In this document: piece after piece, positions 1 to 64,000 of the stretch
Layout of the letters: each line of letters starts with the position of its first letter
Numbering within the stretch: the stretch's first letter is position 1
NCBI RefSeq assembly: GCF_028622875.1
Contig: NZ_CP117709.1
Location: forward strand, 5,273,001-5,337,000
Direction: 5' to 3'
Length of the DNA stretch: 64,000 nt
From: Streptomyces sp. MMBL 11-1
Lineage (GTDB): Bacteria; Actinomycetota; Actinomycetes; Streptomycetales; Streptomycetaceae
Translations under genes and position numbers: made by a program
Notes under the pieces: model-generated
What the model was told of the DNA's origin: nothing
What the model saw: the letters and a program-made list of their open reading frames with translations, nothing else
The model's database searches: none

Positions 1-2
1 TG

Positions 3-263
3 GGACAGTCTTCTGTGTCCGGGGGGTCGGCTTCTACTCCCAACCGGCAGCAGTACGGGCTGAGTTCGCGGGAGGTGGAGGTCATGGACCTGATTGCGTC
101 CGGAATGAGTAATCAGCAGATCGCCGCGACCTGTTTCATCAGTGAGAAGACGGTCAAGAACCACATCAACCGCATCTTCACGAAGCTCCACAGCGCCACC
201 CGCAGCGAGGCGATCGCCCACTGGCTCGGCACCGCGCCCCGGTCGTCCGGGTGGCAGCCATGA
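3..263 (+). CDS. LuxR/NarL-type regulator, C-terminal part (5' end outside window)
   Basis: The visible 86 residues are almost entirely a NarL/FixJ-type helix-turn-helix: [15 protein letters not shown], then [19 protein letters not shown] as scaffold and recognition helices, then a dimerisation helix. The frame is open upstream to the window edge. A GTG at 15 could start a stand-alone 82-residue HTH protein, but most family members carry an N-terminal receiver domain, so a truncated larger protein is more likely. It lies just upstream of Flp-type pilus genes on the same strand, which makes a role in controlling them possible but unproven. The family is certain; the target and the signal are unknown. 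Confidence 0.8.
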
Positions 264-467
264 CCGATCGATCGCGCAACGAGGTGAACCGGAACGCCTT
301 TTGGGCCCGGGAATGGGCCCACGGGCCCTCTGGGCGAGCGATAATTCCCCCCTATGTTTCTCACGTCGCCGACGGCACCGGCCAGGAGGAAGCCGGTACC
401 GAGGACGGCACCGCAGGAACGTGCGAGTCGGCCGGCAACCGGTCGGCCGAACCCGGAGGGGAACACC

Positions 468-698
468 ATGTCGGACATCACCCTGAAGACCGTCATCCGC
501 GTCAACGGCTGGGCCAACACCGCCGTGAGCAGCATCCAGAAGCGCTACGCGGCGAAGGACCGGGGGCAGACAGCGTTCGAGTATCTGGGCATCATCCTGG
601 TGGTTGTGGCGATCATCGGTGCGATTGCGGCAGCCGGGATCGGCGGGAACATCTCGGAGCGCATCGACGGACTGGTGACCGCCATCACCTCTGGCTGA
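468..698 (+). CDS. Flp/Fap-type IVb pilin subunit
   Basis: This 76-residue protein is the major subunit type of Flp (Tad) pili. The start is the ATG at 468, preceded by GGAGGGG at 455-461. After a charged leader comes DRGQTAFEYLGII, the hallmark of Flp pilins: a G/A-type processing site followed by the conserved Glu and Tyr of the mature N-terminus. One hydrophobic helix follows (about residues 38-60). A prepilin peptidase of the A24 family at 13.4-14.5 kb is the likely processing enzyme. The next gene starts on the last base of the stop codon, so the two are translationally coupled. Streptomyces pili of this kind are poorly characterised. Confidence 0.88.
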   Translation: MSDITLKTVIRVNGWANTAVSSIQKRYAAKDRGQTAFEYLGIILVVVAIIGAIAAAGIGGNISERIDGLVTAITSG

Positions 699-1315
699 TG
701 CGTACACGTTCACGCGGCGACGCAGGGCAGGCCTTCCCCATCTACATCGTGATGGTGGCGGGCCTGCTCTTCCTTGCGTTGGCCTTCTTTGCTGTAGGCA
801 AGGCCTCGGCCTTGCGCAACGGTTCCCAGGGAGCGGCGGACGCCGCCGCGCTGGCTGCCGCGCATAAGGCGCGTGCCAACTTCGGGCCCGGATTCCTCGG
901 CTCGCTGCCCGGCAACGCGCTGGATGCCTTCCTCATCGCGCCTTTCGCCCCGCCCTGCGCCGAGGCGCAGAGGCTTGCCGAGGCCAATGACGCGAAGAGG
1001 GAGCTCTGCTATCCGACCCCCGGATACCTGCGCGACAAGATCACGGTCGAGGTCGAGGGACACGAATCGGTGGACTCGCCGGTGCTCCCCGGTTCACAGA
1101 ACAAGAAGGCCAAGGCCAAGGCCACCGCGCTCATCGAGTTCCGCTGCCCCAACCCGATAGTCATCGACGCCAACAGTGACGGCTCCCCTGAGGCATTCAT
1201 CTTCACGTGCAGGAGCGGCGATGTCATCAAGATCGCGACGGCCGAGATCGGTCGGCCCGGGCTGTGGGAGAGCGTGGGCAGAACTCTCTTCGACGTGCGG
1301 TTGGTCGACCAGTGA
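698..1315 (+). CDS. TadE/TadG-like pilus-assembly protein
   Basis: This 205-residue protein has a short basic N-terminus ending in GDAGQAFP, one transmembrane helix (about residues 14-37) and a helix rich in small residues (NGSQGAADAAALAAA). This is the usual N-terminal layout of TadE/TadG minor pseudopilins and of Rv3660c-linked actinobacterial Flp proteins. The rest is an exported domain with three Cys residues. The ATG at 698 overlaps the pilin stop by one base (TGATG), so expression is probably coupled. It is likely a minor or assembly component of the Flp pilus at the cell envelope; its biochemical function is unknown. Confidence 0.75.
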   Translation: MRTRSRGDAGQAFPIYIVMVAGLLFLALAFFAVGKASALRNGSQGAADAAALAAAHKARANFGPGFLGSLPGNALDAFLIAPFAPPCAEAQRLAEANDAKRELCYPTPGYLRDKITVEVEGHESVDSPVLPGSQNKKAKAKATALIEFRCPNPIVIDANSDGSPEAFIFTCRSGDVIKIATAEIGRPGLWESVGRTLFDVRLVDQ

Positions 1316-1349
1316 CAGCGAAGCGAACGACAAGTAGAGGAATCGGACC

Positions 1350-1967
1350 ATGAGCATGCGGCGGACCACGACGACCAGAAGGGCGATGGCGGCTGTCTCC
1401 GTGACTGCTGCTCTTGCCCTCGCGCTCGCCGGCTGCGGCGATGGCGGAGGCGAGGAGCCCGGCAACGAGGGCTCCAGCGCACCGTCCGCCCCGGCCAGCC
1501 CCTCTGCGGAGGACAAGGGCGAACCACAGCAGGAGGACACGGCTGCGGGCGAGAACGTGGACCCGGACGTGAAGCTCGCGGAAGCCCGGGGGATGGGTGG
1601 GCTCGTCCTGGTGATCAACGAGGCCAAGCGGGACTCGGGCGGATTCCTCACCGTTCAGGGGGAAGTCACCAATGAGGGGGACCAGGCACGGATCACCACG
1701 GCGTGGTCCGGGTCCGAGGTGAACCTGGTGAACAAGAACCCCAACTCCGTCGCCGGTGCGACTCTCGTGGACAAGGTGGGGAAGAAGCGCTACTACGTGC
1801 TCCGTGACACGGACTCCCGCTGCCTGTGCACCACGGCGATCTCATCCCTCGCGCCGGGCAAGTCGGCGCCGATCTTCATGCAGTTCCCCGCCCCGCCGCA
1901 GACCACCACCGAGGTCGACTTCACCCTCCCGACCTTCGCCACCACCTCGCTGAAGATTTCTGGGTGA
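1350..1967 (+). CDS. Secreted lipoprotein of unknown function in the Flp locus
   Basis: The 205-residue product has a twin-Arg-containing basic N-terminus, a hydrophobic stretch and a lipobox LAGC at residues 26-29, followed by an acidic, Pro/Ser-rich linker (about 30-75). The C-terminal domain (about 85-205) contains conserved-looking beta segments (VLVINEAKRD, FLTVQGEVTN) and one CLC motif, and resembles a small Ig-like beta-sandwich. GAGGAA at 1335-1340 is the ribosome binding site. The gene ends within a few bases of the OmpA-domain gene, so the two are probably co-expressed. No named family was recognised. A structural role at the cell surface with the OmpA protein is an inference from context. 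Confidence 0.72.
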   Translation: MSMRRTTTTRRAMAAVSVTAALALALAGCGDGGGEEPGNEGSSAPSAPASPSAEDKGEPQQEDTAAGENVDPDVKLAEARGMGGLVLVINEAKRDSGGFLTVQGEVTNEGDQARITTAWSGSEVNLVNKNPNSVAGATLVDKVGKKRYYVLRDTDSRCLCTTAISSLAPGKSAPIFMQFPAPPQTTTEVDFTLPTFATTSLKISG

Positions 1968-1975
1968 GTGCGGCC

Positions 1976-2623
1976 ATGAAGACCACCAAGCGCCCCCGGG
2001 CGGCCCACAGCATGGGCCAAGCCGTCGCGGTCGCCGTCCTGATCGCCGGCACCACGCTGCTCGGAGCCTCGCCCACGTACGCCGACGACGGGCCGAGCGT
2101 CCCGCCCGGGACGGAGGCGACGTCGGAGCCGCCCGTCCCCGTCGACCCGAACGACCCGGACCTGAAGATGCCGGAGGGCGGCACCCTCGCCCCCGGCCGG
2201 GTCCTCGACATCGTCCAGGTCGTGGAGGACCTCGGAGGCGAGGAACGCCGCGAGGACAGCAACGCCGACATCAAGTTCGCGCTCCAGGCCGAAGTCCTCT
2301 TCGGCAAGGACAGCGCGAAGCTCGGCTCGGCGGCCAACGCCCGGATCGCCGCGATCGCCGACGAGATCAAGAAGCAGAACGCGACCAAGGTCCGCGTCTT
2401 CGGCTTCACCGACGACCTCGGCTCCTCGGCCCACGGCGACGTCCTGTCCAAGCAGCGCGCCGACGCCGTGCACGGGGTCCTGTCGAAGGAGCTCGGTCCC
2501 ACGATCACGTACGAGATCCGGGGCTACGGCGAGCAGTACCCGATCGCCAGCAACAGTAACGAAGAGGGCCGCAAGAAGAACCGCCGCGTGGAGGTCTCCT
2601 TCCCGCGCGGCGCGGGGTCCTGA
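1976..2623 (+). CDS. Secreted OmpA-domain (peptidoglycan-binding) protein
   Basis: This is a 215-residue protein with a Sec signal peptide (hydrophobic region VAVAVLIAGTTLLGA, cleavage near PTYADDG) and a C-terminal OmpA/MotB-like domain (about residues 105-212). Diagnostic parts are the EVLFGKDSAKL opening strand, VRVFGFTDDLGSSAHGDVLS, RADAV and EGRKKNRRVEVSF, which in the family form the diaminopimelate-binding peptidoglycan pocket. The ATG at 1976 follows GGTGAG at 1963-1968. A GTG at 1964 that overlaps the upstream stop as GTGA is a plausible alternative start, 4 residues longer. Streptomyces has no outer membrane, so this protein probably docks on the thick wall, perhaps anchoring pilus or lipoprotein components encoded just upstream. 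Confidence 0.85.
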   Translation: MKTTKRPRAAHSMGQAVAVAVLIAGTTLLGASPTYADDGPSVPPGTEATSEPPVPVDPNDPDLKMPEGGTLAPGRVLDIVQVVEDLGGEERREDSNADIKFALQAEVLFGKDSAKLGSAANARIAAIADEIKKQNATKVRVFGFTDDLGSSAHGDVLSKQRADAVHGVLSKELGPTITYEIRGYGEQYPIASNSNEEGRKKNRRVEVSFPRGAGS

Positions 2624-2650
2624 CCTCCTCCGTACCCACGGGAGACGGCC

Positions 2651-2685
2651 CGGCCCGGCACGCGACGACCTCGCGCGCCGGGCCG
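2651..2685 (+). terminator. Hairpin terminator after the OmpA-domain gene
   Basis: A 9-bp GC stem (CGGCCCGGC at 2651-2659 pairing with GCCGGGCCG at 2677-2685) lies 28 bases after the stop codon. There is no T-tract, which is typical of Streptomyces terminators. Confidence 0.55.
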
Positions 2686-2962
2686 TTCGTCGTCACGGTG
2701 GCCGGCCCGCCCGGCGCCCGCCAGGGCCGTAAACCGGCCACATACGCTCCCAGCCCGTCACCCGAACGGCGGACCGTCGTTTGCGTTGTGGATCAAACAC
2801 AGCTCATACGGACAAGAGCACGGTGGGTCCGTCGTGCGGCCGGGCCGGTATCCGGACCGCCGGCCGGCCCGCGCGGCAGGTGGCAACACGCCGCGAGCCG
2901 ACGACACATGCGTCAGCGGGGGTGCCGAGGTGCACGTACGAACAGGCGTCGAGGAGGGTGTG
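2686..2962. other. Upstream region of the Cys-rich protein gene
   Basis: Non-coding stretch between the terminator and the gene at 2963. It includes a relatively AT-rich patch around 2770-2815, where a promoter is likely. GAGGAGG at 2951-2957 is the ribosome binding site of the next gene. No riboswitch or RNA gene was recognised. Confidence 0.4.
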
Positions 2963-4522
2963 ATGGGTGTGGAGGGTGTGGAGGCCCACGCGACGAACGA
3001 GCGGGTGACGGGACGCACATGGACGGTGCGGCTGGATCCTGTAGGCCGCGGCCGTGCGGACGTACGTGTCTCGTGCAGCCGCCCGGCCTGCGCCGCGCAG
3101 GTGCTGCCCTCCGCGGCCGTCGGCCGTACGGCGGCGGTCGAGCATCTCAAGGCCCACCTGCGGGCGGGCCCGGCCCCCCGCCCGTCGGCGTACTGCGCCT
3201 GCCGGGCCGAGGAATGCCATACCCACATCCGCCCCGCCGGACCGCGTGAGCGCCCCGCGCCCTGGAGGTGCGGGGGCGCGGTCGTCCTGGCCGTCGTCAC
3301 GGACCGGGAAGGGCGCTGGTGGCAGGTGATGGAGTGCTGCTCGCGCTGCGCGGCCGCCCACCCCACCGCGAAGATCGCCGCCACCGCCCCGGCCCCCGAC
3401 AGGACGGCTCCGGCAGGCCCCTTCCGCCCCGCGGCGCGCCCCGCCCCGGCGGTGTCGGCCGTCGGCCCCCACTTCTCGCACACCGATGCCGGGGCCACCG
3501 CCCCGCACGAAGTGCCCGCCCCCCGGGCCCCGAGGCCGAAACGGCAGCGCGCCCGGCGCGGGAGGATCGCCCAGCGATTCGTCCCGCACCACCTGCGTCC
3601 CCTCGCGCTGCGCGACGAACTCACCGAACTCGGCGAGCTGTTCCGCGCCTACCAGCAGCGCCCCGAACCCGACCTCGCGATGCTCGCCGATCTCCACGCC
3701 CGCAAGGCGGAGGCCTTCTCCGCCTGGGCCCAAGTCACCGGTGACACGGAGCTGCGCCTCGAAGCCGAGCGAGCCGAACAGGCGGCCGCCACCGTCCGGC
3801 TCCAGCATCTGCACCGCATCGGAGAGGCCCCGGAAGGCGAAGGGCCCGCTGTGGCACGGCTGCTGACCGCGGCCGCGCAGTGGGACCACGCACGGGCCGT
3901 CCTCACCCACGTGGCCGACCACGCACCCCTGCCCGGGCCGGAGGCCCGCCTGCTGGTGGTGATGCTGACGCTGCGCACCGCGCACTCAGGCGTCGGCAAC
4001 CTCGTCGGGCAGGACCTCAAGGGGCTGCCCCTGCCGGAGCCCGAGCACCTGGTCGGGCAACTGGTGGAGTGCGGCTGGCTGGACATCGCCGGGACCGTCG
4101 ACGAACTGATCGCCTCCCGCCCGGAGAACCCCACCCGCATCAGTGTGCCGTCCCTGACGCCCGACGAGAACGCCCCGGGACCGTTCACTTTCGGCAAGAA
4201 GATGCGTCCCAAGCTCAGCGGATGGGCCCAGCGAGTCGTCGGGGAGAAGAAGCTACGCAAGGCCAAGACCGCGGCCGACGCCCGTCTGCTCGCCCTGGCC
4301 CTGGCCACGGGCGTCACCGCCGACGGACGACTGGGGGCCGGGGGCGAGGGCCTCGGTCTGGAAGCCCTCTCCTCCTGGTGTGCCATCGCCCCCGGTGACC
4401 TTCGGGAGCTGGTGGACCGGCTGACCGCGGCGGACTGGCTGACGGAGGCGGTCGTCACCGACACCGTCCTCACCGGCCGGCTGACCGAACGCGTCCTCCC
4501 GCTCACCTGCCCGTTGGTCTGA
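2963..4522 (+). CDS. Conserved-looking Cys-rich protein of unknown function
   Basis: This 519-residue protein was not recognised. The ATG at 2963 is chosen because GAGGAGG lies 5 bases upstream; the frame is open further upstream without a comparable site. The first ~150 residues are rich in Cys and His: CSRPAC, CACRAEEC followed by H, WRCGG and CCSRC. This suggests one or two structural zinc sites. A Pro/Ala linker follows (about 150-200). The C-terminal 320 residues are helical with many Glu, Arg and Ala (RDELTELGELFRAYQQ and similar) and resemble the helical hypothetical regions often annotated in Streptomyces next to GntR or Xre regulators. No signal peptide or membrane segment is visible, so it is probably cytosolic. 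A DNA- or RNA-associated role is only a guess from the Cys clusters and basic segments. Confidence 0.7.
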   Translation: MGVEGVEAHATNERVTGRTWTVRLDPVGRGRADVRVSCSRPACAAQVLPSAAVGRTAAVEHLKAHLRAGPAPRPSAYCACRAEECHTHIRPAGPRERPAPWRCGGAVVLAVVTDREGRWWQVMECCSRCAAAHPTAKIAATAPAPDRTAPAGPFRPAARPAPAVSAVGPHFSHTDAGATAPHEVPAPRAPRPKRQRARRGRIAQRFVPHHLRPLALRDELTELGELFRAYQQRPEPDLAMLADLHARKAEAFSAWAQVTGDTELRLEAERAEQAAATVRLQHLHRIGEAPEGEGPAVARLLTAAAQWDHARAVLTHVADHAPLPGPEARLLVVMLTLRTAHSGVGNLVGQDLKGLPLPEPEHLVGQLVECGWLDIAGTVDELIASRPENPTRISVPSLTPDENAPGPFTFGKKMRPKLSGWAQRVVGEKKLRKAKTAADARLLALALATGVTADGRLGAGGEGLGLEALSSWCAIAPGDLRELVDRLTAADWLTEAVVTDTVLTGRLTERVLPLTCPLV

Positions 4523-4644
4523 TAAGCGGAACAAACGGAACCGTGGTACGGGTATGCGGTGGCGGGCCCGGGGTCTGGGCACAGCATCCGGGGCCAGGGC
4601 AGGCAGTCCCGTTGTGCGGCGGCTGCGACGACGAGGGTGCAGCA

Positions 4645-4688
4645 CCGCTGTCCCGCACCGCTTCGGCAGAAGCGGTGCGGGACAGCGG
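4645..4688. terminator. Bidirectional hairpin terminator
   Basis: A perfect 20-bp stem (4645-4664 with 4669-4688) closes on a GGCA tetraloop between two convergent genes, 22 bases from the stop of the lipoprotein gene. It should serve both transcripts. Confidence 0.8.
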
Positions 4689-4709
4689 GAGCGGTGGATC
4701 GGCAGAGCG

Positions 4710-5126
4710 CTATGCCACCTTCTTGAAGATGAACCTCTTCGGGGAGTCCGCGGAGACGGGGAGGTAGATCCCGCCCCTGGCACCCTTGTCCATGATCAGG
4801 AGCTGCAGGCGGGTCGATGAGTCGGGCGCCAGCTGGATCGTGAGTGTGACCTCTTGGTCCGCCACGCTGTTCGCCTTCTTCTCCAGAACCCATGTGCCGG
4901 ATCCCGTGACCGGGTCGAGAGGCGCTCCGTCCTCGAAGGAGAAATGGGTGGGGACCTTTTCTGCGGTGGCCGATCCGTCTTCGTCGAAGGTCACCCGTGC
5001 TTCACGAGGGCCGGACCAGGCGCCGATCAGGTCGCTCGGCTTCGCCGAGCCGCCGGTCGGGCTGCAGCCGACGGCTCCCAACGCCAGTGCGACGAGCACG
5101 GCGCACAGGGGCAAGCCCCTCCTCAT
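4710..5126 (-). CDS. Small lipoprotein overlapping the ALF-repeat gene; candidate immunity-like partner
   Basis: This 138-residue protein has a basic start, a hydrophobic core and the lipobox GAVGC (Cys at about residue 21), so it is a predicted surface lipoprotein. The mature part starts with a DLIGAWSG element and alternating beta segments (ARVTFDEDGSA, TWVLEKK, VTLTIQLAP, RLQLLIMDK), like a small lipocalin-type or beta-barrel fold. Its ATG overlaps the TGA of the giant upstream gene as ATGA, so it is translationally coupled to it. Coupling of a small lipoprotein to a large secreted repeat protein with a distinct C-terminal domain is the layout of a secreted effector and its membrane-anchored immunity protein. 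That role is inferred, not shown. Confidence 0.75.
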   Translation of the reverse strand: MRRGLPLCAVLVALALGAVGCSPTGGSAKPSDLIGAWSGPREARVTFDEDGSATAEKVPTHFSFEDGAPLDPVTGSGTWVLEKKANSVADQEVTLTIQLAPDSSTRLQLLIMDKGARGGIYLPVSADSPKRFIFKKVA

Positions 5127-8100
5127 CGTGTGTTCAGCTCCTCGACCCACGTCGCCTTCTGCGTCTTCTTCCGCAACGGGCCGTTCATCAGCTCCGCGAG
5201 GCGGTTCATCGGCTCCCCGTAGTACTTGTCCCATTGGGCCCTCAGGAAGGGCGGGTGTACTGCGGAGTTGATGGTCGTGTGGTTCGTGATGGTGATCTCG
5301 ACCCGTGCCTTTCCTGTCTGGGAGTCGTGGGACAGGACCTTGTATGAGTAGTTGTACGACCCGATGAAAACGGAGGTGGAGGTGCCATACCGCCCGTTGG
5401 TGCGTTCGTTGCGGTGGCGGGCCGTCCAGCCGAGGGAGAGCACGTCGCCCACGTCGCTGGCGAGCCTTCCCAGGCCCTCCTTCGCGAGGACGCTGTAGCC
5501 GCCCGTCCGATTGGGGTCGTTCGTGAGGATCTTCTTGATGATCTCACCGCGGACCGTGTCCATGGAGTGGTCACCCCGCAGGTGCTCGGTGAACTTGTCC
5601 CCGGCTTCGAAGGTGTCCGTCCGGTTGCCCCGGCCGAGCAGCCACTGTATCCCCAGGTCGATCGCGTCCGGCGCGGACCCGAACGCCCCGGCGCCCAGCA
5701 TTTCCCGCAGCAGCTGGAGCTGCTGCTTCTCCAGTCGTGAGAGTGACTTCTCCGCGAGCCGGCGCTTCTCCTCCTCCTTGCGGCGGATCTCCTCCTCCTG
5801 GACCAGCTTGAGCTGGTAGGCCAGGAGAGCCTGCCCGTGGGCCGCCTCTGCGGCAGCCGCGTCCTTGCCGGCGGCTACCGCCGAGGCGCGGGCCGCGTCG
5901 GCCGCGGCGTAGGCGCTGTCGGCGGAAGCGTTCGCCTGGGTGGCGGAGACAGCCGCCCGAGAGGCGGAGTAGTCGGCCTGGTCGGCATCGCGTTCCGCGG
6001 CGTTCGCCGCCGCGTTCGCCGCCTGGGCGGACTTGGCGGCGTCGGCCGCGGATGCCTCCGCGTTCTTGGCGTGCCCGTTCGCCTCGATCGCGTACGAGTC
6101 GGCCTGGCCCTTCGACTTGGCGGCCTCGGCGGCCCACTTCTTGGCGTCGGCGGCGGCCTTGTTGGCGGTGGCCGCGACGACGGCGGCCTCGGCGGCGTCC
6201 TTCTGCGCGGTGGCAGCGATGGTCGCGGCCTCGGCGATGAGCTGCTTGATCACTGCCACATGGGTGGTGGTGAGGTGATCGCGCCGCGCGGTCGAGTACT
6301 GCCCGACCTCGATGAAGTCGTGCAAGGCAGCGGAGGTACCCTCCAGGGCGACTCTGGCCGCGCCCTTGGTCTCGGGCCCGCCGCTGGTCGCCAGCTGGGT
6401 GGCACGGATACTCTCGTCGGTCTCCTGGGCGTCGTATTGGCCGTTGCGAAGGAACGCGAGGAGCGCGGCGACCGAACCATCGCTCAGCGCCGCACGGGCG
6501 GCGTTCTTGAGCTCCGCACCACCACTGCCGGAGATCTGGGTGACCAGGATGCGGTAGTCGGTCAGCGCGGCCTCGTCCGCCCCGGTACGTAGAAACTCGG
6601 CGATCTGCCGGGCGTCGCCCTTCAGCGCCTCCGCGGCGGCGGTGCGGACACTCTCGTACTCGCTGTCGACCGCGAGGGCCTGCACCTTCGCGCGTTCGTC
6701 CTCTTCGGCGGCCTCCTGCCAGCCGGTGCGCAGGTACTCCCGGACCGCGTCGTCGGTGCCCGCCAGCGCGGACTTGGCTGCCGCCCTGCTCCAGGCTCCG
6801 CGGGTCCTCATTGCGAGGACAGCGACCCGTCGCCCCTTGACCGCCACTTCCTTGGTGTCCGTACCGGGCTTCGCGGCTTCGACCGCGAGGCGCACGGCCT
6901 CCTCGTCGAGCTCCTTGGCGGCCTTGTCGGCCGCGGCCGTCTCGGCCCGGTTCAGGGCCTCGGCCTCGCGATCGGCCCTGGCCTGTTCGATCCCCGCCTC
7001 GGTCCTGGCCTTGATCTCCTCGGCCTCGATCCTGGTCGCCACACTATGAACCTTCCGCGCGGTGGCTACCGCCGCGGTCGCCCTGTCCGCGGCCACCTTG
7101 GCCGCAGCGGCGTGCGCCGTCGACTCCTTGGCGGCCGTGGCCGCGTCCCCCGCGTGGTCGGCCGCCCGGTTCGCGGCAACCGCGGCATTCCGGGCGTGCT
7201 GGGCGGCGGAGGCCGCCATCTGGCGGGCCTCCTTCGCCGCGTCCGCGGCCTCGTAGGCGAGGTCTCGCGCCGCCAGGGCCGCCCGACGTGACACCCGTGC
7301 GTGGTGGCGGGCGGTGGCTGCCCACTGCTTGGCGCGGGCGGCTTCGGCGCTGGACTGGCCCGCCAGGTTGCCGGCCCTGTCCGCTTCGTCTGCGGCGATG
7401 TCCGCGTTGCCGCTGGCGCTGGCAGCGGCGTTGGCCGCGTCGCCAGCCGCCCGAGCCGCGATCTCCACCTGCGCGGCGGCCTGTTCCGACTTCTCTGCCG
7501 CCTGGGCTGCGGAGTTGGCGTCTTCGGCGGCCCGCCGTGCGGCGTCGGCCGTTCCAGCGCCTGTCGCCGCGTTCGCCGCCGCGTCACGGGCCCGCGATGC
7601 TGCGGCTGCGGCTGCGGAGGCGGCTGCCGCGGCGTTCGCGGCCGCGTTCGCGGCCATACGCGCTGCCCGGTTGGCAGCCTGCGCGGCGCCGATGGCCTCC
7701 TGCGCGGCGCTGGCTGCGCCCTTCGCCGCATCCGCGGCGCGCCCGGCCGCGGCGCCGGCGCGGGCGGCGTCCTTCCCGGCCTCCTCCGTCTCCCGTGCTG
7801 CCTTCTCCGCCTGGGCTTTCGCCAGCTCCGAGGCCTTCACCGCGCGCGTCGACGCCTTCTTGGCCGCCTCGGTCAGCTGTTTGGCGTCCTTGCCGGCGGC
7901 CTCGGCCTGAGCGGCCAGCTGGGCGATCGTGGCCCGTTCCTGGTCGCGGGAACGGGCGATGTTCTGGCCGACCGCCAGGAACTCGCGAACGTCCTCGATG
8001 GACCCCCGCAGCGCGACCTGCGCGGCCTCCTTGGTGGCAGGTCCACCGGCACTCATGATCTGTGTGACGAGCAACCGGTCGTCCGAGTCCCGGTTGGCGT

Positions 8101-8650
8101 ACTGGGTCTCCTCGATGAACGCGTACACGTCGTCGACAGAGCCCTTGAGCGCCGCCAGGCCGGCCTCCTTGACCGCGGGGCCGCCGGCGGTGGTGATCTG
8201 TGTCGCGAGGATCCGTGCGTCCGTCTCGGACGGGGCCTTCCAGCCGTCCTTCAGGAAGTTGCGGAGATCCACCTCCGAACCCGCGAGCGCCGCGTAGGCA
8301 GCCTCGCGGACGGTCACACCTCCTGCGGTGAACATCCGGGTCGCGTCGACCCGGTGGTCGGTGAGCTCCGCGAAATCCTTCTCGACGTCGAGGAACTTGC
8401 GGACATCCTCGTCGGTCCCCAGCAGGGCTGCCTCCGCCGCGGCCCGGATGTTCGGGCCGCCCGTCACCCACAGTTCCACGACACGGCTGCGGTCCGTCGC
8501 GGCTGCCTGTTGGGCCCCCGCCGCCACCGCGGGACTCGCGCCGAGCAGTCCCCCCAGGAGCGCCAGAGGCAGCAGGCTCAGGCACAACAGACGTCTGCCG
8601 AGCACTCGTCTTTTCTCGACTCTCGCCGAGCGGAAATTATCTCTCACCAC
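5123..8650 (-). CDS. Giant secreted ALF-repeat protein with Ala-rich coiled coils and a distinct C-terminal domain
   Basis: The product has 1175 residues. The start is a GTG at 8650 with AAAGG about 7 bases upstream. It opens with a signal peptide (hydrophobic LLCLSLLPLALLGGLLG, cleavage near AVAAG). Two blocks of ALF-type repeats (Pfam short repeats of unknown function; pattern GGP..KEAA..AL.G....V..FL) lie at about 57-245 and 600-800. They are separated by long Ala-rich coiled-coil stretches (about 245-600 and 810-960). From about residue 985 composition changes to a globular domain containing GIQWLLGRGN, HLRGDHSMDTVRGEIIKKIL and WTARHRNERTNGRYGT. Multi-ALF proteins in Streptomyces often carry polymorphic-toxin C-termini. 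Here the C-terminal domain matches no toxin fold I recognise. It shares an ATGA overlap with a lipoprotein gene. Confidence 0.85.
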   Translation of the reverse strand: MVRDNFRSARVEKRRVLGRRLLCLSLLPLALLGGLLGASPAVAAGAQQAAATDRSRVVELWVTGGPNIRAAAEAALLGTDEDVRKFLDVEKDFAELTDHRVDATRMFTAGGVTVREAAYAALAGSEVDLRNFLKDGWKAPSETDARILATQITTAGGPAVKEAGLAALKGSVDDVYAFIEETQYANRDSDDRLLVTQIMSAGGPATKEAAQVALRGSIEDVREFLAVGQNIARSRDQERATIAQLAAQAEAAGKDAKQLTEAAKKASTRAVKASELAKAQAEKAARETEEAGKDAARAGAAAGRAADAAKGAASAAQEAIGAAQAANRAARMAANAAANAAAAASAAAAAASRARDAAANAATGAGTADAARRAAEDANSAAQAAEKSEQAAAQVEIAARAAGDAANAAASASGNADIAADEADRAGNLAGQSSAEAARAKQWAATARHHARVSRRAALAARDLAYEAADAAKEARQMAASAAQHARNAAVAANRAADHAGDAATAAKESTAHAAAAKVAADRATAAVATARKVHSVATRIEAEEIKARTEAGIEQARADREAEALNRAETAAADKAAKELDEEAVRLAVEAAKPGTDTKEVAVKGRRVAVLAMRTRGAWSRAAAKSALAGTDDAVREYLRTGWQEAAEEDERAKVQALAVDSEYESVRTAAAEALKGDARQIAEFLRTGADEAALTDYRILVTQISGSGGAELKNAARAALSDGSVAALLAFLRNGQYDAQETDESIRATQLATSGGPETKGAARVALEGTSAALHDFIEVGQYSTARRDHLTTTHVAVIKQLIAEAATIAATAQKDAAEAAVVAATANKAAADAKKWAAEAAKSKGQADSYAIEANGHAKNAEASAADAAKSAQAANAAANAAERDADQADYSASRAAVSATQANASADSAYAAADAARASAVAAGKDAAAAEAAHGQALLAYQLKLVQEEEIRRKEEEKRRLAEKSLSRLEKQQLQLLREMLGAGAFGSAPDAIDLGIQWLLGRGNRTDTFEAGDKFTEHLRGDHSMDTVRGEIIKKILTNDPNRTGGYSVLAKEGLGRLASDVGDVLSLGWTARHRNERTNGRYGTSTSVFIGSYNYSYKVLSHDSQTGKARVEITITNHTTINSAVHPPFLRAQWDKYYGEPMNRLAELMNGPLRKKTQKATWVEELNTR

Positions 8651-8974
8651 TCATGCCTTTCTTGTTGGAAGTGCGGCCGAGTATTCCGGCTGAGTGAGCA
8701 TAACTTCCTTCATTTTTCGCCGGAAAAGAGCTGACGAGTGGCTTGAAAGGCTCCTGAATAAACTAGACGAATGGGTCATGATCCCACTTTTCGCCCAAGC
8801 GACACATGAGGTGGTGGCAAGTTGTACGGCCGTCCGGAGTCGAAGTTGATTCGTTATAAACGAGGGCTGCTCTCACTCTCCGAAGTCAACTGGTGATAGA
8901 TTCTCGGTCGCTCTGTATTCAGGTATGCAGTGCGAGCTCTGTCCTCGCCTCATGCCATCTGGAAGGAAATTCGG
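8651..8974. other. Divergent promoter region between two secreted-protein genes
   Basis: This 324-bp region is clearly less GC-rich than its surroundings and must hold promoters for both the leftward ALF-repeat gene and the rightward secreted protein gene. A TAAACT element near 8760 and a TATAAA-containing patch near 8855 could be -10 regions. A loose inverted repeat TTCCGGC...GCCGGAA spans about 8694-8728. No RNA gene was recognised. Confidence 0.4.
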
Positions 8975-9505
8975 TTGATATTTCGCGCGCGCGGAACGAT
9001 GGTTGTCGGTGCTGTCGCGGCCGTCACGGTCATGGCGGGTCTCTCCGCACTCGTTGTGGCCGAGGCTGCTCCGCAGAAGGTGCCCGGTGCTGCCCGGCAA
9101 GCTGCAGGCAGTGAATTCCCGTCCACGGTGGAGGACTTTGCATACCCGGGCGCGGAGAAGATCCTCCAGGAACAGGGCATCGAACTCCGGAAGGGCGATG
9201 GCGGCATCCTGCTCGCCGACTGTGCGGTCGCCAAGGATATTCAGGTCACGACGTCGGTGCGGCACCCCGGGCAGACCGAGCCGGGCAAGTACTGCTTCCA
9301 GGCGTCCGGCCCGGGATACCTCACGCTGGAGGTTCCCAAGGTCTTCAATATTCTCACCGGTGACGTCGCGGTCCAGGCCAAGTTGACTGCGGACGGTAAG
9401 ACGCAGGAGGTCGCTGTCCCCAAGAACGACATCGTGGGTGTCGGAGCCGGCGGAAACCCTCCAGGGACGCCCACCGTTCTCGTCGAGCTCCGCGTTGCCG
9501 GCTGA
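8975..9505 (+). CDS. Small secreted protein of unknown function
   Basis: A 176-residue protein with a signal peptide or anchor (hydrophobic MVVGAVAAVTVMAGLSALVVAEA). The TTG at 8975 is preferred because AAGGA lies 7 bases upstream. An ATG at 8999 or one at 8930 are alternatives. The mature region has two Cys residues (LADCAVAKD and GKYCFQASG) that could form a disulphide, and ends in a beta-rich segment (LTLEVPKVFNILTGD, VAVQAKLTADGKTQEVAVP). The gene is followed within about 70 bases by the FG-GAP pseudoprotease, so both are probably exported together. No family was recognised. Confidence 0.68.
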   Translation: MIFRARGTMVVGAVAAVTVMAGLSALVVAEAAPQKVPGAARQAAGSEFPSTVEDFAYPGAEKILQEQGIELRKGDGGILLADCAVAKDIQVTTSVRHPGQTEPGKYCFQASGPGYLTLEVPKVFNILTGDVAVQAKLTADGKTQEVAVPKNDIVGVGAGGNPPGTPTVLVELRVAG

Positions 9506-9577
9506 CCGGACGCTGTGCACCAGGGCGCCGATTCCCAGGAATCGGCGCTCCGCCATCACTGCCAGGGAGAGAAAAAA

Positions 9578-11083
9578 GTGAGGAAATCAGACGTGTCCGG
9601 AATGCGTGCACGAGCGGCATCGGCAGCGGCCCTCGCGGCAGTCGTCGCCACGGCCGGAATGCTTGCGGGCGGCTCCGCACAGGCTGTCGTGGGCTCCGCG
9701 GCCCCGGAAGCGGCGTACGGGTTCACGGCGAAGCTCGATATCGGAGAGGGGGAGCAGAGACGCTCCTGCTCCGGGACTCTGGTGGATGCCCAGTGGGTGC
9801 TCACCGCTGCCGCCTGTTTCGCCGAGGTTCCGAACGCGGGAACCGGTGTCACGCCCGGCAAGCCTCAGTGGAAGACCACCGCCACCATCGGCCGCGGTGC
9901 GAGCGGTCATGTGACCGAGGTGGTCGAACTCGTTCCCCGTGACGACCGTGACCTGGTCATGGCCCGGCTCTCGCAGCCGGCGACGGGCATGACCCCCTTG
10001 GCGCTGGCGACCACGCCTGCCGTAAGCGGTGAAACCCTTCAGGGAACGGGTTTCGGCCGTACCAAGACCGAGTGGGTGCCCGACGCGGCCCACAGCGCCT
10101 CGTTCAAGGTCGGCGACGTTGCCGGCGCGGATGTCGCCCTGGTCGGCGCGAGCGCCGATGACTCCCTGTGCAAGGGCGACACCGGGGCCCCCTTGGTGCG
10201 GCAGAACCAGGACGGCAGGACCGAACTTGTCGGCGTGGCCTCCCGCTCCTGGCAGGGTGGCTGCTTCGGTGAGAGCGAGACCCGCACCGGCGCGATCGCG
10301 GCACGTACGGATGACCTCGCTGAGTGGGTGCGTGCCACGGTCGAGAAGGTGTGGGCGCGGCAGTTGCACCTCGCCGACTTCAACGGTGACGGCAAGGCCG
10401 ACGCCATGACCGTCGATGCCATCGACGGTGGCCTGTACGTTCAGGCCGGCGACGGTGCGGGCCGGTTCGGGCCCCGCTACAAGGCCGGTTCTGGTTGGTA
10501 CACCATGCGTCTTCTGGCGGCAGCCGATTTCACCGGTGACAAGAAGGCCGATGTCCTCGCCGTCCAGACCAGCGGGAAGCTGTTCGTCTACCCGAGCGAT
10601 GGCGCGGGCGGCTTCGGTGCGGCCATCGAGGCCGGTTCGGGCTGGAGCGACATGCGCCTGCTGACCGCAGGTGACTTTACGGCTGATGGCAAGGCCGACG
10701 TTCTCGCCGTCCACAAGGACGGGAAGCTGTTCCTGTACCCCGGCGACGGCAAGGGGCGCTTCTCCGCTCCCTCCCAGGCCGGTTCCGGCTGGGGTGAGAT
10801 GCGTCTGATCGCAGCTGCGGACTTCACCGGTGACAAGAAGTCCGACGTTCTCGCCGTCCACAGCGGCGGCAAGCTGTTCGTGTACCCGGGCAGCGGCGTG
10901 GGCGGCTTCGGTTCAGCCATCGAGGCCGGTTCCGGCTGGAACAACATGAGCCTGATCGCGGCAGCCGACGTCACCGGCGACGGCCGCAGCGACATCCTCG
11001 CGATGAGCAACCGCGGCAAGCTGTTCGTCTATCCGGGCAACGGCAAGGGCGGCTTCAACCCGCCCATCGACTCGGGGGCCTGA
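9578..11083 (+). CDS. Secreted S1-type pseudoprotease fused to FG-GAP/VCBS repeats
   Basis: The 501-residue product starts at GTG 9578, with GGGAGAG upstream. It has a signal peptide ending near AQAVVG, a chymotrypsin-like domain (about 35-255) and five FG-GAP/VCBS repeats of about 55 residues (about 265-500). Each repeat holds a DxxGDxxxD-type calcium loop (DFNGDGKAD, DFTGDKKAD, DFTADGKAD and so on) and ends in GKLFVYPG. The protease domain is degenerate. The normal TAAHC is TAAAC, so the catalytic His is Ala. The catalytic Ser motif GDSGGP reads GDTGAP. The Asp region (RDLVMARL) is kept. It is therefore probably a non-enzymatic binding or scaffolding protein. The repeats are known elsewhere as adhesion beta-propellers. 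Confidence 0.88.
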   Translation: MRKSDVSGMRARAASAAALAAVVATAGMLAGGSAQAVVGSAAPEAAYGFTAKLDIGEGEQRRSCSGTLVDAQWVLTAAACFAEVPNAGTGVTPGKPQWKTTATIGRGASGHVTEVVELVPRDDRDLVMARLSQPATGMTPLALATTPAVSGETLQGTGFGRTKTEWVPDAAHSASFKVGDVAGADVALVGASADDSLCKGDTGAPLVRQNQDGRTELVGVASRSWQGGCFGESETRTGAIAARTDDLAEWVRATVEKVWARQLHLADFNGDGKADAMTVDAIDGGLYVQAGDGAGRFGPRYKAGSGWYTMRLLAAADFTGDKKADVLAVQTSGKLFVYPSDGAGGFGAAIEAGSGWSDMRLLTAGDFTADGKADVLAVHKDGKLFLYPGDGKGRFSAPSQAGSGWGEMRLIAAADFTGDKKSDVLAVHSGGKLFVYPGSGVGGFGSAIEAGSGWNNMSLIAAADVTGDGRSDILAMSNRGKLFVYPGNGKGGFNPPIDSGA

Positions 11084-11609
11084 CCTTCCCGCACCCCCGG
11101 AAGGCCGACAGTCCACGACGACGCCGGTTGGTCAATCCGGGCTCGTCCGTTTCGCCCCGTCGGATTCGTTCGACGGGGCGGAGTGGCTGGTGGGGTGCGT
11201 GCTCGTGATGTCTGCCCCACGGTGACCCCTGGCAGCGGCCCGCGTGTGGCGATGCTGCGGGGGTCGCTGTTGAGGACGCGACGCTGCTCCCGCTCGATGT
11301 GCCGCGTGTCACAGCAGCAGCCGCTCGGTCCCGGTGGAGTCGAGGGGGGCGGCACGAGCGCGCGGAGTCCGGCGGGTTCTTCGACGAGTGTGCCGAGTAC
11401 GTCGAACACGACGCCGTCGCTGTACAGGACGGGACGGCCGCCCGACACCCGCAGCTGGCCGTCGTGGACGGGGTGGGATGTCGCCGTGGAAGGTGTACGG
11501 GAACGAGGTCCTCGGCGTCTGAGCCGGCCCTCCGTGAACGCCCGGACGGCCCCTGGCCCCCGGCCCCCGGTGCGGGGGGACCTCCGCCGTCACGGTCATA
11601 ATCGGCCGT
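11084..11609. other. 526-bp gene-free stretch
   Basis: It starts with a hairpin terminator (11153-11180). Further on, the minus strand carries a short reading frame (about 11300-11448) whose translation (LYSDGVVFDVLGTLVEEP) looks protein-like but has no ribosome binding site and breaks into other frames. It could be a remnant of a lost gene. The last 80 bases should contain the promoter of the mannosyltransferase gene. Confidence 0.35.
11153..11180 (+). terminator. Hairpin terminator after the pseudoprotease gene
   Basis: A perfect 10-bp stem (CGCCCCGTCG at 11153-11162 with CGACGGGGCG at 11171-11180) and an 8-base AT-richer loop, 70 bases after the stop codon. Confidence 0.7.
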
Positions 11610-12809
11610 ATGTCCGACCACCAGCTCCGCACCAGGCCGCCCGCCGGCCCGGCCCCGGGCCTCCGTACCCCAGGGTCCCGGGCGGCCGCCGCGTTCCGGG
11701 CCGCCGTGCCCGCGCTCGCGGTCTACGCCGGCGCCCGGGCCCTGGGGCTCCTGGCCTTCTGGGCAGCCGCCTCGGCCGCCGGGAAGGACCCCCTGGGGCC
11801 GCTCAGCGGACGCTGGGACTCCGTCTGGTACCAGCGCATCGCCGAGAACGGCTACCGCTACACCGTCACCCTCCCGGACGGCTCGGTCCACTCCGACCTG
11901 GCGTTCTTCCCCCTGCTCCCGGCGCTGGAACGCGGTATCTCCGAGGTGACCCCGCTCACCCTCGGCGGCGCCGGACTCCTGGTCGCCTGGACGGCCGGAC
12001 TGCTGGCCGCCTGGGGCATCTACGCCGTCGGCGCCCAGCTGCGCGGACGGCGTACGGGCGTGGTGCTGGCCGCCCTGTGGGGGGTGTACCCGACGGCGTT
12101 CGTCCAGTCGATGGCGTACACCGAGACCCTCTTCACCGCGCTCGCCGCCTGGGCGCTGTACGCCGTCCTCCAGGGCCGCTGGATCGTGGCGGGCGCGCTC
12201 TGCGTCCTGGCGGGGCTCACCCGACCCACGGCGGCGGCGCTCATCGCGGCCCTGGCGATCACCGCCGCCGTCACGCTCGTACGGGAGTACCGCGACGAGC
12301 GCCGCGCCGGCCCGCTGCTGCGCCGCAACGCCCGGATGATCGCGGGCGTGGCACTCGCGCCGCTGGGCTGGCTCGCGTACGTGGTGTTCGTGGCCGTCCG
12401 CGAGAACAGCCCGTTCGCCTACTTCGACGTCCAGGCGCAGTGGGGCAACAACATCGACGGCGGGCGCGCGCTCGCCGCCTTCATCGCCGGACTCCCATGG
12501 CCCGCCGCCCTGGGCCTGTGCGCGGCGTTCGGGCTGCTGGGGTGGCTGGTCGTGCTGTGCGTACGGCAGCGGCAGCCGCTCCCGGTTCTCGTCTACGCCC
12601 TCACGATCGTCGTCATCTCGCTGATCGGCGCCGGGTACTTCGGCTCCCGGCCGCGCCTGATGATGCCCGCGTTCCCGCTGTTGCTCCCGCCCGCCGTCGC
12701 CCTGCTGCGGCTGCGTACGACCGGGCGGACGGCCACCGCCCTCGCCGTCCTCGCCTGCGCGTCCGCCGCGTACGGGGCCTGGACCCTGCTGGGCCCGGGA
12801 CCGCCGTAG
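11610..12809 (+). CDS. PIG-V-like membrane mannosyltransferase
   Basis: A 399-residue polytopic membrane protein with about ten hydrophobic helices. Near the N-terminus it has the GRWDSVWYQRIAENGY motif, with the conserved WDxxxY of GT-C type mannosyltransferases of the PIG-V/Gpi18-like family, followed by HSDLAFFPLLPAL in the first large extracellular loop (where the catalytic acid is expected). In actinobacteria such enzymes use polyprenyl-phosphate mannose to modify proteins or lipids outside the membrane. The ATG at 11610 has only a weak ribosome binding site. The acceptor is unknown. The neighbouring genes on the opposite strand are unrelated. Confidence 0.82.
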   Translation: MSDHQLRTRPPAGPAPGLRTPGSRAAAAFRAAVPALAVYAGARALGLLAFWAAASAAGKDPLGPLSGRWDSVWYQRIAENGYRYTVTLPDGSVHSDLAFFPLLPALERGISEVTPLTLGGAGLLVAWTAGLLAAWGIYAVGAQLRGRRTGVVLAALWGVYPTAFVQSMAYTETLFTALAAWALYAVLQGRWIVAGALCVLAGLTRPTAAALIAALAITAAVTLVREYRDERRAGPLLRRNARMIAGVALAPLGWLAYVVFVAVRENSPFAYFDVQAQWGNNIDGGRALAAFIAGLPWPAALGLCAAFGLLGWLVVLCVRQRQPLPVLVYALTIVVISLIGAGYFGSRPRLMMPAFPLLLPPAVALLRLRTTGRTATALAVLACASAAYGAWTLLGPGPP

Positions 12810-12872
12810 CCCAGTCCTGCGGCGTCGCGCAGTGCCGGGCCGCGCAGTGCCGTGCCGCGCCGCGCTGCGTTC

Positions 12873-13310
12873 TCAGGCTCCAGGACCTGACGGCCCGGAC
12901 GGCCCTGACGGCCCGGAGGCCCCCGGTGCCCCGGAGGCGGGGGCCGTCGCCCTCAGCTCCACCCTTACGCCCGGCCGCACCCCCCACCGCTCCATCGCCC
13001 CGGCCTCCGCCTCCACCACGTGCCGGGCCCGCGGCCGGGGCAGCCCGAGGCGTCCGGGCTTCATCGTGCGGACGGCAAGGACCGTGAACTTCCGGTCCAG
13101 GTACGCCACATCGATGGGGAACCGCATCCGGAAGGTGTGCACGCTCCCGCACGGGGTGAGCATCATCGCCCCCTCGATCCCGTCCCGCCCGAGCAGCCCC
13201 TTGCTGCGGGCCCGGTACGAGGCCGCTATTCGCAGCGGCACCTCCCGGGCCCCGGAGACCGTGTCGACCGTGAGCGTCCCGTCGCCATCGCGCCATGTCC
13301 TCATGGGCAC
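12873..13310 (-). CDS. DUF192 family protein
   Basis: A 145-residue protein matching the DUF192 pattern: YRARSKGLLGRDGIEGAMMLTPCGSVHTFRMRFPIDVAYLD. The usual family form is a short RARGLMGR segment, then a C/G-S-H-TFxMxFPIDV core. The function of the family is unknown. Members are found both as lipoproteins and, as here, without a signal peptide. The C-terminus ends in a GASGPSGPSGPSGPG repeat, encoded by imperfect 9-bp repeats. The GTG at 13310 and the ATG at 13304 are both possible starts. It is divergent from the prepilin peptidase gene with a 98-bp shared promoter region. Confidence 0.85.
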   Translation of the reverse strand: MPMRTWRDGDGTLTVDTVSGAREVPLRIAASYRARSKGLLGRDGIEGAMMLTPCGSVHTFRMRFPIDVAYLDRKFTVLAVRTMKPGRLGLPRPRARHVVEAEAGAMERWGVRPGVRVELRATAPASGAPGASGPSGPSGPSGPGA

Positions 13311-13408
13311 CGACCGTAGCCCTCGTCGGACGCGCCCGGGTCCGATACGGCCGCGCTTGGGCCCCCGGGCCCAAGACCCCTGTTCGCGCGGCCCATTAGG
13401 GTCGTCCC

Positions 13409-14500
13409 GTGGACGCCGCGCTGCTCGCCCTCGCCGCGGTCTGGGGTGCCGTCACCGGACTGCTGATCCCGCGTGCCGCCTACCGGTTCGCCGTCGAGCC
13501 CGAGGAGCCCTGGCGTACGGCATGCCCCGCCGGGCACCCGCTCACCGGCCCGGTCCGCGGCTGGCTCGGCCCGGCCCGATGCGCGCCCTGCGCCGCCGCC
13601 CCGGGAACGCTCCCCGAGCCGGACACCGGCCCCGAGCCGGACACCGGCCCCCCGCCGGACACCGCCCCCGCGCCCGACGCCGCCTCCACGCCGGACAACA
13701 CCGCCTCCATGCCCGACACTTCCGCCGGCCGACCGGGCACCGAACCAGCGGCCGGACCAGGGGCCGCCCCGGGCCCCGCCTCCGCCCCCGACCCCGGGCG
13801 GCCGGGCGCCGACCCTGGGGCGGCCCCAGCCGAAGCGATCCCCGGCACCGGAACACCGGTCCCCGGCACCGGAACACCGGTCCCCGGCACCGGAACACCG
13901 GTCCCCGGCACCGGAACACCGATCCCTGGCCCGTCCGCCTACGCCCCCGGCCGGACCGCCTACGCCCCCGGCGTCCTCGCCCCCCTGGTCACCGTGATCG
14001 CCTGTGTCGCGCTCGCCGCCGCCACCGGGGCCAGGCCCGAGCTGATCGGGTGGCTGGCGCTGACCCCCGTCGCCGTGCTCCTCGCCGTCGTCGACCGGCG
14101 GGTCCACCGGCTGCCCGACCCCCTGACCCTGCCCCTGGCGGCCGCGGCCGTCCTCCTGCTCGGCGGCGCCGCGCTGCTCCCCGGGCACGCCGGATCCTGG
14201 ACCTCCGGCCTGCTGGGCGGTCTGACGCTCGGCGGCTTCTACTTCCTGCTCTTCCTGATCAACCCGGACGGCATGGGCTTCGGCGATGTCAAGCTCGCCC
14301 TCGCCCTGGGCGTGGCCCTCGGCTGGTACGGCTGGACCGTGCTGTTCCTGGGCGGGTTCGCCGGATTCCTGTACGGGGCGGCGTACGGACTCGCCCTGGT
14401 GCTCCTGCGCCGGGCGGGGCGCCGTACCGGCATCCCGTTCGGCCCCTTCATGATCGGCGGGGCGCTGACCGGCCTGCTGCTCGGGGCCCTGGCCGGGTGA
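13409..14500 (+). CDS. A24 family prepilin peptidase with a long Pro/Thr-rich insert
   Basis: This 363-residue membrane aspartic protease cleaves type IV pilin-type leaders. The N-terminal segment has one hydrophobic helix and a CPAGH...CAPC pair resembling half of the zinc-binding tetracysteine motif of PilD-type enzymes. An unusual insert follows (about residues 70-195), made of PDTG- and PGTGTPV-type repeats and predicted to be disordered. The catalytic core follows with DRRVHRLPDPLT (first Asp) and GFGDVKLALALG, the GxGDxKL signature with the second Asp. Six or so helices form the core. It most likely processes the Flp pilin encoded at 468-698. The insert is encoded by four near-identical 21-bp units. 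Confidence 0.88.
   Translation: MDAALLALAAVWGAVTGLLIPRAAYRFAVEPEEPWRTACPAGHPLTGPVRGWLGPARCAPCAAAPGTLPEPDTGPEPDTGPPPDTAPAPDAASTPDNTASMPDTSAGRPGTEPAAGPGAAPGPASAPDPGRPGADPGAAPAEAIPGTGTPVPGTGTPVPGTGTPVPGTGTPIPGPSAYAPGRTAYAPGVLAPLVTVIACVALAAATGARPELIGWLALTPVAVLLAVVDRRVHRLPDPLTLPLAAAAVLLLGGAALLPGHAGSWTSGLLGGLTLGGFYFLLFLINPDGMGFGDVKLALALGVALGWYGWTVLFLGGFAGFLYGAAYGLALVLLRRAGRRTGIPFGPFMIGGALTGLLLGALAG
13840..13923 (+). repeat. Four tandem 21-bp units inside the prepilin peptidase gene
   Basis: Units start at 13840, 13861, 13882 and 13903. The first three are identical and the last differs at its end. Each encodes PGTGTPV, and being a multiple of three any copy-number change keeps the frame. A weaker PEPDTG repeat lies upstream around 13615-13660. 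Confidence 0.9.
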
Positions 14501-14639
14501 GTGCGCCCCCGGCCCCGGTCACGGGAGCACCTGCCCGCAGGTGCGCCCGCAGGCCCGCCCGCCAGGGCCGTGCGCGCCCGCGCCCGCGCGGGCGCGGAAT
14601 CCGTTCGCGCGCTCCGGGCCCGCCTGACACGATTCCCGT

Positions 14640-15449
14640 ATGTCCGAACCATCCGCACCCGCCTCCCTCCCCTTCGACTCCCCGGCCTCCCGCGACCGGT
14701 TCGAGGCCCTCGTCGCCGAGGCCGACGCCGTGTCCGTGGACGGATGGGACTTCTCGTGGCTTGAGGGGCGGGCCACCGAAGAGCGCCCCTCCTGGGGGTA
14801 CGCACGCGCGATGGCCGACCGGCTCGGCCGGGCCCACGCCGCTCTCGACCTCCAGACCGGGGGCGGCGAGGTCCTCGCCGCCGCGCCGAAGCTCCCGCCG
14901 GTCACCGTGGCCACGGAGGCCTGGCCGCCCAACATCGCCCGAGCCACCGCCCTCCTGCACCCGCTCGGAGCGGTCGTCGTCGCCGACGAGGACGAACCGC
15001 CGCTGCCCTTCGGGGACGCCGCCTTCGACCTCGTGGTCAGCCGCCATCCGGTCACCACGTGGTGGGAGGAGATCGCGCGGGTGCTCGCTCCCGGCGGCAC
15101 GTACTTCTCGCAGCAGGTCGGCCCGGCCAGCGTCTTCGAACTCGTCGAGTACTTCCTCGGCCCCCAGCCGCCCGAGGTCCGGCGCGGCCGGCACCCGGAG
15201 GACGCGCGGGCCGCCGCGACGGCGGCCGGACTCGACGTGGTGGACCTGCGCTCCGAGACCCTGCGCACCGAGTTCCACGACATCGGCGCGGTGGTCTACT
15301 TCCTGCGCAAGGTGATCTGGATGGTCCCCGGATTCACCGTCGAGCGGTATCGGCCCCAACTCGCCGCACTGCACCGGCAGATCGAGGCGGAGGGCCCGTT
15401 CCGCGCCCGTACCGCCCGGTTCCTCGTCGAGGCGCGCAAGCCCCGGTGA
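14640..15449 (+). CDS. Class I SAM-dependent methyltransferase
   Basis: A 269-residue protein with a Rossmann-type methyltransferase fold. Motif I is HAALDLQTGGGEVLA (about residues 66-80), followed by an acidic end of strand 2, PPLPFGDAAFDLVVSRHP (motif around strand 4) and VLAPGGTYFSQQVG (post-strand 5). The C-terminal YFLRKVIWMVPGFTVE region is typical of conserved actinobacterial members of this family with unknown substrate. It stands alone on the plus strand after the prepilin peptidase, with a weak ribosome binding site. The substrate cannot be deduced from the sequence. Confidence 0.82.
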   Translation: MSEPSAPASLPFDSPASRDRFEALVAEADAVSVDGWDFSWLEGRATEERPSWGYARAMADRLGRAHAALDLQTGGGEVLAAAPKLPPVTVATEAWPPNIARATALLHPLGAVVVADEDEPPLPFGDAAFDLVVSRHPVTTWWEEIARVLAPGGTYFSQQVGPASVFELVEYFLGPQPPEVRRGRHPEDARAAATAAGLDVVDLRSETLRTEFHDIGAVVYFLRKVIWMVPGFTVERYRPQLAALHRQIEAEGPFRARTARFLVEARKPR

Positions 15450-15597
15450 CGGCGGCCGTGGCCCGTCCGCCGGTCAACCTGCCTGTCCCGTACGCCAGTT
15501 CAGTGTTACCTCGGAGGCAACGGGATCGTGCGGGCGGCCGTCCTACTCGACGGGACGAACGCACAGCGAAGGGCACAGCGAAGGAGGGGGAGCGGTC

Positions 15598-16044
15598 ATG
15601 ACCGTGGAGAGGGGAGACTGCGTGGCGCCGGCCAGGCGCGCGCGGCACGGCAACGCCGACTGGCTCACGGGGGCCAGGATCACCGCCGTCCTCGGGGTCT
15701 ACTACCGGCCCGAGGGCCGGGCGGGCGAGCCTGAAGCCGTCGAGTTCGTCCTCTCGGACGACCAGTCCGTCCTGCTGACCTGTGCCTCCGACCGGACGCT
15801 GCACGTCACCCCGGGCGCCTGGCCGAGGCTGCCCGAGTGGTGCGTACCGGCGAGCCAGTGGCAGCACGCCCCGCCCGCCCTCCTCCCGCCGGTGCCGTAC
15901 GGGGGAGCGTGGACGGTCGTGGGCACCCAGGAGCTGAGGGATGCCGGAGGGGAGGTACTCCAGGCCGTCATCCGGTGCGAGGAAGGGAACTTCGTGGTGG
16001 TCGCCGGAGACACGATGGCGATCCGCTTCGACCCCCGCCCCTGA
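15598..16044 (+). CDS. Conserved-looking small protein of unknown function
   Basis: A 148-residue protein, start ATG 15598 with an excellent AAGGAGGGGGAG site upstream. It is soluble, with an alternating beta pattern (ITAVLGVYYRP, AVEFVLSDDQSVLLTCASD, EGNFVVVAGDTMAIRFD) and no signal peptide. Two central Trp residues and a PPVPYGGAW loop stand out. No family was recognised. The gene is followed by a 520-bp region holding a probable small RNA. Confidence 0.65.
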   Translation: MTVERGDCVAPARRARHGNADWLTGARITAVLGVYYRPEGRAGEPEAVEFVLSDDQSVLLTCASDRTLHVTPGAWPRLPEWCVPASQWQHAPPALLPPVPYGGAWTVVGTQELRDAGGEVLQAVIRCEEGNFVVVAGDTMAIRFDPRP

Positions 16045-16566
16045 CCCGCGCACCCGGACCCCTGACCCGCGCACCCGGGCCCCGTCCGCGAACGTGACCT
16101 CCTCGACCACCGCCCCCACCGCCGGCGCGGCGAACTGCTCGGCCGTTCGAGATCACTACACCTGGAGCCCTTGTGGACCAGTTTCCGGCGCTGCCGATCC
16201 CGGAGACGTCAAGCCGACGTCGTATCGCGCCCCCCCTGACAGCAAGGTCGAAATCGGGGCCTGTGCCGGGGCCGGTTCACGACGTCCGACGTGCGTTCGC
16301 CCGCCCTGCCCGGAACGCGGTCCGGCGAATCCGGAGCGTCATGGTGGAGTGGCGCGGCACGCGGCAGCACTTACGAAGGGTTATGGTGGAAACCCCCCCT
16401 CGGGCCGGTCCGTATCCCCCCCCCACGGACCGGCCCGTTTTTATGCGCCGACGTACGCGCCGACGTACGCCCCGCCGTCCGCCCCGCCGTCCGCTCCGGC
16501 GTCCGCCCCACCGTGCGGCCCCGGGCGCTCCCCTCCTCCTTGCGCGCGCGCCCCGTCGGGCCGACG
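16045..16566. other. 522-bp intergenic region holding a probable small RNA
   Basis: Directly after the stop of the preceding gene is a short direct repeat (CTGACCCGCGCACCCGG-type, two copies, 16041-16082). The region 16080-16340 contains nothing recognised. From about 16365 begins a structured RNA candidate ending in a strong hairpin with a T-run. The last 120 bases before the aldo/keto reductase stop are GTACGCCGAC-like repeats (about 16450-16510). Confidence 0.5.
16365..16441 (+). ncRNA. Candidate 6C small RNA
   Basis: The stretch contains two uninterrupted C-runs, 16393-16399 (7 C) and 16416-16424 (9 C). The second sits in the loop of a 12-bp perfect stem (GGGCCGGTCCGT at 16402-16413 with ACGGACCGGCCC at 16425-16436) followed directly by TTTTT. 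Upstream, GGGTT and AACCC can form a smaller hairpin around ATGGTGGA. Two hairpins with six or more cytosines are the defining features of the actinobacterial 6C RNA, a small RNA reported in Streptomyces to rise during sporulation. The boundaries are approximate. Confidence 0.68.
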
Positions 16567-17616
16567 TCAGCCGCGGCCGGCCCAGATGTTCGTGCCCGCC
16601 GTGTCCACGGCGAAGGCGTCGATCTCCTTCAGCTCGTCGGCGGTCAGCGCCGGGCCCGCGAGGGCCGCCACGTTCTCCTCCAGCTGCCGCACGCTCGACG
16701 CGCCGATCAGCGCCGAGGTCATCCGGCTGTCGCGCAGCACCCACGCGATGGCGAGCTGGGCGAGCGACTGGCCGCGGCCCCGCGCGATGTCGTTGAGGCC
16801 GCCCAGCCGGCGGACCACCTCGTCGGAGAGCAGGCCCGGGTCGAGGGACTTGCCCTGGGTGGCGCGCGAGCCCTCCGGGATGCCCTTCAGGTACTTGTTC
16901 GTGAGCAGACCCTGGGCGAGCGGCACGAAGGAGATGCAGCCCATCCCGGCCGCCTCCAGGGTGTCGAGCAGCCCGTCGTCCTCGATCCAGCGGTTGATCA
17001 TGGAGTAGGACGGCTGGTGGATCAGGGCCGGCACGCCCATCTCCCTGAGCAGGCCGGCCGCCTCGGCGGTCTGCTCCGCGTTGTACGAGGAGACGCCCGC
17101 GTACAACGCCTTGCCCTGCTGTACGGCGGACGCCAGAGCGCCCATCGTCTCCTCCAGCGGGGTGTGCGGGTCGAAGCGGTGCGAGTAGAAGATGTCGACG
17201 TAGTCGAGGCCCATCCGCTTCAGGGAGGCGTCGAGCGAGGACAGCAGGTACTTCCGGGAACCCCACTCGCCGTACGGGCCGGGGTGCATCAGATAGCCGG
17301 CCTTGGTGGAAATGACCAGTTCGTCCCGGTAAGGGGCGAAGTCCTGGGCGAAGAGCTTGCCGAAGTTCAGCTCGGCCGAGCCGGGCGGCGGACCGTAGTT
17401 GTTGGCCAGGTCGAAGTGGGTGACCCCGAGATCGAAGGCGCGGCGCAGAATCGCCCGCTGGGAGTCGAGCGACCGGTCGTCGCCGAAGTTGTGCCACAGG
17501 CCCAGCGAGAGGGCGGGGAGCTTGAGGCCGCTGCGCCCGGTCCGGCGGTACTCCATGGAGTCGTAGCGCGAATCGGCGGCGCGGTGGCGCAGGTCGGGGG
17601 AGAGGTAATCAGTCAC
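16567..17616 (-). CDS. mgrA: Aldo/keto reductase, L-glyceraldehyde 3-phosphate reductase type
   Basis: A 349-residue TIM-barrel oxidoreductase. It has the AKR catalytic set: Asp in HFDLANNYGP (with the Tyr), Lys in VISTKAGY and His in IFYSHRFDP. The sequences MHPGPYGEWGSRKYLLSSLDASLKRMGLDYVD, FVPLAQGLLT and LIGASSVRQLEEN are typical of the YghZ/MgrA subgroup, which reduces L-glyceraldehyde 3-phosphate and methylglyoxal with NADPH. Start GTG 17616 with AAGGA 7 bases upstream. The gene stands alone, convergent with the small RNA candidate. The substrate assignment follows the subfamily. Confidence 0.87.
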   Translation of the reverse strand: MTDYLSPDLRHRAADSRYDSMEYRRTGRSGLKLPALSLGLWHNFGDDRSLDSQRAILRRAFDLGVTHFDLANNYGPPPGSAELNFGKLFAQDFAPYRDELVISTKAGYLMHPGPYGEWGSRKYLLSSLDASLKRMGLDYVDIFYSHRFDPHTPLEETMGALASAVQQGKALYAGVSSYNAEQTAEAAGLLREMGVPALIHQPSYSMINRWIEDDGLLDTLEAAGMGCISFVPLAQGLLTNKYLKGIPEGSRATQGKSLDPGLLSDEVVRRLGGLNDIARGRGQSLAQLAIAWVLRDSRMTSALIGASSVRQLEENVAALAGPALTADELKEIDAFAVDTAGTNIWAGRG

Positions 17617-17878
17617 GTTTCATTCCTTATCACGGAGTTGTGACAGACCGGGTTGGGCCCCCGTGACCCGATCGCAGTAATGTGGCGGCTTCGGGGAATG
17701 CCGATGTGCGGCGCGGCGAAGGCCCGCGCGGCCGTGCCAGTGGTAGGGGTGCGGACCGCCGGGGGATCGTGCGGGCGGCGCAGACCGCGCGGCGAACCCC
17801 CGCGGGGGACGGCCCCCGGACCCCCCGGCGACGGGGAGGGCGGGCCCGGGCCCGTACGGAACCGAGAGGGTGAACGCA

Positions 17879-18640
17879 GTGAACTTCCGCGACCTGGTGT
17901 ACAGGCTCTACGCGCGCCGGGTGGGAGGCCGCCTGGACCACGACCAGGTGCCGAAGCACATCGGGGTCATCCTCGACGGCAACCGGCGCTGGGCCAAGGC
18001 GTCCGGCGGATCGGCCGTGCAGGGCCACCAGGCCGGCGCGGACAAGATCTCCGAGCTGCTCGGCTGGTGCAACGAGACCGATGTCGAGGTCGTCACCCTC
18101 TGGATGCTGTCCACGGACAACTTCGACCGGCCCGAGCACGAGCTGAAGCCGCTGCTCGGCATCATCGAGAACACCGTGCGCAACCTCGCCGCGGACGGGC
18201 GCTGGCGCGTCCACCACGTCGGCACGCTCGACCTGCTTCCGCCGGAGACGCAGTCGGTGCTCAAGGAGGCCCAGGAGGCGACGTCCGACATCGACGGGAT
18301 AATCGTCAATGTCGCGGTCGGCTACGGCGGTCGTCAGGAGATCGCGGACGCGGTGCGCTCCCTGCTCCTGGAGCACTCGGAGAAGGGCACGACCTTCGAG
18401 GAGCTGGCCGAGGTCGTCTCCACCGACCTGATCTCCGAGCACCTCTACACCCGGGGCCAGCCCGACCCCGATCTGGTGATCCGGACGAGCGGCGAGCAGC
18501 GGCTCTCGGGCTTCATGCTCTGGCAGAGCGCCCACTCGGAGTACTACTTCTGCGAGGTCTTCTGGCCGGCCTTCCGCAAGGTCGACTTCCTCCGGGCGCT
18601 GCGCGACTACGCCGCCCGCCACCGCCGCTACGGGGCCTGA
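17879..18640 (+). CDS. Isoprenyl (cis-prenyl) transferase
   Basis: A 253-residue undecaprenyl-diphosphate-synthase-type enzyme that adds isoprene units in cis to allylic diphosphates to make polyprenyl carriers. Conserved regions are HIGVILDGNRRWAK (region I with the catalytic Asp), GHQAGADKI, VTLWMLSTDNF (with the Asn), and DLVIRTSGEQRLSGFMLWQSAHSEYYF at the C-terminus. GTG 17879 is preferred over GTG 17870 because GAGAGG at 17864-17869 is then properly spaced. Streptomyces carry more than one paralogue. Whether this one makes decaprenyl, undecaprenyl or shorter products cannot be told here. Confidence 0.9.
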   Translation: MNFRDLVYRLYARRVGGRLDHDQVPKHIGVILDGNRRWAKASGGSAVQGHQAGADKISELLGWCNETDVEVVTLWMLSTDNFDRPEHELKPLLGIIENTVRNLAADGRWRVHHVGTLDLLPPETQSVLKEAQEATSDIDGIIVNVAVGYGGRQEIADAVRSLLLEHSEKGTTFEELAEVVSTDLISEHLYTRGQPDPDLVIRTSGEQRLSGFMLWQSAHSEYYFCEVFWPAFRKVDFLRALRDYAARHRRYGA

Positions 18641-19060
18641 GACGCCCTGAAGACGCCTCCCGCCCGCGCGTCCCCCGACGGCTCCCCTGTATCGCGTCCT
18701 CCGACGGCTCCCCTATATAGGGGAGCCGTCGCGTAGGTAAGAAGGTCACCGCGCGTCCACCGGGACTTCTTCACACCGTGTCATATGCGGCGGCATGGCT
18801 TCGCGCGGAAAAGGGAATACCCCTGTCAGGTCGACGTCCGGTCATCAACCAGGCGGATGTCGCATCCAAGTGAGCGGTGCCAAGGCCGCTCGCCCGGGAG
18901 GCCCTTTGCACACGAAGGACCGTAGACAGTCTGCGGCCGACGCGGTGGCCGCGGTCCGGCCCGCGCACAGGGGCCCGATCCCGGTCCGTCCTCTCCCTTC
19001 GGGAAGCTCCGCGACCGTCCGTCGCACTCCCCGACCTCGTCCGAGGGGGTACGTCCTTCC
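18641..19060. other. 420-bp intergenic region before the PIN-PhoH gene
   Basis: It contains a perfect 30-bp palindrome and an extra copy of its left arm (18676-18731). The remainder (18740-19060) shows no recognised RNA or small gene. The promoter of the PhoH gene must lie here. No overlapping small antitoxin-like gene was seen. Confidence 0.45.
18676..18731. repeat. Perfect 30-bp palindrome with a repeated left arm
   Basis: Positions 18702-18731 read the same on both strands; the arms begin CGACGGCTCCCC and the centre is TATATA. A 13-base copy of the left arm lies at 18676-18688, 26 bases upstream. With no T-run and with a fully paired centre it may be the terminator of the prenyltransferase gene or an operator. 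The second copy allows two alternative hairpins. Confidence 0.75.
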
Positions 19061-20383
19061 GTGGTGACCAGCAGCAAGCGCCGCATGTCCGACCGGCGCA
19101 CATACGTTCTCGACACCAGCGTCCTGCTGGCCGATCCCGGTGCCATGGCCCGCTTCGACGAGCACGAAGTCGTGCTGCCGATCGTGGTGGTCACGGAACT
19201 GGAGGCCAAACGGCATCACCCCGAGCTCGGATACTTCGCCCGGCAGGCCCTGCGCCTGCTGGACGACTTCCGGGTCCGGTACGGTCGGCTGGACGCCCCG
19301 ATCCCGCTCGGGGATCTGGGCGGGACGCTCCGTGTCGAGCTCAACCACTCCGATCCCGGTGTTCTGCCCGCCGGCTACCGGTTGGGGGACAACGACTCAC
19401 GGATTCTCGCGGTCGCACGCAACCTCCAGGCCGAGGGGTACGACGTCACGGTCGTCTCCAAGGACCTGCCGCTCCGCATCAAGGCGTCCTCCGTGGGCCT
19501 TCTCGCCGAGGAGTACCGCGCCGAGCTCGCCATCACGGACTCCGGCTGGACCGGCATGAGCGAACTGTCCCTCGCCGGGGAACAGATCGACCTGCTGTTC
19601 AGCGAGGAGACGCTGTACGTCCCCGAGGCCGCCGAACTGCCCGTGCACACCGGCCTGGTCCTCCAGTCCGAGCGCGGCAAGGCGCTCGGCCGGGTGACGG
19701 CCGAGGGCAACGTACGGCTCGTGCGGGGCGACCGGGAGGCCTTCGGCATCCACGGGCGCAGCGCCGAGCAGCGGATCGCCCTCGATCTCCTGCTGGACGC
19801 CGACGTCGGCATCGTGTCGCTGGGCGGCCGGGCCGGCACCGGCAAGTCGGCGCTGGCCCTCTGCGCGGGCCTGGAAGCGGTGCTGGAGCGCCGGCAGCAC
19901 AAGAAGGTGATGGTCTTCCGCCCGCTGTACGCGGTGGGCGGGCAGGAGCTCGGCTATCTCCCCGGCAGCGAGGCCGAGAAGATGAGCCCCTGGGCGCAGG
20001 CGGTCTTCGACACGCTCTCGGCGGTCGCCGGGCGCGAGGTCATCGAGGAGGTGCTCGGGCGCGGGATGCTGGAGGTCCTGCCGCTCACCCACATCCGCGG
20101 CCGCTCCCTGCACGACGCGTTCGTGATCGTCGACGAGGCGCAGTCGCTCGAACGGAACGTCCTGCTGACCGTGTTGTCCCGGATCGGGGCGAATTCGCGT
20201 GTCGTGCTCACCCATGACGTGGCCCAGCGGGACAACCTCCGGGTCGGCCGGTACGACGGAGTCGTCGCCGTCGTCGAAAAACTGAAGGGCCATCCGCTGT
20301 TCGCCCACGTCACGCTCACGCGGTCGGAGCGTTCGCAGATCGCCGCGCTGGTGACCGAAATGCTGGAGGAAGGCCAGATCTGA
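19061..20383 (+). CDS. PIN-PhoH fusion protein (PhoH2 type)
   Basis: A 440-residue protein with an N-terminal PIN-type nuclease domain (about 12-145; acidic residues in [31 protein letters not shown] and [10 protein letters not shown]) and a C-terminal PhoH-type RecA-like ATPase (about 230-435; Walker [14 protein letters not shown], Walker [13 protein letters not shown], then THDVAQRDN). In mycobacteria this architecture is an RNA-unwinding ribonuclease encoded with a small antitoxin. No such partner is visible here. GTG 19061 and the ATG at 19085 are possible starts. It is probably cytosolic and acts in RNA metabolism. Confidence 0.92.
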
Positions 20384-20772
20384 CGCGCATGTCCCTTTGA
20401 TGCCGCCCGGCGAGCCAAGGAGCATAGCCGGGCGGCATTGTGCTGCGCCGTCATTTCCGGGAAACCGGAGGGCCGAACGTGGTGTGACCTTTCCCACGCA
20501 AGACAGAATTGCCTCCTGGCGCTCCCGTCCGGCAGAGTCTTGCTTCCGTCAGGCCCCGCATACGGCACTTGGGCACCTCCAGAGGCGCCACGCACCACAC
20601 AACTCAACACGAGACGCCCGTATGCCGCCCGCGAGTACCACGCGGCAGCCTCCTCACCGGGGTTGTCCATCGGGCCCGCGCCTCCCGTGACCCACGCAGT
20701 AGGGAGGCCAGTGCCAGGGGCACGAACGCGCCCGCGAGGTCACCTAAGCGGGCGATGCTGGAAGGACACCAT
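20384..20772. other. 389-bp region upstream of the transglycosylase-like gene
   Basis: It begins with a terminator (20401-20437). The remaining 330 bases form a long leader before the cell-wall protein gene, of the kind that carries c-di-AMP riboswitches in other Streptomyces. The conserved riboswitch blocks were not found. A stem CGCCCGC/GCGGGCG lies at about 20730-20756, just before the GGAAGG ribosome binding site. Confidence 0.45.
20401..20437 (+). terminator. Hairpin terminator after PIN-PhoH
   Basis: An 11-bp perfect stem (TGCCGCCCGGC at 20401-20411 with its complement at 20427-20437), 17 bases after the stop codon, followed by TTG. Confidence 0.75.
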
Positions 20773-21486
20773 GTGAGCCGGATCTCGGTCCGGGGGTTCG
20801 CCGTGGCATCCGCCACCGCGGTCACCACCGTTGGCGCCGTCGTAGGCGTTGCTGCGGGCGGCACACCTGCCGCCGACGACAACAACTTCGAGGCGGCCGC
20901 AGCCGACACCACGCTGCTCGCAGACATCCCCGCGGGCCAGCAGGCCCAGGTACAGACCGCTTCGCTGACGCAGCAGGCCGATGCCCAGGCATCCGCCGCC
21001 GACGCCGCGGCGAAGAAGTCCGCCGAGGAATCGGCCCGCCTGCAGGCCGCCAAGGACGCCAAGTCCAAGAAGCAGGCGGCCGAGGACCGGGTCAAGGCCG
21101 AGCGCGAGGCGGAAAAGAAGAAGAAGGAAGAGGCCGAGCGCGCCAGCCGTTCTTCCGTCCGCGACGCCGCCTCGTTCTCCGCGCAGGGCTCCTACAGCGT
21201 GGCCGAGGTCAAGGCCATGGCCCGTCAGATGGTCCCCGCGGACCAGTTCCAGTGCTTCAGCAACATCGTGAACCACGAGTCGACCTGGAACTACCGCGCG
21301 ACCAACCCGTCCTCCGGTGCGTACGGCCTGGTGCAGGCGTACCCGGGTCACAAGATGTCGTCCGCCGGCGCCGACTGGCGGACCAACCCGGCCACCCAGA
21401 TCAAGTGGGGCCTCAGCTACATGGACAGCCGTTACGGCGGCCCGTGCGGCGCCTGGTCCTTCTGGCAGGCCAACTCCTGGTATTAG
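20773..21486 (+). CDS. Secreted lytic transglycosylase-like (SLT) protein
   Basis: A 237-residue exported protein with signal peptide (AVASATAVTTVGAVVGVAAGG), a long Ala/Lys/Glu coiled-coil linker (about 60-135) and a C-terminal lysozyme-like domain. The domain contains CFSNIVNHESTWNYRATNPSSGAYGLVQAYPG: the Glu of NHESTW is in the position of the catalytic acid of SLT enzymes, and SGAYGLVQ corresponds to the usual SGAxGLxQ. It ends WSFWQANSWY. It is predicted to cleave the glycan strands of peptidoglycan. Start GTG 20773 with GGAAGG upstream. The two Cys of the domain could pair. Confidence 0.88.
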   Translation: MSRISVRGFAVASATAVTTVGAVVGVAAGGTPAADDNNFEAAAADTTLLADIPAGQQAQVQTASLTQQADAQASAADAAAKKSAEESARLQAAKDAKSKKQAAEDRVKAEREAEKKKKEEAERASRSSVRDAASFSAQGSYSVAEVKAMARQMVPADQFQCFSNIVNHESTWNYRATNPSSGAYGLVQAYPGHKMSSAGADWRTNPATQIKWGLSYMDSRYGGPCGAWSFWQANSWY

Positions 21487-21524
21487 GGAGAGCGGGCGAA
21501 GTCCACGGACCGCCCTCTCAACCT

Positions 21525-21564
21525 CGCGAGGCCCCTCACCGTCCAGACGGTGAGGGGCCTCGCG
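21525..21564 (+). terminator. Strong hairpin terminator after the SLT gene
   Basis: A near-perfect stem of about 17 bp (CGCGAGGCCCCTCACCG at 21525-21541 with 21548-21564), 39 bases after the stop codon. No T-tract. Confidence 0.8.
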
Positions 21565-21652
21565 CGTGTACGGTCGCATCCTGGCGGCACCGGGGAGCGT
21601 GGGAACACGCTGAGGAGCGCTGGGTGGCGAAGATGGGGGAAGGAAAGCAAGC

Positions 21653-23038
21653 ATGTCGAAACTGCCGGGCTGGCTGGGCCGCTTCGGGGCCGAACTGACG
21701 GAACTGGGTGCGCGACTGGACGAGCGCCGGGCGCACGCCGCCGCCGATGACGAAGACCCCCTCGGGGCACGGGCGCCGGCCGTCCCGGAGGCCGACGACG
21801 CCGGGCAGGTGCCCGCGCCGCCCTCGTACGCCCCCTCGGTCGCCGCCAAGCCGGATCCGGTGGCGGCGATCCCCTGGGGGATGCGGGTCGCCGCCGAGGC
21901 CGGCTGGCGCCTCCTCGTCCTCGCGGGGACGCTCTATGTGCTGATGCGGGTGATCAGCGCGGTCCAGCTCGTGGTGCTGGCCTTCGCCGCGGCGCTGCTC
22001 GTCACCGCGATGCTCCAGCCGACCGTGGTCCGCCTCAAGCGGTTCGGGCTGCCCCACGGGCTCGCCACCGCCGTGACCGCCGTGCTCGGGTTCGTCGTCA
22101 TCGGCCTGGTCGGCTGGTTCGTGGTGTGGCAGGTGCTGGAGAACCTCGACACGCTCTCCGACCGGGTCCGCGACGGCATCGACGAGTTGAAGCGCTGGGC
22201 GCTCGACAGCCCCTTCCATGTCACCGAGTCGCAGATCAACGACATCGCCAAGAACCTCAGCGACACCATCAGCACCAACACCGAGGAGATCACCTCCGCC
22301 GGACTCCAGGGCGTCACCGTCATGGTGGAGTTCCTCACCGGGCTGCTGCTGGCGATGTTCTCCACGCTGTTCCTGCTCTACGACGGCAGGCGCATCTGGG
22401 AGTGGTCGCTCAAGCTGGTGCCCGCCGGGGCCCGCCCCGGGGTCGCCGGCGCCGGACCGCGCGCCTGGCGCACCCTGACCGCGTATGTGCGCGGCACGGT
22501 GCTCGTCGCCCTGATCGACGCCATCTTCATCGGCTTCGGCCTCTACATCCTCAATGTGCCGCTCGCGGTGCCGCTGGCCGTCTTCATCTTCCTGTTCGCC
22601 TTCATCCCGCTCGTCGGCGCCGTGGTCTCCGGGGCGCTCGCGGTGGTCGTCGCGCTGGTCACCGAGGGGGTGTGGACCGCGCTGTGGGCGCTGGTGGTGG
22701 TCCTGGCGGTGCAGCAGATCGAGGGGCACATCCTGCAGCCGTTCATCCTCGGCCGCGCCGTGCGGGTGCATCCGCTCGCGGTGGTCCTCGCGGTGGCGAC
22801 CGGCGGGCTGGTCGCGGGCATCGGCGGCGCGGTGGTCGCCGTGCCGCTGGTCGCCGTGACCAACACGGTGGTCGGCTATCTGCGCGCGTACGGGGAGCCC
22901 GGCGAGCGGGGAGGTCACCACGGGGCCACCGCCCTGGCGATGAGCCCGGCGCACGCCGCCGCGCCCCCGCCCCCGCCCCCGGGTCCGCAGGACACGCCGG
23001 GCGAACCCGCGCGGGAGAACAGGCCTCCGCAGGAGTAG
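21653..23038 (+). CDS. AI-2E family transporter / permease
   Basis: A 461-residue membrane protein of the AI-2E exporter (UPF0118/PerM) superfamily. It has an acidic cytosolic N-terminus, helices starting at about residue 83, a soluble extracytoplasmic stretch (LDTLSDRVRDGIDELKRW...DTISTNTEEI), and then paired helices including FAFIPLVGAVVSGALAVVVAL and VQQIEGHILQPFILGRAVRVHPL, the diagnostic PxxG and EGxxLxPxxxG regions. It has a Pro-rich cytosolic tail. Family members export small molecules or ions (AI-2, or Na+ in exchange for H+). The substrate here is unknown. Start ATG 21653 with GGAAGGAAAG upstream. Confidence 0.88.
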   Translation: MSKLPGWLGRFGAELTELGARLDERRAHAAADDEDPLGARAPAVPEADDAGQVPAPPSYAPSVAAKPDPVAAIPWGMRVAAEAGWRLLVLAGTLYVLMRVISAVQLVVLAFAAALLVTAMLQPTVVRLKRFGLPHGLATAVTAVLGFVVIGLVGWFVVWQVLENLDTLSDRVRDGIDELKRWALDSPFHVTESQINDIAKNLSDTISTNTEEITSAGLQGVTVMVEFLTGLLLAMFSTLFLLYDGRRIWEWSLKLVPAGARPGVAGAGPRAWRTLTAYVRGTVLVALIDAIFIGFGLYILNVPLAVPLAVFIFLFAFIPLVGAVVSGALAVVVALVTEGVWTALWALVVVLAVQQIEGHILQPFILGRAVRVHPLAVVLAVATGGLVAGIGGAVVAVPLVAVTNTVVGYLRAYGEPGERGGHHGATALAMSPAHAAAPPPPPPGPQDTPGEPARENRPPQE

Positions 23039-23048
23039 GGACACGAAA

Positions 23049-23090
23049 AGAAGAGCCCCGGGGACGGTCGGTCGTCCTCGGGGCTCTTCT
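23049..23090. terminator. Bidirectional hairpin terminator
   Basis: A stem of about 17 bp (23049-23065 with 23074-23090, one mismatch) around GTCGGTC, flanked by AAAAG on the left and TTCTCGTAT on the right, between the convergent permease and ahpD genes. Confidence 0.88.
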
Positions 23091-23114
23091 CGTATCAGGG
23101 GTGGTGCGGTGTCA

Positions 23115-23648
23115 CTACTCGGCGAGTACGGCCTCGGCGTCGAGGGTCACACCGACCGCCTGGATCACCGAAGCGACCTTGACGGCTTCCTGAATGGTCT
23201 CACGGTCCACGCCGGCCTTGCGCAGCACCTGCTCGTGGGAGTCCAGGCACTGGCCGCAGCCGTTGATCGCGGAGACGGCGAGCGACCACAGCTCGAAGTC
23301 GACCTTCTCCACGCCGGGGTTGCCGATGACGTTCATCCGCAGGCCCGCGCGGAGCGTGCCGTACTCCGGGTCCGACAGCAGGTGCCGGGTCCGGTAGAAG
23401 ACGTTGTTCATCGCCATGATCGCTGCCGCCGACTTCGCCGCGGTGTACGCCTCGGCGGAGAGGTTGGCCTTCGCCTCGGGCTCCAGCTCGCGCAGCACCT
23501 TCGGCGAACGCGAGGCGATCGCGCAGGCCAGCACGGTGCCCCACAGCTGCTGCTGCGGGAGGTCGCTGTTGCCGATGACCGAGCCGAGGTTCAGCTTCAG
23601 GTCCTTGGCGAAGTCCGGTATGGCGGACTTCAGTTCGTCGAGAGCCAT
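23115..23648 (-). CDS. ahpD: Alkylhydroperoxidase AhpD
   Basis: A 177-residue enzyme that recycles AhpC in actinobacteria, working between dihydrolipoamide/lipoylated proteins and the peroxiredoxin. The active site [13 protein letters not shown] is complete (Cys pair and His), with the upstream Glu region ([15 protein letters not shown]). It begins 12 bases after the ahpC stop, forming an ahpC-ahpD operon, and ends at a shared terminator with the permease. OxyR control via the divergent gene is expected. Length and sequence are typical. Confidence 0.96.
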
Positions 23649-23660
23649 GTCGGTATCAGC

Positions 23661-24215
23661 TCACTCGCCCGAGAGGAGCGCGACCGGGTCGAGGGTGTTC
23701 TCGCCCTTGGTCCAGTTGCACGGGCACAGCTCGTCGGTCTGCAGGGCGTCGAGGACCCGCAGGACCTCCTTGGGGTTACGGCCCACGGAACCGGCGGTCA
23801 CCATCGTGAACTGGATCTCGTTGTTCTGGTCGACGATGAAGACGGCGCGCTGGGCGAAGCCGTCCTCGCCCTCGATGCCGAGGTCACGCATGAGCTCGTG
23901 CTTCGAGTCGGCCAGCATCGGGAAGGGAAGGTCGGTCAGGTCCGGGTGGTCCTTGCGCCAGGCGTGGTGCACGAACTCGGAGTCACCGGAGAAGCCGAGG
24001 ACCTGGGCGTCGCGGTCCGCGAACTCCTCGTTCAGCTTGCCGAAGGCGGCGATCTCGGTGGGGCACACGAAGGTGAAGTCCTTCGGCCACGCGAAGACGA
24101 TCTTCCACTTGCCCTCGTAGGTCTTGTGGTTGATCTGCTCGAACTCCTTGCCGCTCTCCAGCGAAACACAAGCAGTCAGGTCGAACTCGGGGAACTTGTC
24201 ACCGACAGTGAGCAC
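23661..24215 (-). CDS. ahpC: Peroxiredoxin AhpC
   Basis: A 184-residue typical 2-Cys peroxiredoxin reducing hydrogen peroxide and organic hydroperoxides. The peroxidatic Cys lies in FTFVCPTEIAAFG and the resolving Cys in DELCPCNWTKG. The GTG at 24215 is chosen because AAGGAGAG lies immediately upstream and it gives the family's standard N-terminus (LTVGDKFPEFDLTA). It is the first gene of the ahpC-ahpD operon, divergent from oxyR across 132 bp. Confidence 0.97.
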   Translation of the reverse strand: MLTVGDKFPEFDLTACVSLESGKEFEQINHKTYEGKWKIVFAWPKDFTFVCPTEIAAFGKLNEEFADRDAQVLGFSGDSEFVHHAWRKDHPDLTDLPFPMLADSKHELMRDLGIEGEDGFAQRAVFIVDQNNEIQFTMVTAGSVGRNPKEVLRVLDALQTDELCPCNWTKGENTLDPVALLSGE

Positions 24216-24308
24216 GCGCTCTCCTTGCAACGTCTGGAATTCCCTTTTGGGGGAGTTCCTGAGGGTTGGACGAGCTCCACCATGGCACAGGGTGCATTGA
24301 TCACGGAA

Positions 24309-24345
24309 ATAGCTACACTCGGTCCATATGATCGGAGGTGCCTAT
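24309..24345. promoter_or_regulatory. Candidate OxyR binding region in the ahpC-oxyR intergenic region
   Basis: An ATAG element (24309-24312) and a CTAT element (24342-24345) flank a partly symmetric GGTCCATATGATC stretch, immediately upstream of the oxyR ribosome binding site. OxyR sites are built from ATAG-N7-CTAT half-pairs, and the divergent layout is the classical one. The exact register is uncertain. Confidence 0.5.
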
Positions 24346-24347
24346 CA

Positions 24348-25334
24348 GTGGGCCAGGGAAATCAGGGCGTACGTACCAAGCAGTCCGGTAAGTCGGCCGC
24401 CAGACAGCCCAGCCTGTCGCAGCTGCGCGCCTTCAAGGCCGTGGCGGAGCATCTGCACTTCCGGGACGCGGCGGCAGCAATCGGGATGAGTCAGCCTGCA
24501 CTCTCCGGAGCGGTGTCCACCCTGGAGGAGGCACTGGGTGTCCAGCTCATCGAGCGTACGACGCGCAAGGTGCTGCTCTCGCCCGCGGGAGAGCGGCTCG
24601 CGGTGCGGGCCGGTGCGGTCCTGGAGGCCGTCGCCGCGCTGATGGAGGAGGCGGAGGCGGTCCGCGCCCCGTTCACCGGAGTGCTCCGGCTCGGAGTGAT
24701 CCCGACCGTCGCCCCGTATCTGCTGCCCACCGTGCTCCGCCTCGTCCACGAGCGTTACCCGGACCTCGACCTCCAGGTCCACGAGGAGCAGACCTCCTCC
24801 CTGCTCGAGGGGCTCGCCGCGGGGCGGCTGGACCTGCTGCTGCTCGCCGTGCCGCTCGGAGTGCCGGGAGTCACCGAGATCCCGCTCTTCGACGAGGACT
24901 TCGTGCTGGTCATGGAGCAGGACCACGAGCTCGGCGGCCGGACGGACATCCCGCGCGAGGCGCTGCGCGAACTGCCGCTGCTGCTCCTGGACGAGGGGCA
25001 CTGCCTGCGCGACCAGGCCCTGGACATCTGCCGTGAGGCGGGCCGCACCGAGGGCGCGCCGGTGACCACGACCGCCGCCGGGCTGTCCACCCTCGTTCAG
25101 TTGGTGGCCGGAGGGCTCGGGGTGACACTGCTGCCCCGGACCGCGGTGACGGTGGAGACCGGCCGTAACGAGGCGCTGGCCACCGGGTACTTCGCGGATC
25201 CGGCGCCCACCCGGCGGGTCGCGCTGGCGATGCGGACCGGGTCGGCGCGGGGCGGCGAGTTCGAGGAGTTCGCCGCCGCGCTGCGCGAGGCGATGGAGCC
25301 CCTCCCGGTGCGGCCGGTGGCGGAGGGCCCGTAG
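24348..25334 (+). CDS. oxyR: Peroxide sensor OxyR (LysR family)
   Basis: A 328-residue LysR-type regulator. The N-terminal winged HTH is QLRAFKAVAEHLHFRDAAAAIGMSQPALSGAVSTLEEALG. The effector domain includes LLLDEGHCLRDQALDICREAG, which places two Cys residues as in the redox-active pair of E. coli OxyR. It should sense peroxide by disulphide formation and switch on the divergent ahpCD. Start GTG 24348 with CGGAGGTG 7 bases upstream. A 20-residue Gln/Ser-rich N-terminal tail precedes the HTH. Confidence 0.95.
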   Translation: MGQGNQGVRTKQSGKSAARQPSLSQLRAFKAVAEHLHFRDAAAAIGMSQPALSGAVSTLEEALGVQLIERTTRKVLLSPAGERLAVRAGAVLEAVAALMEEAEAVRAPFTGVLRLGVIPTVAPYLLPTVLRLVHERYPDLDLQVHEEQTSSLLEGLAAGRLDLLLLAVPLGVPGVTEIPLFDEDFVLVMEQDHELGGRTDIPREALRELPLLLLDEGHCLRDQALDICREAGRTEGAPVTTTAAGLSTLVQLVAGGLGVTLLPRTAVTVETGRNEALATGYFADPAPTRRVALAMRTGSARGGEFEEFAAALREAMEPLPVRPVAEGP

Positions 25335-25360
25335 AGCGGGCCGCCCTCACGCGGAACGCG

Positions 25361-25391
25361 GGCAGGGGCCCCGTCTCCAGGAGCCCCTGCC
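25361..25391. terminator. Bidirectional hairpin terminator after oxyR
   Basis: A 9-bp stem (GGCAGGGGC at 25361-25369 with GCCCCTGCC at 25383-25391) between the convergent oxyR and ABC permease genes. Confidence 0.7.
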
Positions 25392-25411
25392 GTAGGCGGT
25401 CGTGCGGGGTG

Positions 25412-27799
25412 TCACTCGGTGCGCAGTCCGTCCGGGCGCATCATGCGCCACAGCGGCGGCAGCGACAGCAGGGTGACCAGCAGGATCAGCGCGCCCCCGG
25501 CACCCGCCATCGGCCAGAACAGCCACCAGTCGGAGACGTCCTTCTCGATCAGGTGGACGAGTGTCGCCCCGAGGCCAAGACCGCCCGCGACCGCCACCGC
25601 CAGACCGAGCGCCACCGGCACGGCGGTCTGCCACAGCACCGACCAGCCGAGCGTGGAGCGCCGGGTGCCGAAGGCCACCAGCACCGACAGCAGCCGCCTG
25701 CGCTCACGCAACTGCTCCACCTGGGAGACCAGCATCGACAGGGCGATCAGCAGCAGCACCACGCTCGCGCCGACCTGGAGCCCGGTCTGGATGCTGGCGT
25801 ACTGGCGGTCGCGTTCCACCGAGTCGATCGTGACGAAGCGCATCCCGGGGTCGATCCTGGCCGCCGTGTTGCGTACGTGCTCGGCGACGTCCGGCACGCT
25901 GCGGTCGACCCGGATCTGGGTGGTGATCGTCGCTCCGGGCAGCTTGCCCGCGTCGATCGCACCGGTGGTGGCCATGATCCCGTAGTGGGTCTCGCCCATC
26001 GGGTCCTTGCGGCCCTGCACGGTCGGGGAGTCGGCGGGCAGCGTCCACCGCATCACCTTCTTCCCGTAACCGATCTCGACCTCCTCGCCCTTGCGGGCGG
26101 TCCGGTCGATCCAGGCGCTCATGTCCTTGTCGCCCGGCGGGTGGGCGACGAACGTGTCGCCGTCCTCGCAGGCGCCGATCCGGGCCAGCTCGCGCAGGGT
26201 CTCGCAGGTGCCGACGGTCAGGGTGGTGGTGGGCGGCACGTCTTCGTCGGCGTAGACGCCGGGCCTGGACGCGTACGCCGCCACCGATCCGATGACCACC
26301 TCCACGCCCTTGGTGGCGCGGAACTGCTCGATGGCCGAGGTGGCAGCCTCGCCGGTGACGTCCTCGGAGTAGCCGGCGAACTGGGCCCGGGTGGGGTCCG
26401 CACCCGTCATCCGGTTGAAGTCGGCGTTCATCGAGGCGAACAGCATCTGGAGGGCGATCGCCCCCGCCACCGCGACGGTGACCCCGCTGACCGCGCGGGA
26501 CGCGGCCCCGCTGCTCAACTGGAGCCTGCGGGTGGCGAGCTGCCAGGGCACCGGGCCGCCGCGCAGCCGGCGCACACAGGCCTCGACCAGCCAGGGCAGC
26601 AGCAGGGCGAGCCCGAACAGCACCAGCACGGCGCCCGCGGTGATCGGGAACGGGTTCACCGGGGCGTACTCCTCGACCCGGCCCCAGAGCGCAAGCACCA
26701 CGAGACCCGCCAGCGGCACCGGCAGCCGCCACCACAGGCGGCGTCCCCGCTCACGGCCCCGGCGCACCACGCCGAGCGGCTCGATCACCACGGCCCGCAT
26801 CGCCACCAGGGTGACGAGGACGGCCGTCAGCGGCACGGCCACCGCGATCAGCGACGCCAGCCGGAGATCGGGCGCCAGGTCGGCCGGGAACGCGCTGACG
26901 TCCCAGATCTCCACCGCGCCGACGAACTGCCGGCCCACCAGGAAGAACACCAGGCCGAACAGCAGCCCCAGCAGCGCACCGAACAGCGCCTCCCCGGCGG
27001 CGATCCGCCGGGTCGCCCTGATGTCCGCGCCGACCAGGCGCAGCGCGGCCAGCCGCCGGTCCCGCCGGTCGCCGCCGAAGCGCACGGCGGTGGCGATGAA
27101 GATCGCGACCGGTGCCAGCAGCACGACGCAGACCATGATGACGAGCACGATCAACAGGGGCGGGAGGGGATCGCCCTGGCGGTCGTCGCCGTACCCGGCG
27201 ATCCGGTGGCCGCCGTTGGCCGGCGTCAGGGTGTCGCTGCCCGCGTAGTAGAGGAGCTCACCGGGGGAGCGCAGCCCGGCGTCGCCGATCGTGCCGGTGA
27301 TCTCGTACGGCAGCCGCTCCCGCAGCAGCTCGTTGCCCGGCTCGTCGAGCAGCTCCCGCAGGGCGGGGGAGACGGCCATCGTGTCCGGCGCGGGGAAGCG
27401 GTCGACCCCCGGCGGCAGGGCGGGCGTCGAGCCGTCCGGGCGCATCAGATATCCCGCGACGGTCCGGTCGCGGTACTCGGTGGTCGTGTTGATCCGCAGC
27501 ACCGAGCTGTCGGACTTCGTGGCGTTCGCGTCGGGGGAGTCGGCGATCCGCGCCTGGCTGCGGGCCTGCTCGCGCGCGTTCCGCTCGTCGAGCAGATGCG
27601 GTACGGAGGAGGCGAGCAGCAGGAGGGCGACGCCGAGGCCGACGCCGACGGCGGTCAGCAGCGTACGGATCCAGCCCTCGCGGCCCCCGGCGGCGGCGAA
27701 ACGGATGCCGAGGCCGAGGTCGCGGAGGGTGATCGCGCCCCGCGAGAGCGACGGCGGACGCGGTGGCGCCACGGGCCGCCTTTCTTCGAGCAGCGTCAT
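25412..27799 (-). CDS. ABC transporter permease, FtsX/MacB type
   Basis: A 795-residue membrane protein with two FtsX-like halves. Helix 1 is at about residues 43-67, followed by a large extracytoplasmic domain, helices around 180-200, 240-300 and 330-400, a second extracytoplasmic domain (about 440-640) and a final helix cluster (680-780; QVGASVVLLLIALSML, GGALILLVTLLSLPPLW). Such permeases usually work as mechanotransmitters or exporters in resistance, lipoprotein handling or cell-envelope tasks rather than nutrient uptake. Its ATG overlaps the stop of the ATPase gene as ATGA. It is the last gene of a padR-ATPase-permease operon. Confidence 0.9.
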   Translation of the reverse strand: MTLLEERRPVAPPRPPSLSRGAITLRDLGLGIRFAAAGGREGWIRTLLTAVGVGLGVALLLLASSVPHLLDERNAREQARSQARIADSPDANATKSDSSVLRINTTTEYRDRTVAGYLMRPDGSTPALPPGVDRFPAPDTMAVSPALRELLDEPGNELLRERLPYEITGTIGDAGLRSPGELLYYAGSDTLTPANGGHRIAGYGDDRQGDPLPPLLIVLVIMVCVVLLAPVAIFIATAVRFGGDRRDRRLAALRLVGADIRATRRIAAGEALFGALLGLLFGLVFFLVGRQFVGAVEIWDVSAFPADLAPDLRLASLIAVAVPLTAVLVTLVAMRAVVIEPLGVVRRGRERGRRLWWRLPVPLAGLVVLALWGRVEEYAPVNPFPITAGAVLVLFGLALLLPWLVEACVRRLRGGPVPWQLATRRLQLSSGAASRAVSGVTVAVAGAIALQMLFASMNADFNRMTGADPTRAQFAGYSEDVTGEAATSAIEQFRATKGVEVVIGSVAAYASRPGVYADEDVPPTTTLTVGTCETLRELARIGACEDGDTFVAHPPGDKDMSAWIDRTARKGEEVEIGYGKKVMRWTLPADSPTVQGRKDPMGETHYGIMATTGAIDAGKLPGATITTQIRVDRSVPDVAEHVRNTAARIDPGMRFVTIDSVERDRQYASIQTGLQVGASVVLLLIALSMLVSQVEQLRERRRLLSVLVAFGTRRSTLGWSVLWQTAVPVALGLAVAVAGGLGLGATLVHLIEKDVSDWWLFWPMAGAGGALILLVTLLSLPPLWRMMRPDGLRTE

Positions 27800-28482
27800 A
27801 CGGCGTGCTCCATGTCGCGGGCCCGGCCGTCGCGCACGGTGACGTCACGGTCGGAGTAGGCGGCGACGCGGGCCTCGTGGGTCACCAGGACCACGGCGAC
27901 GTTGGCGGAGCGGGCGGCCTCGGTGAGCAGCTCCATCACCCGCTCGCCGTTGAGGGAGTCCAGCGCACCGGTCGGCTCGTCCGCGAAGATCACCTTCGGT
28001 GACGCCGCCAGCGCACGGGCCACGGCGATCCGCTGGCCCTGCCCGCCGGAGACCTCGCCGGGACGCTTGGCCCCGAGGTCGTCGACCTCCAGGCGCTCCA
28101 TCCACTCCAGGGCGGTGCGCTCGGCGGCCTTGCGCTTCACGCCGTTCAGCCGCAGCGGAAGGGCGACGTTCTCCACACAGGTCAGCTCCGGGACGAGCTG
28201 GCCGAACTGGAAGACGAAGCCGAAGTCGCTGCGCCGCAGGGCGCTGCGCTCGGCGTCCGACATCGCGGACAGCTCGCGGCCCGCGTAGGTGATGGTGCCG
28301 GAGTCGGGCGTGATGATCCCGGCCAGGCAGTGCAGCAGCGTCGACTTGCCGGAGCCGGAGGGGCCCATCACGGCGACGACCTCGCCGGGGTGCACGGAGA
28401 ACGACGCGCCGTCCAGGGCGGGCGTCGAGCCGTAGGTCTTGCGCAGATCGTGCGCGGCGAGAAGGGAGCCTTCGGGAATCAC
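27796..28482 (-). CDS. ABC transporter ATP-binding protein (LolD/MacB type)
   Basis: A 228-residue ATPase with Walker A GPSGSGKST, Q-loop FVFQFGQLVPELT, signature VSGGQGQRIAVARAL, Walker B VIFADEPTGALDS and switch His in LVTHEARVA. The signature has Gln-Gly in place of the more usual Gln-Gln/Gln-Arg. It starts at GTG 28482 overlapping the padR stop (GTGA), and its stop overlaps the permease start. It powers the FtsX-type permease encoded next. Substrate unknown; induction through the PadR regulator suggests a stress or drug signal. Confidence 0.93.
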   Translation of the reverse strand: MIPEGSLLAAHDLRKTYGSTPALDGASFSVHPGEVVAVMGPSGSGKSTLLHCLAGIITPDSGTITYAGRELSAMSDAERSALRRSDFGFVFQFGQLVPELTCVENVALPLRLNGVKRKAAERTALEWMERLEVDDLGAKRPGEVSGGQGQRIAVARALAASPKVIFADEPTGALDSLNGERVMELLTEAARSANVAVVLVTHEARVAAYSDRDVTVRDGRARDMEHAV

Positions 28483-29003
28483 GGAGCCACCACCTTGGCG
28501 AGCTGGTCGAGACGGGCAGAGGTCAGTTCCAGCCAGCGCAGATCGGCTTCCAGGTGGAACAGGGCGTGGTCGCAGATCAACTGGTCGGCGAGGTCGCCCG
28601 TGCGCTTCCGGTCGGTGAGGACGCGCATCATCCGCAGATGCGCCGAGCGCTGGGTGTCCAGCAGGTCGGCCGCGCTGCGACCGGTCAGGAGCGCCAGGAC
28701 GACCTTGGTGTAGAGCGTCGACTGGAGGTAGGGCTCGGGCTTCTCCGGCTGGGCCAGCCAGTGCGAGACATCGGTGATCCCGGCGTCGGTGATGGCGTAC
28801 CGCTTGCGCTCGGGTCCTCCCTCGCTCTCGACGCCGTCGACCTCGACGAGTCCGTTCTTCAGGAGTCGGGACATCGTCGAATAGACCTGGCCGTAGTGGA
28901 GCGGGCGGTCCTGGCCGAACTTCTCGTCGAAGGTCCGCTTCAGGTCGTAGCCGTGTCGGGGGCCGGACTCCAGGAGCCCGAGGAGGGTGTGACCGATAGA
29001 CAT
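28479..29003 (-). CDS. PadR family transcriptional regulator
   Basis: A 174-residue regulator with an N-terminal PadR winged HTH (LGLLESGPRHGYDLKRTFDEKFG, QVYSTMSRLLKNGLVEVDG, KRYAITDAG) and a helical C-terminal dimerisation domain (Vir-like PadR subgroup). It begins the operon with the ABC transporter, overlapping it by GTGA. A near-perfect inverted repeat sits 12 bases upstream of its start codon and would allow autorepression, the normal mode of PadR proteins. The inducer is unknown. Confidence 0.93.
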   Translation of the reverse strand: MSIGHTLLGLLESGPRHGYDLKRTFDEKFGQDRPLHYGQVYSTMSRLLKNGLVEVDGVESEGGPERKRYAITDAGITDVSHWLAQPEKPEPYLQSTLYTKVVLALLTGRSAADLLDTQRSAHLRMMRVLTDRKRTGDLADQLICDHALFHLEADLRWLELTSARLDQLAKVVAP

Positions 29004-29014
29004 GAGAAGAACTG

Positions 29015-29040
29015 TACACGGTGTGTATACCTACCGTGTA
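29015..29040. promoter_or_regulatory. Candidate PadR operator
   Basis: TACACGGT (29015-29022) and ACCGTGTA (29033-29040) form a perfect inverted repeat around a GTGTATACCT centre, which itself contains GTATAC. It is located 12-37 bases upstream of the padR start, where a repressor would block the operon promoter. The overlapping TATAC elements could be the -10 region. Confidence 0.7.
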
Positions 29041-29054
29041 TACGCGTCCGGAAA

Positions 29055-29089
29055 GCGACCCCCGACCCGGGGAGCGGGTCGGGGGTCGC
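29055..29089 (-). terminator. Hairpin terminator of the SPFH operon
   Basis: A 14-bp perfect stem (29055-29068 with 29076-29089) located directly after the stop of the small basic protein on the minus strand. Confidence 0.8.
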
Positions 29090-29093
29090 GGTG

Positions 29094-29423
29094 TTACGGG
29101 GTGTCGCGGGCGTCGGTTCCGGGCGGGGGCGGCGGCGTGCCCGACCCGGGCTCCGGCCGGGTTTCCGGCCCCTCCGGCCCCTCCGGCGACTGCTTGGGCG
29201 GCCGCCCCCGGCGGGCGATGGGGCGCGCGGACCCCGGCAGCCGGCCCGCCTCCGCGAGCGCCCGCCGCAGCAGGAACTCGATCTGCGCGTTGGCGCTGCG
29301 CAGCTCGTCGGAGGCCCAGCGGGCGAGTGCGTCGTGCACCGCGGGGTCCAGCCGCAGCAGCATCTGCTTGCGCTGCCGCGACCGGGACGCCGGAGTCCGC
29401 CGGGGAGGCGTCCGGTCCGTCAC
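29094..29423 (-). CDS. Small basic Arc/ribbon-helix-helix-like protein
   Basis: A 109-residue protein. The first 25 residues are strongly basic (RRTPASRSRQRKQ), followed by QMLLRLDPAVHDALARWASDELRSANAQIEFLLRRALAEAG. This strand-helix-helix pattern is that of Arc/CopG-type ribbon-helix-helix DNA-binding proteins. The tail is Pro/Gly-rich and probably disordered. It starts at GTG 29423, overlapping the SPFH stop (GTGA), so it is made together with a membrane-scaffold protein. Which DNA, if any, it binds is unknown; the palindrome upstream of the SPFH gene is one candidate. Confidence 0.75.
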   Translation of the reverse strand: MTDRTPPRRTPASRSRQRKQMLLRLDPAVHDALARWASDELRSANAQIEFLLRRALAEAGRLPGSARPIARRGRPPKQSPEGPEGPETRPEPGSGTPPPPPGTDARDTP

Positions 29424-30391
29424 TGGTAGAGGGAGCCCGTGTTGAGGACCGGCTGGGCCGCGCGGTCGCCGCACAGCACCACCATCAGATTGCTGACCAT
29501 GGCCGCCTTCCGTTCGGAGTCCAGCTCCACGATCTCCTGCTCGGCGATCCGGGCCAGGGCCATCTCGACCATGCCCACCGCGCCCTCGACGATCTGCTGG
29601 CGGGCCGCGACGACCGCCCCGGCCTGCTGGCGCTGGAGCATGGCGGAGGCGATCTCGGGGGCGTACGCGAGGTGGCTGAAACGCGACTCGATGATCAGGA
29701 CGCCCGCGGCCCTCACCCGGGCGGTCAGCTCGACCGCCAGCTTCTCGGTGATCTCCTCCGCGTTGCCGCGCAGCGAGAGACCGTCCTCCTCGTGGGCGTC
29801 GTACGGGTACTCGATGGCGATGTGGCGCACGGCCGCCTCGGTCTGGGTGGCGACGAACTCCAGGAAGTCGTCGACCTCGAAGAGGGCCTGGGCGGTGTCC
29901 TCGACCTTCCAGACGACGATCGCGGCCAGCTCGATCGGGTTGCCGTAGGCGTCGTTGACCTTGAGGACGGCGGTCTCGTGGTTGCGGACCCGGGTGGAGA
30001 TCTTGCGGCTGGAGGTCAGCGGATTGATCCAGCGCAGCCCGTCGGTGCGGATGGTGCCGACGTACCGGCCGAAGAGCTGGATCACCCGGGCCTCGCCCGG
30101 AGCGACCATCTTCACACCGCTCATGCAGAAGAACGAGGTGAGCGCGAGGAGCGGTCCGAGGACGAGGAGGGTGACGCCGAGCGGCACGGCGCCGCTCCCG
30201 TTCATCACGCCGCCGCCGATGGTGAGGCAGATGCCCGCGATCACCCCGAGCACGGTCAGCAGGAGCCCGACCCCGCCCCCGATGGAATGCGCCGGGACCT
30301 CCCTGACCTGGGGCGCGGGCAGGTCGGGGGCGTCGATGGCGAGGTCGCCCGCCGGTGCGCCCGGGCGGAGGTCGTCGTGCTGTGCGGTCAT
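29420..30391 (-). CDS. SPFH/Band 7 (stomatin-like) membrane protein
   Basis: A 323-residue protein with two N-terminal hydrophobic helices (about 38-60 and 68-90), then an SPFH domain: [30 protein letters not shown], followed by [24 protein letters not shown] and a helical coiled-coil stretch ending [34 protein letters not shown] proteins form large ring assemblies on membranes and organise microdomains. It is the first gene of a two-gene operon with a putative ribbon-helix-helix protein and has a palindrome 38 bases upstream of its start. Confidence 0.92.
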
Positions 30392-30429
30392 GGGATCCCC
30401 CGTTCGGCGCGGTCTCGTGCCGCGCTATC

Positions 30430-30445
30430 AATGTGATTACACATT
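30430..30445. promoter_or_regulatory. Candidate operator upstream of the SPFH gene
   Basis: AATGTG-ATTA-CACATT is an inverted repeat with 6-bp perfect arms in an AT-rich pocket, 39 bases upstream of the SPFH start codon. GntR/YtrA-type or ribbon-helix-helix regulators bind similar sites. No regulator of that type other than the small protein in the same operon is nearby. Confidence 0.5.
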
Positions 30446-30631
30446 AATGGTTCTCGCAACCTTGTCCACCTCTGGGGAGTCGGTTCCTAGGGGAAGGGGT
30501 GCTGATTCTCACGTCCGTAAAAGACCGGATCGCTCGTCTTTTGTCCCTGTCGGCGGTGTTAGCTGGCAGGTCTGAGTGAACTGAGGAAACCGAGCGAGCC
30601 GGTCGAGCAGAGAAGCGGGAGCAACACACCA

Positions 30632-32863
30632 ATGGGTCGAGCGGATGCGCGACGAGCCCAGGCGCAGGAGTCGCGCCGGGCCCCGAAGAGCGGCGGCATA
30701 CGCAGACTCTTCACGTGGAAGAAGCTGCTGGGCACGTTCTTCGGGATCGTCCTGCTGGGCATGGGAGCCTTCGGGGCGCTCTACGTGTACGTCGACGTCC
30801 CCGCCGCCAACGCCATGGCGGAGCGGCAGAGCAACGTCTACCAGTACAGCGACGGCACGGTCCTCGCCCGGACCGGCAAGGGCGTCAACCGTCAGATCGT
30901 CGATCTGGACGAGGTGCCGAAGAAGGTGCAGCACGCCTTCGTCGCCGCCGAGAACAAGTCCTTCTACAAGGACCAGGGCGTCGACCTGAAGGGCACCACC
31001 CGCGCTCTCCTCAACACCGTCAGCGGCAAGGGCAAGCAGGGTGGCTCCACCATCACCCAGCAGTACGTCAAGAACTTCTACCTGACGCAGGACCCCACCG
31101 TGAGCCGCAAGCTCAAGGAACTGGTGATCTCGCTCAAGATCGACCAGCAGAAGTCCAAGGACGAGATCCTCGCCGGGTACATCAACACCGCCTACTACGG
31201 ACGCGGCGCGAGCGGCATCCAGGCCGCCGCTCAGGCGTACTACGGCGTCGACGCCAAGGACCTGGACGTCTCCCAGGGCGCCTACCTCGCCTCCGTCCTC
31301 CAGGCCCCCAGCCAGTACGACTGGAACTCCGCCACCGACACCGGCAAGAAGCTGGTCAAGGAGCGCTGGGCCTACACCCTGCGCAACATGGTCGAGATGA
31401 AGTGGCTGACCGAGTCCGAGAGGGCCGGCCTGGAGTTCCCCGTCCCCCAGAAGCCCAAGCCCGCGCAGGGCATGGAGGGGCAGGCCGGCTACCTCGTCGA
31501 GGCGGCCAACAAGGAGCTGGACAAGCAGGGCGTCACGGCCGCGGACCGCGAGGCGGGCGGCTGGACGTTCACCCTCACCGTCGACAAGAAGCGCCAGAAG
31601 GCGCTGGAGAAGGCGGTGGACGACCAGCTGGAGTCCAAGCTCGACCGCGAGGGCAACAAGGTCGACGCCACCGTCCAGGCCGGCGCCACCTCCGTCGACC
31701 CGAAGACCGGCAAGGTCGTCGCCCTGTACGGCGGCCAGGACTACATCAAGCACTACATCAGCAACGCCACCCGCCAGGACTACCAGCCCGCCTCGACCTT
31801 CAAGCCGCTGGTGCTCGCCTCGGCCCTGGAGAACGAGTCGACCACGCAGGACGGCAGCCTGATCGGGCTCAACACGGTCTACGACGGCACCAGCAAGCGG
31901 CCCGTCGTCGGCAGCGACACCCCGTTCGCCCCGCAGAACCAGGACGACCGCAGCTACGGCCAGGTCTCCGTCCAGAAGGCCTTGAACAGCTCGGTCAACT
32001 CCGTCTTCGCGCAGATGATCGTCGACGTGACGCCCGCCGCCGTGAAGGAGACCGCGCTCGCCCTCGGCGTACCGGACAAGAACTTCCCCGAGCGCCCCGC
32101 CGTCACCCTCGGCACCATGAACGCCTCGACCTGGGACATGGCCGGCGTGTACGCCACGCTCGACAACCACGGCCGGAAGGTCACCCCGCACATCCTCCAG
32201 TCCGCCGAGCACCGCGACCGCACGGTGACCGCCGAGAAGCCCAAGCGCGAGCAGGTCATCAGCCGCGCCTCGGCCGACACCGTGACCAAGGGGCTCACCG
32301 GGGTCGTCGACGCCGGTTCCGGGGGCGCGGCCAACAGCCCCGCCTATGACGCGGCGGCCAAGACCGGCACCTCCGAGGACAACAAGTCGGCCTGGTTCGC
32401 CGGGTACACCCCGGAGCTGAGCACGGTCGTGGCCCTCTTCGGCGAGGGCGACGGCGGCCGCAAGCAGGTCTCCCTGACCGGTACGGCCAACTCCGGCCGC
32501 GCCAGCGGCAGCGGCTTCCCGGCCAGGATCTGGGCCGACTACACCCTCGGCGCCCTCGGCGGCGGGTCCGGCAAGACGTTCGACCTCCAGGACGTGGAGC
32601 GCGGCGAGGTGCCCGCCCCGCCGACCCCTTCCGGGACGCCGAGCGAGGAGCCCACCCCGTCCGAGAAGCCGTCCCCGTCGGACAGGCCCTCCGAGACGCC
32701 GAGCGAGTCGCCCAGCGACACCCCGTCGTCGTCGCCGCCTCCGCCGCCCAGCAGCACGCCCACCACCCAGCCCCCCACGAGCCCGGAGGTGCCGCCCCAG
32801 CCCGGGGAGGGCGACGGCCAGCCGGGCGAACGGCCGGGCGGCAACGCACTGTTCGGCGAGTGA
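30632..32863 (+). CDS. Class A penicillin-binding protein (transglycosylase/transpeptidase)
   Basis: A 743-residue bifunctional peptidoglycan synthase. It has a basic cytosolic N-terminus, one transmembrane helix (about 32-55), a GT51 domain (about 75-260; AAENKSFYKDQGVDLKG with the catalytic Glu, GGSTITQQYVKN, YINTAYYGRGASGI) and a transpeptidase domain (about 340-640). Transpeptidase motifs are SxxK in PASTFKPL, SxN in SSVNSVF and KTGT in AAKTGTSEDNKSAWFAGYTP. The C-terminal 90 residues are a Pro/Ser/Thr-rich tail. GT51 motif 1 reads ENKSF rather than the common EDRRF, but the Glu is kept. Start ATG 30632 after GGGAG. Confidence 0.93.
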   Translation: MGRADARRAQAQESRRAPKSGGIRRLFTWKKLLGTFFGIVLLGMGAFGALYVYVDVPAANAMAERQSNVYQYSDGTVLARTGKGVNRQIVDLDEVPKKVQHAFVAAENKSFYKDQGVDLKGTTRALLNTVSGKGKQGGSTITQQYVKNFYLTQDPTVSRKLKELVISLKIDQQKSKDEILAGYINTAYYGRGASGIQAAAQAYYGVDAKDLDVSQGAYLASVLQAPSQYDWNSATDTGKKLVKERWAYTLRNMVEMKWLTESERAGLEFPVPQKPKPAQGMEGQAGYLVEAANKELDKQGVTAADREAGGWTFTLTVDKKRQKALEKAVDDQLESKLDREGNKVDATVQAGATSVDPKTGKVVALYGGQDYIKHYISNATRQDYQPASTFKPLVLASALENESTTQDGSLIGLNTVYDGTSKRPVVGSDTPFAPQNQDDRSYGQVSVQKALNSSVNSVFAQMIVDVTPAAVKETALALGVPDKNFPERPAVTLGTMNASTWDMAGVYATLDNHGRKVTPHILQSAEHRDRTVTAEKPKREQVISRASADTVTKGLTGVVDAGSGGAANSPAYDAAAKTGTSEDNKSAWFAGYTPELSTVVALFGEGDGGRKQVSLTGTANSGRASGSGFPARIWADYTLGALGGGSGKTFDLQDVERGEVPAPPTPSGTPSEEPTPSEKPSPSDRPSETPSESPSDTPSSSPPPPPSSTPTTQPPTSPEVPPQPGEGDGQPGERPGGNALFGE

Positions 32864-32877
32864 GCCACTGACGGCAT

Positions 32878-32929
32878 GACGTCATGCGTGTGGGGCGGGC
32901 CCGGAGGCCCGCCCCACACGCATGACGTC
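32878..32929. terminator. Very strong bidirectional terminator
   Basis: A perfect 24-bp stem (32878-32901 with 32906-32929) closed by a CGGA loop, exactly between the convergent PBP and phosphatase genes. Confidence 0.92.
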
Positions 32930-32951
32930 GGCCGACGCGCGACGGACGCGG

Positions 32952-34859
32952 CTACTGCCCCCGGGCCGCCATCTCGAACCAGACGACCTTGCCCGTCGAC
33001 AGACGCGTCGCCCCCCACCGCCGGGCCAGCCGGTTGACCAGGAACAGCCCGCGCCCGCCCTCGTCCGTCTCCCGCGCCCGGCGCTGCCGGGGCAGCTGCG
33101 GGGAGTCGTCGCCGACCTCGCAGCGCAGGATGTCGGTCCGCAGCAGCCGCAGCGTCACCGGCCGCTCCGCATAGCGCACGGCATTGGTGACGACCTCGCT
33201 GACCAGCAGCTCCACCTCGTCGGCCAGATCGTCCAGACCCCAGCGGCTCAGCGCCCGCCGGGCCAGCCGGCGGGCCCGGCCCGGAGCCGCGTCCTCCGGC
33301 TCCAGATACCAGTACGCCACATCGCTCGGCGCGATCCCGTCGAAGCGGGCGGCGAGCAGCGCGATGTCGTCGTCCCGGTCGCCCGGCCCGAGCATGTCCA
33401 GCACGTCGTCGCACAGGGCCTCCAGCGGCGGCGAGTGGTCCGGGCCGGTGAGCTGCGCGGTCGCCGCGAGGCGCTCCCGCAGCTGCTCGATGCCCGTCCA
33501 CACGTCCCGCAGCCGTGACTCCACCAGACCGTCGGTGTAGAGGAGCAGCGTGGCGCCGGCCGGGGCGTCCAGCTCGACGGCCTCGAAGTCGACGCCGCCC
33601 ACCCCGATCGGGGCGCCCGGCGGCACCACCAGCACCTCGGCCCGCCCGCCCAGATGGAGCAGCACGGGCGGCGGGTGTCCGGCGTTGGCGATGGTGATCC
33701 GGTGCGCGACCGGATCGTAGACCGCGTACAGGCAGGTCGCCATCCGGTCGCTGCCCAGGCGCTGCGCCTGCTCGTCCAGGTGGTGCAGGACCTCCTGCGG
33801 CGGCAGGTCGAGCTGTGCCAGGGTCTGCGCCGTCGTCCGGAGCTGACCCATGATCGCCGCCGACGTCATGGAGTGGCCCATCACATCGCCGACGACCAGC
33901 GCGACCCGGCTGCCGGGCAGCGGGATCGCGTCGTACCAGTCGCCGCCGACCCGGGCCGTCTCGGCCGCCGGGAGGTAGCGCGAGGCGAGCCGGACGCCGG
34001 TGGGCTGGGGGAGCGAGTCGGGCAGCATCGTGCGCTGCAGCTCGTCGGCGATGTAGGCCTCGCGCCCGTACAGCACGGCCTTGTCGATGCCGAGCGCGGT
34101 GTGGGTCGCCAGTTGCGCCGCGACCAGCAGGTCACTGGCCTCGAACGGGGTGCGTTCGGTGCCGCGCACGAACACCGCGGCGCCGATGACCCGGCGCCGG
34201 CCGCGCAGCGGGGCGAGGATCGCCCGGTGCCCGGTGGGGACGGACCGGCCGGGGCCGAGCAGCTCCGGCAGGGCGGCCCGCGCCGCCGCGGAGTCGCCGA
34301 AGACCGGCCGCACCCCGCGCAGCACCTCGGCCAGCGCCCCGCCCGCCGGCACCTCGCACAGCTCGGCGGCGGGCATCAGGTCGGCCTGCGGGTCGAGGAT
34401 CAGCGGACGCAGCCGCTCGGTCTCGGAGCCGGACGCCTCGCCGCCCTCCTCGTCGCTGACGCGCAGCCGGTCGCTGCGGCGCAGCCGCAGGACGAACGGG
34501 CTGACCGGGCGCTCGTCGCCCACCGGCAGCGGGTCGCGGAGGTAGACCAGGATCGCGTCGGAGAACGTCGGCACGCTGGCCCGGCACAGTCCGAGGACGA
34601 TCTCGTCCAGGTCTATGCCCCGGGCGATCCGCCGGGTCGCCGCGCCGACGAAGCGCAGCCGGTCGCCCTCGCGGCGGGTGGCCGCCTGTGCGTCGGAGAC
34701 GGCGGCCGCTCCGGGGCCCGGGACCGGCGCCGCGGCCGGAGCCGGGACCCCGGCAGCGGCGGCCGCGGCCGCGGCGTCCTGCTGCCGGGGCCGGGTGCGC
34801 TCCTGCTGCCGGGCCGCCAGAGGCTGCCGGCCTTCGTGGGAGGTGGGATGCTCCGTCAC
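32952..34859 (-). CDS. GAF-PP2C (SpoIIE-type) phosphatase with C-terminal HATPase domain
   Basis: A protein of 635 residues if started at GTG 34859; a TTG at 34946 would add 29 residues. An Ala/Pro-rich N-terminus leads into a GAF-like sensor region (about 75-275), then a SpoIIE PP2C domain (about 290-490; GGDWYDAIPLPGSRVALVVGDVMGHSM with metal-binding Asp, NAGHPPPVLL, TLLLYTDGLVESR, DDDIALLAARF) and an anti-sigma-factor-type HATPase (about 510-635; ELLVSEVVTNAVRYA, GRGLFLVNRLARRWG). Such fusions are abundant in Streptomyces and act in partner-switching control of sigma factors. The partner is not in this window. Confidence 0.88.
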   Translation of the reverse strand: MTEHPTSHEGRQPLAARQQERTRPRQQDAAAAAAAAGVPAPAAAPVPGPGAAAVSDAQAATRREGDRLRFVGAATRRIARGIDLDEIVLGLCRASVPTFSDAILVYLRDPLPVGDERPVSPFVLRLRRSDRLRVSDEEGGEASGSETERLRPLILDPQADLMPAAELCEVPAGGALAEVLRGVRPVFGDSAAARAALPELLGPGRSVPTGHRAILAPLRGRRRVIGAAVFVRGTERTPFEASDLLVAAQLATHTALGIDKAVLYGREAYIADELQRTMLPDSLPQPTGVRLASRYLPAAETARVGGDWYDAIPLPGSRVALVVGDVMGHSMTSAAIMGQLRTTAQTLAQLDLPPQEVLHHLDEQAQRLGSDRMATCLYAVYDPVAHRITIANAGHPPPVLLHLGGRAEVLVVPPGAPIGVGGVDFEAVELDAPAGATLLLYTDGLVESRLRDVWTGIEQLRERLAATAQLTGPDHSPPLEALCDDVLDMLGPGDRDDDIALLAARFDGIAPSDVAYWYLEPEDAAPGRARRLARRALSRWGLDDLADEVELLVSEVVTNAVRYAERPVTLRLLRTDILRCEVGDDSPQLPRQRRARETDEGGRGLFLVNRLARRWGATRLSTGKVVWFEMAARGQ

Positions 34860-35243
34860 GCGTGGGGTTCCGTCCGTCCGGGCCGGTTGTGTGAGGCAGT
34901 CACCTCGTGGGGCGCTACTGTGCCCCGGCAAGCGCGGGAAGAACAACGGCTGTCACCGGATGCCCCCGATGAAGGGGCCGAAACCGAACGCCGCGGAGAT
35001 GGCCGACAGACGCCCCCTCCGGCGACGGACGCGGCGAGAGGGCAGCGGACAGCGTGCACGTCTCCACCCCCTCGTAGTGGCTCCCGCGACCGGGCGGAAC
35101 GTCCGGGTCCGTGGCCCGTCCCTCCGCCCGACCGGTGTGGTGACTTGTGGTCAGTTCCGGTGTGGTGCCCGCTGGTTGCGGCGATCAGCCCTCCGTGCGC
35201 CCGGGCCTGCCGACCGGACCGCCCGAAGGGTCTCTCCAGGGTC
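34860..35243. other. 384-bp region between two minus-strand genes
   Basis: It includes the alternative 5' extension of the phosphatase gene (to 34946) and its promoter. 34950-35243 shows no convincing gene on either strand and no recognised RNA structure. Confidence 0.4.
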
Positions 35244-35930
35244 TCACGACGGCATACGGGCAGGGGTACGGTCCCAGTCATCCGGCAACGGCGGCACCTG
35301 CCACCGCGGATCGGGCCGCCAGTGCTCCCAGCCGTCCCGGAACGGCGGCCCCCACCCGGTGATCACCTCGACCGCCGCGCGGCCCGCCTCACGGACCCGG
35401 GCCGCGGTCTCCCGGTCCATCAGACCGACCTGCTGCGCCTGGGCGAACTCGTCCTCGTCGAGCCATCTCCAGCTCCGGTCGGGGTTCACGGAGATGTCGA
35501 GAAAGTGATCCTCGGAATCCACCCCTCCGGACCACCGGGTCCGGGGCTCCTCCAGGTTCACGTACCAGTTGCGGAACATCCAGCCCCGGTCCCAGAACAG
35601 CCACACCGACCACGGGTCCCCGGGCCTGGCCAGCTTCAGCACCCCGGAGCCGAACCAGGTCGAGCGGGCCGTGGTGCGCGGCGCGGTGTAGCGGGTGGCC
35701 AGCGGCTCGGCGTGCACCTGGGTGCCGTCGGCCAGGACCGGCCGTACGCACTCGGTCCCGGGCGCCATCCAGACGGCGAGCAGTTCGTCGGTGTCCTGGA
35801 CGACGGTCACCGGGCGGCAGATGTGCACGGGCGGGACGCCGGCCGTCCGATGGGCCCGGCCGTTGTCGCGGTAGCGCCAGAGGATCTGGTCCCCCGGCGC
35901 CCAGCGCGCGTGCTCTCCCGTACCTGTCAT
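35244..35930 (-). CDS. DUF402 domain protein (FomD/Ntdp-like)
   Basis: A 228-residue protein of the DUF402 fold, a beta-barrel hydrolase family acting on nucleotides (FomD cleaves a cytidylylated intermediate; Ntdp cleaves nucleoside di- and triphosphates). Recognisable parts are WRYRDNGRAHRTAG, the WFGSGVLKLARPGDPWSVWLFWDRGWMFRNWYVNLEEP core and GGVDSEDHFLDISVNPDRSWRWLDEDEF with the acidic metal ligands. It ends with a helix and a GWGPPFRDGWEHWRPDP tail. It is a stand-alone gene. The natural substrate is unknown. Confidence 0.85.
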   Translation of the reverse strand: MTGTGEHARWAPGDQILWRYRDNGRAHRTAGVPPVHICRPVTVVQDTDELLAVWMAPGTECVRPVLADGTQVHAEPLATRYTAPRTTARSTWFGSGVLKLARPGDPWSVWLFWDRGWMFRNWYVNLEEPRTRWSGGVDSEDHFLDISVNPDRSWRWLDEDEFAQAQQVGLMDRETAARVREAGRAAVEVITGWGPPFRDGWEHWRPDPRWQVPPLPDDWDRTPARMPS

Positions 35931-36032
35931 GGAGGGATCTTACGGAGCGCTCCCACCGGCCCGCTGCGACTCAGGTCACCCGGTCCCGGTCCACCGGACG
36001 CCGCCGGGCCTCACCGGGCGCCCCGCCCGCGC

Positions 36033-37448
36033 TCACGGACGCGTCATCCGCAGCACGTCCAGCGCCTCGTCGAGCTGCTCCACCGTCAGGTCGCCGCGCT
36101 CGACGTAGCCCGAGGCCAGGACCGTCTCGCGGATCGTCGTCCCCTCCTTCAGGGACTTCTTGGCGACCTTCGCCGCCTCCTCGTAGCCGATGTACTTGTT
36201 CAGCGGGGTCACCACGGACGGCGAGGACTCGGCGTAGGCGCGGGCCCGCTCCACGTCGGCGGTGATGCCGTCGACCGTACGGTCCGCGAGCAGCCGGGAG
36301 GCGTTGGCGAGCAGCCGTACGGACTCCAGGAGGTTCTTCGCGATGACCGGGAGCATCACGTTCAGCTCGAAGTTGCCCGCCGCGCCGGCCGTGGCGACTG
36401 TCGCGTCGTTGCCGGTGACCTGGGCGGCGACCATCAGGACCGCCTCGGGGACCACCGGGTTGACCTTGCCCGGCATGATGGAGGAGCCGGGCTGGAGGTC
36501 GGGCAGCGCGATCTCGGCGAGGCCGGTGCGCGGCCCCGACGCCATCCACCGCAGATCGTTGCAGATCTTCGTCAGGGAGACGGCGATGGTCCGCAGTTGC
36601 CCCGACGTCTCCACCAGGCCGTCCCGCGCGCCCTGTGCCTCGAAGTGGTCGCGGGCCTCGGTGAGCGGCAGCCCCGTGGCGTCGGCGACCTCCGCGATCA
36701 CGGCCGCGGAGAAGCCGGGCGGGGTGTTGATCCCGGTGCCCACCGCCGTACCGCCCAGGGGCAGTTCGGCGAGCCGGGGGAGGGAGGAGCGCAGCCGCTC
36801 CACGCCGTAGCGGATCTGGGCCGCGTAACCGCCGAACTCCTGGCCCAGGGTGACCGGGGTGGCGTCCATCAGATGGGTGCGGCCGGATTTCACGACCTCC
36901 GCGAATTCGGCCGATTTCCGCCCCAGGGATTCCGCCAGGTGGTCCAGGGCGGGGATCAGGTCGGCGGTGACGGCGGCGGTGGCCGCGATGTGGATGGAGG
37001 ACGGGAAGACGTCGTTGGACGACTGGGAGGCGTTCACGTGGTCGTTGGGGTGGACCTCCCGGCCGAGGCGCTCGCCGGCGAGGGTGGCGATCACCTCGTT
37101 GGTGTTCATGTTCGACGAGGTGCCCGAGCCCGTCTGGAACACGTCGACCGGGAAGTGGTCGTCCCAGCGGCCCGACGCGACCTCGGCGGCGGCCTCCTGG
37201 ATCGCGGTGGCGATGTCCGGATCCAGTACCTTCAGCTCGGCGTTGACCTTGGCCGCCGCGCCCTTGATCCGGGCCAGCGCCTCGATGTGCGCCCTCTCCA
37301 GCCGCTGCCCGGAGAGGGGGAAGTTCTCCACCGCCCGCTGGGTCTGGGCCCGCCACTTGGCGGTCCCGGGGACCTTCACCTCGCCCATCGAGTCGTGCTC
37401 GATCCGGAACCCGTTGTCGCGGGGCGAGTCACCTGACGTGTCGACCAT
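36033..37448 (-). CDS. fumC: Class II fumarate hydratase (iron-independent)
   Basis: A 471-residue enzyme of the fumarase/aspartase superfamily, interconverting fumarate and malate in the TCA cycle. Superfamily regions are all present: [46 protein letters not shown] and the signature [19 protein letters not shown] 37448 is chosen because AGGAGG precedes it by 9 bases. The superfamily also contains aspartases, but the sequence reads as FumC. A second, unrelated [4Fe-4S] fumarase is encoded at 56.5-58.2 kb, on the other side of the biosynthetic cluster. Confidence 0.92.
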
Positions 37449-37553
37449 GGTGTTTAAACCTCCTGAAAAAGATGAGCACTTGTCTTGTTCCATGTATTCC
37501 CAAGTCGCCTACCGACCAGTAAATACCGGGGGTAACCACTACCGGGAGGCGCA

Positions 37554-39107
37554 ATGAGGCGCACCAGCACCAGACTTCGAGGGCTCGGAAGCCTTCGCCT
37601 GCTCCGCTGTACGGTCGCGGCCACCGTCGCTCTCGCGGCCGCCGTCGGCGGTATGGCCGCCGCCGGACCCGCGGGCGCGACGGAGTCGGGTACCAGCTCT
37701 ATCGCATCCACCCCTCTCCCGCCCGCACTGGAAGCCGTCCGGGCCGCCGAGGCCACCCAGCTGTACGGGAGCCCCGCCGAGCGGCCGATGGGCGACCGCA
37801 GGACCGGACTGATCTCGCTCGGCGACAGCGAGATCTCCGGCGAGGGCGTCGGCACCTACGACCCCGGCACCAACGGGCCGGACAACTGGTGCCACCGCTC
37901 ACCGGACGCCGCCATCCACCGCACGGGCATCGCGGCGGACCTCACGTACAACGTCTCGTGTTCCGGCGCCCATACCGGAAACATCAGAATCGGCGGGAGC
38001 AAGCAGTACGCCGACGAGCTCGTGCAGAGCGACAGCCTCGCGATCAAGGCCCGCAACACCCGGATCAAGATGATCGTCCTGGTCGCCGGGGCCAACGACG
38101 ACCTCCAGTTCGGCCCCGTCATGACCGACTGCGTGGTCCGCTACATCAGCCTCCAGGGCCCCTGCGAGCCGAAGTACGCGAGCGGCTGGCAGGCCCGCGT
38201 CGACGCGCTGGTCCCCAAGGTCGAGCGGACCGTCCGCGACCTGCGCACCGTCATGACGGACGCCGGATACGCGAACAGCGACTACAAGCTCGTCCTGATG
38301 GGCTACCCGAGCCCGATCGGCCCGGACTTCCGCGACAACCCGAAGTTCCCCGGCAAGCTCGTCTGCGGCGGACTCGGCTACGACTCCGACACCGTCTGGG
38401 GCCGCAACACGGCCGTGCCCGCCTTCCAGGCCGGGATGCGCGAGGCAGCCACCGCCACCGGCGCCACCTACCTCGACAACTCCCGGCTCTTCCACGGCCA
38501 CGAGGTCTGCACCGAGAACGCCTGGGCGCGCGGGCTCTACATCGACCTGAGCAAGCCCGGCCTGCCCGACGAGAACTCCGTCCGGCAGTCCTTCCACCCC
38601 AACGCGGCCGGCCACCGGGCCTTCGCGTCCTGCCTCACCCAGCTGTACGACTCCGGGCTGCGCGAGGCGAGCTGCGCCGACCCGGCGAGCACCGGGGACC
38701 CGGTCCTGACGGGAGCGGCCTGGGACGACCTGTTCGCCCCGCTGAAGAACGAGGCGACCGGCACCTGTGTGGACGTGCCCGCCTCGGTCACCCGTAACGG
38801 CACGGAGATCGGCGGCTGGGACTGCCACGGCGGGCGCAACCAGAACTGGTGGTACGACGCGGGTACGCAGACGGCCCGCACCGCGCTCAGCCACGACCGC
38901 TGCCTGGACGTGCCGGGCGCGAAGTACGCCACCGGCGCCACGCTCGTCGTGTGGGACTGCTCGGGCGCGGCGAACCAGAAGTTCGTCCGGCAGGCGGGCA
39001 CCCTCCGCCCGGCCGCCGCGACGAACCTGTGTCTGACGCTGGCGGGGGCCAAGGACCCGCTCAAGCTCCGGACGTGCGACGGCGGCGCGAACCAGCGCTT
39101 CGTGTAA
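37554..39107 (+). CDS. Secreted GDSL/SGNH lipase with C-terminal ricin-type lectin domain
   Basis: A 517-residue exported protein. It has a signal peptide (to about residue 43), an SGNH hydrolase domain (about 80-375) with block I LISLGDSEISGEG (Ser nucleophile), VAGANDDLQF (block III Asn) and SFHPNAAGHRAF (block V Asp/His region), with several Cys pairs. A ricin-B-type beta-trefoil follows (about 395-517) with GTCVDVPA, DRCLDVPGAKYA, DCSGAANQKFV and QRFV/QNWW repeat units, predicted to bind carbohydrate. It probably hydrolyses an ester on a polysaccharide or lipid surface. Start ATG 37554 with GGGAGG upstream. It borders the biosynthetic cluster. Confidence 0.9.
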   Translation: MRRTSTRLRGLGSLRLLRCTVAATVALAAAVGGMAAAGPAGATESGTSSIASTPLPPALEAVRAAEATQLYGSPAERPMGDRRTGLISLGDSEISGEGVGTYDPGTNGPDNWCHRSPDAAIHRTGIAADLTYNVSCSGAHTGNIRIGGSKQYADELVQSDSLAIKARNTRIKMIVLVAGANDDLQFGPVMTDCVVRYISLQGPCEPKYASGWQARVDALVPKVERTVRDLRTVMTDAGYANSDYKLVLMGYPSPIGPDFRDNPKFPGKLVCGGLGYDSDTVWGRNTAVPAFQAGMREAATATGATYLDNSRLFHGHEVCTENAWARGLYIDLSKPGLPDENSVRQSFHPNAAGHRAFASCLTQLYDSGLREASCADPASTGDPVLTGAAWDDLFAPLKNEATGTCVDVPASVTRNGTEIGGWDCHGGRNQNWWYDAGTQTARTALSHDRCLDVPGAKYATGATLVVWDCSGAANQKFVRQAGTLRPAAATNLCLTLAGAKDPLKLRTCDGGANQRFV

Positions 39108-39118
39108 CCACCGCGTGC

Positions 39119-39152
39119 GAGGGGGCGGCCGCCGTGGTGCGGTCGCCCCCTC
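39119..39152. terminator. Bidirectional terminator at the edge of the biosynthetic cluster
   Basis: A 9-bp stem (GAGGGGGCG at 39119-39127 with CGCCCCCTC at 39144-39152) between the convergent lipase gene and the last gene of the PKS/NRPS operon. Confidence 0.75.
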
Positions 39153-39166
39153 GTCCCGCCTTCGTC

Positions 39167-41752
39167 TCACGTCTGCCGGGCGAGTGCCTCGGACAGCGCC
39201 CCCAGCGTCGGCGTCAGATACAGCTGCCGCAGCGGTATGCCGGGCAGCCCGCGCTCCCGGGCGAGCGTGCCGATCCGGATCGCGTACAACGAATTGCCGC
39301 CCAGGTCCCAGAAGTCGTCGTCCGGGCCGACCGACGCGACGCCCAGGACCTCCTGCCAGATCGAGGCGAGGGCGGCGGCCGGGGCCTCGGGAGCTCCGGG
39401 TGCCGCAGGTGCGGGGGCCGGGGCCCGGCGCGCTCCGGGCGTGGGCAGGCGGGCCGCGTCCAGCTTGCCGTTCGCGGTGAGGGGGAGGGCCGACAGTACG
39501 GTCACCGTCGCGGGCACCATGTGCGGGGGAAGCAGCCGGGCGGCCCGCTCCCGTACGGGTCCGGACTCCTCGCCCGTCCCCGGGGCGGGGACCACGTACG
39601 CGTCGATCCGCACGGCCGCCGCGTCCCCGCCCTCACCGCCGGTCACGGTGACCGCCGCCGCCGACACCGCCGGGTCCTCCAGCAGCACGTGCCGGATCTC
39701 GCCCGGCTCGATCCGGAAGCCCCGCACCTTCACCTGGTCGTCGATCCGGCCCAGGTGCTCCAGCGTCCCGTCGGGCAGCAGCCGCCCCAGATCGCCGCTG
39801 CGGTAGAGCCGCCCGGCCGGGTCCAGGACGTCCGGGACGAAGCGTTCGGCGGTCAGGGCGGGCCGGTGCAGATAGCCGAGCGCCACGCCCGCCCCGCCCA
39901 CATGGATCTCCCCGGGCGCACCCGGCGGCACCGGCCGCCCGTGCGGGTCCAGGACCCGGACCGACCAGCCCGGCAGGGGCCGGCCCACCGACCGGGACCC
40001 GGCGAGCGCCTCGCGGCGCGTCACCGTGGCCGCCGTGACATGCACCGTGGTCTCGGTGATCCCGTACATGTTGACCAGGCGGCAGCGGTCCTCCGGGTGC
40101 CGGTCGAACCAGCCCAGCAGCGGACGGGCGTCCAGCGGCTCGCCTCCCAGCACCACCAGCCGCAGGGCGGGCAGCGTGCCGCCCGTCCGGTCGGCCGCCA
40201 CGAGCTGGGTGAACGCCGACGGGGTCTGGCTCAGCACGCTCACCCGCTCCCGTGCCAGCAGGGCGTGGAAGTCCTCCGGCGAGCGCGAGGTCCAGTGGTC
40301 CACGACGACCAGCCGCCCGCCCGTCAGCAGCGCGCCCCAGATCTCCCACACCGAGAAGTCGAACGCCGCCGAGTGGAAGCACGTCCAGGTGTCGTCGGGG
40401 GAGAGGCCGAAGTCGTCGTGGACGGAGCCGACCAGGGCCGTGACACCGGTGTGCGGGACGAGGACCCCCTTGGGGCGGCCGGTCGAACCCGAGGTGTGGA
40501 TGACGTACGCGGGACCGGTGGCCGGGCCCCGGGGCGTGGCGGGGCGCGGCGGGTGGCCGGTGAGGACGGCCGGGTCCCGGACCGTCAGCCGGACCCCCGC
40601 GTCCCGCGCGGTGCGCTCCCGGCGGTCCGCCGGATGCTCCGGGTCCAGCGGTACGTAGACCGCGTCCGCCTTCAGCACGGCGAGCATCGCCGCCACCAGG
40701 TCGGCTCCGCGAGGCAGACAGAGGCCCACGAGATCCCCGGGGCGGACGCCGTGGGCGTACAGCCCGTCGGCCAACGCCTCGGCACGGTCGTCGAGTTCGG
40801 CGTACGAGAGGGTGGTGGACCCCACGGTGAGTGCGGGCGAGCGCGGGCGGGCGGCGGCCTGAGCGGCGAAGGCCTCGTCGACGCGGCGGAGGGGCCCGGG
40901 GCCCGGCGCCTTCTGTGGTGCTCCCAGGGCCAGTTGCCGCGCGCACTCGGCCTCGCTCAGCGGATTCAGTGCCGAGAGCGGTGTGTCGGGCGGGCATGCC
41001 GCCAACGCCGCGTGTACCCGCTCCACATGACCGCGCGGCACGGGGAGACCGTCGGGGCCGGCCGGCAGCGTGGCCGGCCCGCCCTCCTCGTCCGCCACCA
41101 GGCCGAGGACGGGCGGATCGTCGCCCTCCGCCGGGACGACCGGCCCGGTGGCGAGCAGGTCCGCGACCGTACGGCCGGGCGACAGGTCCGCCGTGAACAC
41201 CGCGTACCCGTCGAGCGCCCCCAGCGCGTACGGCGGCCGGCCCCGGGCCGGCGCGGGGACGGCTACGCGCACCGAGGCCGCACCCTCGTACCGCCCGACG
41301 GTGACCGCGAGCGCCGAGGCGAGCCGTCGGGTCTCCCCGGCCACGCTCAGGTCCAGGGGGAGCGACTCGTGGAGCGGCGTCACGGCGTCCGGGGCCAGGC
41401 CGCCCCGCAGCACCCGGGCGACGAGCCGCAACGAGCGGGCGTCCAGCGCGGACCCGTCGGCGGTCAGCACGAGATCCGGGCCGGGGCCGGGGTCCGCTCC
41501 CGCCCCGTCCGCGTACCGCAGCAGCACCGCCCGCAGCCGGTGGCCGGACGCGACCGGGCGGCGGGCCTCGGCCGCGCGCCGCCGGGCGGCGGCGCCGGAC
41601 CCGGCCGGAGCGGGCACGGTCTCCGTCCACAGCCGGAGACGGCGGCCCCCGGGCCACCACAGCTCCGCCGCCGCCGTGAGGGCGGCGGCGAGCGCGGTGT
41701 CGGCGGTGTCCGGCGGCAGGCGGACCGTCAGGGTGTGATGGGCGGGCGGCAC
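39167..41752 (-). CDS. NRPS module: degenerate condensation remnant, adenylation, PCP
   Basis: An 861-residue protein; GTG 41752 follows AAGGAG. Residues 1-285 resemble a shortened C domain. The HHxxxDG motif is replaced by LVLTADGS, so it should be inactive, although the usual C-A linker (PLSALNPLSEAE) is kept. The A domain (about 290-760) has HTSGSTGRPKGV, AFDFSVWEIWG, NMYGITETTVH, YRSGDL and NGKLD. The ten-residue specificity code reads D-F-W-S-V-G-M-V-H-K, close to the threonine code DFWNIGMVHK. The PCP (about 785-861) has FWDLGGNSL. There is no thioesterase. It is the last gene of the operon, 37 bases after the SDR. Confidence 0.9.
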   Translation of the reverse strand: MPPAHHTLTVRLPPDTADTALAAALTAAAELWWPGGRRLRLWTETVPAPAGSGAAARRRAAEARRPVASGHRLRAVLLRYADGAGADPGPGPDLVLTADGSALDARSLRLVARVLRGGLAPDAVTPLHESLPLDLSVAGETRRLASALAVTVGRYEGAASVRVAVPAPARGRPPYALGALDGYAVFTADLSPGRTVADLLATGPVVPAEGDDPPVLGLVADEEGGPATLPAGPDGLPVPRGHVERVHAALAACPPDTPLSALNPLSEAECARQLALGAPQKAPGPGPLRRVDEAFAAQAAARPRSPALTVGSTTLSYAELDDRAEALADGLYAHGVRPGDLVGLCLPRGADLVAAMLAVLKADAVYVPLDPEHPADRRERTARDAGVRLTVRDPAVLTGHPPRPATPRGPATGPAYVIHTSGSTGRPKGVLVPHTGVTALVGSVHDDFGLSPDDTWTCFHSAAFDFSVWEIWGALLTGGRLVVVDHWTSRSPEDFHALLARERVSVLSQTPSAFTQLVAADRTGGTLPALRLVVLGGEPLDARPLLGWFDRHPEDRCRLVNMYGITETTVHVTAATVTRREALAGSRSVGRPLPGWSVRVLDPHGRPVPPGAPGEIHVGGAGVALGYLHRPALTAERFVPDVLDPAGRLYRSGDLGRLLPDGTLEHLGRIDDQVKVRGFRIEPGEIRHVLLEDPAVSAAAVTVTGGEGGDAAAVRIDAYVVPAPGTGEESGPVRERAARLLPPHMVPATVTVLSALPLTANGKLDAARLPTPGARRAPAPAPAAPGAPEAPAAALASIWQEVLGVASVGPDDDFWDLGGNSLYAIRIGTLARERGLPGIPLRQLYLTPTLGALSEALARQT

Positions 41753-41789
41753 GTACGCGACTCCTTGTCCACGGAAGGGGAAACGGCGG

Positions 41790-42653
41790 TCAGCGGGCGG
41801 AGAACCCGCCGTCCACGGTGACCACGCTGCCGGTCACCTGCCGGGACTCCTCCGAGGCCAGCCAGAGCACCGCGTTCGCCACATCGTCCGGCTCCACCAG
41901 AGCGTTCATCGGCTGATCCCGGACGAACGCGGCCTCGTGCTCCGCGACCGGCACCTCCAGCGAGCGGGCGATCTCCGCCAGCATCCGGCCCTCCATCGCC
42001 TCGTCGTCCCGCACCGAGCCCGGACACACCGCGTTGACCCGAACCTTGCGGGGCGCGTAGTCCAGGGCCACCGCTCTCGTCAGGCCGACCAGCCCGTGCT
42101 TGGCCGCGACGTACCCCGCGAAGTGCCGGTAGCCCACCAGGCCCGCCGTCGAGGCGATGTTGACGATCGAACCGGACCCCTGAGCGGCCATCCGGCCGCC
42201 GACCGCGCGGATCGCCCGCCACGCACCGCCCAGATCCACATCGATCATCAGCTGCCACTCCGCCTCGGTGATCTCGTGCGCCGGGCGGCCCGAAGGGGCG
42301 GCGATGCCCGCGTTGTTGACCAGGACGTCGATCCGCCCGAAGCGCTCCTCGGCCGCCTCCGCCGCCGACTCCAGCGCCGCCAGGTCCCGGACGTCGGCCT
42401 GCCGGGTCAGCACGGCGGACCCCGCCTCGCGGCAGAGCCGCCCGGTGTGCGCGAGCTGCGAGGCCGAACCGAGCGGATACGGCACCCCGGGCAGCTCGCC
42501 CGCCACGTCCAGCAGGACCAGGTCCGCGCCCTCGCGGGCGAAGGCCAGCGCACAGGCCCGGCCGAGACCGCGCGCCGCTCCCGTGATCAGCGCCGTCCGC
42601 CCGGCGAGCCGAGCTCCGCCGCCCGCGGCCCCCGGGCCGCCGTCGCCCGTCAC
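41790..42653 (-). CDS. SDR oxidoreductase, mycofactocin-coupled type
   Basis: A 287-residue Rossmann-fold dehydrogenase: cofactor motif TALITGAARGLGRA, LVNNAGIAAPSG, catalytic Ser in VNIASTAG and YxxxK in YVAAKHGL. Between strands 2 and 3 it has an insert, VPYPLGSASQLAHTGRLCREAGS, followed by QADVRD. That insert marks SDRs of the mycofactocin-coupled group, in which NAD is held tightly and electrons pass to mycofactocin. No mycofactocin genes are in the window. Start GTG 42653 overlaps the thioesterase stop (GTGA). It probably oxidises or reduces an intermediate or the final product of the cluster. Confidence 0.88.
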   Translation of the reverse strand: MTGDGGPGAAGGGARLAGRTALITGAARGLGRACALAFAREGADLVLLDVAGELPGVPYPLGSASQLAHTGRLCREAGSAVLTRQADVRDLAALESAAEAAEERFGRIDVLVNNAGIAAPSGRPAHEITEAEWQLMIDVDLGGAWRAIRAVGGRMAAQGSGSIVNIASTAGLVGYRHFAGYVAAKHGLVGLTRAVALDYAPRKVRVNAVCPGSVRDDEAMEGRMLAEIARSLEVPVAEHEAAFVRDQPMNALVEPDDVANAVLWLASEESRQVTGSVVTVDGGFSAR

Positions 42654-43384
42654 CGGCCCCGCTCCGCGCGCACCTCGGCGGCCACCAGCTCCAGCAGCTC
42701 GCCCGGCCGCTCGGTGAGATACATGTGCCCGCCGGCCGGCTCGGCCACCGTCAGCTTCCCCGACGTCGCCCGGCCCCACTCGGCCGCCTCCGCCGCTGTG
42801 ACCAGCGTGTCCTCCCGCCCCCGGACGGAGATCACCGGCACACCCAACGGCCGGTCCGTGGACGGGACATACGTCTCGTGGAGCCGGACGTCCGCCCGGA
42901 GCGTCGGCAGCAGCAGCTCCCGCATCTCCGGGTGGGCCAGCGCCGGGTGGTCGTACCCGGCGAACGCCCGGACCCGGGCGGCGAACTCCTCGTCCGGCAG
43001 TCCGTCCGCCCGGTCCGTGCGCGGCGTCCAGGGGCCGGGGGCGCCGCTGACGACGAGCGCCGCCAGGCGGCCCGGCCCGTCCGACCGCTCGATCCGGTGC
43101 GCCAGTTCGTACGCGAGGACCGCGCCCATGCTGTGCCCGAACAGCACGACCGGGCCGCCGTCCCCGTCCCCGCCCCCCAGGGCCGCCGTCACCTGCGCGT
43201 ACGCGTCGTCGACGGCCGGGGCCGCCGAGGTGTGGGCGGGCTCGGGGAACCGCTTCTCGCGGCCCGGCAGCGACACCGGGAGGATCCGCAGACCCTCCGG
43301 GGCGAGTCCCTGCCACGGCGTGAAGAAGGAGGGGCCCGCCCCGGCGAAGGGCAGGCAGATGAGGACGGTCTCTACGTCGGCCAC
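42650..43384 (-). CDS. Type II thioesterase of the PKS/NRPS cluster
   Basis: A 244-residue alpha/beta hydrolase of the external editing thioesterase family: LICLPFAGAGPSFF at the start, nucleophile LFGHSMGAVLAYE, and C-terminal His in AGGHMYLTERPGEL. TEII enzymes remove wrong acyl groups from carrier proteins. Because no integrated TE domain exists in this cluster, it could also release the final chain. GTG 43384 follows AGGA. It is separated from the aminopeptidase gene by 98 bases that contain short direct repeats. Confidence 0.93.
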   Translation of the reverse strand: MADVETVLICLPFAGAGPSFFTPWQGLAPEGLRILPVSLPGREKRFPEPAHTSAAPAVDDAYAQVTAALGGGDGDGGPVVLFGHSMGAVLAYELAHRIERSDGPGRLAALVVSGAPGPWTPRTDRADGLPDEEFAARVRAFAGYDHPALAHPEMRELLLPTLRADVRLHETYVPSTDRPLGVPVISVRGREDTLVTAAEAAEWGRATSGKLTVAEPAGGHMYLTERPGELLELVAAEVRAERGR

Positions 43385-43397
43385 GGTCGGTCCTGTT

Positions 43398-43445
43398 CTC
43401 TTCTGTTCCGTACTTCTCTGTTCCGTAACTTCTCTGTCCGTACTT
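43398..43445. repeat. Short direct repeats between aminopeptidase and thioesterase genes
   Basis: Three imperfect copies of TTCTCTGTTCCGTACT-like units (about 15-16 bp) fill the 98-bp gap in an otherwise tightly overlapping operon. The sequence has lower GC than the flanking genes. Confidence 0.7.
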
Positions 43446-43482
43446 CCGGGAGCCGCGCCCGTCGGTGAGGGCGTGCGGTCCG

Positions 43483-44784
43483 TCAGTCCCCGACCATGAT
43501 CGTGGTGAGGATCGCGGCGAGATAGCCCGGGTCGCGCACCCCGCACAGCTCGCGCGCCGAGTGCATCGACAGGCCGGGCACCCCGACGTCCACCGTGGTG
43601 ACGCCGAGCCGCGCCGCCGTGAGCGGGCCGATCGACGTACCGCAGGGCATCGCGTTGTTGGAGACGAACGGCTGCCAGGGCGCCCCGGACCGCTCGGCCG
43701 CCGCGGTGAGCACCGCGATGCCGGTGGAGTCGGTGGCGTACCGCTGGTTGACGTTCACCTTGACCGTCGGGCCGCCGTTGGGGAGCGGGCAATGGTCGGG
43801 GTCGTGCCGTTCCGCGTAGTTGGGGTGCACCGCGTGCGCCATGTCGGCGGAGACGCAGAACGCGCCCGCGAGCGCCCGCGCCCAGTCCTCGTCGCTGCCG
43901 CCGCGCGCCGACACGGACCGCGACAGGATCCGCTCCAGCAGTGGGCTCTGCGCACCCGTCTCGGAACCGCTGCCGACCTCCTCGTGGTCGAAAGCGGCCA
44001 GCACCGGTACGAAGGAGGGCTGCGTGGCCCCCGTCGCCGCGTCCACCAGCGCGGTCACCCCGGCGTGCACCGACACCTGGTTGTCCAGCCGGGGCGCCAC
44101 CACGAACTCCCGGTCCACACCCAGATATCCGGGCGGCTGGACGTCGTGCAGCATCAGGTCCCAGCCCAGCACGTCCGCCGGGTCCTCCCCGGCGTCCGAC
44201 GCGACCCGGCGCAGCAGCTCACCCTCCCGCGGGTCGCCCAGCGCCCAGATCGGCGCGATGTGCCGCTGCCGGTCCAGGACCACGCCCTCGTTCACCGTAC
44301 GGTCCAGGTGAATGGCCAACTGCGGGACCCGGAGCAGGGGTTCGTCGATCTGCACGAGCCGGCTGCGCGGGGTGCCGTCGGGGCCGCGCAGAGCGAGGCG
44401 GCCGGAGATGCCCAGATCCCGGTCGAGCCAGGTGTTCAGCGGGACTCCGCCGTAGATCTCCACCCCGATCTGCCGCCACCCCGAAGTGCCGGTGTCCGGC
44501 GCGGGTTTGATCCGCAGGTTCGGCGAGTCGGTGTGGGTGCCGACGATCCGGAACGGGGTGTGGGCGGGCGCGCCCTCGGGCACGTACCAGGCGATCAGCG
44601 CACCGGCACGGCTGACGAAGCAGCCGCCGGTCGCCCCCGTCCAGTCGTCCGTGCCGCGCAGTTCGCGGAACCCGGCCTTCTCCAGACGCTGGGCCGCGCT
44701 GGCCACCACGTGGTAGGGGGAAGGGCTGGCGGCGATGAAGGAGAGCAGGTCGTCGGTGTGGCTGCGGTGGGGGGCCGGAGTCAT
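43483..44784 (-). CDS. M18 family (aspartyl-type) aminopeptidase inside the biosynthetic operon
   Basis: A 433-residue dinuclear-zinc aminopeptidase of the M18 family, removing acidic or other N-terminal residues from peptides. Metal and catalytic regions are visible: VGTHTDSPNLRIKP (first His/Asp), REFVVAPRLDNQ (bridging Asp), AAFDHEEVGSGSETGA (catalytic Glu and Glu ligand), VSADMAHAVHPNY and PGLSMHSARE (last His). The length fits the family. Its ATG overlaps the stop of the aminotransferase/monooxygenase NRPS gene (ATGA), so it is made in step with the synthetase. If the product inhibits aminopeptidases, this may be a resistant target copy; trimming the product is the alternative. Confidence 0.93.
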   Translation of the reverse strand: MTPAPHRSHTDDLLSFIAASPSPYHVVASAAQRLEKAGFRELRGTDDWTGATGGCFVSRAGALIAWYVPEGAPAHTPFRIVGTHTDSPNLRIKPAPDTGTSGWRQIGVEIYGGVPLNTWLDRDLGISGRLALRGPDGTPRSRLVQIDEPLLRVPQLAIHLDRTVNEGVVLDRQRHIAPIWALGDPREGELLRRVASDAGEDPADVLGWDLMLHDVQPPGYLGVDREFVVAPRLDNQVSVHAGVTALVDAATGATQPSFVPVLAAFDHEEVGSGSETGAQSPLLERILSRSVSARGGSDEDWARALAGAFCVSADMAHAVHPNYAERHDPDHCPLPNGGPTVKVNVNQRYATDSTGIAVLTAAAERSGAPWQPFVSNNAMPCGTSIGPLTAARLGVTTVDVGVPGLSMHSARELCGVRDPGYLAAILTTIMVGD

Positions 44785-47700
44785 ACGGCGTCCGCCTTTC
44801 CGGTGTTCGGCAGTGACTGGGAGGGTGACGGTCCGCCGGGCTGGTCGGGCCCGGCGCTGGCGTCCCCGGCGGAGCCCCCGGAGCCTCGGCCCGAGGGCCC
44901 CGGCGAGGGGCGCTCCCCGAGGAGTTCCCGCACCGGCCGGTCGGGCCGGGCGCTGAACTCCGCGAGCAGGTCGGTGTACGACGAGAGAAGGTCGTGGGCG
45001 GTCGTGTGGTCCCACAGGTCGGTGGAGAATTCCAGGAACGTTCCATAACCCTTGGCGGGGTCCCGGCGCGGCGCAAGCCCGAAGCACAGTTCGCTGCGGG
45101 AAAGCGGCGGTGCCAGATCGGTCACCTCGACCCGGAGCCCGGGGATCTCGATGTCCGTGTCGACGGAGTTCTGGAACGCCAGGACGTGCGGCACCCGGTC
45201 GGGGACGCTGTCGGCGCCCGCGTCCCGCATCGCCTGCATGATGCGCGCGGTGGGCAGGACATGCGCCATGGCCCCGAGCGCGCCGGTGCCCGTACGGACG
45301 GCCAGCTCCGCGCAGGTCTCGTCGAGATTGGCTGGATCCAGTCGTACGCGGACCATCACCGCGGTGGACGTCATCGCCACGAGCGACTCCGAGGCGGTGC
45401 CCTCGCGGTGGGCGTACGGGACGCTCAGCAAGGTGTCCTCCTCCCCCGACAGCCGGGTCAGGAACACCCCGAGCGCCGCCGCAGCGACCGCGAACGGGGT
45501 GGTGCGCCGCTCGGCCGCCAGCTTCTCCACCGCCGCCCGCACGGCACCCGTCGCGACCCCGCGCACCGTGTCCCCGCGCCCGCTCAGCTTCCGCGGACGC
45601 GGCCGGTCCGTCGGTACGGGGACGGCGGACGGCACCCCGTCCAGGTAGCGGGCGCAGAACGCGGCCCGTTCCGCCTCCGCGCCGGGATCGTGCTGCTCCC
45701 GCTGCCACCGGGCGTACCCGGGCGCCTGCATCGCCGGTTCGGGCAGGCCGTGCGGGACGCCCGCGGCCGCCGCCGTGTACAGCGCGGCGAGCTCCGCGAG
45801 CAGCACGGACAGCGACCAGCCGTCGGCGCAGATGTGGTGCAGGACGAACATCAGCTCCCAGCGGTCCTCCTCGACCCGCAGCAGCCGCGTCCGGGGCAGC
45901 AGGGGCCGCCCCAGGCCGAAGGGGGCCGCCGCGTCCGCCCGGCACAGGGCGTCCGCCCGGGGCCGACGCTCGCCGGCGGGCAGCCCGGTCAGATCCTCCA
46001 CCGGCAGTGCCACCGGCTCCGCCGCCAGCACCTCCTGCCACCACGGCCCGTCCGGCGCCCCCTCCGGCGTGAACCTGGTCCGCAGCCCGTCGTGCCGGGC
46101 GACCAGCTCGGAGACGGCGGACCGCAGGGCCGCCGGGTCCAGCGCCCCGGTGAACGTGATGCGCGTCGGCACGTTCCACACCGCGGGGTCGGGCATGGCG
46201 TGGTGCCCGGCGATCATCCGGGCCTGCTGGTCGCTGACGGGGGCGCGGTCGACGACCGCCGCGACGTCCGGCTCCGGACCGCCGGCCAGCTGCCCGGTCA
46301 TGGCCCGCAGCGTGGAATCGGCGAAGAAGTCCGCCAGCGGGTAGTCGACGCCGAGCGTGTCCCGGACCCGGTTCACGAGGCGGATCGCGGCGATGGAATT
46401 GCCGCCCAGGTCGAAGAAGTTGGCGTCGGCGGGGAATCCGCGCCGGCCGAGGACGGACTCCCAGACCTCGCGCAGGAGCGCGGCGGTGTCGGAGGCCGTG
46501 CGGGCGTCCGGCTCCGTCGTGTCCGGTCCGGGGGCGCCTGCCGGGTCCGACCCGGCGGCGCCCGCCGTGTACGGTCCCGCCGTCGCGCTCGCTGCGTCCG
46601 CTGTGTCCGCCGCGTCTGCTCCGGCCGCCGTGCCCGCTTCCGCCGTGCGCTCCTCGGCCGGGCTCGACATCGCCTCCGGTATCGCCTCCGACATCGCCTC
46701 CAACCGCGCGTCCAGCTCCGCGAGATACCCCTCCGCCGTCGCCGCGTCGAACAGGTCCGCGTCGTAGCGCAGCCGCAGCCGCAGGCTCCCGTCCCCGACC
46801 TGGGTGGCCATCAGCGCGAACTCCAGCGGCGACGACTCCGTCCCGGCCGCCACGCCCTCCGCCCGCAGGCCGGGCAGGTCGATTCCGGCCAGCGCCGCCC
46901 GGTCCAGATCGACCGAAACGGTCACCAGCGGGCGCGGATTCCCCGGGTCCGGATGGACGGCCGCCATGAGCGCGTCCAGGTCCACCCCGCTGTGCTCGTC
47001 CGCCGCGAACAGCGCCCGGCCGGTGGCCCGTACGGCCTCCGGCGAGGAGGTCGCGTCGGTGGCGGACAGCGGCAGCGGCAGCAGTGCCACATGGAAGCCG
47101 ACCGTGTCCGCCGTCGAGGGCGGCCGCCGCCCGAACGTCGTGCCCAGCAGGAACGCGTCCTGCCCCGACCGCCGCCGCAGCACCAGCTGCCAGGCCGTGC
47201 ACAGCGTGGCGAACAGGGTCACGCCCTGCTGCCCGCTCCACTCCCGCAGCCGGCCGGCCCGCTCCCGGCCCACGGTCCGGGCCACCGCCCCGCCGCGCCC
47301 CGCCACCCGGCGGCCGCGCGGCCGGTCCGTCGGCAGGGCCAGTACCGGCGGCCGGTCGCCCAGCAACGCGCGCCACCAGGCCAGGTCGGCCGCGTCGCCC
47401 GCGGGTTCGGGGGCCCCGACGGTCGTCCCGGCGGGCCGCTCGAAGGCCGGCGGGCGTCCGGCGCGGGCCGCCGTGTACAGCTCCCGGAGGTCCCCGGCGA
47501 TCAGCGCCGCCGAGTGCGCGTCCGTGATGATGTGGTGCGTCCCGAGGACCAGGACGTGGTCGTCCTCCGCCAGCCGCAGCAGCCGGGGAGTGAACAGCGG
47601 CCCCGCGGCCAGGTCGTAGGCCCGGCCGCTCTCCTCGGCGAGCAGCGCCCCGATCGCCCGCTCGGCGTCCTGGCCCTGGGCGTCCGTCACCGTCAGGGGA

Positions 47701-50618
47701 ATACGGAGCCCGTTCCGCACGACCTGGACGACGCCCGCCTCCCCATCGGCCCGGAACACCGTCCGCAGCCCCGCGTGCCGCTCGACCAGGCCGTCCACCG
47801 CCGTCCGCAGCGCCGCCACGTCCAGCGGACCGCGCAGCCGTACGGCCCCCGTCTCGTTGTACGCCGCCGGGTTCTCCATCAACCGCGCGGCCAGCCACAG
47901 CCGCCGCTGCGCCGAGGTGGCGGGCGCGACGGTGTCCTGAGCCGGGGCGCCCCGCTCCCGCGTCCGGCGGCGCAGCACGTCCAGGCGCTCCAGCCCCGAC
48001 CGCAGCCGCTCCCGGTCCATCCCGAAGTCGACCAGGGCGGCGATCTCGTCCACCCCGGCCCCGTGCAGCGCGTCGACGAACGGGGCGACGCTCGTGGGCG
48101 TGCCGATCAGGGCCCGCTGGTCGCAGTAGCGGTCGTACGCCCGGCGGAACAGATAGTCCAGGTCCTCCTCGCTCGCCGCCGCCACGTCCTCGCGCCGGGA
48201 CCCGGTGGCGGTGGCCGCCGAGCGCATCAGCAGCGAGGCCCGCAGATACCGCACCATCGGCTCCAGCGCCTCGGCCCGGGCGGTGGCGTGGTCGTCGCCG
48301 AGGTACGTGTGCACCAGCACCGTCACCCGCCCGGCCGCCGGGTCGAGCCCGCACGCCGCACGCGTACGCCGGTAGTGCGCGATGTTCGCGGCCAGCTCGT
48401 CCACGGTCTGGCTCATCAGGTTGGTGACGACCCCGAGGCCGCGCCGGGCCGCCTCCTCGTACGACGCCCGCTGCCCGGAGGTGGCCAGGAAGAACGGCGG
48501 CTCCTCCTGTACCGGACGCGGCCGGATCCGGATCTCCGCCTCCGCGCCCTCGCCCGTGCGCCGCCGCACCGCGTCCCCGCGCCACAGCCGGCGCACCTCG
48601 TCGAGGTGGTCGAAGGCGATCCGCCGCCGGTCCGTGAACCGGTCGGGATGCAGGGCGAAGTCCCGGGCGTGCCAGCCGGTGGCGCAGCCGATGCCGACGC
48701 GACCGCCGGAGAGGTTGTCCACCACCGACCACTCCTCGGCGACCCGCACCGGATCGTGCAGCGGCAGCACCACCGAGCCCGCGTTGATCCGGACGTTCCC
48801 GGTCTCCCGGGCCACGGCGGCGGCGAGCACGGCGGGGTTCGGGAAGATCCCGCCGAAGGAGTCGAAGTGCCGCTCGGGCAGCCAGACGGAGGAGAAGCCG
48901 TGCTCGTCGGCGAAGCGCGCGGTCTCCAGGACGGTGTCGTACGCCTGCGGGGTGCCGCTGCCGTTGTTGCTGCTGCTGCCGCCGCTGCCGTCGGCCTCGC
49001 CGGTCTCCGGATAGTCGCCGAAGAAGTAGACGCCGAAGTCGGGCGCGGGCCGCCGTGTTCCGGCCCGCCGCACGGCGGCCGGGCGGACGGCGCGGGGGAA
49101 GAACCCGCCGTCGCGCAGCTCCCGCAGTGAGCCCTCCACCGCCTCCGCGACGCGGTTCACGTCCTCCTCCGTGTGGGCGGTGGACAGGTAGAAGCTGCGC
49201 CACTCCCATACGTACACACCGCGCAGTTGGAGGTGGTGGTAGAGCAACTCCAGGTCCGCGCGGTGCTTGAAGCGGAACATCGACCCGAAGTGGGCCAGCT
49301 CCAGCGGGAACTCCTCGTCGTGGAAGAAGCGGTTGAGCCGGTCCGCGAGCGCCTGGGTGCGGGCGTTCAGCCCGCTCTGGAGTCCGGGCCCCCGCTCGGT
49401 GAGGTGGGTGAGCACCGCGCGGGCCGCCGCCATCGACAGCGGGTGCTGCATGTAGGTGCCGCCGATGAACGTGGTCTCGCGCGAGGGCCCGCCGGGCTCC
49501 CCGTACCGCCAGAACCCGCCGTCCACCCCGTCGAGCAGGTCCGCCCGCCCCGCCACCGCGCCGATCGGGAAGCCGGCCCCGAGCGCCTTGCCGTACGTGG
49601 CGAGGTCCGGCACCACCCCGAAGTGCTCCTGGGCGCCGCGCGGGTGGGGGCGGAGCCCCGTCAGCATCTCGTCGAAGAGCAGCACGATGCCCCGGCGGGC
49701 GGTGAGTTCGCGCAGCGACCGGACGAACTCCACCGGCCGCAGGCCCGGGTTGCGGCACTGCACGGGCTCGACGAGCACGGCGGCGATCGTGTCCCCGAGG
49801 GCGTCGATCGTCTCCAGGGACTCCGGGGCCCCGTACTCCAGCACGATCAGCTCCGCCACCGCGCTGGCCGGGATGCCCCGGGAGACGGGCACGGCGTGCT
49901 GCCCGGGCCCGCCGGGCCGGCCGAGGACGGAGTCGATGTGCCCGTGGTACGAGCCCCGGAACATGACGACCTTGTCGCGCCCGGTCGCGGCCCGGGCCAG
50001 CCGGATCGCCGCCGAGTTCGCCTCCGTACCGGACGAGGCGAAGGCGACCCGCTCCAGGCCGGTCAGCGAGGCGAGCAGGGCCGCGGCCTCCCCGGTGTCG
50101 GGGGACCGGGGGCCGAAGCGCAGCCCGTCGGAGAGATGGCGGCGCACGGCGTCGGTGACGGGCTCCGCCTCGTGGCCGAGGAGCAGCGCGCCGAACCCCA
50201 TGGTGATGTCGGTGTAGGTGTTGCCGTCCACGTCGGTGAGCCGGGAGCCGTGCGCCGAGCGGGCCGCGATCGGGTAGAGCATCTCCTTGGTGGCGTTGCG
50301 GAACCCCACGACGGCGCGACTGTCGGCGAGTACCGAACGGTGCCGCTGGGCCAGCTCCTTGGAGGTGCGGGTGCGCTCGGTGAACCGCTGGATCAGGGAG
50401 GCGGTGTGGGCCCGTTGGGCCTCGTCGGCCCCCGCCCCCGCCATCCCGCCCGCCGCGTCCACGACGAGACGGGGGCCGTGCGCCCTCTCCCCGGCGGCGG
50501 GCTCCGCGTCCTTCGCCGGGATCCGGCCCCGGGCCGCCGCGAGCTGGTCGGTGAGCCTGCGGGACAGTTCCGCCGCCCTGGCGACGGCGTCGGCGGACGC
50601 ACGCGTTGTCGCGCTCAT
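44781..50618 (-). CDS. Hybrid synthetase: aminotransferase, luciferase-like monooxygenase, C, PCP, C
   Basis: A 1945-residue protein, ATG 50618 overlapping the PKS stop. The domains in order are: a class III aminotransferase related to glutamate-1-semialdehyde aminomutase (about 60-500; PLP Lys in TYGKALGAGFPIG); a flavin monooxygenase of the natural-product luciferase-like group (about 525-890; SSVWLPERHFDSFGG, GIGCATGWHARDF); a C domain (about 893-1310; HHIITDA in place of HHxxxDG); a PCP (about 1380-1450; FFDLGGNSI); and a second C domain (about 1459-1900; HHICADG). There is no adenylation domain. Amination of the beta-keto and hydroxylation of the alpha carbon would give a 3-amino-2-hydroxyacyl chain, as proposed for microginin. 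Confidence 0.92.
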   Translation of the reverse strand: MSATTRASADAVARAAELSRRLTDQLAAARGRIPAKDAEPAAGERAHGPRLVVDAAGGMAGAGADEAQRAHTASLIQRFTERTRTSKELAQRHRSVLADSRAVVGFRNATKEMLYPIAARSAHGSRLTDVDGNTYTDITMGFGALLLGHEAEPVTDAVRRHLSDGLRFGPRSPDTGEAAALLASLTGLERVAFASSGTEANSAAIRLARAATGRDKVVMFRGSYHGHIDSVLGRPGGPGQHAVPVSRGIPASAVAELIVLEYGAPESLETIDALGDTIAAVLVEPVQCRNPGLRPVEFVRSLRELTARRGIVLLFDEMLTGLRPHPRGAQEHFGVVPDLATYGKALGAGFPIGAVAGRADLLDGVDGGFWRYGEPGGPSRETTFIGGTYMQHPLSMAAARAVLTHLTERGPGLQSGLNARTQALADRLNRFFHDEEFPLELAHFGSMFRFKHRADLELLYHHLQLRGVYVWEWRSFYLSTAHTEEDVNRVAEAVEGSLRELRDGGFFPRAVRPAAVRRAGTRRPAPDFGVYFFGDYPETGEADGSGGSSSNNGSGTPQAYDTVLETARFADEHGFSSVWLPERHFDSFGGIFPNPAVLAAAVARETGNVRINAGSVVLPLHDPVRVAEEWSVVDNLSGGRVGIGCATGWHARDFALHPDRFTDRRRIAFDHLDEVRRLWRGDAVRRRTGEGAEAEIRIRPRPVQEEPPFFLATSGQRASYEEAARRGLGVVTNLMSQTVDELAANIAHYRRTRAACGLDPAAGRVTVLVHTYLGDDHATARAEALEPMVRYLRASLLMRSAATATGSRREDVAAASEEDLDYLFRRAYDRYCDQRALIGTPTSVAPFVDALHGAGVDEIAALVDFGMDRERLRSGLERLDVLRRRTRERGAPAQDTVAPATSAQRRLWLAARLMENPAAYNETGAVRLRGPLDVAALRTAVDGLVERHAGLRTVFRADGEAGVVQVVRNGLRIPLTVTDAQGQDAERAIGALLAEESGRAYDLAAGPLFTPRLLRLAEDDHVLVLGTHHIITDAHSAALIAGDLRELYTAARAGRPPAFERPAGTTVGAPEPAGDAADLAWWRALLGDRPPVLALPTDRPRGRRVAGRGGAVARTVGRERAGRLREWSGQQGVTLFATLCTAWQLVLRRRSGQDAFLLGTTFGRRPPSTADTVGFHVALLPLPLSATDATSSPEAVRATGRALFAADEHSGVDLDALMAAVHPDPGNPRPLVTVSVDLDRAALAGIDLPGLRAEGVAAGTESSPLEFALMATQVGDGSLRLRLRYDADLFDAATAEGYLAELDARLEAMSEAIPEAMSSPAEERTAEAGTAAGADAADTADAASATAGPYTAGAAGSDPAGAPGPDTTEPDARTASDTAALLREVWESVLGRRGFPADANFFDLGGNSIAAIRLVNRVRDTLGVDYPLADFFADSTLRAMTGQLAGGPEPDVAAVVDRAPVSDQQARMIAGHHAMPDPAVWNVPTRITFTGALDPAALRSAVSELVARHDGLRTRFTPEGAPDGPWWQEVLAAEPVALPVEDLTGLPAGERRPRADALCRADAAAPFGLGRPLLPRTRLLRVEEDRWELMFVLHHICADGWSLSVLLAELAALYTAAAAGVPHGLPEPAMQAPGYARWQREQHDPGAEAERAAFCARYLDGVPSAVPVPTDRPRPRKLSGRGDTVRGVATGAVRAAVEKLAAERRTTPFAVAAAALGVFLTRLSGEEDTLLSVPYAHREGTASESLVAMTSTAVMVRVRLDPANLDETCAELAVRTGTGALGAMAHVLPTARIMQAMRDAGADSVPDRVPHVLAFQNSVDTDIEIPGLRVEVTDLAPPLSRSELCFGLAPRRDPAKGYGTFLEFSTDLWDHTTAHDLLSSYTDLLAEFSARPDRPVRELLGERPSPGPSGRGSGGSAGDASAGPDQPGGPSPSQSLPNTGKADAV

Positions 50619-53600
50619 CGCGGCCCCGCCCCGGTGCGGTCGGTCAGCAGCGCGACGGCCTCGGAGAGCTGGTTGAGCATCGCGGCCTGCGTCTCGGCCA
50701 GTTGACGTATCTGCTCCGCGAGAGCGGCGACCTCGGCCCGGGTGGCGTGGACGGGCTCGTCGGTGACCGACGTGGGTGTGGGCGTGACCGGCGTGGGCGC
50801 GTGGGTGACCGGCGGGGGCGTGGGGGCAGGCGCCGGCTCCACGGACACGGATGATGCGGACGACACGGACGACACGGACGACACGGATGACGCGGATGAC
50901 GCGGATGACGCGGATATCGCCGGAGTTCTCCGTCCGGCTATCAGCGCGGCAGTCAGCCGGGGTGTGCCCGCCTCCTCCAGGATCTCCCGCATGCTGATCT
51001 CCGTGCCGAACTCGGCCTCCAACTGCCTCACCATCCCGATCAGCTGGAGCGAGTCCGCACCGAGGCCGACGAAGGTGCGGTCGGCGGCCACCTCGTCGGG
51101 CCGGTGCCCGAGATGGCGCGCGGTCAGCTCCAGCACCCTGTCCAGTACGGCCTGTTCGGTCATGCGGTCCTCCGTGGAACGTGGGAGCGGGGTGAGGGGC
51201 GTGAGCGGGGTGAGGGGGGTGAGCGGGGGCGGGTACGGGGCCGGGCCCCTCCAGTGCGAGCGGCGCTGGAAGGGGTACGCGGGCAGCCGGACGCGCCGGC
51301 CGCCGCAGCCGTCGAGCAGCGCGGCCCAGTCCACCCCGGCCCCCGCGCAGTGCAGCGCGGCCACCGCCCGCTCCCACCGCCGCGTCGGTACGCAGACCGC
51401 GTCCGGCAGCGCCCGGCGGACCATCCCCGTCAGCACGGCGGACGGGCCCAGCTCCAGCAGCAGCGGGGTCCCGGGCCGCGGCGCACCCTCCTCGGGCGCC
51501 CCGGCCAGCCGGTCCAGAACGGCGGCGAAGTCGGCCGTGCGGCGGGCCTGCGCGACCAGGTGGGCGGCGTCCGGCCGCCACCCGGCGGGGCGGACCGTGC
51601 CGTCCATGCCGTCGACGAACTCCGTGTGCAAGGGGTGGAGTTTGACCTTGTCGGCCAGCACCTGGAAGTCCTCCAGCGCCGGATCGAGCAGCGCCGTGTG
51701 GAACGCCCGGTCCACCGCCAGCACCTCGTACGGCTCACCTCGCGCCGCCAGCAGCGCCCGTGCCGCGTCCACCGCCCCCGGCGGGCCGCCCAGCACGTGG
51801 TGGGCGGTGCCGTTGACCACGGCGAGCTCCAGCCCGGGGACGGCGGCGAGCAGCTCCCGCACCCGGTCCCGGGGGACGAACGCGGAGACCATCGCGCCCG
51901 GGGCCGCCCGCTCCAGCATCAGACGCCCGCGCCCGCACACCAGCCGCATCGCGTCCTCGGTCTCCAGGGCCCCGGCCACGCACAGCGCCGCGTACGCGCC
52001 GACGCTGTGCCCGGCGACCCGGGCCGGGGTGACCCCGAGCCGTTCCCACAGCCGGGCCTGGGCGATCTGGAGGGCGAACAGGGCGGGCTGCGCGAAGGCG
52101 GTGTCCCACCGCTCGGGGCCCTGCCCGCCGACGATCCGGTCCAGGAAGTCGTCCCGCCCGGTCTCCTCCGCGTACACCCGGGCGCAGGCGTCGAGCGTCT
52201 CGGCCACCACCGGGAAGCGCGCGGCGAGTTCCGCGCCCATGCCCGGGTGCCCGCCGCCCTGGCCGCTGAAGAGGAACACCGGCCGCCTCTCCCGTACGCC
52301 GTCGGCCACTCCGGTCGTGTATGCCTCGCCCTCCGGGGTCCCGGAGAGAAACGCGTCGAGACCGGCCACCGGGTCCGCGGCGGTGACGACCAGCCGGTGC
52401 GGCAGGAGCCGCCGACCGAGCGCTGTGGTGGTCAGCAGATCGGCGGGGGAGTGGGGCGGCCCCTCCGCCAGGTGGTCCCGCAGGGCGGCGGCGTACGCAC
52501 GCAGCGCGTCCCCGTCCGCGGCCGAGAGCGGCAGCAGGGCGGGCACGAGGGCGCCGTCGTGCGCCGGCGCCGCGTGCGCGGCCTCCGGCGCCTGTTCCAG
52601 GATCACATGAGCGTTCGTACCGCCCATGCCGATGGAGTGCACACCGGCTCGCCGCACCCCCGCCAGCGGCCAGGCGCTCTCCCGTACCGGCAGCAGGAAC
52701 GGGCTCTCGTCCACCGCCAGCGCCGGGTTGGGCCGGGAGAAGTTCACCAGCGGCGGGACCACCCCGTGCCGCAGCACCTCGACGGCCTTGATCAGTCCCG
52801 CGAGCCCCGAGGCGCTGTCCAGGTGGCCGATGGCCGGTTTCGTCGAGCCGAGCGCGCAGAAGCCGGTCCGGTCGGTATGCGCGCGGAACGCCTCGGTGAG
52901 GGCGGCGAACTCGATCGGGTCGCCCTTCAGCGTGCCCGTGCCGTGCGCCTCCACGTACCCGATCGACGCCGCGTCCACGTCCGCCGCGCGCAGCGCCCCG
53001 AGCACCGCGTCCCGCTGACCGGCGACCCCGGGGGCGGCGAACCCGCCTCTGCCCATGCCGTCGCCGGTCCCTTTGTCCGAGCCGTCGTTGGTGACCGCCG
53101 AGCCCAGGATCACCGCGTGCACGGTGTCGCCGTCGGCCAGCGCCCGCGCCAGCGGTTTGAGGAGGACGGCGGCGGCCCCGTTCCCGCCGACCGTGCCGTC
53201 CGCGTCCGCGTCGAAGGCCCGGACCGTGCCGGTGGGGGAGAGGGTGGAGCCCTTGACCGGGACCTGGCCGGTGACACCGGGCAGATGCAGGGCGGCGGAG
53301 CCCACCAGCATCAGGTCCGCGTCCCCGGCGCGCAGCGCCTGGCAGGCCAGATGGACCGAGACGAGAGCGCTGGAACAGGCCGTCGACACGGTCAGCGCGG
53401 GCCCGGTCAGACCGAGCCGGAAGGCGGCCCGGGCCGCGATGAAGTCGGGGTAGTTGCCGACCTGGACCTGCTTGGCGGTCATCCAGTCGCCCGAGCCGGC
53501 CTCCGCCGCCAGGTTCTCCGCCAGATAGCTGTGCAGCGAGTACAGGCGGTATCCGGAGCTCCCGTACACCCCGATCCGTACCGAGTCGCCGTCGCCGCCC

Positions 53601-53941
53601 GCGTAACGCTCCTCGCCGCCCGCGTAGCCCCCGTCCTCCAGGGCGTGGAAGCAGCACTCCAGGAACAGCCGCTGCTGCGGATCGGTCAGCTCCGCCTCCC
53701 GCCCGCTCATCCCGAAGAACCCGGCGTCGAAGCCGTCCACGCCCGTCAGGAGCGCGCTCGCCCCGCCGAACCCCGGCCGCTCGTACTCCGCCGCGGGGAC
53801 GCCCGCCGCGGCGAACTCGGCCCGGGTGAAGCGGCGTACGTGGCCGGTCCCCGCCCGGATGTCGCGCCAGTAGGCCGTGGGGGTGTCAGCCCCCGGAAAC
53901 CTCAGCGCCGTTCCGATCACCGCGATCCGGTCGTCCCTCAA
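50615..53941 (-). CDS. Type I PKS module KS-AT-ACP
   Basis: A 1108-residue protein. The KS (about 3-430) has STACSSALVS (active Cys), VEAHGTGTLKGD and SIGHLDSASG. The AT (about 550-890) has FLFSGQGG, AGHSVGAYAA and RAFHT, the last pointing to malonyl-CoA. The ACP (about 925-1000) has FVGLGADSLQL. A Ser/Val-rich low-complexity linker and a helical C-terminus (about 1073-1108, AALAEQIRQLAETQAAMLNQL) follow, the latter a likely docking helix for the next protein. There is no loading domain, KR or DH, so the beta-keto group is left for the aminotransferase downstream. TTG 53941 with AAAGGAAG upstream, overlapping the MFS gene by 56 bp. Confidence 0.9.
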   Translation of the reverse strand: MRDDRIAVIGTALRFPGADTPTAYWRDIRAGTGHVRRFTRAEFAAAGVPAAEYERPGFGGASALLTGVDGFDAGFFGMSGREAELTDPQQRLFLECCFHALEDGGYAGGEERYAGGDGDSVRIGVYGSSGYRLYSLHSYLAENLAAEAGSGDWMTAKQVQVGNYPDFIAARAAFRLGLTGPALTVSTACSSALVSVHLACQALRAGDADLMLVGSAALHLPGVTGQVPVKGSTLSPTGTVRAFDADADGTVGGNGAAAVLLKPLARALADGDTVHAVILGSAVTNDGSDKGTGDGMGRGGFAAPGVAGQRDAVLGALRAADVDAASIGYVEAHGTGTLKGDPIEFAALTEAFRAHTDRTGFCALGSTKPAIGHLDSASGLAGLIKAVEVLRHGVVPPLVNFSRPNPALAVDESPFLLPVRESAWPLAGVRRAGVHSIGMGGTNAHVILEQAPEAAHAAPAHDGALVPALLPLSAADGDALRAYAAALRDHLAEGPPHSPADLLTTTALGRRLLPHRLVVTAADPVAGLDAFLSGTPEGEAYTTGVADGVRERRPVFLFSGQGGGHPGMGAELAARFPVVAETLDACARVYAEETGRDDFLDRIVGGQGPERWDTAFAQPALFALQIAQARLWERLGVTPARVAGHSVGAYAALCVAGALETEDAMRLVCGRGRLMLERAAPGAMVSAFVPRDRVRELLAAVPGLELAVVNGTAHHVLGGPPGAVDAARALLAARGEPYEVLAVDRAFHTALLDPALEDFQVLADKVKLHPLHTEFVDGMDGTVRPAGWRPDAAHLVAQARRTADFAAVLDRLAGAPEEGAPRPGTPLLLELGPSAVLTGMVRRALPDAVCVPTRRWERAVAALHCAGAGVDWAALLDGCGGRRVRLPAYPFQRRSHWRGPAPYPPPLTPLTPLTPLTPLPRSTEDRMTEQAVLDRVLELTARHLGHRPDEVAADRTFVGLGADSLQLIGMVRQLEAEFGTEISMREILEEAGTPRLTAALIAGRRTPAISASSASSASSVSSVSSVSSASSVSVEPAPAPTPPPVTHAPTPVTPTPTSVTDEPVHATRAEVAALAEQIRQLAETQAAMLNQLSEAVALLTDRTGAGPR
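50859..50925 (-). repeat. 9-bp microsatellite-like repeats in the PKS linker
   Basis: About seven consecutive GAYGACRCG-like 9-bp units encode SSASSVSSVS-type sequence between the ACP and the docking helix. A second set encoding (PLT)n lies at about 51185-51235 between AT and ACP. Both keep the reading frame. Confidence 0.75.
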
Positions 53942-55406
53942 CGGCTTCTTCCTTTCGCTGCCCCGTACGCCCCGTACGCCCCGCCCGGCGCACTCCCGCC
54001 ACCCTCAGCAGGAACACCACGGCGACGACGATGGCGGCGCCGTGGGACCAGCCCACCACGGCCAGCGGGGAGAATTGGTCGAGAGCCGCCGCCACAAGGA
54101 TCATGCCGACGCCGAAGCCGAGGTTCTCGAAAGTGGCCGAAAGACCGAAGGCATGGCCACGCAAGGTGGCCGGAAGTGTCTGGAGGTGCGAGGTGTACGC
54201 GACCTCGGTGAGGCCGTCCGCGGCCCCCGCGATCAGCGCGATCACCGCCGTCACGACCAGCGGGAACCCGGCGAACGCGGCGATGAACGCGGCCGACATC
54301 ACCACCGTGCCATAGCCGAATCCGAGCGCCCCCACGGAGCGTCCGGTGCGCTGCGCGTACCGCTGGATCACCTGCTGGGCCCCGATGTTGCCGAGCGCCC
54401 ACACGCACCAGAACGCGCTGACGAACACCGCGGGATTCGACGCGTCGAGCGAGGTGGAATAGATCGGCAGCGCCGCGTTGTGGGACGAGGAACCGAACGC
54501 GTCGACCCCGCGCAGGGCCACCATCAGACCCATCCCGGGGGCGGCGGCGAGCGCGAGGAAGGCCACGGGCCGCCAGCGCCTGCCGCCCTTCGCGGCCGAG
54601 GCGCCCTTCCCGGCCGAGGCGTCCTTCCCGGCCCGGGAGCCCCCGGAGCCCTGGGACTCCCCGGAGCCTTCGCGGCCCCCGGAGCCCTGGGAGCCTTCGG
54701 GGGCCGATCCGTCGGCTTCCTCGCCGGCGGCACCCCTGGCTCCCGCTTCCTTGGCTCCCGCTCCCTTGCCGCCGGCGATCGGCAGCAGGGCCACCGTCAC
54801 CGCGCAGGCGATGAACGTCGCCATGTCGACAAGGAAGGCCGCGGTGTACCCGACGAGGGAGACGACCACGCCCGCCGAGGCGAACCCCGCCACCATGGCC
54901 AGCGAACGGCCGGTGATCGAGAGGGAGTTCGCCCACGCCCTGCGGTCCTCCCCGACCATCTCCGGGATCGAACTGCGCAACGCCACCATGAACAGGGTCC
55001 CGCACGCCCCGATCACCACCGAGACGGCCATCAGCGCCCCGGTCAGCAGACCGTCCGGCGCCAGGACGAGCACCAGCATCACGCCGCCCTGCCCGACATT
55101 CGCCCACAGCATGATGCTCTTCGCGCTGAAACGGGCGAGCAGACCGCCCACGACGAGACCGGCGACGAATCCGGAGGCGAGCCGCACCGCCATGAACAGG
55201 CCCATGGCCAGCGCCCGTCCCGTCGTCTCGTAGACGAAGAGATTGAGCGCCACCATATTCAGGAATGTGCCGTAGGAAGACACCGCGTATCCGGCGACGA
55301 GGAATCGAAAACGGCGCTCGGAGACCGCGGTGTCCCGGCCCTTCTGGGCGTCGCCGTCCGCCTCGTCCGCCTTCGGCCCGTCCGCGCTGTTGATTCCAGA
55401 TGTCAC
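53886..55406 (-). CDS. MFS exporter of the cluster
   Basis: A protein of 506 residues if started at GTG 55406; an ATG at 55472 would give 528 residues but leaves only 4 bp to the divergent regulator start. It has about twelve hydrophobic helices in two halves. RFRFLVAGYAVSSYGTFLNMVALNLFVYETTGRA starts helix 1 and LLARFSAKSIMLW is the cytosolic loop 2-3 motif of enterobactin-exporter-like MFS proteins. The central loop is extended by a 60-residue Gly/Ser/Ala/Lys-rich segment, an unusual feature. It probably exports the product and gives resistance. The PKS gene begins inside its 3' end. Confidence 0.85.
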   Translation of the reverse strand: MTSGINSADGPKADEADGDAQKGRDTAVSERRFRFLVAGYAVSSYGTFLNMVALNLFVYETTGRALAMGLFMAVRLASGFVAGLVVGGLLARFSAKSIMLWANVGQGGVMLVLVLAPDGLLTGALMAVSVVIGACGTLFMVALRSSIPEMVGEDRRAWANSLSITGRSLAMVAGFASAGVVVSLVGYTAAFLVDMATFIACAVTVALLPIAGGKGAGAKEAGARGAAGEEADGSAPEGSQGSGGREGSGESQGSGGSRAGKDASAGKGASAAKGGRRWRPVAFLALAAAPGMGLMVALRGVDAFGSSSHNAALPIYSTSLDASNPAVFVSAFWCVWALGNIGAQQVIQRYAQRTGRSVGALGFGYGTVVMSAAFIAAFAGFPLVVTAVIALIAGAADGLTEVAYTSHLQTLPATLRGHAFGLSATFENLGFGVGMILVAAALDQFSPLAVVGWSHGAAIVVAVVFLLRVAGVRRAGRTGRTGQRKEEAVEGRPDRGDRNGAEVSGG

Positions 55407-55476
55407 CGGGACATACTCGTCGAGCGCGGGTGCCGGACGGGGGACTCCCGTTTGCACAAAGGTAATCTGCATCCTT
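55407..55476. promoter_or_regulatory. Divergent promoter region of the biosynthetic cluster
   Basis: With the MFS start at 55406 and the regulator start at 55477 a 70-bp region remains for both promoters. It contains an AAAGGTAATCTGC patch of lower GC just before the regulator start. No clear inverted repeat was found. The regulator may be translated from a leaderless transcript, since no well-placed ribosome binding site precedes its GTG. Confidence 0.4.
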
Positions 55477-56478
55477 GTGAAGGACGATCATTCCCCCTCA
55501 CCGGTATGTGATTGCCGTGAATCACCCTCGGACCGGTCGATACCGGAACAACCCTGCGAGGCGGCGCTCGCGGCCTATCGCCGTGCGCTGACGGAGGGCG
55601 GCCTCCCGGCCGGCGCCGCGCCGTCCTGCCTGCTGTCCCTGCACCTGATGGTGGCCGACCACGATTCACCCGGCTACCTCATCCCCGTACCGCCGGAGAC
55701 CGCCTCGTTCGCCGCCCTCGCCCCGATCGAGGAGGCGATCGTCGAGCAGCGCCGAACCCTGCGTTCCGCCCGCGCCACCCTCGCCGCCTTCGAGGGCCTC
55801 TACGCCGAGATGCACCGACAGGAACGCCCCGTCCTCACCCGGCTCTCCGGCACGGCCGTCATCGGCAAGGCCCTGGACGCCGGGGTCAGCGGCTGCCGCG
55901 CCGAGGTCCGCACCGCCCACCCCGGCGGCGGACGCCCCGCCCACGTCCTGGAGGAGTCCCTGCCGCGCGATCTGGGCAACCTGCGCCGCGGCATCCGGCA
56001 GCGCACCCTCTACCAGCACACCGTCCGCTCGGACCGCACCACGCTCGCCTACATCGAGCAGGTGACCGCCGAGGGCGCCGAGATCAGGACCCTGGCCGAG
56101 GTCGCGGACCGGTTCATCGTCTTCGACCGGGACCTCGCCCTCATCCCGTTCTCCGACGAGCCGCACACCGCGCTGCGCGTCCAGCACCCGTCGCTGGTCC
56201 GCTTCCTGGTCCGCCACTTCGACGAGGCGTGGTCACGCGCGGTCCCGGTCCGCCCCGAACGCGCGCCGCTGCGCACCCCCGTCGTCACCTCCGACCTCCA
56301 GCGCGCCATCCTCCAGGCCGTCGTCAACGGCGAGACGGACGCCGCCATCGCCCGCCGGATCGGCATGAGCCGCCGCAGCGTCGCCGAGCACATGCGCAAG
56401 GTCTCCGAGCAACTGGGCAGCAACAGCCGGGCGCAGCTGGGGTATCTGGTCGCGACCTCGGGTCTGCTGGACGGCTGA
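55477..56478 (+). CDS. Pathway regulator with C-terminal LuxR-type HTH
   Basis: A 333-residue protein. The C-terminal 65 residues are a LuxR/NarL-type HTH (QRAILQAVVNGETDAAIARRIGMSRRSVAEHMRKVSEQLG). The middle part, including RQRTLYQHTVRSDRTTLAYIEQVTAEGAEIRTLAEVADRFIVFDRDLALIPF, is typical of the Streptomyces regulators that combine a TrmB/PLD-like sensor with a LuxR HTH. The N-terminal segment has a helix AALAAYRRAL and a Cys pair (CDC) at the extreme start. It is divergent from the operon and is its probable switch. The ligand is unknown. A strong terminator follows. Confidence 0.85.
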   Translation: MKDDHSPSPVCDCRESPSDRSIPEQPCEAALAAYRRALTEGGLPAGAAPSCLLSLHLMVADHDSPGYLIPVPPETASFAALAPIEEAIVEQRRTLRSARATLAAFEGLYAEMHRQERPVLTRLSGTAVIGKALDAGVSGCRAEVRTAHPGGGRPAHVLEESLPRDLGNLRRGIRQRTLYQHTVRSDRTTLAYIEQVTAEGAEIRTLAEVADRFIVFDRDLALIPFSDEPHTALRVQHPSLVRFLVRHFDEAWSRAVPVRPERAPLRTPVVTSDLQRAILQAVVNGETDAAIARRIGMSRRSVAEHMRKVSEQLGSNSRAQLGYLVATSGLLDG

Positions 56479-56483
56479 GAACG

Positions 56484-56521
56484 CGAGGGAGGGCCCGTCC
56501 GCGCGGACGGGCCCTCCCTCG
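56484..56521. terminator. Bidirectional terminator at the right edge of the cluster
   Basis: A perfect 17-bp stem (56484-56500 with 56505-56521) with a GCGC loop between the convergent regulator and fumarase genes. Confidence 0.9.
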
Positions 56522-56537
56522 TACCTGCCGGGCGGGG

Positions 56538-58205
<1,668 letters not shown>

Positions 58206-58293
58206 GACGGCCATTCCTCACTCGGCGACAGCGGCTGACCTCCCTCGGGCAGCGCATCCACCAGGGTAGAGCGCCGCCTCCGGGAGGATCCTG

Positions 58294-58312
58294 TGAGGTA
58301 AGGCTCACCTGG
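58294..58312. promoter_or_regulatory. Candidate DmdR/IdeR iron box
   Basis: The 19-mer TGAGGTAAGGCTCACCTGG matches the actinobacterial iron-box consensus TTAGGTTAGGCTAACCTAA at 14 of 19 positions, including the full GG-T and GGCT...ACCT core. It sits in the 194-bp divergent region, 89 bases from the fumarase start and 88 from the DUF1707 gene. Binding of the iron-dependent repressor would couple one or both genes to iron supply. Confidence 0.6.
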
Positions 58313-58399
58313 ACCGCCGCCCGGGAACGCCGCTCGGGGGCCGGGCGCGCCGGGTTGGAGGGGTAGTCGCGATCTATCGCGTTTGGGTACGCTGGGCCG

Positions 58400-59092
58400 G
58401 TGGACCTAGAGAAGCAGCCCCAGCAGCCCCTCGCGCCGGCCGCCCCGCCGCCCGCCGAAGTCCTGGACGGCGATGGCATCCGCGCCTCCGACGCCGACCG
58501 CGACCGGATCGCGGACATCCTGCGGGAGGCGATGGCCGAGGGCCGTCTGACGGCGGACGAGCACGGGGAGCGGATCGACCTGGTCTACCGGGCCAAGACC
58601 GTCGGCGAGCTCCAGCCGCTGATCCGGGACCTGCCCGCGCCCTCCGGCTCCCCGGCCCGCCCCGGTTCCGAGCCGTACGCCTACGGGCCCGAGAACGACG
58701 ACGGCCCCGCGGACAATCTCGTCGCGGTCTTCAGCAGCGCCACCCGCAAGGGCCGTTGGCGGGTCGGCGGACGGACGAACGCCTTCGCGCTCTTCGGCAG
58801 CGTGGAGATCGATCTGACCGAAGCGCTTTTCGGCCAACGCCTCACCGTTATCAACGCGACATCCATCTTCGGCAGCGTCGACATCCGGGTGCCGGAGAAC
58901 ATTTCCCTGCGCGGCAACGGCACGGGCGTCTTCGGCACCTTCGAAGTGCGGACGCTCGAATCGCCGGACCCGGAAGCGCCGGTGGTCGTGGTGAACGGCT
59001 ATTCGGTGTTCGGGACCGTGGAAGCCCGGCCGAAGCGGGGCAAGTTCGTCGCCGACCTCCAGCGTCGGCTGCGCAAACATCTCGGCCACTGA
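58400..59092 (+). CDS. DUF1707/LiaF-like protein
   Basis: A 230-residue protein. The N-terminal DUF1707 domain (about 27-80) reads IRASDADRDRIADILREAMAEGRLTADEHGERIDLVYRAKTVGELQPLIRDLP, including the conserved R/ASDADRE and DEHxER. A linker and a beta-helical C-terminal domain like that of LiaF/VraT (about 115-215) follow, with repeating F-G-S-V-E/D-I strands (FALFGSVEIDL, TSIFGSVDIRV, TGVFGTFEVR, YSVFGTVEAR). LiaF-type proteins restrain cell-wall stress two-component systems. No membrane helix is present here, so this one may be cytosolic. GTG 58400 start. Confidence 0.86.
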   Translation: MDLEKQPQQPLAPAAPPPAEVLDGDGIRASDADRDRIADILREAMAEGRLTADEHGERIDLVYRAKTVGELQPLIRDLPAPSGSPARPGSEPYAYGPENDDGPADNLVAVFSSATRKGRWRVGGRTNAFALFGSVEIDLTEALFGQRLTVINATSIFGSVDIRVPENISLRGNGTGVFGTFEVRTLESPDPEAPVVVVNGYSVFGTVEARPKRGKFVADLQRRLRKHLGH

Positions 59093-59257
59093 ATACGGCG
59101 GAGCGGACGACCTCCGGTAATCGGCCACAAACCCGCGGGGGCGCATTGCGGTGCGTCGCGCGTCGGTGCCACTCAGTGCATAGGCGTACGCACAGCGGGT
59201 AGGGAGTGCTGCATCGACTCTCGCTCGCGAAGCCGTAGCCGTCGTCAGGAGTAGACC

Positions 59258-59629
59258 GTGCTGCAACCGCCGCATCAGCCTCTGCAGGTCGCCGCCGTTC
59301 CGGCCCAGCGGACCCCCGCCCGGGAGGACGATGCGGGCCCCTGGCATTCCGATGCGGCCTGCCGCCGCGACGAGGCGGGCCTGTTCTTCGCCCCGTCGAA
59401 GGAGCCGACCGCTGCCCGGCTGGCCCGCGAGGAGGCGGCCAAGCGGGTCTGTGCCCGGTGCCCGGTCATGGTGCACTGCCGGGAGCACGCGCTGATGCAG
59501 CCCGAGCCGTACGGGGTGTGGGGCGGGCTCACCGCCGCGGAGCGCCGGGTGGCGCTGGCCCGGCGACGACGGCGGGACATCGAGCTCACGGCGGCGACGA
59601 CGGCCGAGCACATAGCCGCAGCGGGCTGA
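59258..59629 (+). CDS. wblI: WhiB-like iron-sulphur regulator
   Basis: A 123-residue Wbl protein. It has the four cluster Cys: one in SDAACRRDE, then RVCARCPVMVHC with the C-x2-C-x5-C spacing. The turn GVWGG follows, then the basic tail RRVALARRRRRD that contacts DNA. Wbl proteins bind a [4Fe-4S] cluster and usually the principal sigma factor. Start GTG 59258. The position beside glpX matches, from memory, wblI of S. coelicolor, so the symbol is used tentatively. A 20-bp tandem repeat array follows its stop. Confidence 0.88.
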   Translation: MLQPPHQPLQVAAVPAQRTPAREDDAGPWHSDAACRRDEAGLFFAPSKEPTAARLAREEAAKRVCARCPVMVHCREHALMQPEPYGVWGGLTAAERRVALARRRRRDIELTAATTAEHIAAAG

Positions 59630-59633
59630 AGGC

Positions 59634-59773
59634 GGCCCGCACCTACGGGAAACGGCCCGCGTATACGGGAAACGCCCGCGTATACCGGAAAGGGCCCGCG
59701 CCTACGGGAAGAGGGTCCGCGCCTACGGGAAACGGCCCGCGTACACCGGAAACGGCCCGCGCCTACGGGAAAA
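59634..59773. repeat. Seven tandem 20-bp units after the WhiB-like gene
   Basis: Consensus GGCCCGCGCCTACGGGAAAC, repeated seven times with one or two base changes or single-base indels. The variable positions alternate between CCTACGGG and TATACGGG/TACACCGG. The array lies directly after the stop codon and before the terminator. There are no spacers, so it is not CRISPR. Confidence 0.9.
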
Positions 59774-59774
59774 G

Positions 59775-59814
59775 GGGGGGTGCGGGGAGCGATGACCCGC
59801 TCCCCGCACCCCCC
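59775..59814. terminator. Bidirectional terminator between the WhiB-like gene and glpX
   Basis: A perfect 16-bp stem (59775-59790 with 59799-59814) with loop GATGACCC. Confidence 0.88.
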
Positions 59815-59858
59815 TACGCACTCCCCGACTGCTCGGCGCTACTTCACACCGCTGCGCG

Positions 59859-60890
59859 CTACTTCGCGCGGTCGAAGTCGATGGCGCTGTAGGCGCGCAG
59901 CTTCGACAGCCGGTGGGTCGAGGAGATCGTCCGGATCGTGCCGGACTTGGAGCGCATCACGATCGACTCGGTGGTCGCCTCCTCCGCGCGGTACCGCACA
60001 CCGCGCATCAGCTCACCGTCGGTGATCCCCGTCGCCACGAAGAACACGTTGTCGCCGCTGACCAGGTCGTCGGTCGACAGCACCCGGTCCAGATCGTGGC
60101 CCGCGTCCAGCGCCCGCTGCCGCTCCGCCTCGTCCTTGGGCCAGAGCTTGCCCTGGATGACGCCGCCGAGGCACTTTATGGCGCAGGCCGAGATGATGCC
60201 CTCGGGGGTGCCGCCGATGCCCATCAGCAGGTCGACGCCGGTGCCCTCGCGGGCCGCCATGATCGAGCCCGCGACGTCGCCGTCGGAGATGAACTTGATC
60301 CGCGCGCCCGTCTCCCGGATCTCCTTGACGATGCCCTCGTGCCGGGGCCGGTCGAGGATGACGACGGTGACGTCCTCGGGCATGGCGTTCTTCGCCCGTG
60401 CCACGCGCCGGATGTTCACCGACACGGGCGCGTTGATGTCGACGAAGTCCGCCGCCTCGGGCCCCGTCACCAGCTTGTCCATGTAGAAGACCGCGGACGG
60501 GTCGAACATCGTGCCGCGATCGGCCGCCGCCAGCACGGCGATGGCGTTCGGCATGCCCTTGGCGTTGAGCGTGGTGCCGTCGATCGGGTCGACCGCGATG
60601 TCGACCTCGGCGCCGGTGCCGTCGCCGACCCGTTCGCCGTTGAACAGCATGGGCGCTTCGTCCTTCTCACCCTCGCCGATGACGACGACGCCGTTCATCG
60701 AGACGGTCGAGACGAGGGTCCGCATGGCCTTCACGGCGGCGCCGTCGGCGCCGATCTTGTCGCCGCGGCCCACCCAGCGCCCGGCAGCCATGGCGGCGGC
60801 CTCGGTGACCCGGACCAACTCCAGGGCCAGGTTGCGGTCGGGGGCCTCCGGGGAGACCTCCAATGGGGACGGCAGATGATGCTCGGACAT
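59859..60890 (-). CDS. glpX: Class II fructose-1,6-bisphosphatase GlpX
   Basis: A 343-residue phosphatase of gluconeogenesis, the sole FBPase type in most actinobacteria. Metal and phosphate motifs are complete: [59 protein letters not shown] and [20 protein letters not shown] 60890 follows AAAGGTG by 8 bases. It is divergent from the DUF4245 gene. Confidence 0.96.
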
Positions 60891-61048
60891 CGGAGCGCAC
60901 CTTTCTGTACGGCGACGACCGGATATGAGGGTGCTGCGACTCTATCGGTAGGTCGATAAAATGAGCAGGCCGGGTCACGCATGAGCGCCCCTGGAGGGGC
61001 GGCCGTGAGCGGCACCCTGCGGTCGGGCGTGTCAGGCCGCGTGCCACC

Positions 61049-61597
61049 ATGGATCCCGTGGCAAGCAAGCGAGGCAAGCAGACAGTCCGGGACATGATCC
61101 TGTCGACCTTGGTGATCGCCGCCTGCGCGGGCGTCATCTACCTCTTCATCCCGAAGGACGAGAACGCCGATCCGATCAAGCCCGTCGACTTCACCGTCGA
61201 GCTGGCCACGGTGCGGACCGCCGCCTCCTACCCGGTGGCCGCGCCCGAGGGCCTGCCGAAGGAGTGGAAGGCGACCTCCGTCAGGTACGACGAGGTCGCG
61301 GGCGACGCCTGGCACCTGGGCTTCCTCGACGCGGACCGCAGGTACGTCGCGGTCGAGCAGTCCACCGCCGCCGCGCGGACGTACGTCCCCGAGGTCAGCC
61401 AGAAGGCCAAGGACACCGGGCGCACCGAGACGGTGGCCGGCCGGGAGTGGCAGGTCTGGGAGGGCGCGAAGTACGACGCCCTCGTCCTGCCCGGGAAGGG
61501 CCACACCACGGTGGTGACCGGCTCGGCGCCGAAGGAGAGCCTGGTCAAGATGGCCGCCGCGCTGAAGACGGCGCCGCCCGCCGCGCCGGCTTCCTGA
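61049..61597 (+). CDS. DUF4245 membrane-anchored protein
   Basis: A 182-residue protein with a short basic N-terminus (ASKRGKQTVRDM), one transmembrane helix (about 17-34) and an extracytoplasmic domain with the DUF4245 pattern: VDFTVELATVRTAASYPVAAPEGLPKEWKATSVRYD, LGFLDADRRYVAVEQST and WEGAKYDALVLPG. The function of the family is unknown. It is an actinobacterial core gene usually found beside glpX, as here. Start ATG 61049, or GTG 61058; neither has a clear ribosome binding site. Confidence 0.87.
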   Translation: MDPVASKRGKQTVRDMILSTLVIAACAGVIYLFIPKDENADPIKPVDFTVELATVRTAASYPVAAPEGLPKEWKATSVRYDEVAGDAWHLGFLDADRRYVAVEQSTAAARTYVPEVSQKAKDTGRTETVAGREWQVWEGAKYDALVLPGKGHTTVVTGSAPKESLVKMAAALKTAPPAAPAS

Positions 61598-61612
61598 GCC
61601 GCGACCGCTCCA

Positions 61613-61645
61613 CAGCCCGACAGCCCGACAGCCCGACAGCCCGTA
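61613..61645. repeat. Four tandem 8-bp ACAGCCCG units
   Basis: Direct repeats immediately after the DUF4245 gene, running into the left arm of the following terminator. Confidence 0.85.
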
Positions 61646-61696
61646 TGCGAGGGGCCCCGGAACACCAGGTGTTCCGGGGCCCCTCGCATACGGGCT
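61638..61696. terminator. Very long bidirectional terminator hairpin
   Basis: A perfect 28-bp stem (61638-61665 with 61669-61696) with a three-base loop between convergent genes. Confidence 0.92.
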
Positions 61697-61736
61697 GCCG
61701 GGCTCGGCCGTCAAGGACTCGCGCGGCGCCGAGGAC

Positions 61737-62327
61737 TCAGACGGTCGTGACGACCTCGTCGAAGGAGAGGCGCGGGCTGCGCGGGAACCAGGCGTCCTCG
61801 CCCGGCTTGCCGATGTTGACGACCATCAGCGGCGCGTGGTCGTCGTCCAGGAACTCCTTCTGGACGCCCGCGGCGTCGTAGCCGGTCATCGGGCCGGCGG
61901 CCAGGCCGGCGGCGCGGACGCCGATGATGAAGTAGGCGGCCTGCAGCGCGGCGTTGAGGCCGGCGGCCGACTCGCGGGCCGGGCGCTCCGAGAAGAACAT
62001 GTCCTTGGCCTGCGGGAAGTGCGGGAGCAGCGCCGGGAGCTCCTCGTGGAACTCGTTGTCGGCGGCCAGGATCGCGACCAGCGGGGCCGTGGAGGTCTTC
62101 GGGCGGTTGCCCTCGGCCATGTGCTGCACCAGGCGCTCGCGACCCTCGGCGGAGCGGACCAGGACGACGCGCAGCGGCGACTGGTTGAAGGCGGTCGGTC
62201 CGAACTTGACCAGGTCGTAGATCGCCTGGACCTGCTCGTCGGTCACCGGCTCGTCGGTGAAGGTGTTGGCGGTACGGGCCTCACGGAAGAGGAGGTCCTG
62301 GGCGGCGGGGTCGAGAACGAGGGACAT
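61737..62327 (-). CDS. RutE/HadB-like nitroreductase-family protein (malonic semialdehyde reductase)
   Basis: A 196-residue FMN-dependent reductase. Typical subgroup sequences are DLLFREARTANTFTDEPVTDEQVQAIYDLVKFGPTAFNQSPLRVVLVRS (flavin phosphate contacts in R-S-R/N-T and N-Q-P), AGLNAALQAAYFIIGVRAAGLAAGPMTGYD and VVNIGKPGEDAWFPRSPRLSFDEVV. RutE members reduce malonic semialdehyde from pyrimidine breakdown; related ones reduce nitro compounds. No other rut genes are nearby. GGAAGG lies 10 bases upstream. A candidate operator lies upstream. Confidence 0.86.
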   Translation of the reverse strand: MSLVLDPAAQDLLFREARTANTFTDEPVTDEQVQAIYDLVKFGPTAFNQSPLRVVLVRSAEGRERLVQHMAEGNRPKTSTAPLVAILAADNEFHEELPALLPHFPQAKDMFFSERPARESAAGLNAALQAAYFIIGVRAAGLAAGPMTGYDAAGVQKEFLDDDHAPLMVVNIGKPGEDAWFPRSPRLSFDEVVTTV

Positions 62328-62383
62328 CTGGGGCGAACCTTCCGAACGTACGCGGCGGGGAGACGTCCCGAACGTACGCCAGA

Positions 62384-62405
62384 TTTAGGTTAACTTTCAA
62401 CTAAA
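62384..62405. promoter_or_regulatory. Candidate MarR/HxlR-type operator
   Basis: An AT-rich imperfect inverted repeat with outer arms TTTAG and CTAAA and inner TTAAC/CAAC symmetry (8 of 11 positions match), 57 bases upstream of the nitroreductase start. Two CGAACGTACGC direct repeats (62343-62353 and 62369-62379) lie between it and the start. Confidence 0.4.
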
Positions 62406-62599
62406 GCGGGTCGGGAGTGACTCATCGCACAGCGCACCTCTCCCTGCGCCATCACCCGTCCCGCCGCCGCACCCTCGTCCGCCGTAGCCGCAGCACGCCC
62501 GTCCGCCGGGACCGCCACCGAGCCGTCCTGGCGCCGGCCGCCCCGCGCCATCCGAGCGTGCGCGCCGCCGGAGCCCCGCCGGGCCCGCGGACGCCCCGC

Positions 62600-62842
62600 T
62601 CAGCCCTGATGGTCCTCCTGCGGGCGGGCCAGGGCCGCGTCCAGCCGGGCGCGGGCGCCCTCCAGCCAGTGCCGGCAGACCTTCGCCAGCTCCTCGCCCC
62701 GCTCCCACAGGGCCAGCGACTCCTCCAGCGTCGTGCCGCCCGCCTCCAGCCGGCGTACGACCTCGATCAGCTCGTCCCGTGCCTGCTCGTACCCGAGCGT
62801 GCCCGTGGCGGCAGCCGCCGTCGTCCCGTCGTCGTCCGTCAT
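62600..62842 (-). CDS. xseB: Exodeoxyribonuclease VII small subunit
   Basis: An 80-residue helical-hairpin protein with the XseB pattern GYEQARDELIEVVRRLEAGGTTLEESLALWERGEELAKVCRHWLEGARARLDAAL. Several XseB subunits bind each XseA subunit to form the single-strand-specific exonuclease. ATG 62842 (preferred) or GTG 62851. It follows xseA on the same strand after 156 bases. Confidence 0.94.
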   Translation of the reverse strand: MTDDDGTTAAAATGTLGYEQARDELIEVVRRLEAGGTTLEESLALWERGEELAKVCRHWLEGARARLDAALARPQEDHQG

Positions 62843-62901
62843 GTGATCCACCCTAAGCGTGAGCTGTTACGACCATGTGGGCGCTGATGCCCCTGCGACA
62901 C

Positions 62902-62996
62902 GGCGGTCGAGCCGTCCCGCTTCCCGGTTCCGGCGGTCCGGCCGTCCCGCTCCCCGGCTCAGGCGGGCGTGGCGGTCCGGCCGTCCCGCTTCCCGG
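62902..62996. repeat. Three 26-bp imperfect repeats between xseA and xseB
   Basis: Copies at 62902-62927, 62932-62957 and 62971-62996 share GGCGGTCCGGCCGTCCCGCT and differ at one to three positions. They fill the spacer just after the xseA stop. Confidence 0.85.
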
Positions 62997-62998
62997 CC

Positions 62999-64000
62999 TC
63001 ACCCGTCCACCCGCACCGTGAACTCGCCCTCCGACACCCGCGCCCGCAGCGGCTCACCGGGCGCCCCGGCCTCGCCGGGGGAGCGGACCACATGTCCGTC
63101 GGGCCGCTGGAGCACCGCGTAGCCCCGCTCCAGGGTCGCGGCCGGCGACAGCGAGACGACCCGGGCGAGCGTGTGCGACAGCTCCGAATCGGCCCGGTCC
63201 AGGAGATGACCCAGCACCCGGCGGCCGCGCCCGAGGAGCGCGTCCACCTCGGCCTCGCGCTCGTCCACCAGCCGCTGGGGCCGCTCCATCGCGGGGCGGC
63301 CCAGCGCGTGGGCGAGCCCCCGTTCCTCGCGGTCCAGCAACCCCCGTACGGTCCGCAGTGCCCGGTCCCGCAACTGCTGCACCCGCTCCAGCTCCTCGCC
63401 CACGTCGGGGACGACCTTCTTGGCCGCGTCCGTGGGCGTGGAGGCACGCAGGTCGGCCACCAGGTCGAGCAGCGGTGAGTCGGGCTCGTGGCCGATCGCG
63501 GAGACCACCGGCGTACGGCAGCCGGCCACGGTCCGGATCAGCTGCTCGTCGGAGAACGGCAGCAGATCCTCGACGCTGCCGCCGCCCCGCGCCACCACGA
63601 TCACGTCGACCTCCTCCAGCGCGTCCAGCTCCTCGACCGCCCGCACCACCTGGGCGACCGCGTTCACCCCCTGCACGGCGGTGTTGCGGACCTCGAAGCG
63701 CACGGCGGGCCAGCGGCGGCGGGCGTTCTCCAGCACATCACGCTCGGCGGCGGAAGCACGCCCGCAGACCAGCCCGACGAGCTGCGGGAGGAACGGCAGC
63801 GGCTTCTTGCGGTCCAGGGCGAAGAGCCCTTCGGCGGCGAGCGACTTCTTCAGCTGCTCCAGCCGGACGAGCAGCTCACCGATGCCGACCGGCCGTATGT
63901 CCGTCGCCCGGAGCGACAGCTGCCCCCGGGGCGCGTACCACTCGGGCTTGGCCAGCACGACGACGCGCGCGCCCTCCGTCACCACATCGGCGATCCGGTC
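62999..64000 (-). CDS. xseA: Exodeoxyribonuclease VII large subunit, C-terminal part
   Basis: The frame is open to the window edge, giving 333 residues of an enzyme that is normally about 400. The N-terminal OB-fold is mostly outside. The visible part starts in its last strand ([22 protein letters not shown]). The catalytic domain follows with [59 protein letters not shown] (family signature), [27 protein letters not shown], then long coiled-coil helices and the C-terminal segment [13 protein letters not shown]. It degrades single-stranded DNA together with XseB. Confidence 0.95.

Follow-up and report, generated by a model that had tools for sequence, protein, structure and literature searches.

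Organization of the locus

In the 64,000-nucleotide stretch of Streptomyces sp. MMBL 11-1 DNA analysed here (the window), positions 39167-56478 hold an eight-gene locus, and all the genes named in an earlier note were found there with the domains and in the order that it had described. The divergent LuxR/GerE-type regulator gene (55330..56478, plus strand; Pfam GerE, 1.6e-6) is given as the maximal open reading frame with a provisional start, and the regulator is kept beside the MFS gene in many related loci. The other seven genes lie on the minus strand. A predicted MFS exporter (53886..55472; Pfam MFS_1, 6.5e-22), which would export the product, is followed by a PKS gene (50615..53941, start codon provisional) encoding the KS (approximately 53932-52394), AT (approximately 52279-51377), and ACP (approximately 51142-50942) domains. 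The next gene (44781..50618) encodes a synthase of 1945 aa with an aminotransferase (AMT, 50276-49206), a luciferase-like monooxygenase (LLM, 48962-48045), two condensation domains (C1, 47933-46686; C2, 46250-44922), and a PCP between them (46478-46293). Further downstream are the genes of an M18 aminopeptidase (43483..44769; Pfam/family match 2.5e-169), a type II thioesterase (42650..43384; Pfam Thioesterase, 1.4e-31; likely start GTG at 43384) that may aid release or proofreading, and an SDR oxidoreductase (41790..42653) with the YxxxK and GxxxGxG motifs. The last gene (39167..41752) encodes the A-PCP protein, composed of a putative degenerate C region (41752-40898), an A domain (approximately 40870-39464), and a PCP (approximately 39373-39182).

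The genes overlap by 56, 4, and 4 nt or are separated by gaps of 11 and 37 nt, with 98 nt ahead of the thioesterase gene if its start is at 43384, and this close spacing fits an operon. The locus is not a chance arrangement, since its best family E-values run from 1.6e-6 for the regulator and 6.5e-22 for the exporter to 2.5e-169 for M18 and other genomes share its gene order (loci L009-L015 were compared as DNA only).

The predicted head group and its relatives

No KR, DH, or ER was matched by Pfam in the KS-AT-ACP protein, which bears out the earlier reading of a PKS module free of reducing domains. Its motifs are intact (TACSS and HGTGT in the KS, GHSVG in the AT, and the ACP serine), and the AT carries the malonyl-type AFH motif. 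No fatty acyl-AMP ligase was found among the genes called between 29420 and 62851, where the sole AMP-binding match is the amino-acid A domain. The module would extend an acyl starter, presumably drawn from the cell's own pool, using malonyl.

The AMT is a class III aminotransferase of the MycA type placed after the ACP; its best solved relative is MycA, the mycosubtilin beta-aminotransferase (4e-125), and the next family follows at 3e-54. The LLM, which sits after the aminotransferase in the synthase, is a monooxygenase of the PuwE type, with PuwE itself (PDB 6KET) as the best solved relative (3e-93) and the next chain at 3e-27. While the chain is bound to the carrier protein, the AMT would convert its 3-keto group to a 3-amine, after which the LLM would hydroxylate C2. 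As judged from these relatives, the product probably carries a 3-amino-2-hydroxyacyl (beta-amino-alpha-hydroxy) head group. The earlier note had predicted this head, and its prediction is well supported: neither domain grouped with enzymes of clearly different chemistry, an outcome named beforehand as speaking against it, and MycA and PuwE are the closest. It is quite improbable that the AMT or the LLM acts at another position or on another substrate, which would leave the product without such a head. The literature searched gave no experimental test of any enzyme from this Streptomyces AMT-LLM family, a point in favor of that alternative, but for both domains the next solved families are far more distant than MycA and PuwE, and the two come after a non-reducing PKS module.

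PuwE belongs to the puwainaphycin system of Cylindrospermum alatosporum, which makes a 3-amino-2-hydroxy-acyl lipopeptide and has in common with the locus a PKS module, a class III aminotransferase, and an LLM monooxygenase, then NRPS. The puwainaphycin system is cyanobacterial, with fatty-acyl ligase loading and a long cyclic peptide; in contrast, the locus has separate proteins, an A-less first module, an M18 gene, and no ligase found. In the microginin (mic) system, as outlined in PMC12250027, a short peptide receives its beta-amino-alpha-hydroxy acyl head from KS-AT-ACP and an aminotransferase, but the fatty-acid loading by micA/micB and the two to six full NRPS modules described there (PMC12250027) have no equivalent at the locus.

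AMT-LLM pairs are common in Streptomyces, being present in 39 of 199 genomes. The earlier suggestion that no described Streptomyces cluster is known to have this exact order was too strong, as the same domain order was listed in 2013 for an S. griseus protein (UniProt G0PR31; PLP1-Luc-C-HxxPF-CP-C, predicted product 'Mal-Thr'; PMC3870968, Table 2). This is a table entry giving a prediction, and neither product nor M18 is noted in it (PMC3870968). Other Streptomyces clusters (type 3; L016 and L063-L073) hold homologues of the MFS, KS-AT-ACP, and AMT-LLM of the locus, with identities of 68-71% for the AMT, 62-65% for the LLM, and 50-56% for the KS-AT. They differ by a C-A-PCP-C arrangement that includes an A domain (Pfam on L064), and no M18 or SDR match was found in them. 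These clusters manage without M18, so such a head need not require it.

Bestatin, amastatin, and their relatives are Streptomyces aminopeptidase inhibitors with a beta-amino-alpha-hydroxy head; the same head type is predicted here, and the product probably shares its warhead type with these aminopeptidase-blocking drugs. The Thr-type residue predicted for the locus differs from the Leu of bestatin, one producer of which is S. olivoreticuli ATCC 31159. In the literature searched we found no biosynthetic gene cluster for bestatin/amastatin-type inhibitors, and the locus may represent one enzyme logic for bestatin-type heads in Streptomyces.

The NRPS modules and the SDR gene

No A domain was matched in the 1945-aa synthase, so its first NRPS module is A-less, and the NRPS motifs are intact (HHIITDAHS in C1, HHICADGWS in C2, and the PCP serines). 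Residues 1-285 of the A-PCP protein gave a predicted fold with a mean pLDDT of 84.4, for which Foldseek ranked condensation-adenylation structures highest (E 4.4e-9); a profile comparison of this N terminus against C domains gave a weak result (probability 5%). With the fold comparison as the better evidence, the region looks like a degenerate condensation domain. The earlier interpretation of the operon was partly supported and needed refinement, with a single, Thr-type A domain, an A-less first NRPS module, and an A-PCP protein with a degenerate C.

The code of the A domain reads DFWSVGMVHK. Of 10 homologues, the 8 in which both the 278 and A5 contexts were found agree with the window at the code positions. 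The A domain of L160 has Asn at position 278, which we take to be the canonical Thr letter. On this single A domain, a Thr-type residue in the product is reasonably likely, and the 'Mal-Thr' listing of G0PR31 supports it. C1-PCP-C2 together with A-PCP would add one or two residues chosen by the lone Thr-type A domain; for this, it would need to act in trans on the A-less PCP. Four of the 12 clusters at this chromosomal site have neither an SDR nor an intact A-PCP; these clusters and the A-less first module count against this picture of PCP1 loading.

Every one of the 12 clusters that carry the Thr-type A-PCP (including L116, where A-PCP runs off the contig) has the SDR, whereas it is missing in the 4 tail-less clusters and in the 8 of type 2, all of which keep AMT-LLM; among the compared loci it occurs only alongside the Thr-type A-PCP. 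The SDR may be pictured as tailoring the Thr-linked part. It could instead oxidize the alpha-hydroxyl to give an alpha-keto-beta-amino amide, the type to which poststatin and eurystatin belong, and the conserved SDR with its intact YxxxK and Rossmann motif would suit such a step; however, its distribution tracks the Thr tail and not the head, and we hold this alternative to be improbable. A mycofactocin-dependent SDR was considered and dropped after a near miss for TIGR03971 (291.9 against a cut-off of 300), and a genome search for the mycofactocin radical SAM maturase gave 4 weak matches, none above the cut-off.

The second M18 aminopeptidase copy

M18 is present in two copies in all 14 panel genomes holding M18-bearing clusters. 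Among panel genomes whose AMT-LLM clusters are of other types, 11 of 12 have a single copy, as do 15 of the 16 in which no AMT-LLM was matched, giving 26 of the 28 without an M18-bearing cluster. The meaning of M18 as a cluster-linked second copy in the genome had been missed at first reading. Cluster-type copies form one clade separate from the housekeeping copies, each with 100/100 support, in a tree that included L164 labelled as a full cluster though its SDR and most of its A-PCP are lost. The link to clusters holds across lineages: 23 of the 43 cluster-type copies sit in clusters, which belong to types 1, 1b, and 2 and occupy different sites.

Another 14 of the 43 copies (13, and one cut by a contig end) occupy the type 1 site with no synthase matched there. 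Six of these 14 sites preserve the regulator and exporter genes together with M18, and neither synthase nor tail was matched at them. The housekeeping M18 is present in each of the 14 genomes, 11 of which show no AMT-LLM match anywhere (E<=1e-100). The reading frames of these orphan genes are open and intact, and omega values of 0.10-0.17 in 7 selected pairs indicate purifying selection in the pairs tested. Upstream of M18, 8 of 13 orphans retain a scar of the 3' end of the synthase gene scoring above all 520 shuffles; in two (L141 and L143) the score ties the best shuffle, and in three (L142, L145, and L148) it is not above background. Among the controls, 0 of 15 housekeeping copies and 0 of 6 orphans at other sites scored above shuffles. 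Where the scar remains, M18 was retained after loss of the synthase, and these sites suggest a natural decay series in which the synthase is lost first and the putative protection gene last. The 6 other-site orphans were rejected as scars of this locus, none having the scar; the context differs in L115, the one scanned by Pfam, and omega is higher than at the type 1 site (0.21-0.37 in the 3 pairs tried).

The M18 paralogue would shield the producer from the product. Fumagillin clusters carry a duplicated methionine aminopeptidase, a case of duplicated-target self-resistance; similarly, a second, divergent aminopeptidase copy lies inside the cluster here, but it belongs to the M18 family, and the resistance is putative. 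Self-protection of any sort, by a target copy or a degrader, is likely, and the chances are about even that M18 is a target copy, most likely an insensitive version of the inhibited enzyme. An equal weight may be given to the full reading of a self-protecting locus whose product is a short peptide combining a 3-amino-2-hydroxyacyl head with a Thr-type residue.

M18 might also protect by trimming or hydrolysing the peptide rather than by replacing a sensitive target, and the intact catalytic residues and the retention without a synthase are as expected of a detoxifying enzyme. A beta-amino-alpha-hydroxy N terminus is nevertheless a poor aminopeptidase substrate, and a paralogue of an enzyme that is single-copy in 26 of 28 panel genomes lacking an M18-bearing cluster looks like a classic target copy, so destruction of the product appears unlikely. 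Co-option for ordinary peptide breakdown, with a merely historical link to the synthase, is rather improbable; synthase-less retention under purifying selection would look alike, but the 6 of 14 orphan sites with regulator, exporter, and M18 fit a resistance unit better, and the housekeeping M18 is present in all 20 genomes with orphan copies. M18 lies mid-operon, 11 nt past the synthase gene, a position that would suit a maturation enzyme freeing an inactive precursor of its protecting N-terminal residue. Against this very improbable role, M18 is intact at 13 synthase-less sites (14 with the contig-cut one), where its substrate would be absent, and the genes scanned gave no recognised gene adding a protecting residue.

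With M18 read as self-protection, an M18-like aminopeptidase is the likely target of the product. Bestatin and amastatin are weak inhibitors of mammalian aspartyl aminopeptidase, so an M18 target would not be matched by a simple Leu- or Phe-like head. We tentatively consider that the products of these clusters may be the first natural product family to target the M18 (aspartyl-type) aminopeptidase, through a beta-amino-alpha-hydroxy head whose side chain fits the pocket, with the M18 paralogue as both the resistant copy and a marker of producers and former producers across Streptomyces, a possibility that is still doubtful. The retained copy gives a testable target, and the cluster indicates the product type as well as the likely target. 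The window M18 has intact catalytic residues and keeps the pocket lysine, and the 8 catalytic, metal-ligand, and pocket residues checked do not vary across the housekeeping (15 of 15) and cluster-type (44 of 44) rows. Thirteen fixed differences separate the two M18 groups, two of which (L228 and M310) adjoin metal ligands, weakly above chance expectation.

Gene order and predicted head-group chemistry

The biosynthetic locus at 39167-56478 belongs to an 8.5 Mb assembly of the genus Streptomyces, and the cluster also occurs in relatives including S. globisporus, S. parvus, and S. anulatus. The genes and domains listed in the earlier note are real, in the same order and at the same coordinates; the genes overlap or lie close together, and no TTA codon occurs in the eight reading frames examined. 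The locus is flanked by ordinary genes, including fumarase C (36033-37493), a GDSL lipase carrying a ricin-type lectin domain (37554-39107), which in many relatives adjoins the locus on its A-PCP (adenylation and carrier domain) side, and class I fumarase (56538-58214).

The synthase protein (44781-50618) consists of aminotransferase (AMT), luciferase-like monooxygenase (LLM), condensation (C), PCP, and C domains, without an A domain. Its AMT part is closest to the mycosubtilin synthase aminotransferase (4e-125), the next family being glutamate-1-semialdehyde aminomutase (3e-54), and its LLM part is closest to PuwE (PDB 6KET, 3e-93), with the next chain at 3e-27. The active-site motifs of the KS and AT are intact, and the AT contains an AFH motif, which denotes the malonyl type. 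These matches and motifs favor the joining of acyl and malonyl units followed by beta-amination and alpha-hydroxylation, so the beta-amino-alpha-hydroxy head proposed in the earlier note is the best reading. Among the genes called from 29420 to 62851, none was recognized as a fatty-acyl ligase. In the PKS protein, the linker behind the ACP holds a short tandem Ser-rich repeat (about 50840-50915).

The synthase domain order had already appeared in a published table by 2013 (PMC3870968). Among the matches listed from titles and abstract openings of the open-access literature, neither a bestatin or amastatin cluster nor a Streptomyces cluster of the present type is described, also where the biosynthesis of bestatin or amastatin was itself the wording sought.

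Distribution and cluster types

AMT-LLM pairs are common in Streptomyces. A full-length match was identified in 16 of 199 genomes (this one included), and a further 23 of the 199 carry an AMT match at 1e-190 or better together with an LLM match; in 21 of these the two lie on one contig, and in G113 and G135, both fragmented assemblies, they lie on separate contigs. Among the loci examined, type 1, the present cluster, has class I fumarase on one side and the lipase on the other in every case where both flanks are covered, and type 1b (loci L154, L155, and L160) has the same genes at other sites. Type 2 (8 loci) combines the core and the M18 aminopeptidase gene with a different thioesterase and A-PCP and lacks the SDR. 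In type 3 (L016 and L062-L073), M18 is absent and the C domains are separated by a match to an A domain. The 24 M18-bearing clusters group with L062 in a single clade of both the AMT tree (100/99) and the LLM tree (100/100).

The type 3 loci, L064 among them, show a compact two-protein line of KS-AT-ACP and AMT-LLM-C-A-PCP-C with an MFS gene, which is common in Streptomyces; for the synthases of L062 and L064, the domain content was assigned by Pfam. This assembly line may be the bestatin-like core proper. Three further loci (L074, L075, and L076) contain very long frames of about 3,400-3,600 aa with KS-AT, LLM, and NRPS matches and no aminotransferase match, which suggests alpha-hydroxylated acyl peptides without the amine as their predicted products. 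In one type 2 cluster, an argininosuccinate-synthase-like ORF, an unusual NRPS partner, directly follows the A-PCP gene (L057:9553-11076).

The predicted threonine tail

The A-domain pocket read from motifs, DFWSVGMVHK, is close to the Thr code DFWNIGMVHK. The 278 and A5 contexts could both be read in 8 of 10 homologues (the present one excluded), all of which agree with the present pocket at the code positions; L154 and L155 deviate at neighboring letters only. In L056 and L160 the motif finder did not pick up the A5 context; position 278 of L160 is Asn, and the 299 and 322-331 contexts of that homologue could be read as well. Solved A domains that rank high include CytC1 as well as 5N9W, which activates threonine. 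With a single A domain for two PCPs, the predicted product may contain either one or two Thr-type residues.

All 12 clusters with a Thr-type A-PCP also carry the SDR (the present one, L012, L049, L050, L052, L056, L116, L154, L155, L160, L162, and L163), counting L116, where a contig end cuts the locus after the A-PCP start. The SDR is missing from the four clusters at the type 1 site without an intact A-PCP (L053, L054, L055, and L164), and none of the 8 type 2 clusters has it. In L164, which has lost the SDR and A-PCP and keeps an intact core, an A-PCP remnant with stop codons persists (16038-16451). This tracking of the A-PCP across clusters links the SDR to the predicted Thr tail, not to the head.

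The N-terminal part of the A-PCP product (39167-41752) looks like a degenerate condensation domain in the predicted fold. TADGSALD stands at the place of the C-domain HHxxxDG motif, and sequence-profile comparison with C domains gave a weak match. Residues 1-285 were modeled with a mean pLDDT of 84.4 and a pTM of 0.72 (11 rows), and Foldseek returned 305 matches, the best four being teixobactin synthetase condensation-adenylation structures (E 4.4e-9 to 3.6e-8). Judging by their titles or known identity, the others in the best 50 of 305 are mostly domains of the condensation, epimerisation, or X kind, or NRPS proteins containing them.

Retention and putative role of the cluster M18

Two M18 genes are present in this genome. 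In a hand-chosen panel of 42 genomes, two copies occur in 14/14 with M18-bearing clusters; a single copy occurs in 11/12 with other AMT-LLM types (two in G024) and in 15/16 taken from listed genomes without AMT-LLM matches (two in G005). Cluster-type M18 (E<=1e-195) was found as 43 copies in 42 of 392 genomes searched, comprising 12 in type 1, 3 in type 1b, and 8 in type 2 clusters, 14 alone at the type 1 site, and 6 alone elsewhere. Eight of the 12 type 1 loci are complete (one split over two contigs) and four lack the SDR and an intact A-PCP. Among the 14 type 1-site orphans, both flanking genes were seen in ten, the fumarase only in three (L139, L143, and L150), and the lipase only in L140, at a contig end. 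LuxR, MFS, and M18 are retained together in six of the 14 (L141, L142, and L145-L148), LuxR and M18 in L139, and M18 only in six, L140 standing outside this tally. Each of the 20 genomes with an orphan copy also has the housekeeping M18. Of the 14 genomes with type 1-site orphans, 11 gave no AMT-LLM match at E<=1e-100, and the other three, G075, G100, and G166, carry a type 3 pair at another location.

In a tree of 59 M18 proteins, covering housekeeping copies for which a locus was given, 44 cluster-type and 15 housekeeping rows form separate clades (100/100 each), and the type 1-site orphans are spread over three separate positions within or next to type 1. The region upstream of M18 was compared with the 3' end of the synthase coding sequence against 520 approximately dinucleotide-preserving shuffles in 13 orphans, L140 having too little sequence. 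Eight of the 13 exceed the best shuffle (41.0 bits), namely L114 (100), L138 (90), L146 (61), L149 (60), L139 (54), L147 (51), L150 (44), and L144 (42); L141 and L143 tie with it, and L142, L145, and L148 show no synthase scar over background in the same test. Matches to the final 25 and 16 synthase residues were also seen in L139 and L149, respectively. The control regions stay below the best shuffle, with maxima of 31.0 in 15 housekeeping regions and 32.8 in 6 orphan regions from other sites. Together with the tree, these scars indicate that the synthase was deleted and M18 kept in most type 1-site orphan genomes. The retained genes have open reading frames, with omega of 0.10-0.17 in seven chosen orphan pairs, 0.07-0.15 in six type 1 pairs, 0.08-0.16 in five housekeeping pairs, 0.21-0.28 in two type 2 pairs, and 0.21-0.37 in three other-site pairs.

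Eight catalytic, metal-ligand, and pocket positions, assigned from known features of M18 enzymes plus alignment, hold the same residue in 59/59 rows; 13 other positions differ consistently between the two groups, two of them adjoining metal ligands. As a divergent, cluster-linked second copy with an intact active site that outlasts the synthase, six times with the exporter and regulator, the cluster M18 looks like a putative self-protection gene. If M18 is a copy of the target, the predicted product would inhibit M18-type aminopeptidases. The main rival is that the enzyme destroys the product.

One of the other-site orphans has genes for an AMP-binding enzyme and an IclR regulator as neighbors (L115:8631-13535), and the genes flanking the orphans in L151, L157, and L158 are similar in size to those at L115.
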